NCBI RefSeq assembly: GCF_000151665.1
Contig: NW_013171816.1
Coordinates: 1,560,204 to 1,624,203, forward strand
DNA: 64,000 nt
Direction of reading: 5' to 3'
From: Blastocystis hominis
Lineage: Eukaryota > Sar > Bigyra > Opalinata > Blastocystidae
Under the pieces are notes generated by a model. The model ran no database searches, was not told the origin of the DNA, and was given only the letters and a program-made list of their open reading frames with translations. The translations under genes and the position numbers were made by a program. The stretch's first letter is position 1; each line of letters starts with the position of its first letter. Below are positions 1-64,000 of this stretch, piece by piece.

Positions 1-2245
1 GAGGCCTTCCTGAAGGACCAGTCGCAAAAGCAAGGCGCGACCTTCGTGCGTTACGACAAGGCGTCCGGCACCTGGGTGATTCGCGTGCCGCATTTCACTC
101 GCTACGGACTGGAGAGCTGGGACCTCGCTCGCGACTCCAGCCGAAAGCTGAGCCGTGAGACCAGTCGCGAGCAAATCGACGAAGCCCGCGCCAAGACCCC
201 GCACCTCTCGCAACCCGCGGTGAAATCAGCGAGCGAAACCGACCAGGAAGAAATCCAGCGCATTCTGAGCGAAGTCCTCGCCACTCCCTTGCCGTTTCCC
301 GAGGATTCCCGCGGGTTCTCCGCGGTTCTCGGGAAGAACTCGCTGCTATCCTCGGGTTTCTCGTGCATCCAAACCCGATCCCTGCCTCCGCCGCGTTCCA
401 CGTTTCTCCAGCGGCCGCTCCGCGCGCTCATCGACGCCTGCGCCTCCGTCGAGGGCTCGGAATTGCCCACCTCGGTCCCGCAGCTCTGCTGCCCGATGGG
501 GAAAGAGCTCTGCGAGTTCCTCCCTCGCCTCCAGGCCTCCTTCCAGTCCGCCGACCCCGCTCCTCCGATTCCCGCGGGTTCAGCGAGCTCCGCAACAGCG
601 GAGGTGGTGCGTCTCCCCGAAACCCCGTCGAATTCGATGGAATCGGAGTCGTCCTCGACGGACTGGGCTCTGGGCTCTCTCTACTACTCTCTGTTCTGGG
701 AGCTCTTCGCCCTGCTTTTCTTCTCCCCTTCTCCTGCCCAGCGATCCCGCTTCGACCGCTGGCTCGAGCGTCTACTCCGCAGTCCTCTCGGCTCCAGCGA
801 CGCGCCGCTGTTTGAGTCGCACGACGCCTTCGCGGTCGCTGCGCAGAACCTGCTTCGGCACGACGTTTGGGCCGCTTGCGAGGCGCTGCGAGCCGACCAA
901 TTGGAACGGCTCGCCGTGCAGGTCGCTCAGATCAGTTCGCTCTCTCGGATCGGCGTGACCTGTAGATTGCTCGGATGACTTTCGAACCACCATGTTGTAT
1001 CAGTTTCTGGATTGGCAGAAAAACGGACTTTTTTCGTCGATGACCGACTCGCAGATTTTTCTCATGTCGCTCTTGGCGGGGGACTGGAAGACCGCGAAGA
1101 GTTACGCGCTGACGTGGCCGCAGATCTTGGGAGTGTTTTACTGGTACGTGGAATCGCGGGAATGTCCGCTGGAGAAAGTTCTGGGAAATTTCCTGGAAGT
1201 GGTGGAAAATTCAAGGAAAATCGAGAGTGTTGCAGGGAGTGAAAATGGGAAAGAAGGAATAATTGAGCTGATGAAGCTGTTTGTGGCGATGAGGGAAGGG
1301 AAAGAGACATCGTTCATGTCGGTTTTGAATGAGCAGAGTAAATGATGGTTCATGGTGGAGATCGCATGTAGATTATTCGAAGAATTCGATGGAATACTTT
1401 AATCCGCTGTTACTCACTCAGTTCCTGTCTGCCTGTCCGATGCTCTTCGTTCCTCCAGACCTGCTTCCAAAACTCGTTTCACTACTCTCCGATCAGCTTG
1501 AATCGAGCGGAGAGTGGCAGCTCGCTTGCGCAGTGTGCATGTTTCATCCGTACGAACCGGTGCGCACGGAATTAGTTCGCTTGATCATTTCCCGCCATGT
1601 ACACGAACCGTTCAACACCTTTGACTTTCAAAATTTATCCGATTTCACGTCTTTTATCCAGAGCAGCCCTTCCTTCCAATTCTTATTCCACACGTTACAC
1701 ATCTCCTCCAATCTCGTGTTTACCGAACTTGTTCAATTTGCTCGCGCAAGCGACAACGTCAAACTCGAAATCATGTGTCAATTTGCTTTATCGAACTATT
1801 CACGAGCTTTCGATCTGCTCTTCCGTTACTACATCCAGCCAGAACTTATGGGTGAACGTCCTGACGACGTTGCAGCGAATCTGCAGCTATTTGAAGGGAA
1901 CGAAGAGAAAGTGCAGCGATGGGCGACATTAGGTTTGGTGGTAACGCAATATTTGGAATTCATGGGGGAGTCGGAAATTGTGACGTGTGACCGAGCGCTG
2001 GAGTTGCTCCAGCAAATCGAAGACATGAAAAAAGAGGAGGATTTGTTTTCTGGAAATGAGATGATTCGATTGACGCAGGAAATGAGCTATCAAGTACTAA
2101 ATAAAACAATAGAGAATCTTGGAAAGACAAAGCGAGATATTTCCGTTCTGGAAAAGGTTGGCATGAGAGTTAATGCTCTGGGAAACTATTACATGAAGAA
2201 GTCTCGTTTGCAAGCGTCTCTAGAGGAAATTTTAAGGTCTTGTTG
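1..2245 (+). CDS. NUP98: NUP98-NUP96 nucleoporin precursor, C-terminal part (5' end outside window)
   Basis: The frame is open from base 1. It starts in the autoproteolytic domain of NUP98: YDKASGTWVIRVPHFTRYGL is the conserved block that normally reads HFSKYGL and self-cleaves after HF. The NUP96 scaffold follows, an alpha-helical part of the Y-complex of the nuclear pore. I place introns at about 955-1003 and 1338-1371 (34 nt); both restore frame, and exon 2 starts FLDWQKNGLF. There is no in-frame stop where the helical domain runs out. The frame reaches TG at 2244-2245, then CAT, then TGTTTGTG (2249-2256), so polyadenylation would complete TGA. A genomic TGA is met only at 2274-2276. The first intron is less certain than the second. 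Confident in the family; the exact C-terminus is inference. Confidence 0.85.
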
Positions 2246-2248
2246 CAT

Positions 2249-2256
2249 TGTTTGTG
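2249..2256 (+). terminator. TGTTTGTG 3'-end motif of NUP98-96
   Basis: One-base variant of TGTTTGTT, three bases after an in-frame TG. It is read here as the downstream polyadenylation element that also sets the stop codon. Confidence 0.6.
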
Positions 2257-2382
2257 CAAAAACCTCTTGTGTTTGAGAAAAAAAATGTATCCATACAACC
2301 GCGGTTGTGGAAGGGCGTTTCGTTCAAAAGGTGGCAGATGAAGAATCGTAATCGTTGGCATATACATTCTATTTAATATTAA

Positions 2383-2886
2383 ATGATTCTCACTTTCCAG
2401 ACAAGCTTCCCTTCTGTCGATGAGGAAGACAGATATACGGATATTGATGTTCCTAAGACCCGTACCGTTGATGATGTACCTATATGCGCTTTTATCTTAA
2501 CGGTAGCTGTTTAAAGTGGTATGTGCCGAAACTGGAGTGTCCTTGACTTCTCCCATGGAACTTAAGATTAATGATGTTTTGTATAATCGTAACGATAAGC
2601 GAACCATTGAAGAGGCTGGTATTAGTTTGGCGTACCTTTGATCCTAGGTATTAACGAGTACGATATGGTTGAGGTTAAAATCTTAAAGAACGGCGGCAAG
2701 CAGATTCCTGGAAACGGTACGAATTTCCTCCTCATCTTATCAATAGTCACTGTAATGGATCTTTACAAGGCCCTTGGAACCCGTCTTGCGAATACGAATC
2801 TGGGCACTCTGGGTTTCCTCTCATCAATTTCTTCACTTGTAGAGCCTTCTTCCAAGCCCGTCGAGGAACCCAAGGCTCCCGAACCA

Positions 2887-2930
<44 letters not shown>

Positions 2931-3141
2931 TTCGACTCCCGCTGTTGCTCCTGCCCCTGTATCTGCTCCCGTTGCTCCCGTTGCTCCCGTTGCTCCCGTT
3001 GCTCCCACGGCCCCCGCGGCTCCCATTGCTCCGATCTCCGTCCCCAAGCCGAATGCATTCTCCATTAAGGCTCCGGCTGCCAAGGTCAACGCCTTCGCTG
3101 TGAAGGCGGGAGCTAATAAGTTTACGATTAAGAAACCTTAA
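2383..3141 (+). CDS. Ubiquitin-like-fold protein with Ala/Pro-rich tail
   Basis: Three short introns restore one frame: GTACCTATAT..CGGTAG (31 nt, ~2476), GTATTAGTTT..CCTAG (29 nt, ~2621) and GTACGAATTT..CAATAG (30 nt, ~2717). The N-terminal ~90 residues read like a ubiquitin fold: a first strand MILTFQTSF, TVDDLFKVVCAETGV, then DVLYNRNDKRTIEEAGI and MVEVKILKNGG, matching the order of ubiquitin's beta3-beta5 region. A low-complexity AP-repeat linker (about residues 125-185) and a basic end NAFSIKAPAAKVNAFAVK follow. There is no C-terminal GG, so it is a Ubl-domain protein rather than a conjugated modifier. It ends in a genomic TAA, with TGTTTGTT eight bases later. I recognise no named gene. 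Confidence 0.7.
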
Positions 3142-3174
3142 GTGAGGTTGTTTGTTGGAAAGGCACGGAGAAGT

Positions 3175-4386
3175 ATGGGTACAAGTGCTCTGCTTGCTAC
3201 TATGACGCTGAGCGTCCTGTGCAAGGCATGTCGTGGAACCTTGTACGCGGTAATTTAATGACAGAACTGTGAGTCGATAGCTCTCCAGAAATGCAGATCA
3301 TAGTTATTCGTTCAATCCGGGCGTAATTAGTTTGTCTTCGGAAGTATGTGTTTTCCCGAGTTTTCGCTGATTTGCAGCTGATCAAGCTTTTGTTTTCTTT
3401 CACAATTTTCAAATGGAGAGTGGCCAAAGGATTATCAACTCGCTGTGATCTTAGTTTCCGTGAAATTCTGCTTCTACTAATCCCATCTACGCTCTTGGTT
3501 GCATCCGGTTCGATCTACTACTCTCTGCAAAGAACGTTTGAGGATGAGCTCGTAATTCAAGTGCTTTTGTGTCTTCTGTTTCACGTGCAGTCGCTATTTT
3601 CCTATGAAGTCGTCGTCACTGCGATCATCTCCTATCTCTGGCTGAAGCGCCGGTATTCTCTCCGTTTCGATCTGATTTAGTCATTCAGCTGCGCATTGGA
3701 TGGCTCTGCTGCTGTTAAGCACATCCCTCACTGCCATCGAAATGCAATCGAATCCTTCATGGACGCTCTACGATATCCCGCTCTACGGAACGTTTCTTAG
3801 TCTCTTTTCCGTGCTGCTGACCTCCGTTGCGAACGTTCTCAAGGAACGTCTTTTGAAGTTTCGACACTCCGATGCTTTGTTCCAACAGATTTCGTGGCTC
3901 GCTTTGTAGCTTCACTCATTGCTCTCTTTACATAGCTGGAAGTCTATTGTGAGTGTAGTGGTCACCTGGATACGAAATGGAGCTTCCACGCCACAGAAAA
4001 TCTCATTTCGCAATTTCAACGGATTTGCATTTCTTCTGATCATAACGTAGCGAAAGGGAGGGAATTCGATGCAAGAGAAGCCATTAGCGACCTATCGACA
4101 ACATTGATCCAGAAACGCTCGAACGCCGTCGTAGAATCCATCTTAGCGTGCTCTTCGCTCGTTCTTGCGTCGTTCTTCGTGTCTTTCTTACTTGAAAGGG
4201 AAATCCCATATCCTTCTTGGAACCGCGTCGTTGCCTTGACTCCACTTTGAGCTTTTACTTGTCTGTTGCGAACGTGGGCATAGCGCTGTACATTTACAAA
4301 ACCACACCAAGACCTCCCGCACCTATCGATGACGCGCCGCAGCAGGCGAAAGCGGTCTCGGAATCGATCGAAATTGAATCGGATTG
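3175..4386 (+). CDS. Nucleotide-sugar transporter (SLC35 family)
   Basis: Hydrophobic multi-pass protein that would exchange nucleotide sugars for NMP across the Golgi/ER membrane. After removing introns of 28-34 nt (for example GTAATTTAAT..GATAG 31 nt, GTATGTGTTT..GCAG 34 nt, GTATTCTCTC..TTTAG 28 nt), the protein reads NPGVISLSSELIKLLFSF, LSFREILLLLIPSTLL and SYLWLKRRHSAAHWMALLLL. These fit the SLC35A blocks around TM2-TM5, including the conserved LKRR loop. The end VANVGIALYIYK matches the last helix of the family, followed by a short polar tail and TGA at 4384-4386. One junction near 4227-4251 does not keep frame with a simple GT..AG choice and is unresolved. TTTGTTTGTT lies at ~4420. Substrate cannot be told from sequence. 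Confidence 0.75.
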
Positions 4387-4489
4387 AAAGAAAAGATCGT
4401 TTGTGCGCTCGTTCGTTCGTTTGTTTGTTGGAAAGCAAAATTTGGAGGGAAAACTGGCGGCAGAATTTTCTTTCTTCTCACACGATACA

Positions 4490-5465
4490 ATGGATTTCCA
4501 AGGTATTCTGAGCGAATTTGCTGTGATAATGAATAGATACGAATAATTATGGATATGGAAATAATGCTTTCGGAGGAGAAGGGTATGGCCAGAATGGAGG
4601 CAACGGAATGTATGGAGGGGGAGCATACAATCCAAACCCAACATCTTATACTGGTACCGGTGGACCTATTTCTCCAAGTCATGTAATGAATCATCGAGTC
4701 GTGTAATCTAGCCTGCCGCGTCGCGACCCATCATTCCTATCGTTGTTTCCATGATCGGTCGTCTCATTTCCCATTCCGAGGGAAACTTCCAGTATTTTGA
4801 TTCTTCTATATCCACAGTGAGTTTAACGTGAAGCTGTGAGTCTAGATTTCCGTTTGCGGAATTATCTGCAATATAAAGCAAGGATCTTCGGAGCGGAAGT
4901 CCTTCACAATCCACGACGGCACAGGAGCAATCCAAGCGACCTTCTACGTGCAGAACGACAATCAGCAGTTTGCGTACAAGTTATCGTGTGTTTGTGAGTA
5001 GAACGGACGGCTACGTGCGAGTTATTGGAACGCTGCGCCAATTCCAGGACAAGGTGGAGATCAGCGGATATCATTGCGATCCGATAAGCAGTTTCAATGA
5101 AATAACGATCCACTATTTAAGTTGCATTCAGAGCTATTTATATTTCAAAAAACGATCGAATCCCGCATTGACCTCGACATCAAATGCAATGAACACATCA
5201 GACAGCGACGACTTGGAGACGAAAGTAGATCGATTGCTTTTGTTTTGATCGTGTTCAGATCTTGAAATACATTCGAATGAACCAACAGCAGAACGGATCG
5301 TCGACGTCCCAATTTGATTTGATGCAACGGTTCGAATCGGAGGGATACGACCGAAGCGCTGTGGAGTGGGAACTGTGCATGGAATCGAGTGTAGATTTGC
5401 ATTGAAAACGCTGACGGAGGAAATGAAGGTGTACATGCCTGAGCCTGATTCATATACTTGTGATT
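4490..5465 (+). CDS. RPA2: Replication protein A 32 kDa subunit (RPA2)
   Basis: Single-stranded-DNA binding subunit for replication and repair. The N-terminus is Gly/Asn/Tyr-rich, as in RPA2 (MDFQ, then YGYGNNAFGGEGYGQNGG). The OB fold follows: RPIIPIVVSMIGRL, KSFTIHDGTGAIQATFYV, GYVRVIGTLRQFQDKVEISG and FNEITIHYLSCIQSYLYF. A C-terminal winged helix follows (QILKYI, FDLMQRFESEGYDRSAVEFALKTL). Introns include 34 nt after residue 4, 29 nt before PAASRP and 29 nt inside the winged helix. No in-frame genomic stop occurs at the natural end. The frame runs to SYTCDF, where T (5465) lies four bases before TGTTTGTT (5470-5477). Without a poly(A)-made stop the frame stays open to about 5596. Confidence 0.85.
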
Positions 5466-5469
5466 TTTA

Positions 5470-5477
5470 TGTTTGTT
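5470..5477 (+). terminator. TGTTTGTT 3'-end motif of RPA2
   Basis: Exact motif at the point where the RPA2 winged helix ends and no genomic stop is present. Confidence 0.6.
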
Positions 5478-5578
5478 TGACAAGGGAGATGGATGAAAAA
5501 AGGATACTTGATCCGAATGTTTCAATCTTGCAAAGGATTGGCAATGAGACCAACAGTTGGTTTAATTCTAGTAATTGT

Positions 5579-5618
5579 CATGTCAATAATTCATAGTCCT
5601 TACTGTACTATTGACATG
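5579..5618. repeat. Perfect 10-bp inverted repeat (CATGTCAATA, 20-nt loop)
   Basis: CATGTCAATA at 5579-5588 is answered by TATTGACATG at 5609-5618 in the ~245-bp gap between the convergent RPA2 and Cys-rich finger genes. No other feature is seen in the gap except the minus-strand motif near 5680. It could be a transcript hairpin or chance. Confidence 0.4.
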
Positions 5619-5710
5619 CTACAAACACACCGTGTTGCCTCCTTTGCAACCACAACTCCCTCCAACTCCTGTTTCAAACAAACAAAATCCTAAATGAAGA
5701 AGCATAGAGT

Positions 5711-6510
5711 TTACAATCCAGGGAGAGGAAACCTTCCAACAGGTGTAGGTGATGTTTGGGTAGAGTTACTCTGTGTAGGCGAAATATTGAAACGCTGCGG
5801 ATACGCTGTTCCTTGAGAAGGGATCGGAACCAAGTAATATCCATTTGGAGAAACCATCGTTGGACCCATGTAGTAGGTGGGAACTTGGGACATGTACTGA
5901 TTGTGAGAAACTGTGATTTCTTCAGCTGCTGTTGATTCCAGGCCTTGCTCAACCCCGGAAGGCTGACCATCGACATTCAGACCAACATCATCGTGGTTCA
6001 AGGGAGAATGGTCAGCTGGATGATTACTAAGAAACGCCTGCTGTGACTGAACGCGTTTCATCTCGCGCGAGGCAACCTCCAGTAATGCTTGAAAAGAACT
6101 GTTCCTCTACCATTGAATTGGAGCGACAATTGGTACATCTGAGTCGTACAAACTGCTTAACCCACTATCTACCGAGATGCTCTTTCCATTCTCGCGAGCG
6201 CTATCTGAACGCTTTCGGGACATTGACAAACGCTCTCGAGAGACAGACCTAGATAAGAAGCCGGAAGGAAGGCAACTTCGACAAATTCTTCTTTGTTCCG
6301 TCATCTTTCAGTTTGTTCTTTTCGCAGGGATTGCAAACTAATCTGCGTTTATATCTAATCATTACGTACACACACAAAACCACCACCTTTGCCGCATACA
6401 CTGCTCACCAGGTCTGTGGTCGCATTTTGGGTAACCTAGACATTGACAGTGCGAGCACTGGACCTCATTACACCAGATACACTTATTTGGTCTAGGACCA
6501 GGCTTTTTCT
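5711..6510 (-). CDS. Cys-rich zinc-finger protein, function unknown
   Basis: Spliced from at least four exons on the minus strand. An upstream exon holds paired cysteines (NKCIWCNEVQCSHCQC, then YPKCDHRPGEQC). A 32-nt intron leads to YKRRLVCNPCEKNKLK. A 34-nt intron then leads to a Ser/Arg-rich part (SVSRERLSMSRKRSDSARE), and a 30-nt intron to SSFQALLEVASREMKRVQ and a Pro/Gln/Tyr-rich tail ending VGRFPLPGL and TAA. TTTGTTTGTTTG lies ~25 bases beyond the stop. The start is not resolved: the exon with the first cysteines opens after an intron-like TAG near 6505, and a further 5' exon is likely. I do not recognise a named family. The Cys spacing suggests two zinc knuckles. Confidence 0.55.
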
Positions 6511-6729
6511 ATCAAGATAAGAATACTCCGTAAAGCATAATCCGAAATAGCACATCATCAAACAATACCAAAGAGCACCTTCCAATCAACCTGCTCTTTG
6601 TTTATCAAAATCACTGTATCATGTTAAGCAATCCCTACTCTAGCATTCATTTATCCTCAAAATGTATTAAAACAAATAGAAAAATGGCATATTTCTCATA
6701 TTACAAAAAACGGTCCGAATTTTGCTAAC

Positions 6730-8115
6730 TTATCGTTTATACTGCAAAAGCAGGGGTTTCCCATTTAGAACAAAACCATGGAGTTTCCTCTTCACTTTCT
6801 CCGCGGTTTCCAGGTCTGCTATGCATAAATCAGGAATAGTAATCATTTACGAAATGTGATGAACGCCTGGCCTTTCATCCTCCCCGTCAGAAGTGTGTAG
6901 ACGAATTCCCCTGGCGATCTCTCAAACCGTCCAAACAAATCCACCAACTCTTCTTTTGAGATGTTCGGAGAAAGATTCCGAACATACAGTGTGTTATTTG
7001 GGCATCCTTCTTTCGTCTATACGTCAAAATGGAGGATTATGCGCAACTGGTTTCAGAGATGCTAGTTCCTCCTCGCTAAGTCTATTCCTATCGATTTCCT
7101 CATCTGTAATATGCCTAAAATTCACGGCTTTATCATCTATTTGCTGTTTTGGTTCAACTATCTCCTTTTCATGATTCTTCTTTATCTTCGTCTTTCTCTT
7201 CACCTCCCTATCTTTTTCGGCTACATGAACACGTTTATTCAATTTCTGTTCCTTTGAAAAATCGGCCTTTGCGGGTGTGTGTAACACATCTCTGATAATG
7301 GGGTGTTGCTTTGCATATTCCTCGTCCATGTGCTGCAAAACTGCATTCAAATCCGGGCGAGGGATGTGTGTTTCATAGATGCCCTCCTTCGCCATTTGTA
7401 GGAGCTTGTTCGAGGAAGTGTCTAAAAAAGGGTTGTGGATTCTCTAGATTCGATCAGCGAGGAGAAGGCTACTTGAAACGAAATGAAATCGTTTGCTTGC
7501 ATATCCACACTTTCTGAATACCGCTTCTGTGCTGCCGAAGCGGAAGCTGCAGACGATTCTAAATATTGCTTTTTCAGTTCGATTCGGTCATAAATGTTGC
7601 GAATATTGGCAGGAAGCGAATCGTAGTCAATGGAGGAATTACACCCTGGAGTGTCTCCTTCATCCGGTAAAGAGCGCTCAAATTGAATAATCGCCTCGAT
7701 GTCTTCCTTAAAGTCAAGAAAAAAGCATATAGCAAACATCCTTCAATTGGTATCTAGAGAGCTCCTCTCGTCTGTTTTCTTCCTTCTTTAGATTCTTGTA
7801 CTCTTCCAGCGATTTCACTCCAGCCAGTTCAGGGTTGTTTGATTGGATTGTTTCTCCCGACACAAATTCTAGCTTCTTATCCTTTCCAGAAACAAATTCT
7901 GATTCATTCTTCACCATGTCGGACACTTGTTTCTCGAAGTGTGATTGTTGTCTGTGTCCTGGCTCTCCCGGCGTTAGAGTAGCGTCAATTTCGACTCGCT
8001 CCCCTCCTATTCGAATTACATCTCGACTGTAGTATCTTCGCGAATCTCCCTGATCAACTCCTGTCGTAAACACATTAATTCTTGGAGCAAATGGGTTGAA
8101 TCCAAAATTTGGCAT
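6730..8115 (-). CDS. RNPC3: RNPC3-like U11/U12-65K RNA-binding protein
   Basis: Four introns (31, 29, 31, 32 nt) join into one frame from ATG at 8115 to TAA at 6730. The N-terminal ~300 residues are charged and disordered (MPNFGFNPFAPRINVF). The C-terminal RRM reads NNTLYVRNLSPNISKEELV, LLTGRMKGQAFITFPDLE and HGFVLNGKPLLLQYKR. The blocks GRMKGQAFI and NGKPLLLQY are characteristic of the C-terminal RRM of U11/U12-65K (RNPC3), with RBM41 as the nearest alternative. In RNPC3 this domain binds U12/U6atac stem-loops in the minor spliceosome. Only one RRM is present, whereas animal RNPC3 has two. Divergent from tubulin cofactor B (88-bp gap). Confidence 0.72.
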
Positions 8116-8202
8116 TTCCCTTACAAAACTCCAATAGAATACAGAAAGAAGACAACAAAGAATGAATCAAAGAAAATAACTATTTCTATTATTATTATTG
8201 TA

Positions 8203-9111
8203 ATGAGTATCGGATTATCGCAAGAAGATATTGATCTGGTTCGTTCCTACGTAACAGCCAGAGATGGTCATGAGTATGACTATGTTGAAGATGGCGTGGT
8301 CTGCTTCGATATCACTCATAATTACCTCAAAGTGCGCATGCACAGTGTACACATGCCGATCACATCCACAGTATGTTTTCGGGACGAGTGGACGAATTCA
8401 CCAAGTAGGTGTTCGAATTGAAAAGAAAGATTACCACGCATTCCGGAACCCCTCCAGAGTTCCAGCGCTTAGAACTTCAGTCTTCTTCTGGAATGAAAGT
8501 CGGAGTGGTTGACTGCTGCTGACAAGTAGATAGTGGATCTGCTAAACAACGATGCAACTTTACAATCATATGGTTTTCAAAACGGAATGGTCGTTCATTG
8601 CACAGATTTTGTCAGCATTGCCTATTTTTGTTAACTGTAGAATCCAAATTCTCTAGCCAAGGATGGAGGACTGGATGACGTGTCAAAAGTAAAGAAATAT
8701 ACTATGAGCGACGAGGAATACAACAAACTCCAAAACACCTATCGAGCCTACAAAAAGCGCGTGGGCGAAAATGTACTTTTTCCTCCTCATCGATTCACTC
8801 TAGTTCGATGCAAATAAGCAATATGGAGCCGATTCCGTTGCCCATGTCAAAGTGGACAGTCGATGTGAAGTGTCTCCAGGAGGTCGTCGAGGCACGGTGC
8901 GTTGGATTGGAGTCTTAGAAGAGGGCAGTACGACACGCGGCGGATACTGGGTCGGAGTTGCGTTGGATGAGCCAACAGGAAGGAATGACGGCAGTTTTAA
9001 TGGAACCAGATTGTTTGAGTGTGGAGCGAATTATGGAGTGTTTGTAAGGGGAGAAAATGTACAAATCGGTGATTTTCCGGAGGAAGAACTTGACTTGGAT
9101 GAGGAGTTTTG
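8203..9111 (+). CDS. TBCB: Tubulin-folding cofactor B (CAP-Gly protein)
   Basis: Captures alpha-tubulin after CCT and works with cofactor E. The N-terminal ubiquitin-like part is split by short introns. The middle reads VKKYTMSDEEYNKL, like the linker of TBCB. The CAP-Gly domain reads SRCEVSPGGRRGTVRWIG, GGYWVGVALDEPTGRNDG and FECGANYGVFVRGENV, followed by IGDFPEEELDLDEEF. TBCB proteins end with an acidic DE-rich tail at this point. Here no genomic stop follows: the frame reaches TG (9110-9111), then TAC, then TTTTTGTT (9115-9122), so the poly(A) tail would give TGA. The next gene starts only ~20 bp downstream. 5' exon junctions (8340-8850) were not all resolved. Confidence 0.82.
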
Positions 9112-9131
9112 TACTTTTTGTTTCACACACT

Positions 9132-9832
9132 ATGTTCCTGTTGGATCTGTATGATAGCTATCTCCAAGTTCCTTTTTGCAGAGTATTTGATTGTAGAGCT
9201 ATCCAATTCCTACGAAATGCATCACTTCCATGATTCTTGTCAGCATAAGCGATATCATTTCTCAAGTCATTACAAAGAGTTGATTTCAATTGTAAAATTT
9301 GAAATAGATAAGAAAAACCGAATTGCGCGAAATATCCGCTTTATGATCTGGGGTTTATTCTTCGGGGTTGTCGCTCATGGATATCTGGTGTTGATGAATA
9401 CCCTATTCCCTTCGCGCGCATTTTTCTACATTATCGTGAAGGTTGTTATCGATCAAGTTCGACCATTTAGCACTTTATTTACTGTAGTGTATATGGGCTC
9501 CTTTTTCCAATGTCTTGTTTTTCTTCTTCATTTCAGCTTTGGAAGTAATGTTTCTTGGAATCGGAATGAGTTGCAGGACCCGTGGAATCAGCCGCATGCA
9601 GGAATACTGAGTATTCGACAAAACCTTGTACCAACAATGAAAATGAACTACATTGTTTGGTTACCCGTCCAGGCGATTAATTTTCTTTTGGTTCCGTTGA
9701 ACGTCTGAGTTGCTTTGGAATTTCATGCATAGTATCAATTAATCGTGATGAACGTGGTTTCTCTCTTCTGGAACACATACTTGTCGACTGTGGCCAATCG
9801 TTCTGTGCGTTATAGTGTCATCAATGAGGTGT
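9132..9832 (+). CDS. Mpv17/PMP22-family membrane protein, copy 1
   Basis: Four-helix protein of mitochondrial inner or peroxisomal membranes. Spliced reading: MFLLDLYPIPTKCITSMI and SISDIISQ, ARNIRFMIWGLFFGVVAHG, FFYIIVKVVIDQCIWAPFSN, FISALE, DPWNQPHAG, NYIVWLPVQAINFLLVPLN, YQLIVMNVVSLFWNTYLS. These are the family signatures (W.P.Q.INF..VP, LFWN.YLS). Introns are 31, 32 and 30 nt plus two of about 45-50 nt. There is no in-frame stop between the end of the family domain and the glycosyltransferase ATG at 9898: both share one open frame. I propose T (9832) + AA four bases before TGATTGTT (9837-9844). The end is inference. Confidence 0.75.
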
Positions 9833-9897
9833 TAAGTGATTGTTCAAAAAACAATGAAACATGGAGAGAGATTATTTTCTTAGAAACAAGAGATACA

Positions 9898-11442
9898 ATG
9901 AGAAGTGTTGTTTTTTTCCTGTATGCTATTGTAATATTCGTGTCTTGCTTCATTATTGTATCGCTGAATAGGCTACCCAATGATTTTGGAAAGGTAGCTC
10001 TACCGGTCGGGTTTGTTGATTACAGTGATTCTGCTACTCAGAAAGCGTCATTTCCGCAGACAAAAACGCTAAGGCGAGATTCTCCCAGTGCTCCCTTCCT
10101 TGGGGATCAGACAGAGCAGATTCCTAGAATACCTAAATCAGAAGAAGCGAAAATCATACCGCCGGCTTTTACACAAGTGAAGGAGGAGAAAAAGGTTGTT
10201 CCTACACAGAAAGTTCAAAAGAGTATACCAGTAGTTCGTAATGGGGAGAAGGATTCATATGTCATAAATCCACAGAGCTTATTGCATAAGGTCATTCATT
10301 ATGAACCCTTTGTAATTCCGCCCCCAATTCGTACACGGAGTATGAAGTTTAGTCCTCTGCAAGATTTCTCGGAGTATTACAAGTTTCTGAAAGCTGCTTC
10401 CAACCGTTGTGACTTGGATATCTGCAAAAGACCTTTAAAGTACTTGAATCAGTTTTCTTCGTGGGATTGCCGCAAGTTCCCTTCTCTCTGTTCTGACCCC
10501 TCTGCCTTTTTGATAATGCAAGAGCCGAAGTATTTGGAGGGAAGAGTCGATATCATTGAAAACGGAGTAGTATCGCATAACTTGGATTGTGGCTGGCCGG
10601 CAGACCACACGAAGAGCGAGAATCAATTCGATAGTCGATTGGTGGGCCATTTCCAAGGAACGTTGGTCCCTATGGTGGTTCCTGAAGGATTAAGTTTCCA
10701 ACACTTTGTAGACGGCGTTCTTCCAAAGCTTGTCATCCTAGTGGATATTCTACGGAAAGAGCCATCCTATACGATGGCCATGGATATGAGAATCGTCAAG
10801 GGCATGCCGAAGCAGTTGTTGGAACGAATGGGATTGCTCAGTGGTACGATTACTTCCTGGGATTCCCTTCCTTGGAAGAACGGGCAGCTCTACGCAGATA
10901 AGCTGATTATGGGATGCAAGGTTCCTCCACTGCATCCCGAATTGTGGCAGAAGGCGCAAGATCTGTTCGATCTGCCGTGGAAGAAAGAGGGCTGGAAACA
11001 GAAACGACACATTATGCTGTATTTGTCGAGAAAGCAAGGAACGAGTAATCCAGGACGAGATGTCGTTAACGAGAACGCATTGCTGAAAGAACTCGAGCAA
11101 TGGGCGAGTGAAAAGGGATTCGAGTTGGTGGTGTTTACGGCATCGGACTACAAAACACTCGACGATCTGTTCATGTTGTTGGCAGATGTGGATGTGGTGC
11201 TTGGGCCGCATGGAGGCGCGTTTTATAACATGCTGTTCATGAGGAGAGGGATTACAGTGATCGAGTTTGTGCCAGACTCGCGCATGTTTTTAAGTACGGC
11301 TCAGGCTGTGCATCTGATCATCTATCTTCAGGCTTCGCTTTTGGGGAATAATTACTTTAATATTCGCGCAGCTGACAAGGGGCATTCGAACATGTACATC
11401 AACCCTTCCCTGGTCCTCGAGATATTGAATTCTGCTTTCTAA
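9898..11442 (+). CDS. GT61-type (DUF563) glycosyltransferase, type II membrane protein
   Basis: Intronless. Start chosen at 9898 because MRSVVFFLYAIVIFVSCFII is a typical signal anchor, although the frame is open further upstream into the Mpv17 gene. A stem of ~100 residues is followed by the catalytic domain: CGWPADHTKSENQFDSRLVG, HFVDGVLPKLVIL, LSRKQGTSNPGRDVVNEN and DVDVVLGPHGGAFYNMLF, then GITVIEFVPD. The GPHGGA..N block with IEF downstream is typical of GT61 (EOGT and plant xylosyltransferases). Expected to act in ER/Golgi on glycoproteins. Sugar and acceptor cannot be told. TAA at 11440-11442. Confidence 0.78.
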   Translation: MRSVVFFLYAIVIFVSCFIIVSLNRLPNDFGKVALPVGFVDYSDSATQKASFPQTKTLRRDSPSAPFLGDQTEQIPRIPKSEEAKIIPPAFTQVKEEKKVVPTQKVQKSIPVVRNGEKDSYVINPQSLLHKVIHYEPFVIPPPIRTRSMKFSPLQDFSEYYKFLKAASNRCDLDICKRPLKYLNQFSSWDCRKFPSLCSDPSAFLIMQEPKYLEGRVDIIENGVVSHNLDCGWPADHTKSENQFDSRLVGHFQGTLVPMVVPEGLSFQHFVDGVLPKLVILVDILRKEPSYTMAMDMRIVKGMPKQLLERMGLLSGTITSWDSLPWKNGQLYADKLIMGCKVPPLHPELWQKAQDLFDLPWKKEGWKQKRHIMLYLSRKQGTSNPGRDVVNENALLKELEQWASEKGFELVVFTASDYKTLDDLFMLLADVDVVLGPHGGAFYNMLFMRRGITVIEFVPDSRMFLSTAQAVHLIIYLQASLLGNNYFNIRAADKGHSNMYINPSLVLEILNSAF

Positions 11443-11593
11443 GAATCGATTTCCACCGTTCGCTCTTCGAAAGATATCTCCCGCAACTGTAGCTCTTTCA
11501 TTTCAAACTTTATATCCTTTTTGTTCAACAAACACACCGAGCGAGAAGTGAGTAGAAACAGCTCCCAGTCGAAACTGGTAGTAACTCCATTTC

Positions 11594-12324
11594 TTAGAAG
11601 TAGATCTGCTGGACAGGTCCCATGGTGGACTTGATGTACACCACCTTAATGTTCTGCCACTTCTTCTTCAGCAGAGACACCAGGAAGTTGATGGAGAGCA
11701 CGATGTTGCTCTTCAGCTGGTCCTTGGTGAGCTCCACATGGCCCACAGGCACGGACAGGCACAGCACCTTCTTCATCTGGAACTTCACAGTGTGAAGGAT
11801 GCCCTTCACCTTCTCAGCGGGATCCTCGCTGTTGGTGATCACAGAGGGGAACTTTCCAGCTCTGTTCAGACCAGGTCCTATCAGTCTGGGAAGCTTCTTG
11901 ATCAGAGTATCCGAAGCGAGGAAGGCGTCGTACTTCTTGCAGAGCTTGCGGATCACCTTCTTGTTCTTGTTGATGGCGGTGATCTCATCCACGTTCATGC
12001 AGGGGATGTTCTCCTTCTTGCACAGCTGCTCGTGCTTATCGTTCACGAACACGCACACGTTGATCTTGGCACGAGTGGGGTTCGGGAGCTGGAAGGAACC
12101 AGCGAAACGCTTGTCCTTGGCAGGGTCAATCTGCTTCAGAGTGACCTGAAGCTCCACGGTCTCCACGAAACCTCTCTTCTTTCCCTTCAGAGTCTCACCG
12201 TCCATCTCAATCTCCTTTCCGGCAGAGTAGTCCAGAATGTTATCAAGAGCCTTGCTCAGAGTTTCGCTGTTAACCTTACTAGCACAACGTTAGAGAATTC
12301 GACTTCACCCAACACCTACCTCAT
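11594..12324 (-). CDS. RPL10A: Large-subunit ribosomal protein L10a (uL1)
   Basis: Full-length uL1 of the 60S L1 stalk. ATG AG is split from the main exon by a 41-nt intron (12279-12319), giving MSKVNSETLSKALDNILDYS. The main exon encodes the rest, including NVDEITAINKNKKVIRKLCK, LIGPGLNRAGKFPSVI and WQNIKVVYIKSTMGPVQQIYF. Codon use is strongly biased, as expected for a highly expressed gene. AACAAACA near 11527 (TGTTTGTT on the minus strand) lies ~60 bp past the stop, so this gene has a longer 3' UTR than most here. Convergent with the GT61 gene. Confidence 0.95.
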
Positions 12325-12798
12325 TTCTTTACGAAATATATGGAAGGGAAGAAAGGGAGGAATGAAACCGCCCCTCTTTCGTTTGGCATCATTTGATTGG
12401 ACAATCCAGACAACCAGGCGGTTAGCGATTTCTTTGAGAAGGTGTGTTATTGGCACAAAATACACTATGATAGGAGCGAATATGACATAAGAAAGGAAGG
12501 GAATGATTATTCAACAGTTTCTGTGCACTATTAGCAAACTAACCAATTTGTTTGGCATTCGTAAATAGACAATGTTGACTTCAGCTCCATTTTGTAAAGA
12601 TGAAAATTATCCACTCGATCGATTTGAAAATTACTGTGTATCACATTTCCATGTCTTCTATTATCAATGATCCCATAGAATCGAAGATATTGTAAATGGT
12701 ACCCTCCGGTGAGGATGTGCAAAATCTTGGGGAAAATGGGCTCACAAGAGGGTTTCCCATTCTTGCTATGTACATATATCTTAGGATCTAGAATAAAT
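12325..12798. other. Divergent intergenic region, no gene seen
   Basis: About 470 bp between the starts of L10a (-) and the sorting nexin (+). Small ORFs here have no recognisable content. It presumably holds both promoters. No TATA-like or repeated element stood out. Confidence 0.5.
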
Positions 12799-14725
12799 AT
12801 GTCTGAACAAGGTAGTATCTATGCTTAGTTTTGTGTTGTCAAGTTTTTCTGTGTAAATTCCATTGTTCTTGGTGTTTACCCTTGATGTAGAACAAACCGT
12901 TCCGCCCGCTGAGGTTCCTGCTCCTGTTGAGGCCGCTGCCCCTGCTGCTGAGCCTAGTGACCCCGTTGCTGAGCCTGCGCCTGTTGCTGAAGTGGCTGCC
13001 CCCGTTGCCGCTCCCGCTCCCGCCCCTGCGAAGCCGATGGTAGCTATTCCCGAAGCGGCTCCTATGCCTACGGAGAAGGTAGGTTTGGTGATGTGTTTCT
13101 GATGGATGTAGCCTGAGTTTGATATCAAAGTGACGAACCCTACCCGTGTGGCTGATGGAATGTCTTCTCATGTGAATTATACTGTAAACACGAACACGAC
13201 CAACGAGAAGTACAGCTACAGCCAGAGCGTCGTGGTGCGTCGTTACAACGACTTTTTGTGGCTGCATGATATTCTCACCGACGAGTACCCCTACGCGGTG
13301 ATTCCTCCGATGCCCGAGAAGAACACGATGAACCGTTTCGAGATCGAGTTCGTGGAGACTCGTCGTGCCTCTCTGCAGTCGTTCCTGCGCGAGATCGCCG
13401 CGGATCCGCTGCTGAAGGAGAGCAAGCGTCTGCGCACGTTCCTGACGGCGGACGACGAGAAGTTCGCTGAGGAGAAGGCGGAGACGAAGTCGTCTCTGAA
13501 GGATAGTTTGAAGGGCAACCCGATGGAGGCGGGTATGAAGCTGCTGAAGCTGATGGGCAACGGCCTGAACAAGGTGGGCACGCAGGTGCAGAAGAGCGTG
13601 CAGCAGCAGATGGGCGGCGAGGCGCCGATGAGCAAGGAGGACGAGAAGCTGGCGAAGTACGTGCAGTACATCAACGATCTGTCGGAGCAAGTGAACGCTC
13701 TGGCGACGCGCGCTTCGGAGTTCGTGGAGCACCAGAGCGATTTCACGGCGAACCTGATCGACCTGGGTCTGGCCATGAATCTGATGGGCCAGCTGCAGCA
13801 GGACGTCGTGGGCGATGCGATGCGCAGTCTGAACGACGCCATCAGCGTCATCCAGCAGATCTGGACGGAGAAGGGTCTGCGCGAGGACCGCGCCTTCGTG
13901 CAGCCCATGAAGCGCCTGGTGCTGCTGCTGAACGAGGTCAAGATGACCGTGGGTCGCCGCACGCTGATCCTCTCCAACTACCAGAGCGCCTGCCAGAGCC
14001 TGAAGAAGGCCAAGGCCACGTACAAGAAGCTGGCGTCGACGCCCGGAAAGAGCTCGAAGCTGCCCGGCGCCGAGGAGGAGATCGAGCGCTACAAGAAGCG
14101 CGCTGGCAAGCTGAAGAAGAAGCTGCACACGGTGACGGAGAAGATCAACGGCGTGCTGGACGACTTCCGCGACCGCAAGATGGCGCTGATCCGCAACATG
14201 GTGCTGGATCTGCTGCTGATCCAGATGCAGTACCACAAGCAGGTGGCCAACGTGTGGAGAAACTATCTCCCCGAGCTGCAGAAGATCAACCTGGAGGACG
14301 CGGTCAAGTCCGCGGAGGAGTTCGGTCTGGCGAGCGTCGACGAGAACCGTCCTCGCAATGCTGTGGCTGACTCGGACGATGACGATGACGATGACGACGA
14401 CGAGGACGATGAGAGCAAGGAGAGCGGAAGCGATAGCGATAGCGATAGCGACGAGAAGCCCAAGAAGAAGGCGAAGAAGCCGGCGAAGAAGAGCAAGAAG
14501 GATTCTAGCGAGAGTGAGAGCGAGAGTGATTCCGATGATGATGATTCCGATGATGATGACTCTGATGATTCGGATGACTCCGATGATTCTGATGATTCCG
14601 ATTCCGATGATGATGACTCCGATTCGGACGAAAAGCCCAAGAAGAAGGCAAAGAAATCGGCCAAGGGAAAGAAGGCGTCCAAGAAGAGTAAGAAGGACTC
14701 GAGTGATGACTCGGACTCTGACTAA
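12799..14725 (+). CDS. Sorting nexin (PX-BAR, Vps5/SNX1-like) with acidic Ser/Asp/Lys tail
   Basis: Starts MSEQ and is spliced to an Ala/Pro/Glu-rich linker. A 33-nt intron then precedes the PX domain: PEFDIKVTNPTRV, VVVRRYNDFLWLHDIL, FVETRRASLQSFLREIAADP. A BAR/Vps5 region follows (about residues 200-450; QSDFTANLIDLGLAMNLMG, KRAGKLKKKLHTV). PX binds PI3P and BAR bends tubules, as in the retromer SNX1/2 dimer. Unusual is the last ~120 residues: runs of Asp and Ser alternate with Lys/Ala blocks (EKPKKKAKK twice). This tail is not part of the canonical family. GC-rich, biased codons suggest high expression. Genomic TAA at the end. Confidence 0.88.
14370..14725 (+). repeat. Asp/Ser/Lys low-complexity repeat coding the SNX tail
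   Basis: Internally repetitive GAT/GAC, TCC/AGC and AAG codons. Two copies of an acidic run followed by EKPKKKAKK suggest a duplicated unit. Confidence 0.7.
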
Positions 14726-14882
14726 AAGCTTGATTTTGTATGGTAATTGCGTTCTTGTTGTTTTTTAAAATAACCTCGTTGTGTTTCTGATCACCCAAAC
14801 ACACATTCTTTTTTGTTTCTTCTGCATTCTTTCATCGATCTTTGTAACCTATCCCGCCTATACCCTGATTCATAGAAAATCC

Positions 14883-15436
14883 ATGATTAAGGCTCTCTTT
14901 ATTGTTAGCGTCTCGGGACAGCCTCGCTTTTCTAAATTCTATGAGTACATCGTATTTGTACTGACCAAGTGATGATCAAGTAGAAGATGGAAGACAGAAA
15001 GGAGATTATTCGAAAAATCTATGAAGCTGTTGTAAAACGATCGAGCAAGCTGTGTAATTTCGTTGAAGACAAAGCGTAAGGGATTAGAGGCTGGCTTTGA
15101 TATAGGCTCCAATTCTGGAAGGATCCGACCAAAATTGTGTACAGAAAGGTCTCCTCCATTATTGTGATTCTCGTAGCAGATGAGTCGGAGAGTGAACTCG
15201 GTTTGCTTGATCTCATCCAAGTCCTCATGGATATTCTCGAGGAATCGTTCGATGACCTCCGTGAGTATGATTTAATTTATAATATTGATCGTGTTCACTC
15301 CATGTTCGATGAAGTGATCATGGGAGGAATGGTGCTGGAGACAAACGTGGACAAGATCATGGCAACGATCAATGCAAAGAACAGCGTTGAATACAAGGGT
15401 GAAGAGAGTACTGGACGCCTTCCAACTATCAAGTAA
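14883..15436 (+). CDS. AP3S1: AP-3 complex small (sigma) subunit
   Basis: Small sigma chain of the AP-3 adaptor, which sorts cargo from endosomes to lysosome-related compartments. Exons joined by 32-nt and 30-nt introns give MIKALFIVSVSGQPRFSKFY, then KEIIRKIYEAVVKRSSKLCN, IVYRKVSSIIVILVADESES, ELGLLDLIQVLMDILEESFD, LIYNIDRVHSMFDEVIMGGM and VLETNVDKIMATINAKN. MGGMVLETN and the spacing match AP-3 sigma better than AP-1 to AP-5. Length ~165 aa is close to the family. TAA is followed within ~9 bases by TGTTTGTT (15445-15452). Confidence 0.9.
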
Positions 15437-15489
15437 CGTGTTTTTGTTTGTTTCAGGAAACATGCCATGCAACAACAACAACAACTAAG

Positions 15490-15528
15490 ACATGTCCACG
15501 ATGTCCACGATGTCCAAAATGTCCACGA
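15490..15528. repeat. Short tandem repeat (ATGTCCACG-like unit, 4 copies)
   Basis: Four imperfect copies of a 9-bp unit just past the stop codon of the minus-strand HMG gene, in the gap between convergent gene ends. The stretch before it is (CAA)n-like. Confidence 0.5.
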
Positions 15529-16181
15529 TTACTCAGAATCCTCACTAGCGACGGCCTCAGATTCGTTCGCTTCTCCAGAGTTGCTTGTCTCTTCAGCTTC
15601 GGATTCTTCCGACTCAGTGGTCGCTTTGGACTTGTCCGACTCAGTGGACTGGCTGCTCTCTTCCGACTCTTCCGACTCTTCTTTCTTGGATTGTTTCTTG
15701 GATTGTTTCTTGGCGGGTTTCTTCGATTTCTTGGTGGATTCCTTGGATTCCTTGGATTCCTTGGCTGATTCCTTCTCTTTCTTCTCCTTCTTTGAACTCT
15801 TCTTCTCCTCGGGATGGTTCTTCTTCCACTCCTTCATCTCCTCGTTGTATTTCTCCATCTCCTCTTTGTATCCCTTAGCGTACTCCTTTGAATAAACACG
15901 CTCATTCGTACTTACCGCTTGTTCTTCCTTTGATAAGGCCGACCACATGACACCGAGCTCCTTTGTGATCTCTGTAGGCTTCATTGCTGAACGTCAAAGA
16001 GATAAAAAACAAGTTTACTGGGATTGGCTTCTTTCACCGAAGCTCTCTTCTTGGTAGCAAAACGGAAGTACGGGGTGATCGGTCTCTTGGGCTTCGTTTC
16101 AGTGTCCTGTGTGCTCGATTTCTTTGACTACATGTTAGGACTTGTCTTCAAAAATACTGCGGTCTTCTTGTCGCAAACCAT
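15529..16181 (-). CDS. HMG-box protein with Lys/Glu/Ser-rich tail
   Basis: Likely abundant chromatin protein. Start ATG at 16181 (MVCDKKTA). A 30-nt intron leads to SKKSSTQDTETKPKRPITPY, FRFATKKRASVKEANP. A second short intron leads to MKPTEITKELGVMWSALSKE and EYAKGYKEEMEKYNEEMKEW. This is one HMG box: a basic PKRP start, YF..F instead of the common FF, and a conserved W in the second helix. The last ~90 residues are KKSKK and ESEES runs, as in HMGB-type or NHP6-like proteins with charged tails. TAA at 15529-15531. Confidence 0.82.
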
Positions 16182-16499
16182 GACTAGAAAAAAATAAAAT
16201 TAATATGAATGGTATTGACAGAATCTAAATTGGCGGGAAGACAAGTTCCATAGAATACATTGCAAAACCGCGGAACCTGTTTAGTTTTAAAAAACAATCT
16301 TGAAGGTTGATTCCATGTTGAATGCCAAAAAAGGAAAGGAAAGGACGTAGAGAAAACAATCACCAAAAATAGACGTAACGGATGAAAGTCCAACAATCAA
16401 CCCCAGTCTCAATCGCTGATATGCATACAGTTCAGAAAAAAAGAGGCAACCTTTTCAATCACAAACCAACTTTCCCTCCATATCTCATTCGTCAAAAAC
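16182..16499. other. Divergent intergenic region, no gene seen
   Basis: About 320 bp of AT-richer sequence between the HMG-box (-) and alpha-solenoid (+) starts. It presumably holds both promoters. Nothing else was recognised. Confidence 0.5.
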
Positions 16500-19293
16500 A
16501 TGAACAAGTGTTCTTCCTTTTCTTTAATTGATGATTTTGTCTGTGCACAAGGGACAGAACCTCTTTCCTACGCAGACCTTAAGATTTCGATGCCCAAGTT
16601 CATTAATGAGGAGAATTCTTCAGAAGATGCGGCCAATTCATTCTATCGAGTCTATTCAAGTGTAATCAATTGCAAAGAATCGATCCAGTGGATGTGGGGA
16701 AAAATCTCTGACGCAATTGACCGCTTTGGTTTTGTTTTCTCCCGATCCAATTACACATATGAAGATTCCTTTACAACGAGCGACCATGTGCTACTTCTAA
16801 CCTCTCGAATGATGCTAAAGTCCATGAGTGTACCAGGTGTGAAAGTGCTATGTCAACTTGTCGATGATCATATTGTGGACCACGTAAATGCTTCCGTTCT
16901 GTCACTGTGTGCTACTTCTTTTTTCTCCAAAATACAAACCACAAAGATCGAGAAGGACATTGTTCGTCTATTGACAACGTGGATCGAAAAGATTTCTCAT
17001 CTTCCTCAATGGGATAACGGAATTATGGAAGCATTTCTATGCCAATGGAACAAGGATTCGCTCTCCGAGACGTATTGGTTCGCTTTGAATTGTCTGGCTC
17101 CTTCATTTGAGTCTCAACTTGTTTCGTTCGTATTTCTTCCAATGATTGAAGCCAAACAAGTGAAGCAAGTGCTGAAGCAACTGGGGACGAACTGTCACAT
17201 ATTGTGCTACGATCTTTCTCTCATTATTCTACGTCTCTTTCAACCTCTAAATAAAGAGCACTTTGCTTTATGGATCGATTGTGTTCACTTTCTTGCAGAA
17301 ACGACTCCAATTCCAGACATTGATTACAGTTCTATCATAACTACGATGGTACGCTATGCGCTCAACGAACGAAACTCTTTGTTGTATCGCCAGAAATGCT
17401 TGAATTCTCTGAGCCTGCTCCTCTCCAAACATTCGCACGGAACAATCGAAATGAATGAAATGAATGAAATGATTGCCCTTCTTGCATCGATTCTTCGTTC
17501 ATCGAACGATCGATTGATCCAAAAAGGACTTGAACTCATCAGTATCCTTCACTTCACAAAAGAACAAGAAGGAATCATACGATCGACCCTCCTGATTCTG
17601 TATGAATTCCTTCTTCAAAGAGATTTCGAAGCAGGATCGGATGCGTCCTTAACTCGAATGAAATGCTTTCATCAATTGAAATCGTTCCGATTTGATCTTT
17701 GTGAACTGATTCAGCGAGTTCTCCTCCCCCTTCAATCCTTTTCACCCATTTTTCCACAGCAATCTGACTTGATTGAATTGATTCAAGAGACGTTGAAGCA
17801 TGGATTTGAGAGAGAACATCTCTTTCGAATGGGTGAAAATCGATGGAACGAAATCGCCTGCCTCGCATTGCAAATCGGACTATCCATTCCAGACAAAGAT
17901 CGATTGAGAAGCGAACTATCCGAGCAGTTTGCTCAGGACCTCGATGAGCATAAATTGTTCGCCTCCCTTTCTCTCTGTCAGTGCGTTTCATTCCAACCTC
18001 CGATTTCCATATTGGATCGAATTCTTTCTTTTTCACCTTCCCTCTCAACCGAAACCCTTTTAAACCTCTTCTGCCAGCTTTGGAACCAACAAAAAAACCC
18101 GATCGATCGAAGATACCTTATCCCCATTCTCCAACTCGCCTCCCATTCTTCTCTCTCCACTTCTCTCTCCCCATCCCTTCTTCTCATTTCCTCCCTTCCA
18201 TTCTCCTCTCTCCAAGAGTTTCTTGTTTCCTTATCAGCAGATATCATCAGTGACGAGCAGATTCTCTCGCTTCTCCGACTGCTCCGCGTAATCAACGAGA
18301 AATCCTACGCGATCAGCAAAGCGTCAGCGAAACAAATCGTCCAAGAAAATGACGTCGACGAGGAAATCCGCGAGCAAACCACGCAGGCATCGCAGGAAGC
18401 TTCGCTGAACGTACGAATGCAAAAGGGGTACGAAGTAGCTCGCCTATTTCCGGTCTGGGATTCTTTCGTGCTATGTTCCCTTGCTATCGTGCGACTTATC
18501 GAATGAGATGAGTGCTAGAGAAATGATTTGCTCCGACTTCACACACAACTCCACCACCCAGATCGAAATCATGAGAGAACTGGTGCTTCTCTCCCATCAA
18601 ATCTTGAAACACACACCTCGCTGTAACGAAACCGAGCTCTTTTCCCAGTTTCTCGTTGCCATCATGGAGATGGACGACCGAGCCGTTCTCCAATCCGTCA
18701 CGCCTTTGTGTGTGGCTGCACTTCTCGATGTGAACAGCGACGATTCCGCTGTGCTTCCGCGCTTGGAGGAATGCACTCGCACTCTCTGCACTGCGGAGTG
18801 TTTTGATTCGATTCAACAAATCCTGTTTCTTGTTCTTCACGCCATCTCCATGAATCAAATCCACGATAGTTATCTGCGAGCAGCATTCATCGCCTATTGC
18901 AGAGTTCCCACACTTCGCGAGGGCATCGAAGTCGGACTCAGCAGTCTCATGCGAAGCACTTCAAAGGGAGATTTGAACGATTATCTGCTTGATGGGATCG
19001 TGGATTGGCTGCGATGCGATCAAGACGAAGCGAACTGCATCGAGCCCATTCGCTTTTTGCTGCGAACCACGAAGGGAATCGATGAGAGAAAGGTGATCAA
19101 CACGCTCGTCGCGTTCTTTGTCAAGACGCCTTCGCTGCCTCTTTTGGAGCTGATCGCCTCGTACAAAACGGCGTGGGACGAGCACGCACACGCGCTGTTA
19201 GAAGAGTACTCGCGTGGAGAGCAGCCCTTCGGCGAACGCGTCAAGGAAGAGCTGCGAAGCCTGAAGAGAGCCAAACGATCCTCGCTTGTTTGA
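16500..19293 (+). CDS. Large helical-repeat (HEAT/ARM-like) protein, unknown
   Basis: A 668-codon open frame is followed by a second open frame beginning MSAREMICSDF at 18509. A GT..AG intron of ~40 nt (18470-18508) would join them in phase into a ~920-aa protein. The composition is leucine-rich amphipathic helices throughout, with no enzyme motif, consistent with an alpha-solenoid. A small in-frame duplication codes EMNEMNEM near 17450. I cannot assign a named family. The alternative is two overlapping genes, since the first frame ends in TGA at 18506, three bases before the second ATG. TGA at 19291-19293 overlaps a TGTTTGAG motif (19287-19294). Confidence 0.55.
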
Positions 19294-19309
19294 GTCAATC
19301 GCTTGAGTG

Positions 19310-19317
19310 AACAAACA
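19310..19317 (-). terminator. TGTTTGTT 3'-end motif of the FYVE/F-box/ARM gene
   Basis: Exact motif on the minus strand, ~33 bases beyond the gene's TGA. Confidence 0.55.
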
Positions 19318-19349
19318 CGAGCAAACCAAATGACCCAGTCACAGAATAC

Positions 19350-21762
19350 TCAGAAATCACTTTCTCTATCTAGTTCACTGGTCGAAGACCACTCGTTTTC
19401 TTTACTCGCCTGTGGGCTTCGTTTCACACATAACCCGCGCTCTGCATACGCATCGATCTCCTTCAAAGCCTGTTCCACGTACTCATGAAGGAACCAACCA
19501 ATCAATCCATGAATGAATGAATGAATGAATGAAAAGGATATAAAAATGCATCCCTGTGAATCACACTTCGTCTTGAGATCGTTCAACACCTTCTCCACCT
19601 TGAAATCGACAAACAACTGCGCAGTCACTTCTACCCATCACCTCCTTCCCCCTCTCCCACCATTCTTCAGCATGTATCGAATCGCCCCCGCCGCAAACCC
19701 CAGCCACAGACACAAGTGCTGGATGATGTATAAAGACACGCTCTTCTTCTCTTCTAGATCGCCCCCCACGCGCGGCGTGAACGACAAATCCGACATCCGC
19801 GAGTCCTCCGACAGCGAGCTCACCCGCTCCGGCGTGTGCGACTGGAAGCTCGCATCGCGCAGCATCAAGTGTTCTGTCGGCGAGCTGAGCACGTCCGCCG
19901 CGTTCTCCGGAGGATAGACCTCGTTCTCCACCGCGATCTCGAGGTACGCGTTGATTTCCTGGAAGAACGCGGAGAGCTGGCCGTGAGATCGATCGCACAA
20001 CGCTACGAGAGGCGCCTGGATGAAGAGGGGCGTCGAGGAGTACATCGCCAGATTCATCAGCTGTCCGAACAGCACGCCGTTCAGATCGTTCCGATGCTGC
20101 AGCAGCAGCCGGCGCAGCCGCTCCAGTCCGCGCTGATGCAGAAAATCAACCACCATGTCGGGGTCTAAACCTCATTGCTGGCTTCGAAAGCGACCTCGGA
20201 TGATGTTGGAGATCGCGCGCGCGGCGCAGACGCCGACCTTCCCGCTCCAACTCTCCTCGACCTGCATGAGCGCGTTGAGCCCGTTGGCGAGCTTGAAAAG
20301 CTTCATGTTTTCGGGGTGATTGGCGAGGAGAACGGAGGCCGTGCCGATCGCCGAGGTCACCACGTGCGCGTTGGGGCAGGAGAAGCAATTGATAATGCGG
20401 ATGATGCCGTCGCACGGACCCACGCGGTTCTGCGGTTCATTCGCCTCCGCAATCCCCACCTTGCACTCCGGGCATTGCCGACAGCACGTCTTAATGCACT
20501 CCAAACAATACAAAATCTGCTTCTCGTTGCTCAGATGAATCATCCCGAAGAACAACTCCACGCCATTCAGATCGCACACTTCGCGGCAATTCGCGCCGTC
20601 CACGTTGCACAAGTTCATCAAAATCCCAACCAGATACAAGCACAACTTCCGCACCGACGAATTCGACGACGGAACCGTCTCCGGCGTTCCCCGCGGGGTA
20701 AACGCCACCATGCTATTCTCCGATAACCGCGGCAACGACGGCTTCGCCTCCGGACTCACCGGACGCGTCTGTCTACGCCTCACCGAGCATTGCCGAGTCT
20801 ACTGGGCATTGACGACTTCGTTCTGGAGGATGGAGATGAGCGTGGTGATGCCTTCGCTCTCGCGGAACACCGTCGAGATTTCCCGCGAGGATTGCGTCAT
20901 ATTCAGCAGACACCCCGCGGTCGCCAGCATCAGCTCCAGGATTTCTCGCGAGATCGCGCGGTTCCGAGCCAGCTGGGCATTGCCGAACTGCAGACAGCGG
21001 ATCAGACTGCCCATCACGTCCTTCCGCTTCACCGCCTGCGCGATAACCGCGGGTTGCTGCACGCTCTGCTGCCGCAGCTGCCGCAGCGCGGCGATGCGCA
21101 GCGACACGACGGAATACCGCACGAAGAACAACGCCGCGTGCAGACTGCCCGGAATCGCGGTTTTCTCGGCGAACTCGAGGCGCCATCGGCAGCCATCGGT
21201 GCAGCGGAAGACGCTCTTGTCCTCCTCGTCCTCTTTGGCCGTGCGCACCGTGCGGATGCTCAGATGCACGCTCGTCTGGCCCTCCTTCGCCGGAACGCCC
21301 AGACGCAGCGAGTTGGACTGGTCGAGCAGCTCGCGAAGCGAGGATTCCGCCGTGCAGAGGAACTTCCAGAAGCTCTGGTCGAAGTCGCGGGAGGTGAAAC
21401 GCCGGTGCGTTTCGCGGTCGACTTGGGAAAGCGCGGAAACGGAGTCCAAAGGGAGAAACGAGGCGATTAAAACTTGACTGGCGAAGGGGAGGCGGCTCCA
21501 GGGAGAGGAGGGCTGCGCGAGGAGGGCGTGGCAGGCGTGACAGACGCGTTGGAGACCCATTTTGGAGTGAGGATAGCCGTAGGCGGAGAGATCCTACGCA
21601 TCATGACGGGAGATGGCAGGAAACGGCTTGGAGGGAAGAACACGCTTTGCAAAACACGCGGCCGCACAAACGGCAGTGATGGCGACGCTTAAATAGGGAA
21701 AAGGAACAACCACAATCAGAACAGCGCGCAGACATCGAATCAGGAACCCAAAGAGGGGTCAT
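19350..21762 (-). CDS. FYVE - F-box-like - ARM repeat protein
   Basis: ATG at 21762 gives MTPLWVPDSMSARCSDCGCS, the WxxD start of a FYVE finger, then KRRHHCRLCGRVFCKAC. A 31-nt intron leads to DLSAYGYPHSKMGLQRVCHA CH, the last Cys pair, so all eight zinc ligands are present. An F-box-like segment follows directly (LPFASQVLIASFLPLDSVSA), then helical repeats of ARM type (ITTLISILQNE, LVGILMNLCNVDGANCREVC, VTSAIGTASVLLANHPENMK). Later introns are 48, 30, 30 and ~86 nt. FYVE binds PI3P on endosomes. The F-box assignment is weaker. The combination is unusual. It ends ELDRESDF with a genomic TGA. The last intron contains a (GAAT)n microsatellite and its limits are uncertain. Confidence 0.75.
19511..19533. 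repeat. (GAAT)n microsatellite
   Basis: Five to six perfect GAAT units, probably inside the last intron of the FYVE/F-box/ARM gene. A similar tract lies at 41,244-41,267. Confidence 0.75.
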
Positions 21763-22204
21763 TCGATATTCGCCAACTTTGCTGTACGATGAATAGCCAA
21801 AATCACTTCGTCTTTCGATCGGATGTAGATGATGGTTCTGCGTCTCACCACTTCGCAATTGATCCTACGTAGATGTCGCCACAGCACTTTGATTCTGCAA
21901 ACGTCGCGTACGACTTCAAACTAGGAGACAGCGGCTTTGTATTCGCCACGTAGTTCTTCCGGAAGTCTGGCAAACAATTGGAATAACAGAGAACGCAGCT
22001 CTTGCAAACACGATGTTGATTGTACTTTCCCAGATAGGGAATTGGAGATACGTAAGGAGAACAGTAGGAACATACGCTCTATGCTGGGTAAAGCGAGAAC
22101 TCGAATACTTGGTTGCAGCATTCACAATCATACAGTTTACACTTCTCACTCTCTATTGCCCCACATAGAGAGCAGTTTCGTTGATGTGAACGAACAACGG
22201 GCAT
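21759..22204 (-). CDS. Small double zinc-finger protein, unknown
   Basis: Proposed start ATG at 22204 (MPVVRSHQRNCSLCGAIESE). Introns of 30, ~27 and 29 nt join CKLYDCECCNQ, SVCSYCSPY, YNQHRVCKSCVLCYSNCLPD, FRKNY and FEVVRDVCRIKVLWRHLRRI, then NCEVVRRRTIIYIRSKDEVI and LAIHRTAKLANIE. At least five CxxC pairs suggest two or three zinc sites. The TGA stop (21759-21761) overlaps the ATG (21760-21762) of the downstream FYVE gene as ATGA. A 5' exon near 22,210-22,320 (MDFHLQETIRFEFPPADDP) may belong to it, but I found no intron that joins it. No family recognised. Confidence 0.5.
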
Positions 22205-22666
22205 TCCACTTTTCAGATATCTACTACCCCCAGATAATAGTGTATCCCCGCGGTTGTGCACACTGGGTCATCAGCGGGAGGGAATTCAAAGCGAATCGTT
22301 TCCTGGAGGTGAAAATCCATTCACGGGTCGAGTGCCCATCCGAAATGTGAGATGGGAGTAGTAGTTTACACAATTCGTTACACAATCCAAATCCTCTGCT
22401 TGCACAAAGTCGACTCGATTTCTATCCACCCACCATTCTCACACGCATGCGAAGAGAGAGCACACAGAAATAAACGATTCTAAGACCAGGTCTGATTTGG
22501 AAAACATAGTACGGATTGAAAGGACTTTCAACTCCTGTTGTTTTTTATATATATATATATATAATATAAGATTCTTGTACTGTGCCTACTCCCATTCCAA
22601 TTCCAATTCCAATTTCAATTCCTGTTTCTATTCTACGGACCCAATTCTTACGTCAGCAGATTTTGG
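22205..22666. other. Intergenic region with (TA)n tract
   Basis: About 460 bp holding a (TA)n run near 22,546-22,565 and CAATTC-like repeats near 22,590-22,620. A short open frame at 22,210-22,320 on the minus strand may be an exon of the neighbouring zinc-finger gene. No other gene seen. Confidence 0.45.
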
Positions 22667-23032
22667 ATGAAACTCCCGATCCTAATCGTTTTGGTCAATT
22701 TTTTTTTAATGATTAACCCTATAAATGAGTGTTTGATGAATTCTAAGGATATTCAAGTTCTGTGGACACAGTCCAGCGAGTCAAATCGCGTCGTTTTTCG
22801 ATGTGTTCATCGCACATCCCCTAGTTTGTTAGAGTCTCCTTGTCACAGTAAGATTGTATTGGGGAGACGATCTAGTTCTTTATTTAGCACTCCAAAACAG
22901 TGTGTTGAGTTGAGTGAAGTTTGTTCCATTTCCAAAGAAGAGGAAGAAGAGTCATCACCTTATGACAACTTTTTTGATTGTGATTATGGTTATTTAGCCC
23001 TTCCAATTGACTTTCATCTTTCCTACCCGTAA
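22667..23032 (+). CDS. Small secreted-type Cys-containing protein, hypothetical
   Basis: Single open frame of ~121 codons. MKLPILIVLVNFFLMINPIN looks like a signal peptide, and the mature part has seven cysteines (ECLMN, FRCVH, SPCHS, KQCVEL, EVCSI, DCDYGY) and an acidic stretch EEEEESS. No similarity recognised. It lies between two minus-strand genes, ends in TAA, and a TTGTTTGC motif follows ~45 bp later. The motif favours a real transcript. AT-rich codons and short length keep confidence low. Confidence 0.4.
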   Translation: MKLPILIVLVNFFLMINPINECLMNSKDIQVLWTQSSESNRVVFRCVHRTSPSLLESPCHSKIVLGRRSSSLFSTPKQCVELSEVCSISKEEEEESSPYDNFFDCDYGYLALPIDFHLSYP

Positions 23033-23179
23033 CAATGATGATGATAGATGATATATATATAAAATAATGATTGTCGCTTGTTTGCTGCAACAAACCCCCT
23101 TCAACTTAATCTTTCTCCCACTTTACAAACACACGAACCACTCCATCAATCAATCTCAAAAACACCCTCCTTCTCCTCT

Positions 23180-26100
23180 CTACTGCATAATGAACTCTCC
23201 CGAAGACCCATAATGGATCGCCACAAGCAGTCGCTCTCTCATGATCTGCTCCGACGAATACTGCGGCAGCTCCAACTGGAAGAAGCACGTATGCGCCACC
23301 GGCAACATATAATCCCCCGCGTTCTTATACGTCAGTTTAAACGGCCGCGGCCACGACTCGCTCTTGGGCAGCTTCGACCGTCCCCATGTGAACCGCAGGA
23401 ACTGGCTGCGATCCTTGTCGGTGAGTCCCTCCATCACATTCCAGAATTGCTTCACCACCGGATGGCTCTCCGTCCATCCAATATACACCGTGTGCTTCTT
23501 CAGCAGCTCCACGGAGATCTCCGGCACTCCCTTCACCGTCCGCTCCAATTGCTCCCACGTGAAGAGCGACAGCGCTCGCTGCGGAACCAGCGCGTACACG
23601 CCCGCAGCGATCGCCTCCGCGGCCTGCCGCGCCTCGTTGATGCGCGCCTCGAGCGCCATCTTGCAGAACTTGAGGCGGTTGTGGAAGGTGACCGCGATCT
23701 GCGACCCCGAGGGCAGCAATTCCACCTCGTTCCCCGCGGAATCCAGAATCGCGAAGACCATATCGAACACGAACGGGAACTCGTCGACGCCGTCGCTCTC
23801 GGAGTACTCTCGCACCTGCTGGAGCGTGGAGATGAGCCCGGAATCGACGGCCTTGATGTCCTCCTCGGTGACCTCGTCGCCGACGATCGTCTTCCAGATC
23901 TGCGGGGACAGCTCGAACGACAGCAGGTGCTTCGTGCGCAGCGACACGCCGATCAGGTTCCCCACGAAGCGGTACATCTCCAGCGCCTCGCTGCTGTCGC
24001 GGTAGCGCGGGTTGGGGATGAATCGCTCCTCGGTTTCCTGGTCGTTCATGGCGTTGGGGCACGGAATGAACAGGTCGATGTGATCCGAGAACAAATCTTC
24101 CACGCAGCGCTCCACCGCGTCGCGGTACAGCCCGCCCCAGTCCAGGCCCTGCTCGCCCTTGTATTTGATCGCCACCAGCCGGTCTTTGGAGTCCAGCTTC
24201 GCGCGCAGCACGCTCACCGGGAACCGCTGCATCTGCCGGCAGAACTGCGCGAACATGCACTCCGAGTTGATCGCCGAGTGGCTGTCGTTGTCCATGTCGT
24301 CCCCCGACCGCTCCAGCTCCGTGAAGATGCGCCGATTGTCCAGCTCCACGATGGGGTACGCCGCCTGGCCGGAGTACTCCGTCTGCTTGATGCTCATCTC
24401 CAGCACGTTCTCTTTGATCGTCGGGAACACGTACAGCGAGATGCTCGTGATCAGCGAGCCCAGCGTCCGCTCGTCCTTCCCGCTCGCGTTCATCAGCTCG
24501 ATCAGATGCATGCACGGCTGCAGCTGCCGGTTGTAGAACTGCAGCAGCGCGATGCGCAGACGGAGGTGCACCGGATCCACGTCGCGCAGCGCGTAGTAGC
24601 GCGCCTTGTCGTCGTCGGTGAGCGCGTAGGAGCGCGCGTCCACGTCTAGTAGCGACGATTTGGACTGCTGCGCGAAGATCTCGAACGCGGTGAGCAGGTC
24701 CTCGTCCATCAGAGGCGAGAAGGAGCGCATGGCCTCCACGGCGAGGCGATAATTCGGCTCCGTCCACGGCAGACCGGTCGCCTCCATGATCACGCGGAGA
24801 TATTTCGCGGGGATCGGCGCGCGGTAGTAAATGCAGCGCGTCAGCAGATGGACCGACGTCAGCTGCTCGAGCAGCGAGTCTTTCTTGACCTCCGGAACGT
24901 TCTCTACCCACGGAGCGATCATGGAAGACTGATTCTCCTTGAGAGAGGCGGCGTCGATCTCCTCCTTCAGCGTGTAGGTGAGCAGGAAGTCGAGGAGCAG
25001 CGGCAGCTGCGAGGGAACGATCGTGTTCCGGTCGATGTTCTCGCAGTAGCGCAGCACGACGGTCATCATGCCGCTGACGTCCGGATGCGCCGTGACGGTG
25101 ATCTGGGACGAGGTGATCAGCCGCGACAGCAGCTCCACGACGCGCATCTTGAAGGGCATTCCGGAGGTCTGGAGGTAGAGGACCAGGTTGTTGAGCGTCC
25201 GGTTGAAGAAGTCGTCCTTGTCGAACTTGTAGTTCTTCGAGATGTCGATCAGAAGGTCGTACGCGTAGCAGTTCCAGTCGAAACAGCGCGACGACAGCAC
25301 GTCCGCGTCGCACGACCAGTTCACGTTCTCGAAGGGCTGCACCATGAACCCGTAGCCCCACTGATCGCCCGTCGACACGTTGCTCTCGTACGTGAACCGC
25401 ACCGTGTTCCCGCGCACCGTGAACGAGCAGAACGCGTCGGCCGTGCCGGAGAACCGCGCGATGGACTGGTTCATCGCCTCGTCCTGGTAGAAGGACAGCG
25501 AGGCGTGGGTAGGGTCCAGATAGCACTGCCGATCGAAGATGATGCGGAGCCCCGCGGCGCCGGGGATGGTGATCTTGTCGGAGTACTTGGTTTTGGGGAA
25601 GGAGGGGTGCAGCGAGGACACGTACACGCAGTTGTTGGTGAAGTTCCCGATGGAGATGGAGGACAGCGTGAGCTGCCGCAGCGACGCGGACTCCATGCTG
25701 AGTCGCTCGTCCTCGGGAGGAACGTACAGCGTGACTTTGTTGTTGTCCGTGTCGTCCCATGTGCCGTCCATAAACGCTTGGATCAGCGTCAACGCGCGCG
25801 GAGACGTGCTGACGATCTGCCGGATGGCCAGCTGCAGCAGCTTGAACTGGCAGGACTCCAGCGTCATGGTCTCGTGGAACGTCGACGTCCACGACTGCGA
25901 GGTTTTCTGCGTGAGGTAGATGAACTTCATCAGCCGCACGATGTCGTAGCTGTTCATCTTGCAGCTGTCGATCACGTCCAGGCGCGGCTGCATCAGATAC
26001 AGCAGCGAGATCATGGTCTCGCGGCTCCACAGCTGCAGCAGCGCCACGCACAGCCGCCCCACGATGCCTCGCAGATGCTGCACGTCGTCCAGATGGAACA

Positions 26101-29100
26101 GCAGACGGTACTTCTGCACGCGCACCTCGCTCTCGTCGTAGGATCGGTCCTCCACGATCCCCGTCTCCGGGTCCAGCACGCTCAGCCGCACCTTCCCGTT
26201 GCTGATCGCGGTGATGACGCCGGTCGGAGATACCGGGGAGTAGACCAGATCCTCCTTGCTGACGCAGCTGATCACGCCGTAGAGCGAAGACGACCGCGCC
26301 ACGCCGTCCGTTCGCACGTTGTCTGCACACTGCAGACGCGAGAACGGAGGAAACATCGTGGACAGCAGCGAGGGCGTGAGCGCAGCCGACTTGACGGGCT
26401 CGGCGATGAGCGGCTGCCGGATGGAGGTCTCCAGATCGTTCAGAACGGAGACGTCTTCGACCTTGCCGCCAATCGGAGTGATCTGCCGGTTTTCCTCCGA
26501 GATCTTGAGAATGAAGTCCTTCTTCATCTCCATCAGGTACGACACGGTCGAGTCCATATTATCCTGGTACGACTACATGGTTAGCAACGCCTTCCTCCAT
26601 CCCTCCTACCCGCAGCATCTTATAACAAATATCCTCGTTATACCCGGTGATCCCGGAGATCGTCTTCGCCAGCTTCGTTCGCTTCTCATCGCGCAGCACC
26701 GTCGGTCTCCCATCGTCCCACGGGTCCGTCGCCTCGTCCTTTCCCAGTCCGCACGTGGCTCCGTACGATCGGCGTCGCTCTCGCTCCATGCGCGATGTCT
26801 CCGACTGCAGCTCCATCGGGAGGAATCGAGGCGATCCGGGGTACGTATTGATCAAGTACTCCACGAACCAGTTGTAATACTGCATCATCACCGAGGTGGC
26901 CAGCGGCATGTTGCACGCGACCGGCTTCACCGCCACGCGGAGAATCTGCGCGATCACCGGCTGCTGGATCGACTGCACGAGGTCCGGGACGTCGATCAGG
27001 ATGCTTTGGAGACACCGGATCAGATGCAGCGCAATCATCGCTTCCTGCAGGCGAGGAACGGGGAGCGACAGCGCCGACGTATTAAAGAACGGCATGGAGC
27101 GCGCAGGCATCGTGAACAGCTCTTTGGGCAGCTTGAGAAGCGACACCAGCTCCTGCAGAGACGGCAGCAGCGCCTGGTAGCAGTCCTTGAGACCCGCCGG
27201 CACGCGTTCGCGATCGATCACGTCCAGCGCGTAGAGGCTCATCGACCGCGGAGTGTCGATCTTGTCCATCAGCACCACCACCTCGCTCATCGTTCGGTTC
27301 CCCTTGATCACGAACCCGCTGCCCGCGCTCCGGTACGCCGTGTGCATCAAATCCTCCGCGTCGGCGGACCCCTCCGCCATGAACTCGTGCGGCCGGATGC
27401 GGCAGCCGCTGTAGAGATGCGGCGACAGCCCGCCCAGCACCTTCAGCACCGCGATCAGCGCCGTCACCCAGGGCGTCCGGAGGAACAGGAACAGCTCGTC
27501 GGGCTGCGCTGCGTCCGACTGCTCGCGCCTCTTGGCCTCGACGGCGCCCTCGACGATCTCGGTGAGGATCTTGCAGATGATGGGCTTCCAGAAGGGCTGC
27601 GCGAGGAGCCGGCGGAGCGTGTAGACGGCCTCCTCCGCGGTGATCTCGGCCGAGTAGGAGGCGCTGTGGCCGTCGGGACGGATGGCCATCTCGCAGAGCG
27701 TCTGCTTGGGAACGGCGAAGAGGTCGCGGAGCAGCGAGGCGCGGTTTTGGTCCTTGCAGGCGGAGAAATCCGAGAAAAGGTTGAAGAGGATCGCGTCGTA
27801 GGGACAGCAGAGCGCGCAGGCGGCACGCTCGCCGAGCAGAGCGCTGGCGCAGGAGTCGGCGTGCGCTGCGAGATGGAGAAGGTGGTAGATGAAGAGATGG
27901 CAGCGCGCCTCGTCGGTCAGATGGGAAGGAACGGAGAGGAGCGCGTTCTCTGGAGGCGGGGAGCGGAGATAGGTGTGGTGGATGCAGTTGTCGTTGGGCA
28001 CGCGGACGATTTGGTCGCTCATGTTCTGCAAGACCATCAGCATGAGTCGCTGGATTCGCGGGGAGAGATGCATCATCTCGATGCCCAGGTCCAAAATCGC
28101 GTCCATTTTGAGCACGGTCCGCATGTCGGTTTTGCACACGAACACCAGCAGACCCATCAAGCACGCGACGAACGCTTCGCCCGCGCACACGCAGCAGTCC
28201 ATCTCTACAGAGCCCTGCAGATTGGTCTTCCCGTCCAGGCTCTCGCGGATGCACGCGTTCGGATTGATCGAGGAGTTCAGCTGGCTGTACAATGAGTGAG
28301 CGAAGGGCTGCCAGCGCTGGCACAGTCGCGTCAGCACGGCTCGCTCTCCATTCACAAAATTCACGAAGTCGTTGAGCAAAACGCACGTCACGCGCCGGTA
28401 CAGCGCGCTTCTGCGCACGAACAGATTGCTCACGTCGCTCAGCGTCCAGAAAAACAGGCTCTCCCGGTTCTGCGCGGCGGAATTCACGCTTTTGATGCGG
28501 TGGTCGCAGACCTGGTCGATCACGATCAGATTGTAGCACACGCGAAGCACGTTCGCCAGCATCATCAGCGACGTCGGAAACACGCCCAGCACCGACTGGT
28601 CGATCCGCAGGTAGTTCCCGCGGTTCTTGAACTCCTCGAGAATCCCGCGGAAATACGACGATTTGAGCGGAACCAGCTTCTCGGCCATCTGGTCCCACAA
28701 CGGCCCCGGAGAGATGAGCACCTCGTCGCCGTTGCCGGAAATCCGGCCGTACCAGTTGGAGAGGCTGTGCAGCGCCGTCTCGATCAGCATGGGGACGTAC
28801 AGAGACAGGCAGAAGTAGGGGATTTTGGGCGACGCCATGGTGACCAGCACGAAGAGCACCGCGCTGCCGAGCCGCCAGTTCAGATTCGCCATGCATTTGT
28901 TGAACAGGTCGATCAGGTACTGCCCGAACTTCCGCCAGCTCTGCAGCAGCGCGCGATACGCCTCCGGCGAGCAGCCCTCCGTGTGGTGCAGGTAGTCGCG
29001 GTGGAAGCCCTCCGCCGCCTTCCCGCCCTTCCAATTCACCAGCGCGTTGCTCACGCCCAGCAGGAACAGCCGCGCCGCCTGCGGGAAGTTCTCGATGGTC

Positions 29101-32020
29101 TTCAGCATCACCACCACGTCGTCCACCGCGTGCTGCAGCGTCAGCGCGTTCTCCGTCCGCGCCTGCAGCGTCCGCCGAATATCGTTCACGGACGCTGGAA
29201 TAAACAGCATCAGCAGCTTCTTGACCGAGGAAGTCACCAGCTCCGCGATCGACGTCGGCACCGCCCCGCGGTCGTCGCCCAGCTGGCTTTTCGACGGGAT
29301 GTGCCGCGCTGGGTACGCGGGACGGTCCTCGGGAGTGCCCAGCAGGTTGTCGGAGATGCCCATCGCGTCGCGGTCGTTCAGATCGAGCGGCTGCGCGAGC
29401 TCCATGAGCAGATTCATCTTCTCCATCATCACGTCGAGGAACTCTTCGTAGCTCTCCGCCGGCTGCACGAACTCGGGGTCCGTGAACTCCTGCGCCTCCG
29501 CGGCGCGGGGCGGCATCGCCGACTCGCCCTCGAACGTCATCAGGCGCCGCATGTCCTTGTTGATCACCGAGGACCCCGCGGTGGAGCCGGCGGCCTGGAA
29601 GGCGGTGCTGCTCCGGATGCGCAGCGTGTACTCCTTCCGCTTCTGCAGGCGCAGGCTGTCCGTCGTCGTGGAGCTGCGCCGCACGATCGTGATCGTGTTG
29701 GTCGTGCGTGACGCGCTGATGTTCTGGTGCGACACGAACTCCTGCTTCTTCGAACGCAAAAAGTTCCGCAGCGCCACGACGTTCTTCCAGATCTCCGACA
29801 CGTTCTCCGTCACCTCGGGCGTCTGTCCGCGCTCCAGCGCGCTCATCAGAAGCTCCAGATCGCCGCTTTGCCGACGCATCTTCGCGAACACCGCGAGCCA
29901 GCGCAGCTCCAAGTTCACACTGATGGGCTGGTGCTTGCGCCGCCAGGCAGGCTCCGGGAACTTCTCGTCCAGAAACGTGTGCAGCACCGTGTAGCGATTC
30001 TCGATGTTCTCATACACGTCCTGAATGAAGCTCCCTCGCGCGCGATCGGCCTCGCTAGGCGTGAGAGAAGCGTGAAATGGAAAGAAACCTCATTAATCCG
30101 CCGCTGAATAGATAGCTCTCCGCGATGTATTGGAGCTCCGGGGTCTTGTCTGCGATCTGAAAGTAGCGCGTGTTGTAGTGGATCTTCGAGGAAATCACGG
30201 TGAGCAGATAAAAAAGCGTGAGATACCACGAAATCGGCTGCGGCGTCGGCGTGAAGTTCGGATCGTACATGGGCAGAAACATCAAACTATCGTTCTTCTG
30301 GTGGAGATCGCTCTGAAAATGAGCCACGCCCGGCAACTCGCACATCGATGCAGCACATCTTCATCAGCTGGCACCACATTGTTAGCAGCTCTAACAGGTC
30401 CCCGCTCGCGTAGCTGATCACGTCCATCGCGAAGGTCCCCACATACAGCACGTTCACAGCGTACGGCAGCAGGTGGCCCAAGGCCGTCTCGCGCAGCGCG
30501 CTGATCACATCCGCCACACGCGACGTTTGCTTGATGAAGAGCAGCGCTTTGGTGAGGATTCGGACGCAGGACGAGCACAGAGAGGACAGATAGGCCTGCA
30601 TAATCGCGGTTTCGCTGCGAGCTGCGGTGGTATCGCCTTCGGCTTGGGAGAAGAGATAGATCTGGAAGGGGAAGAGGATGTTGTTGATGGCGTTCTGCGA
30701 TCGACTCGACGGTTTGAAGCAGGAATCGACGAGTTGCTCGTGCGAGAGATATTCCTACTTCAAAACCCGATCAAAATGCAAACGAGGATGTCCTTCTCGG
30801 CGACCTCGATGACTTGGTTGATGATCTTCAGCGCTTCTTGCTCCATCGCGGGGTCGCGTCGACTCTCCAAATCGTAATCAGGAAGCATGCGACTCAGCTG
30901 CTCGCGCGTGATATGCGGCGCGAAGAAGCCTTTCGATTTGGCCAGTCCGTTGCGAAGATAGTGCGAGCAATACCGAGACCAGTACGCTATTTCTCACACT
31001 CGCTCAACACATCAACTCTCCGACGCCTCCATCACGCCATACACGGGGCGATAATCGTCTCGACGCATCGGGTACACGCTAGCAATCAACCGGGATGTTC
31101 AGTTCCACTCCACAACGTCGTAGCAATTCTCGGCGCCGTACCGATACATGTTTCCCTCGCCGTTATCCCAGCGAACACGCACGCCTTTCTGCGGAATCCC
31201 CTTCCAGTCCTTCACGTATTGCACGACGCCTTCTTCGCCGTCGCCTTGGGAACCCCACATCCAATCGGGACCGCGGATCACGCGATCTCCGGGACGCAGA
31301 GGAGGGAACAAAACTAGGGGTGGGGAGGGGAGAGGAGAACGGTACATTCTTTTTCGTCCTCGTTTAGATCGTGCATCGGACAAAACTCACAATGAGGCAC
31401 CTTTCTATGATCAGAACCGCGCAGCAAACGAAGGTACCCGCAAGTGCAGAATGTGGAACTACCAGGATAGGCGGGGCGCAAAGAAGCTCGATTTACTTGA
31501 GCGGAACGAAGGATACTGTAGATGAACACACACTTAGGAGTGATACCGCTGGATAAACAAAATAACCGCGTTGCGACGAATAAACAATTCTTCAAATGAA
31601 CTAGAACTATGGACTAAATAAGATAATTCCTGCTCATTAACAGATCATGTCAATTCTCACCTGGAAGTTTGCAGTTTCGAATTTAAAGTCACCTTGAGAA
31701 CGAATTGTTCCCGCAGAAGAACGCAAAGTGAAGTTTTTCATGTTTTCAAAAACTAGACTGTGAAAATCCGGATTCAAATTGTACATTCTTTTCTCTTTAC
31801 CTCTGAAAGTCGGATACCTTGGATATCTCCTAAAGTGATCGGATAGTCTTCCCGAAACAGAACTGCTACAGGAGGAGTTTCCGTAAACATATTCTTTGTA
31901 ACATTTACCAAAAAGTTGGCAGAACAACGTTCCTAATTGTTCAACTCCGTAACTATTGCGTACCCAGTACCAACCTTCACCTCCAATACACGAATATTTA
32001 TCGTATGTTGAAGTCGACAT
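23180..32020 (-). CDS. Giant MIB/HERC2 - UBA - HECT E3 ubiquitin ligase
   Basis: About 2,800 residues. Proposed start ATG 32020 (MSTSTYDKYSC). Short introns (31, 30-38, 33, 32 nt) then join a small Cys-rich finger (STFCTCGKVPHCEFCPMHD) to a MIB/HERC2 domain (GDRVIRGPDWMWGSQ, VRVRWDNGEGNMYRYGAENC). Introns of 30, 30, 29, 31 and 34 nt lead into a >1,100-residue helical region. A 37-nt intron near 26,557-26,612 joins a UBA-like helix (TKLAKTISGITGYNEDICYK) to a β-rich region and then the HECT domain: KYKGEQGLDWGGLYRDAVER, RFVGNLIGVSLRT and the catalytic cysteine in HTCFFQLELPQYSS. The HECT end resembles HERC1/HECTD1 types. GC-rich coding. The first junction (31,600-31,660) is unresolved. TAG stop with TGTTTGTA ~55 bp further. 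Confidence 0.82.
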
Positions 32021-32147
32021 GGTCTTCTCCAATTCTATTATTATTTTTGTTTTGTGAAGAGATGAAAAATACCCCCGATTTGTGGAATTTAACAAAACAG
32101 AATTACATGATAACCCTTACACGTCCATTTAACGCTCCTTCTCTTCC

Positions 32148-33812
32148 TTAGTGCTGTGTCGAATTTCCAGAATTCTCTCCGCTCTCTCCCTGATGCATGA
32201 AGCTACCGAACGAGTTCGCGAGATTCTGCATCAACTCCGGGTTTTCTCTCAGCGAGTTCGCCCTGCCCTTCACTCCCCTCCGCACTCCTACGCCTGCTGC
32301 AGCAGCGGGTTGTTCAGCAATCCTTCCCATCCTCCCTGCTGCGCTTCCGACCGGCTTTCGGGACGATTTTCGCTTCCTCCCTCGCGCTGCGCAGAGTCCT
32401 GCTGCGCAGAGCCCTGCTGCGCATCCTCCGACGCGTGCTGCGGCGTTTCGGAGGGAGCATTGCCGCCCATGAAGGAGCGGAAGGAATTGGCGAGGTTCTG
32501 AATCTCGGGGTTTTGCATCAGCGACGCCGCGCTAGAAGTCACTGAGAACCGCGGAACCCACGTCTGACGAAACTCCGGGTTGTTCAGCAGATCGCCCAGG
32601 CCTCCGCCCTGCTGCTGCGAAGAGGGTTGCTGCGAAGAGGGTTGCTGGGCAGAGGGCTGCTCACCAGAGGGTTGCTGAGCAGAAGGCTGCGAAGAGGGCT
32701 GCTGCGAAGAGGGCTGGGCACTCTGTCCGAAGAGCTGTCCGAAGGAGCTGAACAGATTCTGCATCATTTCGGGGTTCTGCATCATCGAATTCGCTCTACA
32801 TCGCAGGGTTCCACGGTTTCTACGCTTCGCGGATCGCCGGGTTGTTCAGCAGTCCGCTCAATCCGCCCAGACCGCTCTGGCCGCTCTGGCCGCTCTGTGA
32901 GGTCCCCGACTGGCTCGGATTTGCCGAGCTGGGAGCGGTCTGGCCGACGAGAGAGGCGAGGGAGGCCTTGAGCTGCTCGTTGTTGGGGTCGATGGCGAGT
33001 CCGGATTCGCAGGCGGAGAGCGCTTCCTGACGCTGATTGGACTTCATGTAGGCGGCCACGAGACGGACGTAGGCCTTGATGTAGGACTGGTTGAGGGCCA
33101 GAGCCTTCTTGCAGTCTAGATGGGAGGGAAGGGAGAGAGCGACCATCGATGGCGGATTTGTAGTCCTTGTGGTAGAACGACGCCGTCGCGCGGTTCGTGT
33201 AGTAGATGTAGTTGTTCGGGTTCGTCGCGCTCACGTTCAGCGCTTTCGTGTAGCATTTGATCGCCTCGTCGAAGTTCCCAGTGCGGAAATGCTTGTTTCC
33301 TTCCTCCTTGAACGACTCGCTCTCATGGATGTGGTCCGCAGTGGAACGCTCCGCTTGCTGGCTGTTCTTGCGGTACATATACTTATCGATCGCCTTCTGC
33401 AGCAAATCCTGCACTCGATAAAAAACATGCAAATAAATACTTTGTACTCAGCACTATCGGGAGAGTATGACTGGAAGTAGCCGCGTTGCTCAAGCTTGCT
33501 CACAAAAGACTGCAATTCCGGACTCAATTCAGAATGATCCCCCGCCTTCTTATGGGATTCCAAGTACTTCAGATTAAATCACAGAAGCAATCGTACGGAA
33601 TTAAAAATGCTCGACAAGGAATCAGTCACGCCATACTGTGTGCGAGTCTGCGCATCCGTTCTGTCCATATTAAACGACATTCTACTCGTAAAATAACTCG
33701 CCAAATGCCACTGGAGCAGACGAATTGCCTCTTCCGTGAGAGAACTGTTGTTAGACTGGTTCTTTACACCGTCCAAATAGTCGAGAATTGACAATAACAA
33801 TCGCTTATCCAT
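32148..33812 (-). CDS. SGTA: SGT (small glutamine-rich TPR co-chaperone)
   Basis: Handles tail-anchored and mislocalised membrane proteins together with the GET/BAG6 route and Hsp70/90. The N-terminal dimerisation helix reads MDKRLLLSILDYLDGVKNQ. A 30-nt intron leads to YLESHKKAGDHSELSPELQS. A 32-nt intron leads to the TPR array: ESFKEEGNKHFRTGNFDEAI KCYTKAL, YTNRATASFYHKDYKSAI, DCKKALALNQSYIKAYVRL, ACESGLAIDPNNEQLKASL. The C-terminal part is Ser/Gln-rich with repeated NNP/NPE modules (GLLNNPAIREA, QNPEMMQNLFSSFGQ, DLLNNPEFRQ, QNPEIQNLANSFRSF, GLLNNPLLQQ, ENPELMQNLANSFGSF), more than in typical SGT. Final intron 29 nt. TAA at 32148-32150. Confidence 0.88.
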
Positions 33813-33948
33813 GGAATCCTTTACAACAAAACAAATAAAATGAAATGAGCATTCCGCGATTATTCAACACTTCTTGGGGGAACTCGAATCGACCTTGTTT
33901 TTCCTCGATTTGTCCAATCTATCCTAGATAGTGTGAATATTGAGTAGA

Positions 33949-34490
33949 ATGCCTGATACAGAGTCGAAATCCAGCAGCAAGAAGCATTTGAAGCCCACTT
34001 TTGTTTGCCCTATTGCAAAGCCTTTGGCTGATAAGTCTTTGGAGAAGAAAGTTCTGAAACTTGTTAAGAAAGGTAGGTTATGACAAATTATGCACTTCGT
34101 TTCCTAATCCTTTGTGTAGCTTCAAGTGGCAAGATTGTTCGTCGAGGCGTCAAGGAAGTTGGAAAATCGATTCGTCGAAATGAGAAGGGGTACGTTAGTA
34201 ATACTTTGGAAGTCATTCCTAGAGTGCTCGTCCTTGCTGCAGACATCTTCCCTGTAGATGTGATTTCTCACTTGCCTGTTCTTGCTGAGGAAAACAGCAT
34301 TCCTTATGTATTCGTTAGCTCACGGGTATGAGCGTTTTGCTTGATGAACTTGTAGCAAGCTCTCGGTGAGGCTGTAACTTCCAAGCGTCCCACTAGCTGC
34401 ATTTTTGTTGTGAAGAAGGACGATTTCGAAGAGAAGAAGAAGTTTGAAGAGGTTTTCGATGAAGTGAAGCAGTTGGATATAAGTCTATAA
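33949..34490 (+). CDS. NHP2: H/ACA snoRNP protein NHP2 (L7Ae family)
   Basis: RNA-binding subunit of H/ACA pseudouridylation snoRNPs. Four exons joined by GTAGGTTATG..GTGTAG, GTACGTTAGT..CCTAG (33 nt) and GTATGAGCGT..TTGTAG (30 nt). Spliced protein: SSKKHLKPTFVCPIAKPLAD, KIVRRGVKEVGKSIRRNEKG, VLVLAADIFPVDVISHLPVL, EENSIPYVFVSSRQALGEAV, TSKRPTSCIFVVKKDD. RRGVKEV and KRPTSC match NHP2 rather than RPL7A or SNU13. Length ~150 aa is normal. TAA at 34488-34490. Divergent from SGT (136-bp gap) and convergent with the second Mpv17 gene. Confidence 0.93.
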
Positions 34491-34524
34491 CTATGAATAT
34501 CTTGTTACGTTTATTATCATAGTT

Positions 34525-34539
34525 TGTTTGTTACAAACA
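34525..34539. terminator. Back-to-back bidirectional 3'-end element TGTTTGTTACAAACA
   Basis: TGTTTGTT on plus (34525-34532) and TGTTTGTA on minus (34539-34532) share one base, so one 15-bp near-palindrome serves NHP2 (+) and the Mpv17-family gene (-). Confidence 0.65.
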
Positions 34540-34542
34540 CGC

Positions 34543-35342
34543 TCATTCCACATGTGCTGCTGCTGCTGCCGCTGCTGCTGCCGCCTGCTTTCCTCTGCGA
34601 TTCGCCATGTCGGACAGGAAAATATTCCAGAAAAATACACCGACGGTAGTAAAGAACACTTGGTACTAATTATCAATACCAGGAGAAAGCAATGCTACCT
34701 GTAAAGGAACATACTTGAAGTTGATGATTTGAAGGAATGGCCACACGCAATAGTTTACCTGTTAATCGCATTTCATCATAAAGAATACCTTAAGTGTGTT
34801 CCAAAGGCAAGCTTTGACTCTGCGAATACCTGCAGATGGTTGATTGTGAGGATCCTATAATATTGTATGTATACAATAAGTACCTCCAAAGCAGATAAAC
34901 CGAAAAACATAAAAGAATCAAACACAGGGACAAAGAATAGCTATGAAGAGTAATAGTTTCTAGATCCTACCTGATCAAACGCCATTTTTGTTAGAACTCG
35001 CTGCATCCCTTCCAGTTTGATCGATTGTTGGAGGAAATTGTACCAATAGTGATTGATACCGCCATAGCACATGCAAACAAACTACATTCAAACAATCCAT
35101 TTCAAAATACGCCCATTCGAAACACTCGACCCCAATCCACTTTGAAGTGTTCGTCTTCTACGGTTCATCCGTAACTGTCCTCGCTATACTGCTCATGATA
35201 CGTTGCGCTGCAATATCTCCACTGCATCCTAGGACAACAGAAGTTAGACATTTTGTTATCAGTGGGTGTGCCTAGGATATGAGCCACAGTTATGATTTTC
35301 CACATTTAATGCACGAGAATAAGCCGATAAAATAGAAGCCAT
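34543..35342 (-). CDS. Mpv17/PMP22-family membrane protein, copy 2
   Basis: Start MASILSAYSRALN. A 32-nt intron then leads to AHPLITKCLTSVVLGCSGDI AAQRI, the typical first half, then CYGGINHYWYNFLQQSIKLE, VLTKMAFDQ, LFFVPVFDSFMFFGLSALE, VNYCVWPFLQIINFKYVPLQ and YQVFFTTVGVFFWNIFLSDM. About six introns of ~30 nt. The C-terminus carries a poly-alanine run coded by GCA/GCG. The stop TGA (34543-34545) is followed after GCG by TGTTTGTA, so the 3' UTR would be essentially absent. This is a paralogue of the gene at 9.1 kb, with low identity outside the motifs. The PLAA stop lies 38 bp upstream. Confidence 0.82.
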
Positions 35343-35379
35343 CCAACAAAAAAAGAAAATGTCAAACAAACAAGAATTT

Positions 35380-38144
35380 CTATGAAGATTTTTCAAGAAT
35401 CGCTAGTAATCTCGCAGCCTCTCGATATTTATTATCCAATGTCCGAGTCGAGAACCTATCCTGCAGGATGTGTCTTTTCGCCTCCTCATCGATCACCCGA
35501 TAGTTCTACCCATCAAATTTCGCTCTGTCTCCCTACAAAGGGTATCAAAATCAGCATATTGCAAATCGCACCAATGGCTCGTTCCAGCACGACCTCGTCC
35601 TTGCAGTGGTTAATCAGGTCGCACCCCACCGTCACAATGGCACTACTCATCCCCGCGATTTCCGGCGAAGCAGTTCCCGCTCTTTTTTCCTTCTCGTCTT
35701 CGCAAAATTGCGCCGCGTTTAATAAAAACGAACTCATCGCCTGCATCACCATGCGATTCTCGTACAGCGAGACCACCTTGCAGAACGCCAGGAGATCATG
35801 CAGCTCATCTGCCAGAATGTCGCTGCGCGACACGGCGAACAAATTGGCAAGAAGCCTGAAAAGCACTGCGAGAAGCGCTGGAGACACGCTTGGAAGCCTA
35901 TCGAGTCAAACCGAAAAGGGGAAAAGGGGAACTGAATTTGGCGGAAAACCGCGGGGAGATCGAAGGCTGGATTGGAGAGAACGAGGTCGGAGCCGTTGGG
36001 AAGCAGAACCACGGATTTATAGATGTCGTAAACGGGGAAACGGAGGTCCAGAGGCCAGGAGAGAAGGCGATTGAGGAGAGAAGCGAAGAGCTCGTTCAGC
36101 GGCTGCTTGGCTTCGTCAGGATTCAAAAGCGACTAAAAATAAGAAAAAAAACACGACAAAAGAGATCATTACTTCCAACAAGGCATCCAACACTTCGAAA
36201 TCTTCGTTATGCATAACGAAGATCGATTCCCTATTTTCACTTTCTGCAAGAAGCGAATTGAATTCATCCAATTTTCCGCGAACCCCAAGCGCGTTTATAT
36301 TCCGATACTTGCACGGTGTTCGGTCCGGGAATACTATTTCCAACCCCCTTTTCGACTCTACTTTGACTTTCGAACACGTCCTCGTTTCTGATTGGTCGCT
36401 CCGAATCCAACGCGATTTTGTTTGAACCGCGGTTCTTCATGATATACTCCGCGATCTCGTCGAGATAGCCCTGCTCCAACTACTCGATCAAAACCCGATC
36501 ACGTCCGTACTCCATGATTATCAATGAATTCCTGCGCCACTTCGTATGCGTTTTCGTTATCGCGGTATTCCAGCGTCAGCGTTTGCAGGCCGGTGGCCGT
36601 TTCGACCTCAACTGGGATTTTATGGACTTCGTCGGCACTTCCGAGCACCTCGCCGATTTCGATCCACGTGGAGCTCGCAGCCTAATCATCATGACGCATC
36701 TCCGTCCCGACGCTCCATCGGAACACATAGCCCTTCTCCTCCCGACGGAACATTTTGATCTCTCCATCGCGCGACCCTGTCTCAGACACATGCTTAATGC
36801 ATACCTGGGTACTGCTCGCGGAACTGGTAATCCACCAGATTGTCCACATTCACCCCAATTTTCCTATTCCTGACATAAAATAACCGCGGGTACGCTTCCA
36901 GCTGGCTCTCCTTCTCCTCGCACAGATTCAAATAGTTGCGCTAGCCCATCAGCCAATCAAATCGGACCCTACACGCGCCTCCTCCGGCAGCCAGTCCCGC
37001 GGGTTGCTCGAGAATAACCGCAGGATTCCGTCGCTGCACGCCGTGATCGCCCAGACATGCGAGTTCCCCGCGGGATCGATGACATGCCGGACATCGACGT
37101 CCCAGAGCGACGCGGGGTGTTTGACGATCTGCATGCAGTTGGGTCCTTCCCAGAAATACATATACGCGTTCTCGCTGACGGAGACAGATCGGACATGCAT
37201 CATGTCGGCTCCTCCCATCGACTTGACTTTCATCATGAAGGGATACTTCCCTTCTCCCTGCACGGAACACAATTCCGCCATCGGTACGTTCGGAGGGGTG
37301 TCGCATCGGAAGACGACCGAGCCGTCGCTGCGATAACAGACCACTTTCCCGTCGTTCCCGCCCGTGAAGAAGCCGTCCGCGGGGGCAGGCAGAGAGATCG
37401 ACGACGGGAGACGATCTTGGAGGAAGAAGGGCGCGCTGCAGCGGACGCTCGCGTAGTGGCTGCGCTGGATAGAGACCTGCTCGCCGCGCTTGAAAACGCG
37501 GACAGCGTAGCCAGACACGCCGTTCATGGCGTCCTTCATACCGGTGGAGGTGGTGACGACGGTGTTCTCGTCGAGGGCGATCGCTGTGACCGCGTTTTCC
37601 ATTCCTGTCAATTTTTGGATCTCTTTGGCCGAGTTGAGATCCCACATCTAGGATGAAGCTTGTTTGTTGGGGATACACGCGCAGAACCATCCCAGGAGCC
37701 GGATAGAATCGTTCCGTTAGGGCCGTGAGCGAGAGAAGTAATGCCTCCACTATGTCCAGAGAGCAACGCCAGATTCTCTCCATTTGGGGAATAGAAGCGG
37801 ATGATGCCATCGTAACCGCCCGAAACGAAGAAACCTATTCCTTACAGGCTCAAATTGACAAGACCGTTTGGTAACGCTAACAAACACGTAATCCAGCAAC
37901 TGTGGTGGATTATCTTCTCGGGAAATGCAAAGGTTTCGGAGTCCGTGAATTTCCACAGGAGGATTGCGTTGTCCTACATCCCACTCCACGATCGGCGCGT
38001 ACTTGACCTCCAGAAGCCATAAAGTATCCATTGGGGTTGTTATCGAGAAAAATACAACATCGCACCTATATCTCATCGTACGTGTGGGAATCGCACAGCA
38101 TCGCGGTGTCCACGCAGTTCCCTGCATAGCTCGAATTGGTTCAT
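35380..38144 (-). CDS. PLAA: PLAA / Ufd3 (Doa1) ubiquitin-binding WD protein
   Basis: Cdc48/p97 cofactor for ubiquitin homeostasis and endosomal sorting. ATG 38144 begins MNQFELCRELRGHRDAVRF, the first WD blade. Further blades: PNGYFMASGGQ, DNAILLWKFTDS, SGGYDGIIRFYSPNGEN and the 36,949-37,647 exon (DENTVVTTSTGMKD, DGFFTGGNDGKVVCYRSDG, HVWAITACSDGILRLFSSN). A PFU domain follows (HKIPVEVETATGLQTLTLEY, NAYEVAQEFIDNHG). The PUL helical domain comes last (LFRLLANLFAVSRSDILADE, MSSFLLNAAQFCEDEKEK, EVVLERAIGAICNMLILIPF, then NYRVIDEEAKRHILQ). The domain order is exactly that of PLAA. Last intron 31 nt; TAG, then TTGTTTGTTTG five bases on. Confidence 0.88.
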
Positions 38145-38165
38145 CCTTCAAGCAATACTTTGTCA

Positions 38166-38173
38166 AACAAACA
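38166..38173 (-). terminator. TGTTTGTT 3'-end motif of the FYVE-like gene
   Basis: Exact motif three bases after an in-frame TA. The PLAA start codon follows within ~20 bp. Confidence 0.65.
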
Positions 38174-38176
38174 GCA

Positions 38177-39261
38177 TAGTTTTTACCCGTATTTCTCTTA
38201 TTAAACTCATTAATTCTGCACAGCAACGAATAACATTTACAACAGAATCGCTACCCATCATCCATCCTCTCCAGTCCCACCTTATTCTCCCCTAACGACC
38301 GCACCGACAGCGTGGATCCGCAGCACTTATTGCAGAACACGTCTCCGCACAGTCTGCAATGACTACCCCTCACATCATTTAGCCGCGCCTACTGTCTCCG
38401 ATAGAACGACCCAAACGTCTTTCCGCACAGCGTACACGCTCCGCTCTCCCCATCACGCTTCCACGGCTTCGTCCGCACGCCCTCCACCGCCACGGACCGG
38501 AGAAACTCGAGGTCCTCGACGGCCAGCGCGCAGAGAAACGCCTCCATCGACGCGGGCGTTTCGCAGAGCGGCGCGAGCACGTGGATGGCCTCGGCGAACT
38601 GCTCGGCGACGAACTGGCCGTGAGAGAAGGGCTCGAGAAGCGATTCGCCGGCGGGCACGGCCTCGGAGATGACGGAGACGGCGTCGGAAGGGTCCTCGGA
38701 GGGGTCGTCGAGGAGAGGCGAGGGAATGGAGGCGTGCAGATGGGCCAGTTTGGAGCGGGCGAGCGACTGCTTGAGCGAGGAGAGCTGCTCATTGCGATGG
38801 CGGAGTTGCGCGTGGAGAGACTCGCAGTGCGCGCAGGGAGGCAGCTCGGTGGATTGGTCGTTGACGAAGTCGGTGAGCGCGGAGTAGACGCTCTCGCGGA
38901 GAGATTGCAGGCGATCGGGGAGATCGCCCAGAACACTGGGGGTGGAGGGGGAGCGGAGAGGCCAGGGCTCTTTTCCGTACCTAGAGTTCAGCGGAGAGTG
39001 CAGCTGTACTTATTCACGAGCCGCTGGTAGAGTTGATCTTCCTCTCCCTTGTAACTCTCTAAGATGGATCTGACCTGGGTGTCAGTGGATGGATCTACAT
39101 CTACGGAATTCACTTTCTCAGGATTCACGGATTGATAATACGTAGTTAACACCTCTTCTAAGTTTTCGGGCACAATAAACGTGGATTTTCTAACAGATCA
39201 ATTTATGGATCGGTGCTGATTACGTTGGATCGGGTGAGCCGGAAGCTGGAGAACTCTGCAT
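38177..39261 (-). CDS. Coiled-coil protein with C-terminal FYVE-like finger
   Basis: Start MQSSPASGSPDPT. A 34-nt intron leads to STFIVPENLEEVLTTYYQSV, ILESYKGEEDQLYQRLVNK. A 29-nt intron leads to YGKEPWPLRSPSTPSVLGDL, a coiled-coil (CESLHAQLRHRNEQLSSLKQ) and a finger: KPWKRDGESGACTLCGKTFG, then a 30-nt intron and HHCRLCGDVFCNKCCGS. The WxxD-like, CxxC, RHHCRLCG and CxxC features are FYVE, but the final Cys pair (normally RVCxxC) is missing. No genomic stop: after a 39-nt intron the frame reads INEFNKRNTGKN and then TA (38178-38177), TGC, TGTTTGTT (38173-38166), so poly(A) makes TAA. PLAA begins ~20 bp further. Confidence 0.65.
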
Positions 39262-39475
39262 CTCTAAACACAATTAGACGATGAAATATGTGGAGAAAAG
39301 CACGGCTTGTCATTCAACTTCGCTTACAATTTAATTTTTCCTTCCTAAAATAGCTAATAATAAACACAACTGTACAAAGCATTGAACCTCTAAAATAACG
39401 GGAATTCCAAAAATACTATTATTCGGTAAAAAAAAGCGTTTGTGAACTAACTGCGAGACCAATTGATAATTGTTC

Positions 39476-41081
39476 ATGGGAGGTTGGAATCCTGTTTTCC
39501 GTTTTGTACATGGCGTACTAATTGGAGCACGAACAGCATCCTATCGAGCCGATGAACAAGTGAACGTGGATTCCTTTTTGGATGCGGAAGTATATAATCT
39601 GTTCATTGTAGCAACTATTCTTTGTCTCTTTATTTGTGTGATTTCTGTAGGAGCGTCATATTTAGGGTTTTTTCGTATTGCTCTGAAAGAGAGGCATATA
39701 CGAGAACTCGCTTCTCATCTCGTCAGCAACAATGCCATTGTTTTTGAAACTCTGGGTACGGATGTGGATATTCTAAAGCAGTTCACTACCGAGCACCTCA
39801 TGAAGTACCTGGAGTACAACTCAGGGTCGGAGCCTATCCCAATCGAGCAAATCAGAGTGCCGTTTTTTCTTAATCGCGACAGCATTAAGATGACTGTGCG
39901 GCACACGTCACTTTTTTAATGTTTAGTCCAGCGAAGATGGGAACAACCGCTTGTCCTTTTCCGTCGATGCCTCTATGAGGTACTCGATCCAACTCTTCTG
40001 GTCCGTCCCCTCTTCTGCATACAAGAAATGCTGCAAAGATCTCGTGAAGCGTTTCCCCTCCATCATGCTCTCATGTCCAGTGATCTGCGAAAACGACCCA
40101 ACTCTTCGTCGAGGCTTTCTCAACCCCTTCCTCTCCTCGCAAGACGCCATCCTCAGCTCCTTCCGCTCCGTGCTCACCCTTCTCAAAGGCTACAGCAAGC
40201 ACGGCGTCTCTCCCATCTCTCATTCCCCGGTTTCCTCAGTTTCCTCGGTTTCTCCGGTTTCTCCGGTTTCTCCGGTTTCTCCGTCCACCTTCGAGTACCC
40301 CATTCCCTCCGATCTCCTCCGTATTTTTCATTCTTTCTCTCATTTTATTCAAGACGAGCTCCCTTCCTACCACCTCGACAACCGTTCTCTCTCCATTTTC
40401 AGCGAGTCTTCGCCGCGTCCGCCCCGCTCCGTCGACTCGCAGACCCACCTCCTCCGTCCCTCGCTCTACCCGCCCAAGCCCGACCGCAAGCCTCTTCCGC
40501 GCGCGACGACACACGAAATCCTCCCGCTCGTCATCGTGATGTGGGACCGCGCCGACGACGCCGAGACCGAGCCCTGCCCGCCCGTCCGGGCATTGCCGAG
40601 CCGGAGCTCCGCGTCGCAGCTGCGCGAGCTGCTGAAGGAGTCGATGGGGAGCGCGGAGGAGAAGAAACGGAGGTTCGCGAAGCAGCGCGCCGAGGGAGCG
40701 CGGAGAAACGGAGAAAACCCGCGGTTCGTGTCGATTTTGGTGGTACACTTCCTGCGGAATCATGTGCCCACGCTGATTCGGAGGCTGAATATTTGCGCGG
40801 ATGGGATTTTTGTCCCGCGGGTAGGAGTTTCGCGGGGAAAATGAGGGGCAGAGCATTTATTGTTCGAACTCGGATAGCAAGAAGAACAACGAGTGTATTA
40901 TTTGTTTTGCTAACGCGAATGATGTCATTCTGCTGCCCTGTCGCCATAAGTTGGTGTGTCGGCTGTGCGTCTGCATGATCAAGCGATGTCCGCTCTGTCG
41001 CGTCCCTATTAATTACTACCTCACTGAAGGGCAGGAGCAAGAGCTCAGTCACGCGTATAACAATTCGGAAGCCCTTCTCTA
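39476..41081 (+). CDS. MGRN1/LUL-like RING E3 ligase with N-terminal membrane helix
   Basis: ATG 39476: MGGWNPVFRFVHGVLIGART. One strong transmembrane helix follows (NLFIVATILCLFICVISVGA). A 31-nt intron (GTGCGGCACA..GTTTAG) joins to SSEDGNNRLSFSVDASMRYS IQLFW, resembling the beta-rich domain before the RING in MGRN1/LOG2-type ligases. A low-complexity VSPVSPVSP stretch and a disordered region come next. A 31-nt intron then leads to the RING: CIICFANANDVILLPCRHKL, VCRLCVCMIKRCPLCRVPI (C3HC4 with the LPCRH block of this class). A membrane anchor is not usual for MGRN1. Ends ALL, TAG at 41079-41081. The two open frames flanking the first intron could be taken for two genes, but splice and phase favour one. 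Confidence 0.72.
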
Positions 41082-41243
41082 GAATAGCTGTACATTACAG
41101 TTTGTTTTTTTCAACACATATTCTTACTTAATTGCTGCGTGTTTTTATATAGAATGGTTCACTATTACAGAGTGTTGCTTTTCAACGCATCTCTATTTTC
41201 ATGGCACTTCCCTTCTCTCGATTAGCAGCCCATTCCGATCTTT

Positions 41244-41267
41244 TCATTCATTCATTCATTCATTCAT
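41244..41267. repeat. (ATTC)n microsatellite
   Basis: Six ATTC units in the ~220-bp gap between the convergent RING and kinase genes. Same unit as the tract at 19,511 on the opposite strand. Confidence 0.75.
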
Positions 41268-41304
41268 CCATTCATGTATACTCTCAAACACATATTCAAA
41301 ATCG

Positions 41305-42996
41305 TTACGCTTCGCCACGCCGTCCTGCATTGAAATTCGCATTGCCGGCCATTCTTCCTTTATTCTCCAAAGGCACGGAAACCACATCGCGATCCCACGT
41401 CGACGGGTCCCATCCGCGCACCACCTCCACCAATTCCTTCATCGTCGGTCTTTGCTTGTCCTCCTTCCAGCACTCCAGCATCACCTGCACGGGCTCTACG
41501 CCTCACTCTTCTCCTCATCCCCCACCGCGCGGCATTCCCGGCAGAATCTGCGGGCGCAGCCCATCCAGCACCTGCTTATAAAACTATTTTTCATCGCTTC
41601 CGCGCGTCGCTACGTCCAATCGCCCCGCGAACTTCATCCCCGTGTAGCAGAGCTGCTCAGAGATGATCTCGTAGACCACGCAGCCGAAACTGTAGACGTC
41701 TACCTTGGTAGAGCACTTGGCGCTGTTGATCAGCTCGGGAGCCATGCTACGCCTCACGCATTCAATGGATTATTACATCGCGGGCGAGCCACAAAACGAG
41801 ACTTGAATGCTCTTGTTGTTTTCTGCATGGAAAAGGGGAAAGAAAGGTACCGATCTCGCGGGCATAGCCGAAATCGGCGACCTTGGCGATGTCGTTTTTG
41901 ACCAACACATTGGCGAGCTATCGAGCTCATCGAACAAACAGAAGCCAACCTTAATATCGCGATGCACGATATTGTAACTATGCAAATACGCCAGCGCCTC
42001 CGCCACGTTCTGAATGTACTTCTTCTTCGTCGCGTTGCTCAGCTTCAGCTTCCGCTTGATGATCAAATCCTCCAGCGACGGACCGCCCAGCTCCATGATC
42101 AGAATCGGAAACCCCGCGGGATCCTCGCTGTGCCCGATGATCTCCAGGATGCACTGGTGCTTGAACCGCATTTGTGTCTGAAACTCGCGAACGAGATAGC
42201 GATAGTCCACTTCCGTGGGGATTTTGCACATTTTCTTGAGAGCGACGTCGCGGCCTTGATAGATTCTGCGGTCAAACCATCGACGAACACCCACCCATGG
42301 TAAACAATGGCGCTGGCGCCCTGGCCCAAGCGTTCGCGAACCTCCAGGTCGGAAAAAGGAATAAGAATATCGGCTAGAAGTGAGAAAAAGAAGAATTTGA
42401 TTTCACTGGGATTGCTAGGGGTAAGCTAGAATCAAGAACGGTACATTTCGAAGAGAGGGCATATTACAGCGAAGTAGTCATGGAGAGAGCTGATAACTGG
42501 CAAAAGACCATCCGTCTGAGTTATGATTAAGAAGAATGAGCTACCCATATCCATTGCTCGATACCATTCATGTGGATTTCTTTATTTTCGTCAACATAGT
42601 GGCACTGCTTGTTCACCGTAGTATCTAGATCAAACGGAAAGAGAAGATGAACTTTTAGACACAATCAAAAATATCCTAATTCTCTCGTTTTCAAATCCAC
42701 TTATCGGATAGAGGATACTCACTGGAATATAATATTCTTTCTGACAGTATTCTGAACGAATACGACTCCGAATTATAGAAACACTACTACCTGACTCAAA
42801 TTGACCTAAAATATCAATAAATCATTATTATTGTACGAATCAATAGTCCATCCAAAACCATACGACTTTGAGTAATTGCCACAAATATGTCACGTATCAA
42901 AATCGATGTAATCGATTGGTTATATGCAGATAACTCTTGAGTTGCTTGAACAAAAACTTCTCGTTGAGATCTCTTTTCGGTTGATATTACACTCAT
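41305..42996 (-). CDS. TKL-like protein kinase
   Basis: Proposed start at 42996 (MSVISTEKRSQREVFVQATQ). Several small AT-rich exons come before the kinase domain: LEVRERLGQGASAIVYHG (glycine loop), then a 29-nt intron and IYQGRDVALKKMC (lysine), EIIGHSEDPAGFPILIMELG, YLHSYNIVHRDIK (catalytic Asp), NVLVKNDIAKVADFGYAREI (DFG), MAPELINSAKCSTKVDVYSF. The end is VMLECWKEDKQRPTMKELVE VV. CW..D.QRPT is typical of the TKL group. The N-terminal region has no domain I recognise, and several 5' introns (42,420-42,800) are unresolved. TAA at 41305-41307, then TGTGTTTGAG. Confidence 0.78.
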
Positions 42997-43366
42997 TACA
43001 ACTCTAAGTTGATATTATTATATTATCAAGATAGAATCAAGCAAAAGGAAAAAGATTCTAACTTTTCGTCATTTTCATATTATGTTAAGATTGTTTCAAT
43101 GTGCAATTAGAATTATCGATTTCAGTATTCATATCAACAATAGGATAGAAAATACAAACTAGGTGAAACTTTAAGTAATAACTTTCATTATTCGATTGTT
43201 GGTATTATTATCATTCGATTCTATACAATATCAATTCGTTTAATCAAGTACGGTTTATAGAATCCATTAGTCAGGTGTACTGACTCCCACTGATCAGGTT
43301 CGGGAGTTTCATCAAAAGACAGTTTCTAGAAGTATTCTATAATCACTTTTGTTTTCATTCTGTACA
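42997..43366. other. AT-rich divergent intergenic region
   Basis: About 370 bp of AT-rich sequence between the kinase (-) and HAD-like (+) starts. No gene or tRNA seen. A fragment near 43,290 (GGTTCGGG) resembles a tRNA T-arm but no cloverleaf can be drawn. Confidence 0.45.
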
Positions 43367-44062
43367 ATGAGTACTAATTCAGTTGATGTTCCTGTAGCTG
43401 AAAGGCTGAATATTGATATAAGAGATGAAGAAAGGCTACTGAAAACGAGTTCTTCGATGTGTCCAAATTATGAACACATTACAATTTTTGATTTTGATGA
43501 CACTCTATTGCCTAGTTCTTGGTTGATTCAAGTTTTACAACTACGTGGCGAGTTGAGTGATAAAATGAAAGAAGAAATGCATAAATTGGACGAAAGTGCA
43601 TATGTATTACTATCTACAGCACTCAGATTTTCATCAGTAATAATAATCACAAATGCTGAAGTTGGTTGGATAAGAAGCAGTTGTTCCATGTTTATGCCAT
43701 TGTTTCACAGTTTGCTAGAATCTGTGATAATTGTATCTGCTCGAAGTCGCTATGAAGAAAAGTATCCTTATGATTCTGGAAAATGGAAAGAATTGACTTT
43801 CCGTGATGAAATTGAAAAATTGCGCAAAGAAGATTCTTTCATAAGTTTGCTTAGCATTGGGGATTCTTTATATGAACGTAATGCTGCGCTTCTTTATGGG
43901 TCTACGAACAAATACTCAATAGTAAAATCTATAAAAATGATCGATCTTCCGACTCCTGGTCAGTTGATAACCCAACAACGACTAATTTGTAATGCTTTAC
44001 CTTCCATGATACAGAGTCGAGAGAAACTTGATTTGAAACTATCAGTTGAAGTGTCGATTTAG
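43367..44062 (+). CDS. HAD-superfamily-like protein (FDFDDTLLPSSWL family)
   Basis: Intronless, 231 aa, start at 43367. The motif ITIFDFDDTLLPSSWL carries the DxDxT nucleophile signature of HAD hydrolases. Later blocks fit too: SSVIIITNAEVGWI (Ser/Thr motif II region), RYEEKYPYDSGKWKELTFRD (Lys) and SLLSIGDSLYERNAAL (acidic motif). A conserved eukaryotic family with this DDTLLPSSWL block exists in algae and oomycetes without known substrate. The gene is AT-rich with A/T-ending codons, unlike the GC-rich genes at 23-40 kb, and has no intron, so transfer or low expression are both possible. TAG at 44060-44062. The 3' motif TGTTTGTT lies 134 bp downstream. Confidence 0.65.
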   Translation: MSTNSVDVPVAERLNIDIRDEERLLKTSSSMCPNYEHITIFDFDDTLLPSSWLIQVLQLRGELSDKMKEEMHKLDESAYVLLSTALRFSSVIIITNAEVGWIRSSCSMFMPLFHSLLESVIIVSARSRYEEKYPYDSGKWKELTFRDEIEKLRKEDSFISLLSIGDSLYERNAALLYGSTNKYSIVKSIKMIDLPTPGQLITQQRLICNALPSMIQSREKLDLKLSVEVSI

Positions 44063-44195
44063 TGAACTTTCTTTTTTCTGTCGAAAAGAGTTCATTGTGT
44101 TATATTGGTAATTAGTATTATTTATATTGTTTTTTCTTTATTTTTATTTTTATTTTCCCTATTAATATTATTATTTATTTATTTATTTAATTGCT

Positions 44196-44213
44196 TGTTT
44201 GTTCTATCAAACA
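44196..44213. terminator. Back-to-back 3'-end motifs shared by HAD-like (+) and CHMP4 (-) genes
   Basis: TGTTTGTT on plus (44196-44203) and TGTTTGAT on minus (44213-44206), two bases apart. Confidence 0.6.
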
Positions 44214-44216
44214 CTA

Positions 44217-45016
44217 CACAAATTTTCTAGCATAGCTTCTAAATCATCATCTTCAGTTTTGACTTCTCCTGTTTTAACCGTAGAAGGAACACTAGGAAGA
44301 GCAGTCTCAGGTACATTTGGTAACGCTGTTTTCTGTTCTTGGTCCCTGGCTATATCCTTGTCCAACTCCTCCATCAGGTCGTCAACATCAGGATCTTCAG
44401 GAGTTTCGGTAAGTATATCCATCATGTCTTTCACATTTGCAACTTTTTCATTAATGTCTTCCATCAGATCTTGAAGTTTTTCCACGGAATCACTACAATG
44501 AATATAACTAGGCAACAACTACGCATAGGCAGATTCAAGAGCTTTCTTGGTAGTCTCCATCACAGTAACCATTTCATTGATAAATTGCATATCATCTACC
44601 GTACCTAGAGTTGATTGTTGTTGTAGCAGAATATTCTATTTTCATGATCTCAATATTTATAATAATACATTGTACTGAGTAATTCGTTCTCGGCACTTCT
44701 TGACCTTCATCAACTCTTGCTTGATGGCTATACATATTAATTTTGGCTATACAAAGTACCGGGATCCTCCGGATTCTTTGCTTTAAGCGCCTTCGCACGA
44801 GCAAAAGCTTCGTCTTGATCCTTTTGGTTTTTGTCAATCCTAAATAAGAAACTAGCACAAGGACTACTTCTTTTGCAAGCTGTCCATAGTTTCCCTAATC
44901 TTCATCATAGCCTCAGTAGCCTTAAGATCCGATTCTTCCCTCTGCCGTTCCTGAGTCACTTCAGGAGCCTCTGATTGGCTATTCGACTTAGAGTTACCGA
45001 AAAATCTCTTGAACAT
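44217..45016 (-). CDS. CHMP4: ESCRT-III subunit Snf7/CHMP4
   Basis: Polymer-forming ESCRT-III protein for membrane scission. ATG 45016: MFKRFFGNSKSNSQSEAPEV. Introns (one of 28 nt before IDKNQKDQDEAFARAKAL) split the helical core, which continues FINEMVTVMETTKKALESAY, SVEKLQDLMEDINEKVANVK and PEDPDVDDLMEELDKDI. The acidic C-terminal helix DDDLEAMLENL is typical of Snf7. The frame then has TG (44218-44217), TAG, TGTTTGAT, so polyadenylation would complete TGA right after ENL. A genomic TGA follows three codons later, inside the motif. The CHMP4 call rests on overall pattern; CHMP6/CHMP5 are alternatives. Confidence 0.75.
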
Positions 45017-45052
45017 GATCAAAATAAGTCAAATGAAAAAAAATATAACGAA

Positions 45053-47332
45053 ATGGACCGAAATAGTAAGTGTATTTACTTGATTGTTTTTTATTCAGAT
45101 TCATTGATAGAAAAAGGAGTGAAGATAGATGATGATTCCCTTATTAGTTTTTTTCTATATCTTCGTCTGAGAGAAGTGATAGGGATATGACTTTCTATTG
45201 CTTAATTATTCAACGCTTTCATGAAATCGATCTATTCCTGCCTTTCTTTTCTTTCCTGGGAAAAGGAGAAACCGTTTGCTGTGATAATTGTTTCTTTTTA
45301 AGACATGCCAGTAAAGTCACTAAATGTCCTGAGTGGTTACGCTATCTTGAGAGTGGAGTTAAATCGTAATGCTCGATTAACAATAGAATAGTAATTCCAA
45401 GTCATATCTATATTTGCTGCGCAATCTGTATGCTAGCTACTCCACTTAGTAATAGATACTGCGAATCTGTTGCTTTCGATTTTCAATTTTCGCAATTGCT
45501 ACCACTAGAGGTTTGTCCATATACCGTGTATACTGTTAGGTACTTTACCAGCATATTCGCGAAGTGATGTTTGTTGCGGCAGATCCGCAGTGTCGGAACC
45601 GAGTTTCGGATGGTCATCGTTGTGAAAATTAGGAAATCCTGCGTCTCTATCTCACAGAGCAATGTGAAGCTGATGCTTCCTTATCTCTTTCCATTTTCTA
45701 TTTTTGTCAGGTAGGATCGCCCTCCAGCTTCCAAGTAGTTGAACTGGGATGAGAAGACCAAGCGAGATAGTAATCTGTTTCTTCAGAAACTGCGTGTGTT
45801 GAGTCTTCCGAGAGTTCAGTCGACTCTCTCCTCGATTTCAAGTGATTCTTCTATTCTGTGTACACTATTTAACAACAGCATCTCGTTTTTCAATGTGTTC
45901 ACAATTGGGTGTTGATGTCCAGACTCTCTTTTCTTTTTCTTCGTATCTCTACACCATTCCGCCCTCTCAGCGATACTCCATGTTTACTGAGCAGTGCAAC
46001 GCCATTAACAAAATGACTCTCTCCCAGTGCCATGGGATCTGGCTTCCTCTTCACCATGGCCTACTCATTACGAAAATCGTCACAGAGGACAGCAAAGTGT
46101 TGTCAACGAAAGCTCGATGTCCCTGCGTCTTTCAATTCGATGTGATAGGAAGCGGCCGAAAAGCGCGAGTCAAGAAAGAAAAAACGGTGCTGGACGTGTT
46201 CCACCCTCCATACACAAACGCAAAACTCACCTTTTTCTCTTGGATTTGTTCCTTCTTTCGACCATCCGAAAAATCACCTTCTCTAGATATCGATCTCTTT
46301 CCATCAAAAACAGAAGCAGAAGACTCGGTCATCGTTGTCTCGGATAATCGTTTTCGTTGAGTGAAATGTGTGTTTTAGAGGACACATTTCCTTTTGAGAA
46401 ATACCGAGTGATCGTGAAAACACGCGATACCATGCGCCAAGAAGAAATGGCAGCTCACCTCATCGCTGAAATTGATTCCATTCTAAAAGCAGATAAAATT
46501 CCTTCTATTTTACAGTGCTATGAAGTATTAGCATTTTCGGATCATGATGGAATGATCGACTATTTGGATGGTTTTTTGTCACTACATGAGATTAAAAAGA
46601 CTATTAATGAGCTTGGGTTTGATAGTCTAGGAGTATGGTAGATATACACTTGTGAAATAGGGTTATTTTGCAGAGGTGTTTCGAGAAAGACCTGACTCAT
46701 TTCGGAAGTTTCGAACCAATTTCATTCGCTCGCTTGCGGCTTACTCGATTGTTTGTTATGTTTTGCAAGTCAAAGACAGAAATGACGGCAATGTAGCAAC
46801 TCCGTCCGATTTCAATGTAGATCTTGATGGACAAGCATGGCATTCTTGTCCACATTGATTTTGGCTTTATTCTTTCAAACTATCCGGGAAATATACGATT
46901 TGAGACGGCACCCTTTAAACTCACCAACGATATGGTATTCTGACCGCTTTCTCTTGCCATCTAGATGCAACTCGTTGGACCCCCCGGTTCATCAGGCTTT
47001 TTCCTGTTTCAGAGTTTATGTGTACCTCTTTGTTTTCCTTTTCAGTAGATTCGAATCTTTGAAGCGATCTGCAATCATCGGTCTCAGATTTTGTCCATTG
47101 TTCATCTCTATGCAACTCAGTTCCCTGACTTGCCTTGTTTCTCAAGTTCCGCTTCGAGTTCATTATTTTAGTCGTAGACGATCCGCAGAAGGCGATTTTG
47201 GCTCTACAACAACGCCTCGAAGTTCGACAGTCGTATTCAGAGGTTACGAAAAATCTGATTCAGCAATCTATTGGGAGCTGGACTACACATTGGTATGACC
47301 AGTTCCAGTTTTATATGACCGGCATTTTCTGA
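45053..47332 (+). CDS. PI4KB: Phosphatidylinositol 4-kinase beta-type
   Basis: Makes PI4P on Golgi/endosomes. Start MDRN, then a 33-nt intron and [25 protein letters not shown] (helical LKU-like region), with several further introns between 45,180 and 45,840. The kinase part reads [15 protein letters not shown] (N-lobe), [72 protein letters not shown] 28-nt intron leads to [20 protein letters not shown] (DFG) and [17 protein letters not shown]. It ends [16 protein letters not shown], as in PI4KB (family ...NGIL). The catalytic loop is DRNDGN, not DRHNGN: the His is replaced. TTGTTTGTTG follows 8 bp after the stop. Confidence 0.82.
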
Positions 47333-47493
47333 TTTTCCTTGTTTGTTGAAATTTCGACTTCTTTCGAATCAGCAGCGTATCTTCTATCTAGCAGTATTTA
47401 GCTAAGCCATATTGGATGAGAGGTTAACAAGAAAAAGCGGTTTGTCACGTGACCAATATCTTTTTTAAATAGAAAGCAAACAAAGACAGTTCT

Positions 47494-48449
47494 ATGCTTA
47501 CCGATATTGATACAAATAATTACATCTCTTTCGGAGTCACATCGATTGGGGGTGAGGCAGATGTGTGCCTTTCTAGTCTTCTTTCACTTTAGATTACGTT
47601 CACCGTGAACGATCGATCTGTCTTCAATATTTCTGGGAAAGGAGTGCCTGTATAATACCTCTAGTGTGATAACTGATAGATGCTATCTGTCTCCTTCAAC
47701 CAAATATCTGGGTTTGTTCGTGATGTCTGTAACCAAGAGAGATTTAGCGTTTATTATAAGAAGTATTCTTGCGAGATAGGGTCAATCACTAGCTATTACC
47801 TTCCTCAACACTTCGAAACTGTCTCTCCCAGATTATGCGACGTTGTCACGAATGCGATGAATAGTATATACATGTGAGTTGGCTGCTTATTAAGGTCTTC
47901 TATACAAGCGTGAACTATTCATCACAAATTGGTATTTTACAGTGTAATTTGTCAAGATCATTTTGATTATACTCAGGTTTAAGGAGGGTAACGCGGAAAA
48001 GCAGGGAAAGAGATTATGGGCATCCCGCTATCTAATGGTGATCGGATGTAGATTGTTTGTGTATCGCTACCCCATCTCGAAAAAGAATGGAAATGCTAAT
48101 ATCCCTTTGAATGTGATTGATCTGTCCAATGCGCTGATATCTCGCAAAAGCAATAACACCATTTGCGTTGTCACTCATCGAGAAGTGCTACTAGTTTCGA
48201 TTTCTAAAGAGTAGTATGAGTTTCGGTTTGCGTCGGATGAAAACGTTTCGAGTTGGTATGTTGAGATGAAAAATGCGACTGCACGAGGGATCACTCTGCT
48301 CTCTGACGAGGTTATTTTCGATCTGTATTTTCCTTAACTACAGAATGGTATTTCAAGACTCGATATACTGCACGATTCTCAATATTTGAAGCTACAAAAA
48401 GAAATGGATGAGCAGCAGCAGCAACAACAACAGCAACAGCAGCAGCAGC

Positions 48450-48490
<41 letters not shown>

Positions 48491-50405
48491 CTCAGCCTAA
48501 ACTCGAATGCTTCCAATAGCAGCGAAAACTACCAGCACAACTCTCTCTTGAATCCTCTTCCTTCTTACATCGGAAGACCCATGTCTACGCAGTCTTCTGA
48601 GCACTCAGCCGATGATTCCCTTCCAGTTTTCATTTTCATTCTTTTTAATCAAGACCATTGTTTACTCCTGGGGTCTCAACAACATCCATCAGCTCGCTCT
48701 TCCCTCGACACAACCCGCTATCACCATTCCCACAAAAAGCTCTTCGCTCTCCTCCCTCTCTCCTGTTCTCCTTACAGCAGGAATTGGTCATGTTCTTTGT
48801 CTTACCGACGAGGGAGAGTTGTTTGTTTGGGGAGATGGATCCAAAGGGCAGCTTGGTCTCGGTCCTTCCGTGCTGTCATGCGAGTCCCCGCGCATTGTAG
48901 GGTTTATGCTTCGCTCTCAAGCAGATTCTCTCGTTTAGTAAGATGATGGTGATGTCGATAGCGTGCGGAGGAAACCACAGCGCGTGTTTGAGCACGTCGA
49001 ACAATGTTTACACGTGGGGTTGTGGAACCTATGGACAACTCGGTCAGGGAATCGACGTTGAATCGAGCTTTGAACCGCTGCTGCTGCACAAACTCAGCGG
49101 CAAAGAGATCTGCGCCGTATGAATGAAAGAGAAAGGGATTCAATGCAGGTGGCATGCGGACAGAACCATTCGCTGTTTCTCGCGACGAACGGATCGGTTT
49201 ACGCGTGTGGAAATGGATACTACGGCCAATTGGGTCTGGACAAGGAGAATGATTATGTACGGATCCCTAAGGAATACCGCATAGTTTTCTCCCGTCGTTA
49301 TCAAAGCGTTGCTTCCCTTCACGATTACCCAAATCGCTTGTGGAGAGACCTTCTCGCTATTTCTTTCCAACAAAAACGAGCTGATCGTCTCCGGAATGCT
49401 GGAACTCAGCGAGAGCGTCTTTTCGGGACATCGCGATGAGCTGGGCATTCCCCACATCGTTCCTTTCCGCGGAACGATCCTCAAGATCGCTGCAGGAACG
49501 CGCTTTGCATTGGTTTGGACGGAGATTTGGTATGATTCACAGCTTCTAGTGAAGGGATTCCACTATAACGACGTGTATTACTGGAAGGCAGAAGAGGGAG
49601 ATACAGAGCTCGCCGTGCTTCTTTAAATTCCTTTCCACTGTAGCGTCCACGTCTGCTTGCCTCGCTCTCCACTCTCCACATCACCGATATCGCATGTGGA
49701 GCCTCGCACTGCATCGCTTACAGCTCCGAAACCGGTCGCGCGTTCGCCTGGGGCACCAATTTGTGTGGCGAATTGGGGAACAATTCCTTCGAAAGCACCC
49801 TAGAACCGGTCGAAATCCTACTTCCTGAAGAGCAGAAGCTGATTCAGATTGTGGCAGGACACTCCTTCACGATTGGAGTTTGTATTCCCTTGCATGGAGA
49901 AAAGGAAAGTGAGAAGAATAGCGAAAAACGGAAGAGCAGAGTGATCGACGCTGTTTGCTTCTCGGATGAGGAGGATAATGGACCTACAGAAACAGTAGGG
50001 TATGGTCAGTCGATGGAACTGACAGAACGGACAGATGCAGAAAGGCGGTCCAAACTCGCACACTCCACCCAGAATGCAGAAGAAGAACGATTCGCAGAGT
50101 CAAAACTACAACAATCATCGCAAGACTTAGCTGGAGCGGCCGTTCCCAAAAGAAGAGCGAATCCATCCGCATTTGGATTCAATACGGCTGAGATCGTGCA
50201 GCTAAAAGAGAAAATGAGGTCTAGCGGATCTTCGTTTGCTGGAATGACTTCAACCTTTGCAGTGAGAAAGTCTACGGCGTTTACGCCGGTGGTAGAGCGC
50301 AAAGCAGCAGTTGGGAATGTGAATGGAGATGATATTTGCTTCCAGTCAAGAGCACAACGAGCAGCCGCGCTCGAGAAGCAATTCCAGGCAATTCTTAGGA
50401 AATGA
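47494..50405 (+). CDS. PH - polyQ - RCC1 repeat protein
   Basis: Start MLTDIDTNNYISFGVTSIG. A PH-like domain is split by ~30-nt introns: ITFTVNDRSVFNISGKGVP, FSVYYKKYSCEIGSITSYYL, then GKRLWASRYLMVIGCRLFVY, IPLNVIDLSNALISRKSNNT and YEFRFASDENVSSWYVEMKN. A polyglutamine run follows (48,413-48,490), then RCC1 blades: VYSWGLNNIHQLAL, LTDEGELFVWGDGSKGQLGL, IACGGNHSACLSTSNNVYTW, VACGQNHSLFLATNGSVYAC GNGYYGQLGL, AFAWGTNLCGELGNN. The tail is charged and disordered (AAALEKQFQAILRK). PH-RCC1 proteins of plants and protists share this order. A guanine-exchange role is possible but not shown. TGA at 50405. Confidence 0.78.
48413..48490 (+). repeat. CAG/CAA trinucleotide repeat (polyGln)
   Basis: About 26 consecutive glutamine codons mixing CAG and CAA, between the PH and RCC1 parts. 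Confidence 0.9.
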
Positions 50406-50470
50406 TTTGTTTTTTAAATAAATATTGGAGGTAGTGATATAGATATTTTTTAAAATTATTCTTTAAGATC

Positions 50471-53400
50471 ATGTCCGTAAACCATATTGTCTCGGAAGAT
50501 GGGTCAACGTGTTATGATATAAAGTATAATCTTGTTTCACTTGATACTTTTTACGACTGTCTTCTGAAACATGATTATGGCAAATTGCGAGGTATGGGAG
50601 ATAATATAGATAGTATTGTATTGTGTGGAGAGTGGTATTGAATTGTAGTTTATTGAGTATTCTTATCAGCCCCTACTCCTTGATCGTGTGTTATATCCGA
50701 AAATTAAATTGATTATCGATTATTTTGTGGTATGAATTTCGTTATTTTGGACTTGTAACATTCTAGAGTACATTTCTGCAACAGGAGACAATAGACTATA
50801 ACACTGTGAAGGAAATTCCATTTGACATCTTTTGCGTATTTTATTCTGTGATTCGCGCAAGAGGAGTCAAGTGGGCAGTTGCATATTTCCCCAACGACTT
50901 CGAGCTGATCGTTCCATTAACAAAGGTGCTCAAATATCGCAATGAAATGAATGCCCATTGGAAAGAGCAATATGTTTTGTTCTTCTGGATTTGGTACCTT
51001 CTCCTGTGTCCCTTCGACTTATCCTCTGTCCAGGAGTCGGGTACGGACATTGCTCAGGAGATCTACCACCTGGCGATCGCCTCCTTTCGACTCAACAACA
51101 ATGTGGGGAAGATGGCTTCCGAGGTTTTGGTTCGCATCATAACGAGGTACTCGCTTTCCCTTCGGTTCTAGCTAGAAAAGACACAGCCGCTCACTTTTTC
51201 GCGAGCACGCTTTCCTACACAATAGGCCTCCAAATGTTCACCGAGGATCCAGTGCTTTGGTTCATCGGAACATTGTTCAAACGAGGCTACAAAGAAGCGT
51301 TTGCGAAGTACTGGGGTATGCGAGCTTTTTTTTGATTGTGAGCATAGAAAGCGATCTAATGGAGATCATCGGGCAAGTGTGGGACATCCGACGACAAATG
51401 GAATCGGAAATCATTCCATACAGCATGACAAAGGAACTGCTGATGATGCGTGTGCTGACCGCAGAATGCGCGCTGGAGATGCGAATGCACTATGAAGGCA
51501 AGAATGCCGTGCTGTAAGCCACGCTCCTCGAGTGTGTCGTAGTTTTAAAAAGAACTATCTGTTTGGAATCAAGGAACCGAACGCTGAGCAAGAGAATTCT
51601 GAAAGCGGAACGGAAGAAGACTCGTTCATGACGAATGCAATGTACTACTTGGATTATTTATACGACAATCTCTCCAATAATGTATTCTTTCTCGCTTTTT
51701 TTATTATTTTGACTAATCATGCAGGCTCTCCGAATCCGAGTGAAATCAGCCAAATACCTCGCTGAACTCATTCGCCATACCTCGCTCAGTTATCGAAGGG
51801 TTGCCGCGTTCGAGCTGATTAATCGAATCCCTGACAGCTACCCAGAAGTCGTCCACGGCTGCTGCTACGCGCTCGCTTCTCTCTGTTCCACTCACTCCCT
51901 TCCCGACGACATCATTCTGAATATCATGCAAGTCACGCTTCCCATTCTATTCGATGTGAATACCATGTACGATTATTTCAAATCGGTCGTGGCCGATGGT
52001 GTTTGTTATCTCTTCTGGGCATGTGTTCGAGAATACACCGCCGTTCTCGCTCAAATAGCCGACGATGTGCTCGCGACGCTTGTCATCACCAGTCTCACAA
52101 ACGAAGACTTGAATATCCGCAGAGCATCCGCTGCGGTGATGCAGGAGTTCGTGGGACGATTAGGAAACGAGAACGTCGATCATGGCTTGGATCTCATGAA
52201 TCTGATTTCATTCCATTCGCTCAGTCTCTATTACACCACGTACGCAGAGAGTTCGCTTCGTAACTCACAGAATGACGGTCATTCTACCGAAGGTCGCAGC
52301 GGTCTCGAAGTATCGACCGAACATTGTGGATCGATTGAAACTCATCATGCAATCGGAATCCAAGGGGGATGCAAAAGAACTCGCAGGGAAAGCGCTGTTT
52401 TTTGTTTGTCCCGAGATAAACCAGGAGGAGAAGATTGATATGAATCGCACGGAAATCGCTGCGAATACCGTTATTTGGAATGCTTACTTGATTTTAGGAT
52501 ATGCCGCGAAGTTCCAATCGTTGGATCCACAATTCCTAAAGGAATCAATCAGGATTCTTTCTCTCATTTCACAAAAAGCAAACTCTTCAACTCCTTTCAC
52601 ATCTTCTAAGAACGATACTAATTTATCCTTCCTCCTATTGAAGGCGATCGTTCTCTACGATCGTATTATGAACGAAAACGTGATTTCTGCAGAAGAAGTC
52701 CTGGCTTCATTCAAAGCATTATTCCCTCTTTCTTACTTGAAATCGACTTTCTTTTCCAAAAATAACGATTTTGGAATGGACCAGCAGTGTTTGTGGGTTA
52801 CGAGCGAATGGTTATTCGCTCATCAGTGCAATGAAGGAGTCGACTATTGCCGAGATCTCGCGAAGGCTGCGTTAGAAGCCAACACAGGACATTCGATGCG
52901 TTTATTCGGATCGATCTGGTGGGAAATCACTCTCCATTTCCTTCCCTCCGCTATCGACGGAATGAAACTCAAAGCAGACCCCGAAGCCCACAAAGCGCGG
53001 GCTCTTGCGATTGGTCGACTCTTACGAATCTGCCCACACGCTCCAAATTGGTCGCAGATGGTGCAGAACTGGGCAAAACTCGGCTGTGCCGACTATACCC
53101 GCGAAATCCGAGGCGATGTAGGATCCTGGACTCGCTCGGCGACACTTTCCTGCATGAACGATCTTCTGCGTCCATTCCGAGTCGATTTTTCATCGCGGGA
53201 ATGGACAGGATACGCGAATGTGGGAAAGGCCTGCGAAGACGAGCCGGTGAACTGTTTTTTCCCGCTCTCTGTGGGAAGCTGTTTGTTCCCAGATAGCAAA
53301 TGCTGGGGATTGAAGGAAGAGAAAGGAAAGGCGAGTTTGGATAGCGAAATAATCGATTGTTTTGTGAGATTGGCGTTGAAGCAGATCATGGAGCAACACA

Positions 53401-54142
53401 CCAGAATCCGCCAGTTGGCCGCCGATCTGTTATTTGGGTTGGATCGTAGCACGTCGTTGATTCAGATGGTCGCTGGATTGGTTCCGGCCGAGCATCAAAA
53501 CTCATCATCGGCTTCCATGCCGGAATTGACGAAATGTTTGGTCGGTGCGATCAAACTCTCCGCATTGCGACCGACTCTTCTGCGAGGATTGATCTATACA
53601 GTGGGCGGAAACTCGCCGAGAGAAACGAAATCGATGTCGAAAGAGCTGATTGAGGTGATCAGCGATGAATCCACGGCGAAGGCCGTGTTTCCAGAGCTTG
53701 TAGTCATTCTCAAAGAAGAAGCCTCTGCCCATCGAAATGGGTTTTACCCGGCGCTCCGAACGCTGATTCTGTGCTGCGAGTCGGTTGACTTGGCGACGGT
53801 TTTGGATCCCAAATTGCAGGGCGAGTTGTATCAGTTGATTCCGAAACTGGCCATTTGGCAAACCAAGAACCAAAACACGGCGGTTGTGAAGTCGCTGCTC
53901 GATCTTTATGCATTGATGCTGCCTCTCTGGACCCCTGAGAGAAACGTTCTCGCTCCAGCACTTCCGTTTTTAGAATATCCGAACGCAATGATTCGGAACG
54001 AAGCGGCGCAAGTGCTGTACATGCATTGTGCCATGAATGGAATCGAGCCAGAAGCGCAGACGATTCTGGAAAGCGGATCGTTTGGCTCTGCGAACTTCAA
54101 AGAGTCGGTGGCCGCTCTACGATCCTTGTGTTCATTTTCGTG
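50471..54142 (+). CDS. TBCD: Tubulin-folding cofactor D
   Basis: HEAT-repeat chaperone that takes beta-tubulin from cofactor A and joins cofactors C and E. Start MSVNHIVSEDGSTCYDIKYN, with many short introns up to ~52,260 and then a long exon. Diagnostic blocks: VADGVCYLFWACVREYTAVL, RRASAAVMQEFVGRLGNENV DHGLDLM, ILPKVAAVSKYRPNIVDRLK, and CADYTREIRGDVGSWTRSAT (family RGDVGxWxR). Length ~1,150 aa fits. There is no genomic stop at the end: the frame gives SLCSFS, then TG (54141-54142), TTC, TGTTTGTG (54146-54153), so poly(A) completes TGA. Its partner TBCB is at 8.2 kb. Confidence 0.85.
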
Positions 54143-54145
54143 TTC

Positions 54146-54162
54146 TGTTTGTGTAACAAACA
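54146..54162. terminator. Back-to-back 3'-end motifs shared by TBCD (+) and the CELF-like gene (-)
   Basis: TGTTTGTG on plus (54146-54153), then one base, then TGTTTGTT on minus (54162-54155). Confidence 0.65.
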
Positions 54163-54168
54163 ATCCCG

Positions 54169-55704
54169 TTAGGAGCGTGGCTTCTTCACCTGCACCGAAA
54201 TCTTCTTGCCTCGAATCACCTTTCCGTTCATCGCGCTGATCGCTCGGTCCGCCGCTTCCTTCGTCGCAAAGTTGACGAAGCCGTACCCCTTGCTCACACT
54301 CGTTTGTCGATCCAAAATCACCTATGCCTCACCCTCCTTCCTTTCGCCCACCTTCGCATTTATCAAATCTCCGAATTCGCGAAACAGATCTTCCAGATCC
54401 GCGTCTTTGAACTCCGACGGGATATTAAACACGAACAGATTCGCATCCGCAGGGCCTACTCTTCACGCTCGCCCTCCTCCCTCACTCTCGCGCCGCGGCG
54501 GGCCTTCCTCGCGCCCGAACCCCGCCGTTGCGAACGCCGCCGCGCCCTCGATCGGCTGGCCGGTCGCGGGAACCAGCACGCCTTCGCTCGTCATCATCAT
54601 CGGCACGGCTCCGATCCCCTCGCCGTACGGATAGAATTGCATCATTGCCTGCGGATACCCTGTTGCTGTTGTTGTTGTTGTTGCTCCTGCTGGTGTTGTT
54701 GTTGCTGCTACTGCTGCTGGTGTTGTTGCTGTTGCTGTTGAAGAGGGAGGGACGGATTCAGGCGATGCGGAAGGCTCGGAAGGCGCGACGGGAATCATGT
54801 AGTTCATGTTAAGTCCGGGGAATTGCGGGTAAAACATGGAGAACGGCGCGGGAACGGGAAGAACCACGTTCGGCTCGGCGATCTGCGAAGCGGAGGAGGA
54901 GTCAGAGCGAGGATCCGAGCCGTCCGTCTAGATGAGAAGGGAGAAACGGGGAAACGGAGGTCATTGCGGGCTGGAAGTTGGAGGGGAAGAGAAAATTGGA
55001 GGGATAAATCGGGTAGTATTGGATAGGATACATGGCTGGAAGGGACGGCTGTGGAGCTGAAGGGGAAGGCTGAGCAGGAGCCGGCTGCGTGGAAGCCCCG
55101 TCGGGGAGACTGGTTTGGTCTGCAGACTCGGAGGGGATCGGCTCGGAGGGGTGGTAGGGATGAGGTGAATCGGATGATGGTCGATCTTTGTGCGGTGCAA
55201 AGGTGGAGTGGGGTTTATCATCGTGGTTAGATGAATTACGATTAGAGTTGATTGCATCTTTGACTTGGAGGTTGTTCATCATCTAGTGAACAAAAATCAA
55301 AAATCGTACGTTTGGACATATGTATTTATTGTGGTACTTCTCCTTGATGAGATTAGCTGATTTGGGCTCGACATAGATGAAAGCACAACCTAAGGAATAA
55401 GGAGGAAATAGCACAGAAATCGAACCTTTGTGCTCATTTGTTTGTTTGTCACGAATAATATGCGCCTGAAATACTGGGCATGTATCTTCAAAAATATGAA
55501 TAACGTCCTGTTCGGTAAACGACTTAGGGATCTGTCCGATAAATAGCTTTTTCCATTGGCCGTGAAATGTGGGGGTTGATTTTGAGGATGCAGAGCGATT
55601 GCCTCCAAATGAATTATCTAAAGCTTAGACATCAGAAATCACGTTCTACATCCGGAATTCATCACTCTATTTGAGAAGGATGGTGAACTGTTTCTTCTAT
55701 TCAT
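54169..55704 (-). CDS. CELF/Bruno-like RNA-binding protein (two RRMs)
   Basis: ATG 55704: MNRRNSSPSFSNRVMNSG. A 32-nt intron leads to SFGGNRSASSKSTPTFHG and RRM1: QWKKLFIGQIPKSFTEQDVI, CPVFQAHIIRDKQTNEHKG, GCAFIYVEPKSANLIKEKYH. A long Pro/Ser/Gln-rich linker follows (54,480-55,280) with YPIQYYPIYPSNF and Ala/Thr-rich stretches. The C-terminal RRM reads GPADANLFVFNIPSEFKDAD LEDLFREFG, VILDRQTSVSKGYGFVNFAT, AISAMNGKVIRGKKISVQVK KPRS. The block before RRM2 is characteristic of CELF RRM3 (GP.GANLFIYHLPQEF). Animal CELF has three RRMs; the middle one is not seen. TAA, then TTGTTTGTT. Confidence 0.78.
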
Positions 55705-55779
55705 CTGAGAAACTAGATGGGTAAAGATTTAATTCTATTCCAAAAAGAAACAATTACTTTCAATGAATAAGAAGTATTT

Positions 55780-56093
55780 CTGGTCTGATCGAATCTGACT
55801 ATTAGTAATGCTAAACCGCGGGACTCATTAAATATCGGCGCCTATTCAAATATTCCTGTTCTATCAATATGATGGATCTTTTATCATATGAACGGACTCT
55901 ATTATTTTTTCATAGACTCTATTGGAAGAGAATGCAATTACAGACTTTGACCCTTCATTAGTCATAGAAGGAGCGCTGTGATCTGCTTTTGCATCTTTGC
56001 GATGGTAACCTCACCTTTGGCGGTTTCCCTAAATACGAATATTGTTTTTTCCTGTCTGCAATTCGGTACACTAAAAAAAGACATGCAATCCAT
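55780..56093 (-). CDS. Possible small multi-exon gene, unresolved
   Basis: Minus strand, ATG at 56093: MDCMSFFSVPNCRQEKTIFV FRETAK. A 29-nt GT..AG intron (GTGAGGTTAC..CAAAAG) would give ADHSAPSMTNEGSKSVIAFS SNRVYEKIIES. A further open stretch, EQEYLNRRRYLMSPA, lies downstream, but I could not find a phase-keeping splice to it. No family recognised. It fills the otherwise empty 554-bp divergent gap between the CELF-like and ODC-like genes. It could be an extra 5' exon set of the CELF-like gene or noise. Confidence 0.3.
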
Positions 56094-56258
56094 GACTATC
56101 GTGACTGATATCCTGTAATATTTGCGTTGTTGCATTTAAATAAGTCAAAAACTTCAGTTTTCCACTTCAAATGCAAAAGAATAACTTTATGATAATCAAA
56201 ATCCACAATTGTTCAGTCATTATCAGTTCCACTATTTTACTATAATTGATTCAATTTC

Positions 56259-57359
56259 ATGGAGGATCTCGAACTTGTGAGAAACAAAGATCATGTAGTG
56301 TAGTAGGAGGGTGTACTATCCTAGAGTTTTTATCAGATCCATTTGTTAGAACCCCAGGAACGAATGAGTGAATGGAAGAATACCTTTGGAGCAATTAAGC
56401 CTTTACTCGACTTTAATGCTACCTCTAGCTCAGACCTTCTGTTTGAGTGCGAGAAGGTTGGTTGTCGCTTCTTCTTCTCCGAGAATTCATATCTTGAGCA
56501 GATCAAGGAGAAGAAGGATATCTTAGGCTGGGATATCACGGATTGCAGCAACAACAGCAGTCCTCTGAATCTTGTAGCTTTGGAGAGGGCTGGAGTCAAG
56601 AAAGTCGTAGTTGATTCGTTGGAGAGAATTGAATCTTTGAAAGAATCCAATAAAGGCTTTACCCCTATTCTTCAGGTTGCCCTTACGGATTCGATTCGCG
56701 AGATGGGATGCGACATGGATCAGGCCCCATCCATCTGTGAACGCGCTGCTAAAATGGGTGTTCAGTTAGATAGCCTTTGTGTTGGCACTTTCGAGGATAG
56801 CAATCTTGCCGACATAATTCACTCCATTAGCTCGATTCTAGAATCCATTTCTGCTGTTGGTCAGTCTATCAAGAAGGTGATGATCATTGGTACAGGTACT
56901 CAGAAGCTGTCGGAAAATGATATCCCGACGTTAGCTCTGTTGAAGGACCTGTCGAAGAAGGTGGAGCTTTCCATTGAAGCCTCTCGTTTCTTTACAGAGA
57001 AAGCTTACACCATCTACACTCGAATCATCGGAAAGAAGGTGAAGCACTTTGGCGAGATTCCGCATTATTTGTACTACACGGATAACGGAGTGTACTGCTC
57101 CTTCTACAATCGTCATATCAATAATGAGCCGTTGAATCCGATCCCCATCAAGGTGAGCAGCTCGACTGATGACTCGCTTTATGAATCGACGTTGTTTGGT
57201 CCGACGTGCGATTCGATCGATACGTTGGGAACGAATTTTTTGCTGCCTGATTTGGAGATTGGAGATTGGCTGAAGTTTGAGGAATGTGGATATCTTTGCA
57301 GTAACTATTCTCCACAGTTCAATGGTTTTGAAGATCCTGCGGAAACTCTTTCTGCTTGA
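56259..57359 (+). CDS. Degenerate ornithine decarboxylase homologue (probable pseudoenzyme)
   Basis: Fold-type III PLP-enzyme family. ATG 56259 (MEDLELVRNKDH). A 30-nt intron (GTAGTGTAGT..CCTAG) joins to SFYQIHLLEPQERMSEWKNT. ODC landmarks can be aligned but the catalytic ones are changed. PFYAVKCN, which holds the PLP lysine, is PLLDFNAT. The glycine-rich HVGSG is CVGTF. The GGGFPG loop is IGTGTQ. EPGRYYV is EASRFFT. Scaffold residues persist: AYTIYTRIIGKK, YCSFYNRHIN, FGPTCDSIDTL (Cys conserved), EIGDWLKFEECGYL, FNGF. Length ~355 aa is below the usual 400-460. Likely non-catalytic, perhaps a regulator like antizyme inhibitor. TGA with TGTTTGTT after AAT. Confidence 0.78.
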
Positions 57360-57387
57360 ATTGTTTGTTGATAATCATGACGAAAAA

Positions 57388-57519
57388 ATGACCGTTTTGG
57401 GACTATTCATGATTGGCTTTTTTCTTGTCTTTCCAGCAGTATTCTATTTCTTGTATAGCAAAACAGGGTCACTCTACTTTAGAGTTATTATTAGTGTTTG
57501 TATCTTAGTGTTAGAAGCG
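57388..57519 (+). other. Short hydrophobic open frame upstream of MOB
   Basis: MTVLGLFMIGFFLVFPAVFY FLYSKTGSLYF and RVIISVCILVLEA form two possible membrane helices, in frame with the MOB start at 57520 and without a stop. TGTTTGTA lies at 57495-57502. It may be a separate small membrane protein whose end I cannot place, or an N-terminal extension of the MOB protein. Confidence 0.3.
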
Positions 57520-59443
57520 ATGTCTGGTACTTATGGTACACGAGTGGCACATAAAAAGGGTACCTTGCGTGATACACTCCACAAGAGAGCAGAAGCAACG
57601 TTGACACGGTATTGCTTGCGTTTGAAGGCCTGATGTTTATAGGGAAGGCATATTTAATGCTGTTGTCTGTCCGGAGGGCGTAGACCGTAACGAGTGGATT
57701 GCAGTCCATGGTATGCATTTTCCTTGTGCTTTGCTAAATCGCAGCTGTTGACTTTTACAACGACATCTGTATGCTGTTCGGCATCGTAGCAGATAATTGT
57801 ACAGCAGAGAAATGTCCCAATATGTCAGCTGGGTCGAAGTTGTTTCTGTGCTGCCCTGCTATTCTTTAGATTCGAATATCTGTGGTTGGATCAAGAACAT
57901 TACCGTCGACCTACCCGATTTCCTGCAAAGATTTACATCGACTACCTGTTGAACTGGCTCGTAAGCCAGCTAGATAACCCCAACATTTTCCCAGTAGACG
58001 ATAGTAGGCGATGTGTGGCATTTCTCTCGTAGACACTCCTTTTCCCCCAAATTACGATGACTACGTAAAGGTTTTTTTCCGTCGTATTTTTCGCGTCTAT
58101 GGGCACATCTGGCACAACCACCGAGATTTTTTGAAGCTTTGCAAATGCGAGGACTTTTTTAGATTCAGTCTAACTCACTACTTGTACTTTGTGGACCACT
58201 TTAATCTCGTCGATGGGAAGGAAATCCGCCCTCTCTACCAACTCGTCAACGAAATCGCCCCCAATCTCCCTCGTACGCCTCTCTTTTTCTTTCTCTCTCT
58301 CTTAGTCACCAAGGCCATGAACGTTATCGAGGAGTCCAAGCAGGAGAGTCGAAAAGCCCAGCAGCTCGCCTATCAGCAGCAGCTCGCTCCCGTCAATCGC
58401 CAGCTCCACAACGGCCGGCCTCCCATCAATCTCCACCAGCGCCCCAGCTCCTACTGGATGTCCGATCGCTCCTCCACCGAGTTCCGTTCCTCCTTATGCT
58501 ACAACGAGAGCGGCGAGGAGCCTTCCGTCACCGATGAGGCCGCTTCCGAGCCGCTGCCGCACAGTCCCGCGCGCTACCCCGCGCTGGTGCTTCGCTCCGT
58601 CCCTCCGGAGGTCGTCAATCGCTCCTCCCAGAGCGGCAGCGTCCCCGCGGGAGTGCCTCAGCAGGCGGAGAGCCAGGCGAAGCCGCCGGGGGCGAGTCTG
58701 TCGGCCTCGGTGCAGTCGGCGCAGTCGATGCAGTCGAAGGCGTCCATTTCGCCGGTTTCTCCGGCGCCCAGTCCGGCGATGGCGAGTCGTCCAGTGAGTC
58801 TGGGGCAGCCGATGCGGGCGTTACCGCCAGCGCAGCAGGGCGGGCAGGGCGCCCAGCGCGTGCAGATGGTGCCGCGCCCCGCGGGGCAGCAGCCGATTTA
58901 CCAGTACATGCAGCAACAGCAGCAGCAACAGTCGCAGCCGGGCGTGCCGCCGTCTCCGCAGCGCTTCGCCCAGCAGCCAGCTGCCCAGCAAGCCGTGCCT
59001 CCATCCCCACAGTATTATGTGCAACAACCCATTCAACACTCTATTCAACAACAACAACAACAATCTACTCATCAATCTATTCAACAACAATCTACTCATC
59101 AACAACCCATTCAACAACAGCCCGTTCAGTCTTCTCCTCAGCGTTATGTTCAACAGCCTGTGCAACAGCCTGTGCAACAGCCTGTACAGTATTATATGCA
59201 GCAGCCTGTGCAGCAGCCAGCCGGGCAAGTGGGTCAACCAATCCAGTATGGTCAGTCAATGCAGACTGCACAAGGAACTGTTTTGCAGCCGAATCAGCCC
59301 ACTCAATCGTATAATCTTATGAACAAGGGAGTGGCTCCGTCGTATGGAGCGGCTCAGAGTGATGAGCCGAACGAAGAAGCAGAGGAAAACGCAGAAAGGG
59401 AGAGCGAAGAGGAGGAAGGGGATGAAAAGTGTATCATCTATTG
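57520..59443 (+). CDS. MOB-family kinase activator with long Pro/Gln-rich C-terminal tail
   Basis: Co-activator of NDR/LATS-type kinases. MSGTYGTRVAHKKGTLRDTL HKRAEATLT is joined by ~34-nt introns to EGIFNAVVCPEGVDRNEWIA VH, AVDFYNDICMLFGIVADNCT AEKCPNMSAG, FEYLWLDQEHYRRPTRFPA, YIDYLLNWL, then TPFPPNYDDYVKVFFRRIFR VYGHIWHNH. Zinc ligands C-x4-C and HxxxH are present. After the MOB fold, an extra ~400 residues are disordered and rich in Q, P, S (QSIQQQSTHQQPIQQQPVQ), ending EEEGDEKCIIY. Stop made by polyadenylation: TG (59442-59443), GCG, TGTTTGTT (59447-59454). The genomic frame continues to 59501. MOB1 and MOB3 end without such a tail. Confidence 0.83.
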
Positions 59444-59446
59444 GCG

Positions 59447-59454
59447 TGTTTGTT
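59447..59454 (+). terminator. TGTTTGTT 3'-end motif of the MOB gene
   Basis: Exact motif three bases after an in-frame TG. Confidence 0.65.
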
Positions 59455-59685
59455 TGATACCGTGGAGATGGAGCGCTTCTAGCGTTACTAGGGTGCTGTA
59501 ACATTTCGTAGAGTCAATGAAAGAGTGCTATTTCCCCCACAAACGTGCAATTCACTCTCTTTCCACACTCACCTCACAATAACCACGAGATAATATACTC
59601 CCCAGTACATATTCTATAAATAAAAATTGATTGTCTCCACAATACGCTTCCTTTATTCACAATTGGATTGACTCAAAACTCCCAA

Positions 59686-60684
59686 ATGAGCAGACCAGAG
59701 AGAGAAGGACCTCCCGATGTATTGCAACAGATTTTATAATTAAGAATAGCTGTTCTACAACGAACAGGAAGCAAAGAAATACGCCAACAACAGTCGTATT
59801 CGGTTAATTCAGGCGCAGCTATCCGATCGTGCCATTGATTTATTGGTATTACCAGAGGGTGAGCCTGCACTGTTATTGGACATTGGTTGTGGAAGTGGTT
59901 TGAGTGGAGAATGCATCTCCAATAGAGGTCATCATTGGATTGGTTGTGATATTAGTCCTTCCATGTTGGACATTGCCATTTCCGTTTGATTTCGTTTGTT
60001 TCTTAATGAAATAGAATGGAGTTGAAGGAGATATAATGAAACAAGATATGGGTCAAGGTCTTCCCTTCCGCTCTGGCATTTTCGATGGTGCCATCAGTAT
60101 TTCTGCCGTTCAATGGTTGTGCTACTCAAACTCGAAAGGAGAGAACCCTGTGTACATGTTTTCTTGTGTAATAATTGATAGTCGCCGTTTAACTGCTTTC
60201 TTTATGTCACTGTATAATTGCCTCCGTTCTGGAGCGAGGTTTGCTTTTACTATTTTGTTCTTTCTCTCTAGAGCTGTCATTCAATTATACCCGGAAACTC
60301 CCGAGCAAATGGAGTTGATATCGAAAACGGCTACGAAATGTGGCTTTTCTGGAGGATTGGTCGTGGATTTCCCGAACAGTGCCAAGGCAAAGAAGATGTA
60401 TTTAGTGCTGAAGGCAGGAAACGACCCGAACTTTGTGGTTCCGAAAGGTTTGAGCGACGAGAACGGGGAAGAAGCGACGGATATTCGGTTTACAGCGCGT
60501 GAGAAAGCGCTGCGTCGTCGTCATCGTGGTCGCGAGTTCGCTCCGATAAAGAGCAAGTAGAGATTGCGAGTGGAAGCGATTGTAGAGAGTGGATCATGAA
60601 GAAGAAGGAGAAGCAGCAAGCTATGGGACGAAGAACGGCGAGAGATTCGAAATACACGGGAAGAAAGAGACCAACTCCTTTTTA
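59686..60684 (+). CDS. BUD23: 18S rRNA (guanine-N7) methyltransferase BUD23
   Basis: SAM-dependent enzyme that methylates 18S rRNA with Trm112. MSRPEREGPPDVF matches the BUD23 start. Further blocks: AKKYANNSRIRLIQAQLSDR-like region, LLLDIGCGSGLSGE (SAM motif I), WIGCDISPSMLDIAI, GDIMKQDMGQGLPFRSGIFD GAISISAVQWLC, AVIQLYPETPEQMELISKTA, GFSGGLVVDFPNSAKAKKMY. A 29-nt intron at ~60,556 leads to the basic tail ...KYTGRKRPTPF. Family members end TGRKRxxRF, so the protein must stop here, yet no genomic stop exists: TA (60683-60684), TTG, TCTTTGTA (60688-60695) gives TAA by polyadenylation. About five introns. Confidence 0.9.
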
Positions 60685-60687
60685 TTG

Positions 60688-60702
60688 TCTTTGTAACAAA
60701 CA
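60688..60702. terminator. Back-to-back 3'-end element TCTTTGTAACAAACA shared by BUD23 (+) and the metallothionein-like gene (-)
   Basis: TCTTTGTA on plus (60688-60695) and TGTTTGTT on minus (60702-60695) share one base. Both flanking genes need poly(A) to complete their stop codons. Confidence 0.7.
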
Positions 60703-60705
60703 GAA

Positions 60706-61409
60706 CACAAACTTGTTACCAGAGTTTCAGTGGGCTCCGAACCACAGCCTCCTTTGCCTCCATGGCAGCCTCCATGGCAGCCTCCCTTGCCTTTACAGCC
60801 GCCTTCTCCTCCACAGCAGCCGCCTTCTCCTCCATGACAGCCGCCTTTACAGCCCCCATTGCCTCCGTGGCAGCCGCCTTCTCCCTCTCCATGGCACTTG
60901 CACTCGCCCTTTCCCTTTCCTTCTCCACAGCAACCTCCATTGCCTCCGTGGCAACCTCCATTGCCTCCATGGCAACAACCTCCTTCTCCCTCTCCTTCTC
61001 CATGGCATTTACATTCGCCCTTGCCCTTTCCTTTACAACCACCTTCTCCCTTTCCCTTTCCTTCTCCACAACAGCCACCATTGCCTCCATGGCAGCAACC
61101 TCCTTCTTCTCCCTTGCACCCTCCTTTGCCTTTACAACCACCTTCTCCCTCTCCATGGCATTTGCATTCGCCCTTTCCTTTTCCTTTTCCTTCGCCACAG
61201 CAACCTCCTTCTCCACCATGGCAACAACCTCCTTCTCCTCCCTTGCATCCGCCATTTCCTCCATGGCAACAACCACCTTCCTTGCCTTCTCCTCCATGAC
61301 AGCCACACTGGCCATCCTTTCCACAAGCCTTCATCTCTCCCTCGTTTATTTTATTCTTCTTCTTGTTCTTGTCGACGATGTACGTTCCGTAGGCTGCCGT
61401 AAGTGCCAT
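60706..61409 (-). CDS. Metallothionein-like Cys/Gly repeat protein
   Basis: About 234 residues. A short N-terminus MALTAAYGTYIVDKNKKKNK is followed by ~190 residues made only of short modules of Cys, Gly, His, Lys, Glu: CCHGGNGGC, CCGEGKGKGE, CKCHGEGEGG, GCKGKGGCK. Cys comes as CC, CxC and CxxxC pairs with adjacent His, suiting a metal-binding protein. It is far longer than classical metallothioneins (25-80 aa). It ends GGCGSEPTETLVTSL, with stop TG (60707-60706), TTC, TGTTTGTT, so TGA is completed by poly(A). Low complexity also gives long spurious ORFs in other frames. A metal-storage role is inference. Confidence 0.65.
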
Positions 61410-61448
61410 TCGGAGCGGAGAACTACACCTTACACCGCACAACCTTCA

Positions 61449-62037
61449 CTACGTTAGCTTGTTCGTAGCGTAGGCTAAAGTCAAAAGGCTCGCCTATCAT
61501 CAAGTATCACTAACACAAGTACATTAGGATTGTTTGCAATGAGATGCGAAAAACGGGCAGTGATTTCATACTTATTCATCAGCGCAACAATAGCGTCGGG
61601 AGTAACTAACCCAGCTTTAAAAGCACCATAAATTCCGAGGAAAAAAGCAGCTTCTCTACAATAATACAGAAAAGATGAAACAACAGTCCAAAATAAGCAA
61701 TAACAACCTTGGTTCCCCCCATTTTATTGAACTTATGTCCAAAGTTGATTAACTGGCGCTTTTCCTGCTCTATTTTTTCCATGCGCCTCTCTTTCTTCTG
61801 CAACTTCTCTTCCTCGGTCTCTGTTGCATCTAAACATCAGTACAACGAAAAGTAAATACAGCAACGAAAAAACACTGTATTACTGAATGAGCGTGATCGG
61901 AGCGGTAACGAATGGAAAGGCTCAGTTATTCTATTACCTAAAGTCTTCATCAGCAACAGAGTCTGAGAAGAGTTGATACTCCGACGAATAATGTCTCGTA
62001 CCACCATTGGCCTTCCAAAAGATAGAACTAGCGACAT
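61449..62037 (-). CDS. DUF1279/FAM210-like membrane protein
   Basis: ATG 62037: MSLVLSFGRPMVVRDIIRRS INSSQTLLLMKTL, a possible mitochondrial presequence. After introns comes a coiled stretch (EEEKLQKKERRMEKIEQEKR QLINFGHKFNKMG), then GTKVVIAYFGL, a 29-nt intron, EAAFFLGIYGAFKAGLVTPD AIVALMNKY, and after another 29-nt intron ASLLTLAYATNKLT, TAG. Two hydrophobic segments and a final LTLAYATNK-like end fit the DUF1279 pattern (normally before the coiled coil). The first intron boundaries (61,830-61,940) are unresolved. The divergent start is ~180 bp from PRORP. Assignment is moderate. Confidence 0.5.
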
Positions 62038-62215
62038 TTTCGAAAGAATTAGTGATTTTATGTAAACAAAGAATCACACTTTATGATGATGTTGTTTTGA
62101 ACGAATACTACTCTCTTTTGATGCACACTACTAGTACGGAACAGGAATCAATTTACTTTTGCTTTGTTGCCTCGATTCTTTTTGTGTTTGGTACTTGTTT
62201 AAACACTTATGAGAG

Positions 62216-63844
62216 ATGGACAAGCAATCCAAAGGGGCATATCGCAAGAAATTGCTGGAGAACATACAGAGTGGTAATATTAATGAACTCACAAGTGAAA
62301 TAACGAATTTACTACAGTCTGAAATTATTGAATGGTATTGTTAACTTGATTTCATCAACTTCAGGGATCTTGTTACTTTGGTTCTCTCTATGATTCCAAA
62401 AATGGAGAATTCGAGTCGCTTATTTGATACGTGCGTTTCTTTGTTGAATGGGCGTCAAGATATCCCAGAGAATACTTGTTCGTCCATTCTAACAGACTAC
62501 GCACATTTTGAAAGAGTAGACGATGCTTTGGGAATGCTTGAAACGATGAAACAGAATGGAATCGAACTCAGGTGGAAGTCACTAGTATGCTTTTTATTTT
62601 TTAGAAATCGCCATGTCTCTCCATTGATCGATTTAGCAAACAAGAAAAAGGACATACAGATTATGGAGCACATCGACCTGATTCTCTCCCAGTCATCACT
62701 CAAAGTCAATCAATCCGTCCGTTCCAAAGAATTGTTATTTTGTTTTTTTGCTCTTAGTTTTTCGTGATTTGTATAGATTCTCAAACAAATAATATCGATC
62801 GAATCATAGAAACTCTTCGCAAAATAGCTCGAGAAGAGGACTTTATTCACGAACCTTCCGTCATCCAAGCTCTTCAGAAGTTCTGTGTTTTGTACTGATT
62901 TCAAACACTTTCCACGCAGAAATCCATCATGGAGTTGCTCTCCCATGCAAATCAAAGGCGCATCTTGTTCCCATTGCCACGAACAGCTTCAAAAGTACCA
63001 TCTCACGAACGATCAACGGGATTTGTTGCTTCTTGGTATCGAAGCCATGACACGTTTGCTTATTTTTTCTCTCTCTTTAACTCTAAGAAACATCACAAAA
63101 CCGTTCTCAAGCCTTTCAACAATTCAAAAAAGCAGTCGATTCCTTTGACTACGACGTAGTCATCGATGGAGCCAACGTCGGCTTCTCCACCTCCAATCGT
63201 CGCGAAGCGTCCCAAACTCCCTTTTCTCTTCGCGTAAACGACATCCAAACAGCTGTCGATTCTTTTCTCGACCAACACAAACGTCCCTTAGTAATTCTCC
63301 ACAATTATCACATTCGACACTTAAAACGATTCCAACCGCAGCAGCTCGCCGTTCTCGACGTTTTCTCTCCATCAAACTCCATCACTTTTAGCAGCTCCAA
63401 GCGAATCGAATGTTGTACTATGTGCAACAGGGATCAAACGATGACTGGTATTGGCTATACGCTTCGCTGCGTCGTCCGAATTGCTTCGTGAGTAAGCGAA
63501 GTCCAGTTGATTTGTAGCTGCTGTCGAACGATCAGATGCGGGACCATTTGTTCCAGGCGGAGCATGAGGAGCAGCTGCTGAGGAAATATAGAGAGGAAAC
63601 ACAGATTACGTACCGGTTTGTTTTGAATGCCGAGAAAAAACAAAAGTTGAAATTGTACTTTCCAAAACCATACTCCACTTGCATTCAGGTAGATTTTCGA
63701 AAGGATTGTCAGAAATAGGAGTTTCGTAACGGGTTTCACCTCCCTGTGGGAAAAATGGAACTGTCGACTGTTCATGTGGATCGATGGTTCTGTTTCCTAA
63801 ACAAAATGGCAAGTCTGTCACAGTTTGCGAGACGTATCCATTAG
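62216..63844 (+). CDS. PRORP: Protein-only RNase P (PRORP)
   Basis: Cleaves the 5' leader of pre-tRNA without RNA. Start MDKQSKGAYRKKLLENIQSG. The PPR region includes DLVTLVLSMIPKMENSSRLF and HFERVDDALGMLETMKQNGI ELR. The central structural zinc site begins CSHCHEQLQKYHLTNDQRDL. The NYN nuclease follows: DYDVVIDGANVGFST, RPLVILHNYHIRHL, then VQQGSNDDWYWLYASLR, LSNDQMRDHLFQ, which hold the metal-binding Asp residues (GSNDDWYWLYA and NDxMRDHLF are diagnostic). The C-terminal part FRNGFHLPVGKMELSTVHVD RWFCF completes the zinc site. Introns ~30 nt (e.g. GTATTGTTAA..CTTCAG, GTAGATTTTC..AAATAG). TAG at 63842-63844, then TTTGTTTGAAAC. Confidence 0.88.
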
Positions 63845-63972
63845 CAGGAGAAAAGTTTGCTAGTTTGCTAGTTTGTTTGAAACATTGTTCACATTTTTCT
63901 TTGTACTGCATAACTCCTGGGAAAAAGACTGAATAATCATCTCAAAACTGTGTAATCACGTTCGGTAGCGTA

Positions 63973-64000
63973 ATGAACCTGAATAACCCGTTTGATCTGA
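63973..64000 (+). CDS. Possible start of next gene (partial)
   Basis: ATG at 63973 reads MNLNNPFDL and is open to the window edge. It lies ~100 bp past the PRORP 3' motif, the normal spacing here. No more can be said. Confidence 0.25.

What the first reader, a model, noticed from the sequence alone, without database searches (positions are those of the whole stretch)
1..64000. Stop codons completed by the poly(A) tail with a fixed 3-nt spacing to TGTTTGTT
In at least eight genes the coding frame ends in TG or TA exactly three bases before a TGTTTGTT-like motif, where the protein family says the protein ends: NUP98-96 (TG-CAT), TBCB (TG-TAC), FYVE-like (TA-TGC), CHMP4 (TG-TAG), TBCD (TG-TTC), MOB (TG-GCG), BUD23 (TA-TTG), metallothionein-like (TG-TTC). 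RPA2 and Mpv17 copy 1 fit as T + AA with four bases. The phenomenon is known for Blastocystis. What the window adds is a set of well-anchored cases and an apparently strict cleavage distance.
Basis: partly seen in the sequence, partly recalled or inferred. Interest (0 to 1): 0.85.

Follow-up and report, generated by a model that had tools for sequence, protein, structure and literature searches.

The report
Blastocystis stop codons made by poly(A)
In this gut microbe some genes lack the end of their stop codon, and the poly(A) tail added to the RNA supplies it; this is real but was published for this same organism in 2014, including the fixed spacing, which is four bases rather than the three proposed here.

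Summary
The genome is Blastocystis subtype 7 (ST7): a published 29-nt ST7 primer matches it exactly. All eight listed sites, plus RPA2 and Mpv17, are present, and TGTTTGTT is over-represented: 25 copies against 2.4 expected. Polyadenylation-made stop codons, this signal and its fixed distance were published for ST7 in 2014: 372 of 2,419 genes, motif exactly four nucleotides downstream in 2,333 of 2,419 (PMC4159000, main text read).

In 10 of 10 sites the open codon starts with T five bases before the motif; the next base is G6, A2, T2. Cleavage after that T, four bases upstream, gives UAA in 10 of 10. The three-base rule works in 8 of 10 and would need six UGA stops; the published ratio is 13 UGA to 359 UAA. 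TG is a cleavage-site preference.

BUD23 is an excellent anchor (281 residues, gapless against a Blastocystis relative); Mpv17 shares one open frame with the next gene. The metallothionein-like case is frame-ambiguous; CHMP4, NUP98-96, TBCD, MOB and FYVE are weakly anchored. Minor extra: convergent genes share palindromic dual signals.

The parts
2244..2256 (+). NUP98-96 3' end: open codon TGC, last templated T at 2244, spacer GCAT, motif TGTTTGTG 2249-2256
   Evidence: Nup96 PF12110 at residues 116-380 of the 555-aa model; next genomic stop 10 codons on, so weakly anchored
5465..5477 (+). RPA2 3' end: open codon TTT, T at 5465, spacer TTTA, motif TGTTTGTT 5470-5477
   Evidence: OB-fold domain; deposited Blastocystis hominis model P0124 instead runs into what I read as the last intron
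9110..9122 (+). TBCB 3' end: open codon TGT, T at 9110, spacer GTAC, motif TTTTTGTT 9115-9122
   Evidence: CAP-Gly PF01302; four TBCB-like solved chains align up to query residue 114-120 of 125
9832..9844 (+). Mpv17 3' end: open codon TTA, T at 9832, spacer TAAG, motif TGATTGTT 9837-9844
   Evidence: PF04117 at residues 154-202 of the 217-aa model; the same frame then stays open 536 codons into a GT61 glycosyltransferase gene
9898..11442 (+). GT61 glycosyltransferase gene in the same open frame as Mpv17, separated from it only by the inferred poly(A)-made stop
38166..38178 (-). FYVE-domain gene 3' end: open codon TAT, T at 38178, spacer ATGC, motif TGTTTGTT 38173-38166
   Evidence: FYVE PF01363 at residues 14-74 of an 88-aa piece; not recovered by the codon-usage model
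44206..44218 (-). CHMP4 3' end: open codon TGT, T at 44218, spacer GTAG, motif TGTTTGAT 44213-44206
   Evidence: Snf7 23.7 bits on a partial model, under the curated cut-off of 27.3; genomic stop only 3 codons on
54141..54153 (+). TBCD 3' end: open codon TGT, T at 54141, spacer GTTC, motif TGTTTGTG 54146-54153
   Evidence: TFCD_C PF12612 at residues 637-770 of 893
59442..59454 (+). MOB-family gene 3' end: open codon TGG, T at 59442, spacer GGCG, motif TGTTTGTT 59447-59454
   Evidence: Mob1_phocein PF03637 far upstream
60683..60695 (+). BUD23 3' end: open codon TAT, T at 60683, spacer ATTG, motif TCTTTGTA 60688-60695
   Evidence: 281-aa product, five introns of 29-33 nt, ends on the same residue as relatives
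60695..60707 (-). Metallothionein-like gene 3' end: open codon TGT, T at 60707, spacer GTTC, motif TGTTTGTT 60702-60695 (frame ambiguous)
60688..60702 (.). Dual convergent signal shared by BUD23 (+) and the metallothionein-like gene (-)
54146..54162 (.). Dual convergent signal: TBCD (+) and a gene on the minus strand
44196..44213 (.). Dual convergent signal: plus-strand motif and CHMP4 (-)
34525..34539 (.). Dual convergent signal TGTTTGTTACAAACA
11518..11534 (.). Dual convergent signal downstream of the GT61 gene (+) and facing a minus-strand gene

Best explanation
These are ordinary 3' ends of Blastocystis ST7 nuclear genes. The pre-mRNA carries a GU-rich downstream element (UGUUUGUU). The 3'-end machinery, perhaps through the short CstF-64-like protein proposed in print, cleaves four nucleotides upstream of it, most often after a U. 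Poly(A) addition then turns a codon of which only the first U remains into UAA. The element, its distance and the stop-making are shown by EST mapping in print for ST7; their use at these ten window sites is inferred from sequence.
For: Organism: exact ST7 primer match. Published ST7 EST mapping: 372 of 2,419 genes with tail-made stops, 359 UAA and 13 UGA, motif exactly four nt downstream in 2,333 of 2,419 (PMC4159000). Another EST study: four bases between attachment base and motif, U favoured at the attachment base, G 35% and A 30% at the next (PMC4360255). Mutating the motif and two upstream Ts cut reporter expression 324-fold (PMC6395660). Window: T at -5 in 10 of 10 sites. Genome: T at -5 in 4,298 of 7,304 motif copies; among these -4 is G 1,573, A 320, C 484 and, by subtraction, T 1,921, so A, which would make UAA under a three-base rule, is the rarest. 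Backward controls: G 161, A 514, C 182. Base-blind codon-usage test on 264 kb: sites where coding runs open and stops at the motif had T first in 17 of 21 in the phase starting at -5, against 9 of 28 in the other two phases; of 11 with T and no genomic stop, -4 was G6, C3, T2. BUD23 aligns 281 of 281 residues without gaps to Blastocystis sp. Blastoise and ends on the same Phe; an unnamed EukProt sequence and a hamster one end on Phe too. Mpv17 and GT61 share one frame.
Against: No RNA reads were available, so no cleavage site was seen. The base-blind test recovered only 4 of the 9 window cases open to it (59447, 54146, 9115, 44213); NUP98-96, RPA2, Mpv17, FYVE and MT were not recovered and BUD23 (two mismatches) was not examined. 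Those 4 are among the 11; several others rest on one-mismatch motifs. T is enriched at -5 in motif copies generally, so 17 of 21 overstates the case. Stops from TA or TG at -6,-5 plus A, which the mechanism also allows, were not seen: 0 of 6. In print about 4% of sites have a weaker motif and/or a spacing of three or five (PMC4159000), so a single three-base case cannot be excluded. The transfection paper puts the likely legumain poly(A) T 3 or 5 nt upstream of the motif (PMC6395660). MT may use a genomic TAA.
Confidence: 0.94

Rival explanations
1. One reading: cleavage three bases upstream of the motif, so that TG or TA plus one A gives UGA or UAA.
Against: RPA2 and Mpv17 have T at -4 and cannot work this way. 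Outside the window 5 of 7 base-blind candidates have C or T at -4. It would need 6 UGA of 10, against 13 of 372 published (binomial 3e-7). G at -4 is common genome-wide: 1,573 of 4,298, and A there is depleted (320, against 514 in the backward control). Published mapping says four.
Confidence: 0.03
2. Some listed genes simply end at a genomic stop: transcripts run past the motif-like sequence, or the gene uses another frame or intron.
For: CHMP4 and NUP98-96 would gain only 3 and 10 residues; the metallothionein-like gene has an overlapping frame ending in a genomic TAA; the deposited RPA2 model ends at a genomic TGA inside what I read as the last intron region.
Against: Very unlikely for BUD23 (239 codons of read-through) and Mpv17 (536 codons into another gene); the motif is the mapped ST7 poly(A) signal in print.
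Confidence: 0.15
3. Coincidence of motif and open frame.
For: Chance motifs inside coding regions exist, e.g. the exact copies at 52000 and 53280 inside the TBCD coding region.
Against: 25 exact motifs against 2.42 expected; T at -5 in 10 of 10; residue-exact end of BUD23.
Confidence: 0.01

Closest known systems
Polyadenylation-created termination codons in Blastocystis (Klimes et al. 2014, PMC4159000; Gentekaki et al. 2017, PMC5608401)
   Same: Same subtype (ST7), same motif, same mechanism, same four-nucleotide distance, same UAA product.
   Different: Nothing in kind. The window adds example genes; I did not see these genes named in the text that I read (main text of the first, passages of the second), and no supplements could be read.
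Blastocystis poly(A) site survey (PMC4360255)
   Same: Motif position and U/G preference at the cleavage point.
   Different: It is not about stop codons; it notes only occasional UTR-less mRNAs (passages and one section seen).
Mitochondrial mRNAs of animals whose UAA is completed by polyadenylation
   Same: T or TA plus tail gives UAA.
   Different: Organellar, set by tRNA punctuation rather than by a downstream GU element (recalled, apart from the mention in PMC4159000).
Coding-region polyadenylation of a mammalian tRNA synthetase (PAY*)
   Same: Tail A's convert a sense codon to UAA.
   Different: Alternative and truncating, not constitutive (as described in PMC4159000).

Membership tests
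Blastocystis polyadenylation-created termination codons | Blastocystis nuclear gene | tested here: met
   29-nt ST7 legumain 3' UTR primer sequence matches G000 exactly, 1 place; the best-scoring BUD23 relative is Blastocystis sp. Blastoise; the Blastocystis hominis RPA2 entry is 99% identical over 82% of the query
Blastocystis polyadenylation-created termination codons | No genomic stop in frame before the poly(A) site | tested here: met
   10 of 10 in the frame chosen; for the metallothionein-like gene the frame itself is uncertain
Blastocystis polyadenylation-created termination codons | TGTTTGTT with at most two substitutions | tested here: met
   10 of 10, with 0, 1 or 2 mismatches
Blastocystis polyadenylation-created termination codons | Motif four nt downstream of the last templated base, giving mostly UAA | tested here: met
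   By codon logic only: 10 of 10 at four bases, 8 of 10 at three; not observed in RNA
Blastocystis polyadenylation-created termination codons | Untemplated A's directly after the incomplete codon in mRNA | not testable with these tools
   no RNA reads available
Blastocystis polyadenylation-created termination codons | CstF-64-like RNA-binding candidate present (hypothesis of the 2014 paper) | tested here: inconclusive
   CSTF2 hinge domain hit just over its cut-off (28.8 against 27 bits) at G000:C1:100012-100170, plus one under it; binding to the motif is only a hypothesis in print

The most novel reading that the evidence does not exclude
Convergent gene pairs in this genome share one palindromic dual poly(A) signal (TGTTTGTTACAAACA and abutting forms), so that a single 15-18 bp element ends both genes, each mRNA being cut four bases outside it, and several of these ends also make the stop codon. 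In the window BUD23 and the metallothionein-like gene, TBCD and its neighbour, and CHMP4 and its neighbour are arranged so. I found no mention of it in what I saw of the Blastocystis papers.
Probability: 0.7. Interest if true: 0.3.

Novelty: already known. Interest (0 to 1): 0.15.

Why it matters
It matters mostly for annotation: standard gene finders run such genes past their true ends. The deposited RPA2 model (P0124) looks like such an error, and Mpv17 with its downstream glycosyltransferase could be predicted as a fusion. The four-base T+AA rule, rather than the three-base rule, is the one to use when re-annotating ends. The biology itself has been in print since 2014.

Tried and rejected
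The three-base TG/TA+A rule was tested and rejected. A plain open-frame-length test of phase was too weak because introns cut the frames, so a splicing-aware codon-usage model was used; its starts and introns for long genes are rough, and its RPA2, FYVE and MOB models ran into neighbouring genes. RPA2's C-terminal domain was not found among solved structures: only two repeat-protein hits, E 0.064 and 0.99. The 84-residue piece given as protein 6 matched nothing. CFIm25 (NUDIX_2) was not found in the genome, but that search is exon by exon, so this is weak. A plasmid search gave no match; in viral contigs 5 stretches matched a pattern but none encoded a BUD23 relative. The backward control of the plain TGTTTGTT count (5,456) is unreliable, since the backward word is another phase of (TGTT)n arrays; the shuffle control is used instead.
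Full report
What the window is. The window lies at G000:C2:1560204-1624203 of an 18.7-Mb, 40-contig assembly. A 29-base sequence printed as an ST7 primer for the legumain 3' UTR (PMC6395660, passages seen) matches that genome exactly, at one place, and the deposited Blastocystis hominis RPA2 entry P0124 is 99% identical to the window's RPA2 over 82% of the query. The window is therefore Blastocystis subtype 7, the subtype in which polyadenylation-created stop codons were described.

Is the pattern there? Yes. TGTTTGTT occurs 25 times on the two strands, against 2.42 expected from dinucleotide shuffles (0 of 100 reach 25). For all ten the frame is open through the site; the next genomic stops lie 10 (NUP98-96), 43 (RPA2), 14 (TBCB), 536 (Mpv17), 142 (FYVE), 3 (CHMP4), 32 (TBCD), 19 (MOB), 239 (BUD23) and 28 (metallothionein-like) codons further on.

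Three or four bases? The open codon always starts with T at position -5 relative to the motif (10 of 10); position -4 is G six times, A twice and T twice. Cutting after the T leaves a four-base spacer and gives T+AA = UAA in 10 of 10. Cutting after -4 gives a stop in only 8 of 10, six of them UGA. The two rules end the protein at the same residue, so protein families cannot separate them, but other evidence does. In print, ST7 EST mapping puts the motif exactly four nucleotides downstream in 2,333 of 2,419 genes, the rest having a weaker motif and/or a spacing of three or five, and counts 359 UAA against 13 UGA (PMC4159000, main text read). A second EST study states that the tail-attachment base and the motif are separated by four bases, with U favoured at the attachment base and G 35%, A 30% at the next (PMC4360255, passages and one section seen). 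In that paper's terms the first tail position and the motif are three bases apart, which may be how the two counts come to differ by one. Against this, the transfection paper places the likely poly(A) T of one gene (legumain) 3 or 5 nt upstream of the motif (PMC6395660).

Genome-wide sequence counts agree with four. There are 7,304 copies of TGTTTGTT; 4,298 have T at -5 (backward control 1,948). Among these, -4 is G in 1,573, A in 320 and C in 484 (backward controls 161, 514 and 182), leaving T in 1,921, a number inflated by (TGTT)n arrays. In 105 non-tandem copies of the 264-kb sample (13 tandem copies set aside), the counts were TG 26, TT 20, TC 8 and TA 4.

A test that does not look at the bases. 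On the window plus 20 stretches of 10 kb, a splicing-aware codon-usage model asked, for motif copies with up to one mismatch (at most 599), whether coding runs open to the site and in which phase. It made 72 such calls, 49 of them terminal. Among these, T stood first in 17 of 21 in the phase that starts at -5, against 1 of 6 and 8 of 22 in the other two phases (Fisher p = 0.0012). T is enriched at -5 in motif copies generally, so this overstates the case somewhat. Six of the 17 carry a full genomic stop there. The other 11 have G6, C3 and T2 at -4; the seven outside the window have G2, C3 and T2, so five of seven contradict the three-base rule. Some rest on one-mismatch motifs and may be chance. 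The test recovered 4 of the 9 window cases open to it (MOB, TBCD, TBCB, CHMP4) and missed NUP98-96, RPA2, Mpv17, FYVE and the metallothionein-like gene; BUD23, with two mismatches, was not examined. Stops made from TA or TG at -6,-5, which the mechanism also allows, were not seen (0 of 6).

How good are the anchors? BUD23 is excellent: its 281-residue product, read through five introns of 29-33 nt, aligns without gaps over 281 of 281 residues with the Blastocystis sp. Blastoise protein (65% identical, both ending in Phe) and over residues 3-279 with a 281-residue solved BUD23 chain; an unnamed EukProt sequence and a hamster one also end in Phe. Mpv17 is the most telling: the family domain ends at residue 202 of 217, and the frame then runs on without any genomic stop into a GT61 glycosyltransferase with a possible start ATG at 9898. 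TBCB ends 5 to 11 residues after the point where four TBCB-like solved chains stop aligning; those chain ends may be construct ends. RPA2 is supported by contrast: the deposited model reads through the 29-nt last intron (5366-5394) and ends at a TGA at 5403, the kind of error described in PMC4159000 and PMC5608401 (passages seen of the latter). A relative (P0125, 48% identical) ends ...SSIVC, as expected if a gene caller read through a codon starting with T and then GTT TGT; its DNA was not seen, so this is inference. CHMP4, NUP98-96, TBCD, MOB and FYVE are plausible but not fixed by their families. The metallothionein-like gene should not be counted as well anchored.

Mechanism. The published hypothesis is that a short CstF-64-like protein binds UGUUUGUU (PMC4159000). 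A CSTF2 hinge-domain hit just over its cut-off exists in the genome. No CFIm25 (NUDIX_2) match was found, which would suit the reported lack of an upstream element, but the search is weak for intron-rich genes. The role of the motif in expression is supported in print by mutation of the motif together with two upstream Ts (324-fold loss, PMC6395660).

What may be new, and small. Convergent genes often share a palindromic dual signal. TGTTTGTTACAAACA occurs 50 times against 0 for the backward control; TGTTTGTT-N0-20-AACAAACA matches 73 times per strand against 3, a few of these being overlapping matches within tandem arrays (listing capped). In the 264-kb sample, close convergent pairs (4-20 bases apart, one copy exact) number 6, divergent 0 and reversed control 0; at 21-40 bases the numbers are 1, 2 and 1. 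In the window nine places fit with up to two mismatches in all, five of which I count as clear; that both flanking genes use each of them is inference. The motif also extends: TGTTTGTTTGA occurs 563 times against 66 backward. I found neither point in what I saw of the Blastocystis papers, but the library is open-access only, listings were capped, and no supplements could be read.

Verdict.

Noticed in passing
11518-11534, 34525-34539, 44196-44213, 54146-54162, 60688-60702: Overlapping or abutting poly(A) signals on both strands, forming short palindromes between convergent genes; enriched genome-wide (50 vs 0 and 73 vs 3 against backward controls).
   Followed up: partly
5470, 59447 (+); 5684, 35372, 38173 (-): The motif is often followed by TGA (TGTTTGTTTGA): 563 genome-wide against 66 for the backward pattern; A at the third base after the motif is 57% of 117 sample copies.
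   Followed up: partly
9151-11442: Mpv17 and a GT61 glycosyltransferase lie in one continuous frame after Mpv17's only intron in my model, and could be predicted as a fusion by ordinary gene finders.
   Followed up: yes
5366-5405: The deposited Blastocystis hominis RPA2 protein (P0124) seems mis-ended: it reads through a 29-nt putative last intron to a TGA at 5403.
   Followed up: yes
60621-61445 (-): Low-complexity gene with two long overlapping frames: a Cys/Gly-rich metallothionein-like one and a Glu/Lys/Ala-rich one ending in a genomic TAA 9 nt before the poly(A) site; which is translated is unclear.
   Followed up: partly
54155-54162 (-), 11527-11534 (-): Two neighbouring genes with complete genomic stops have 3' UTRs of about 2 and 55 nt by the codon-usage model (the first only 1.1 bits ahead of its runner-up).
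   Followed up: no
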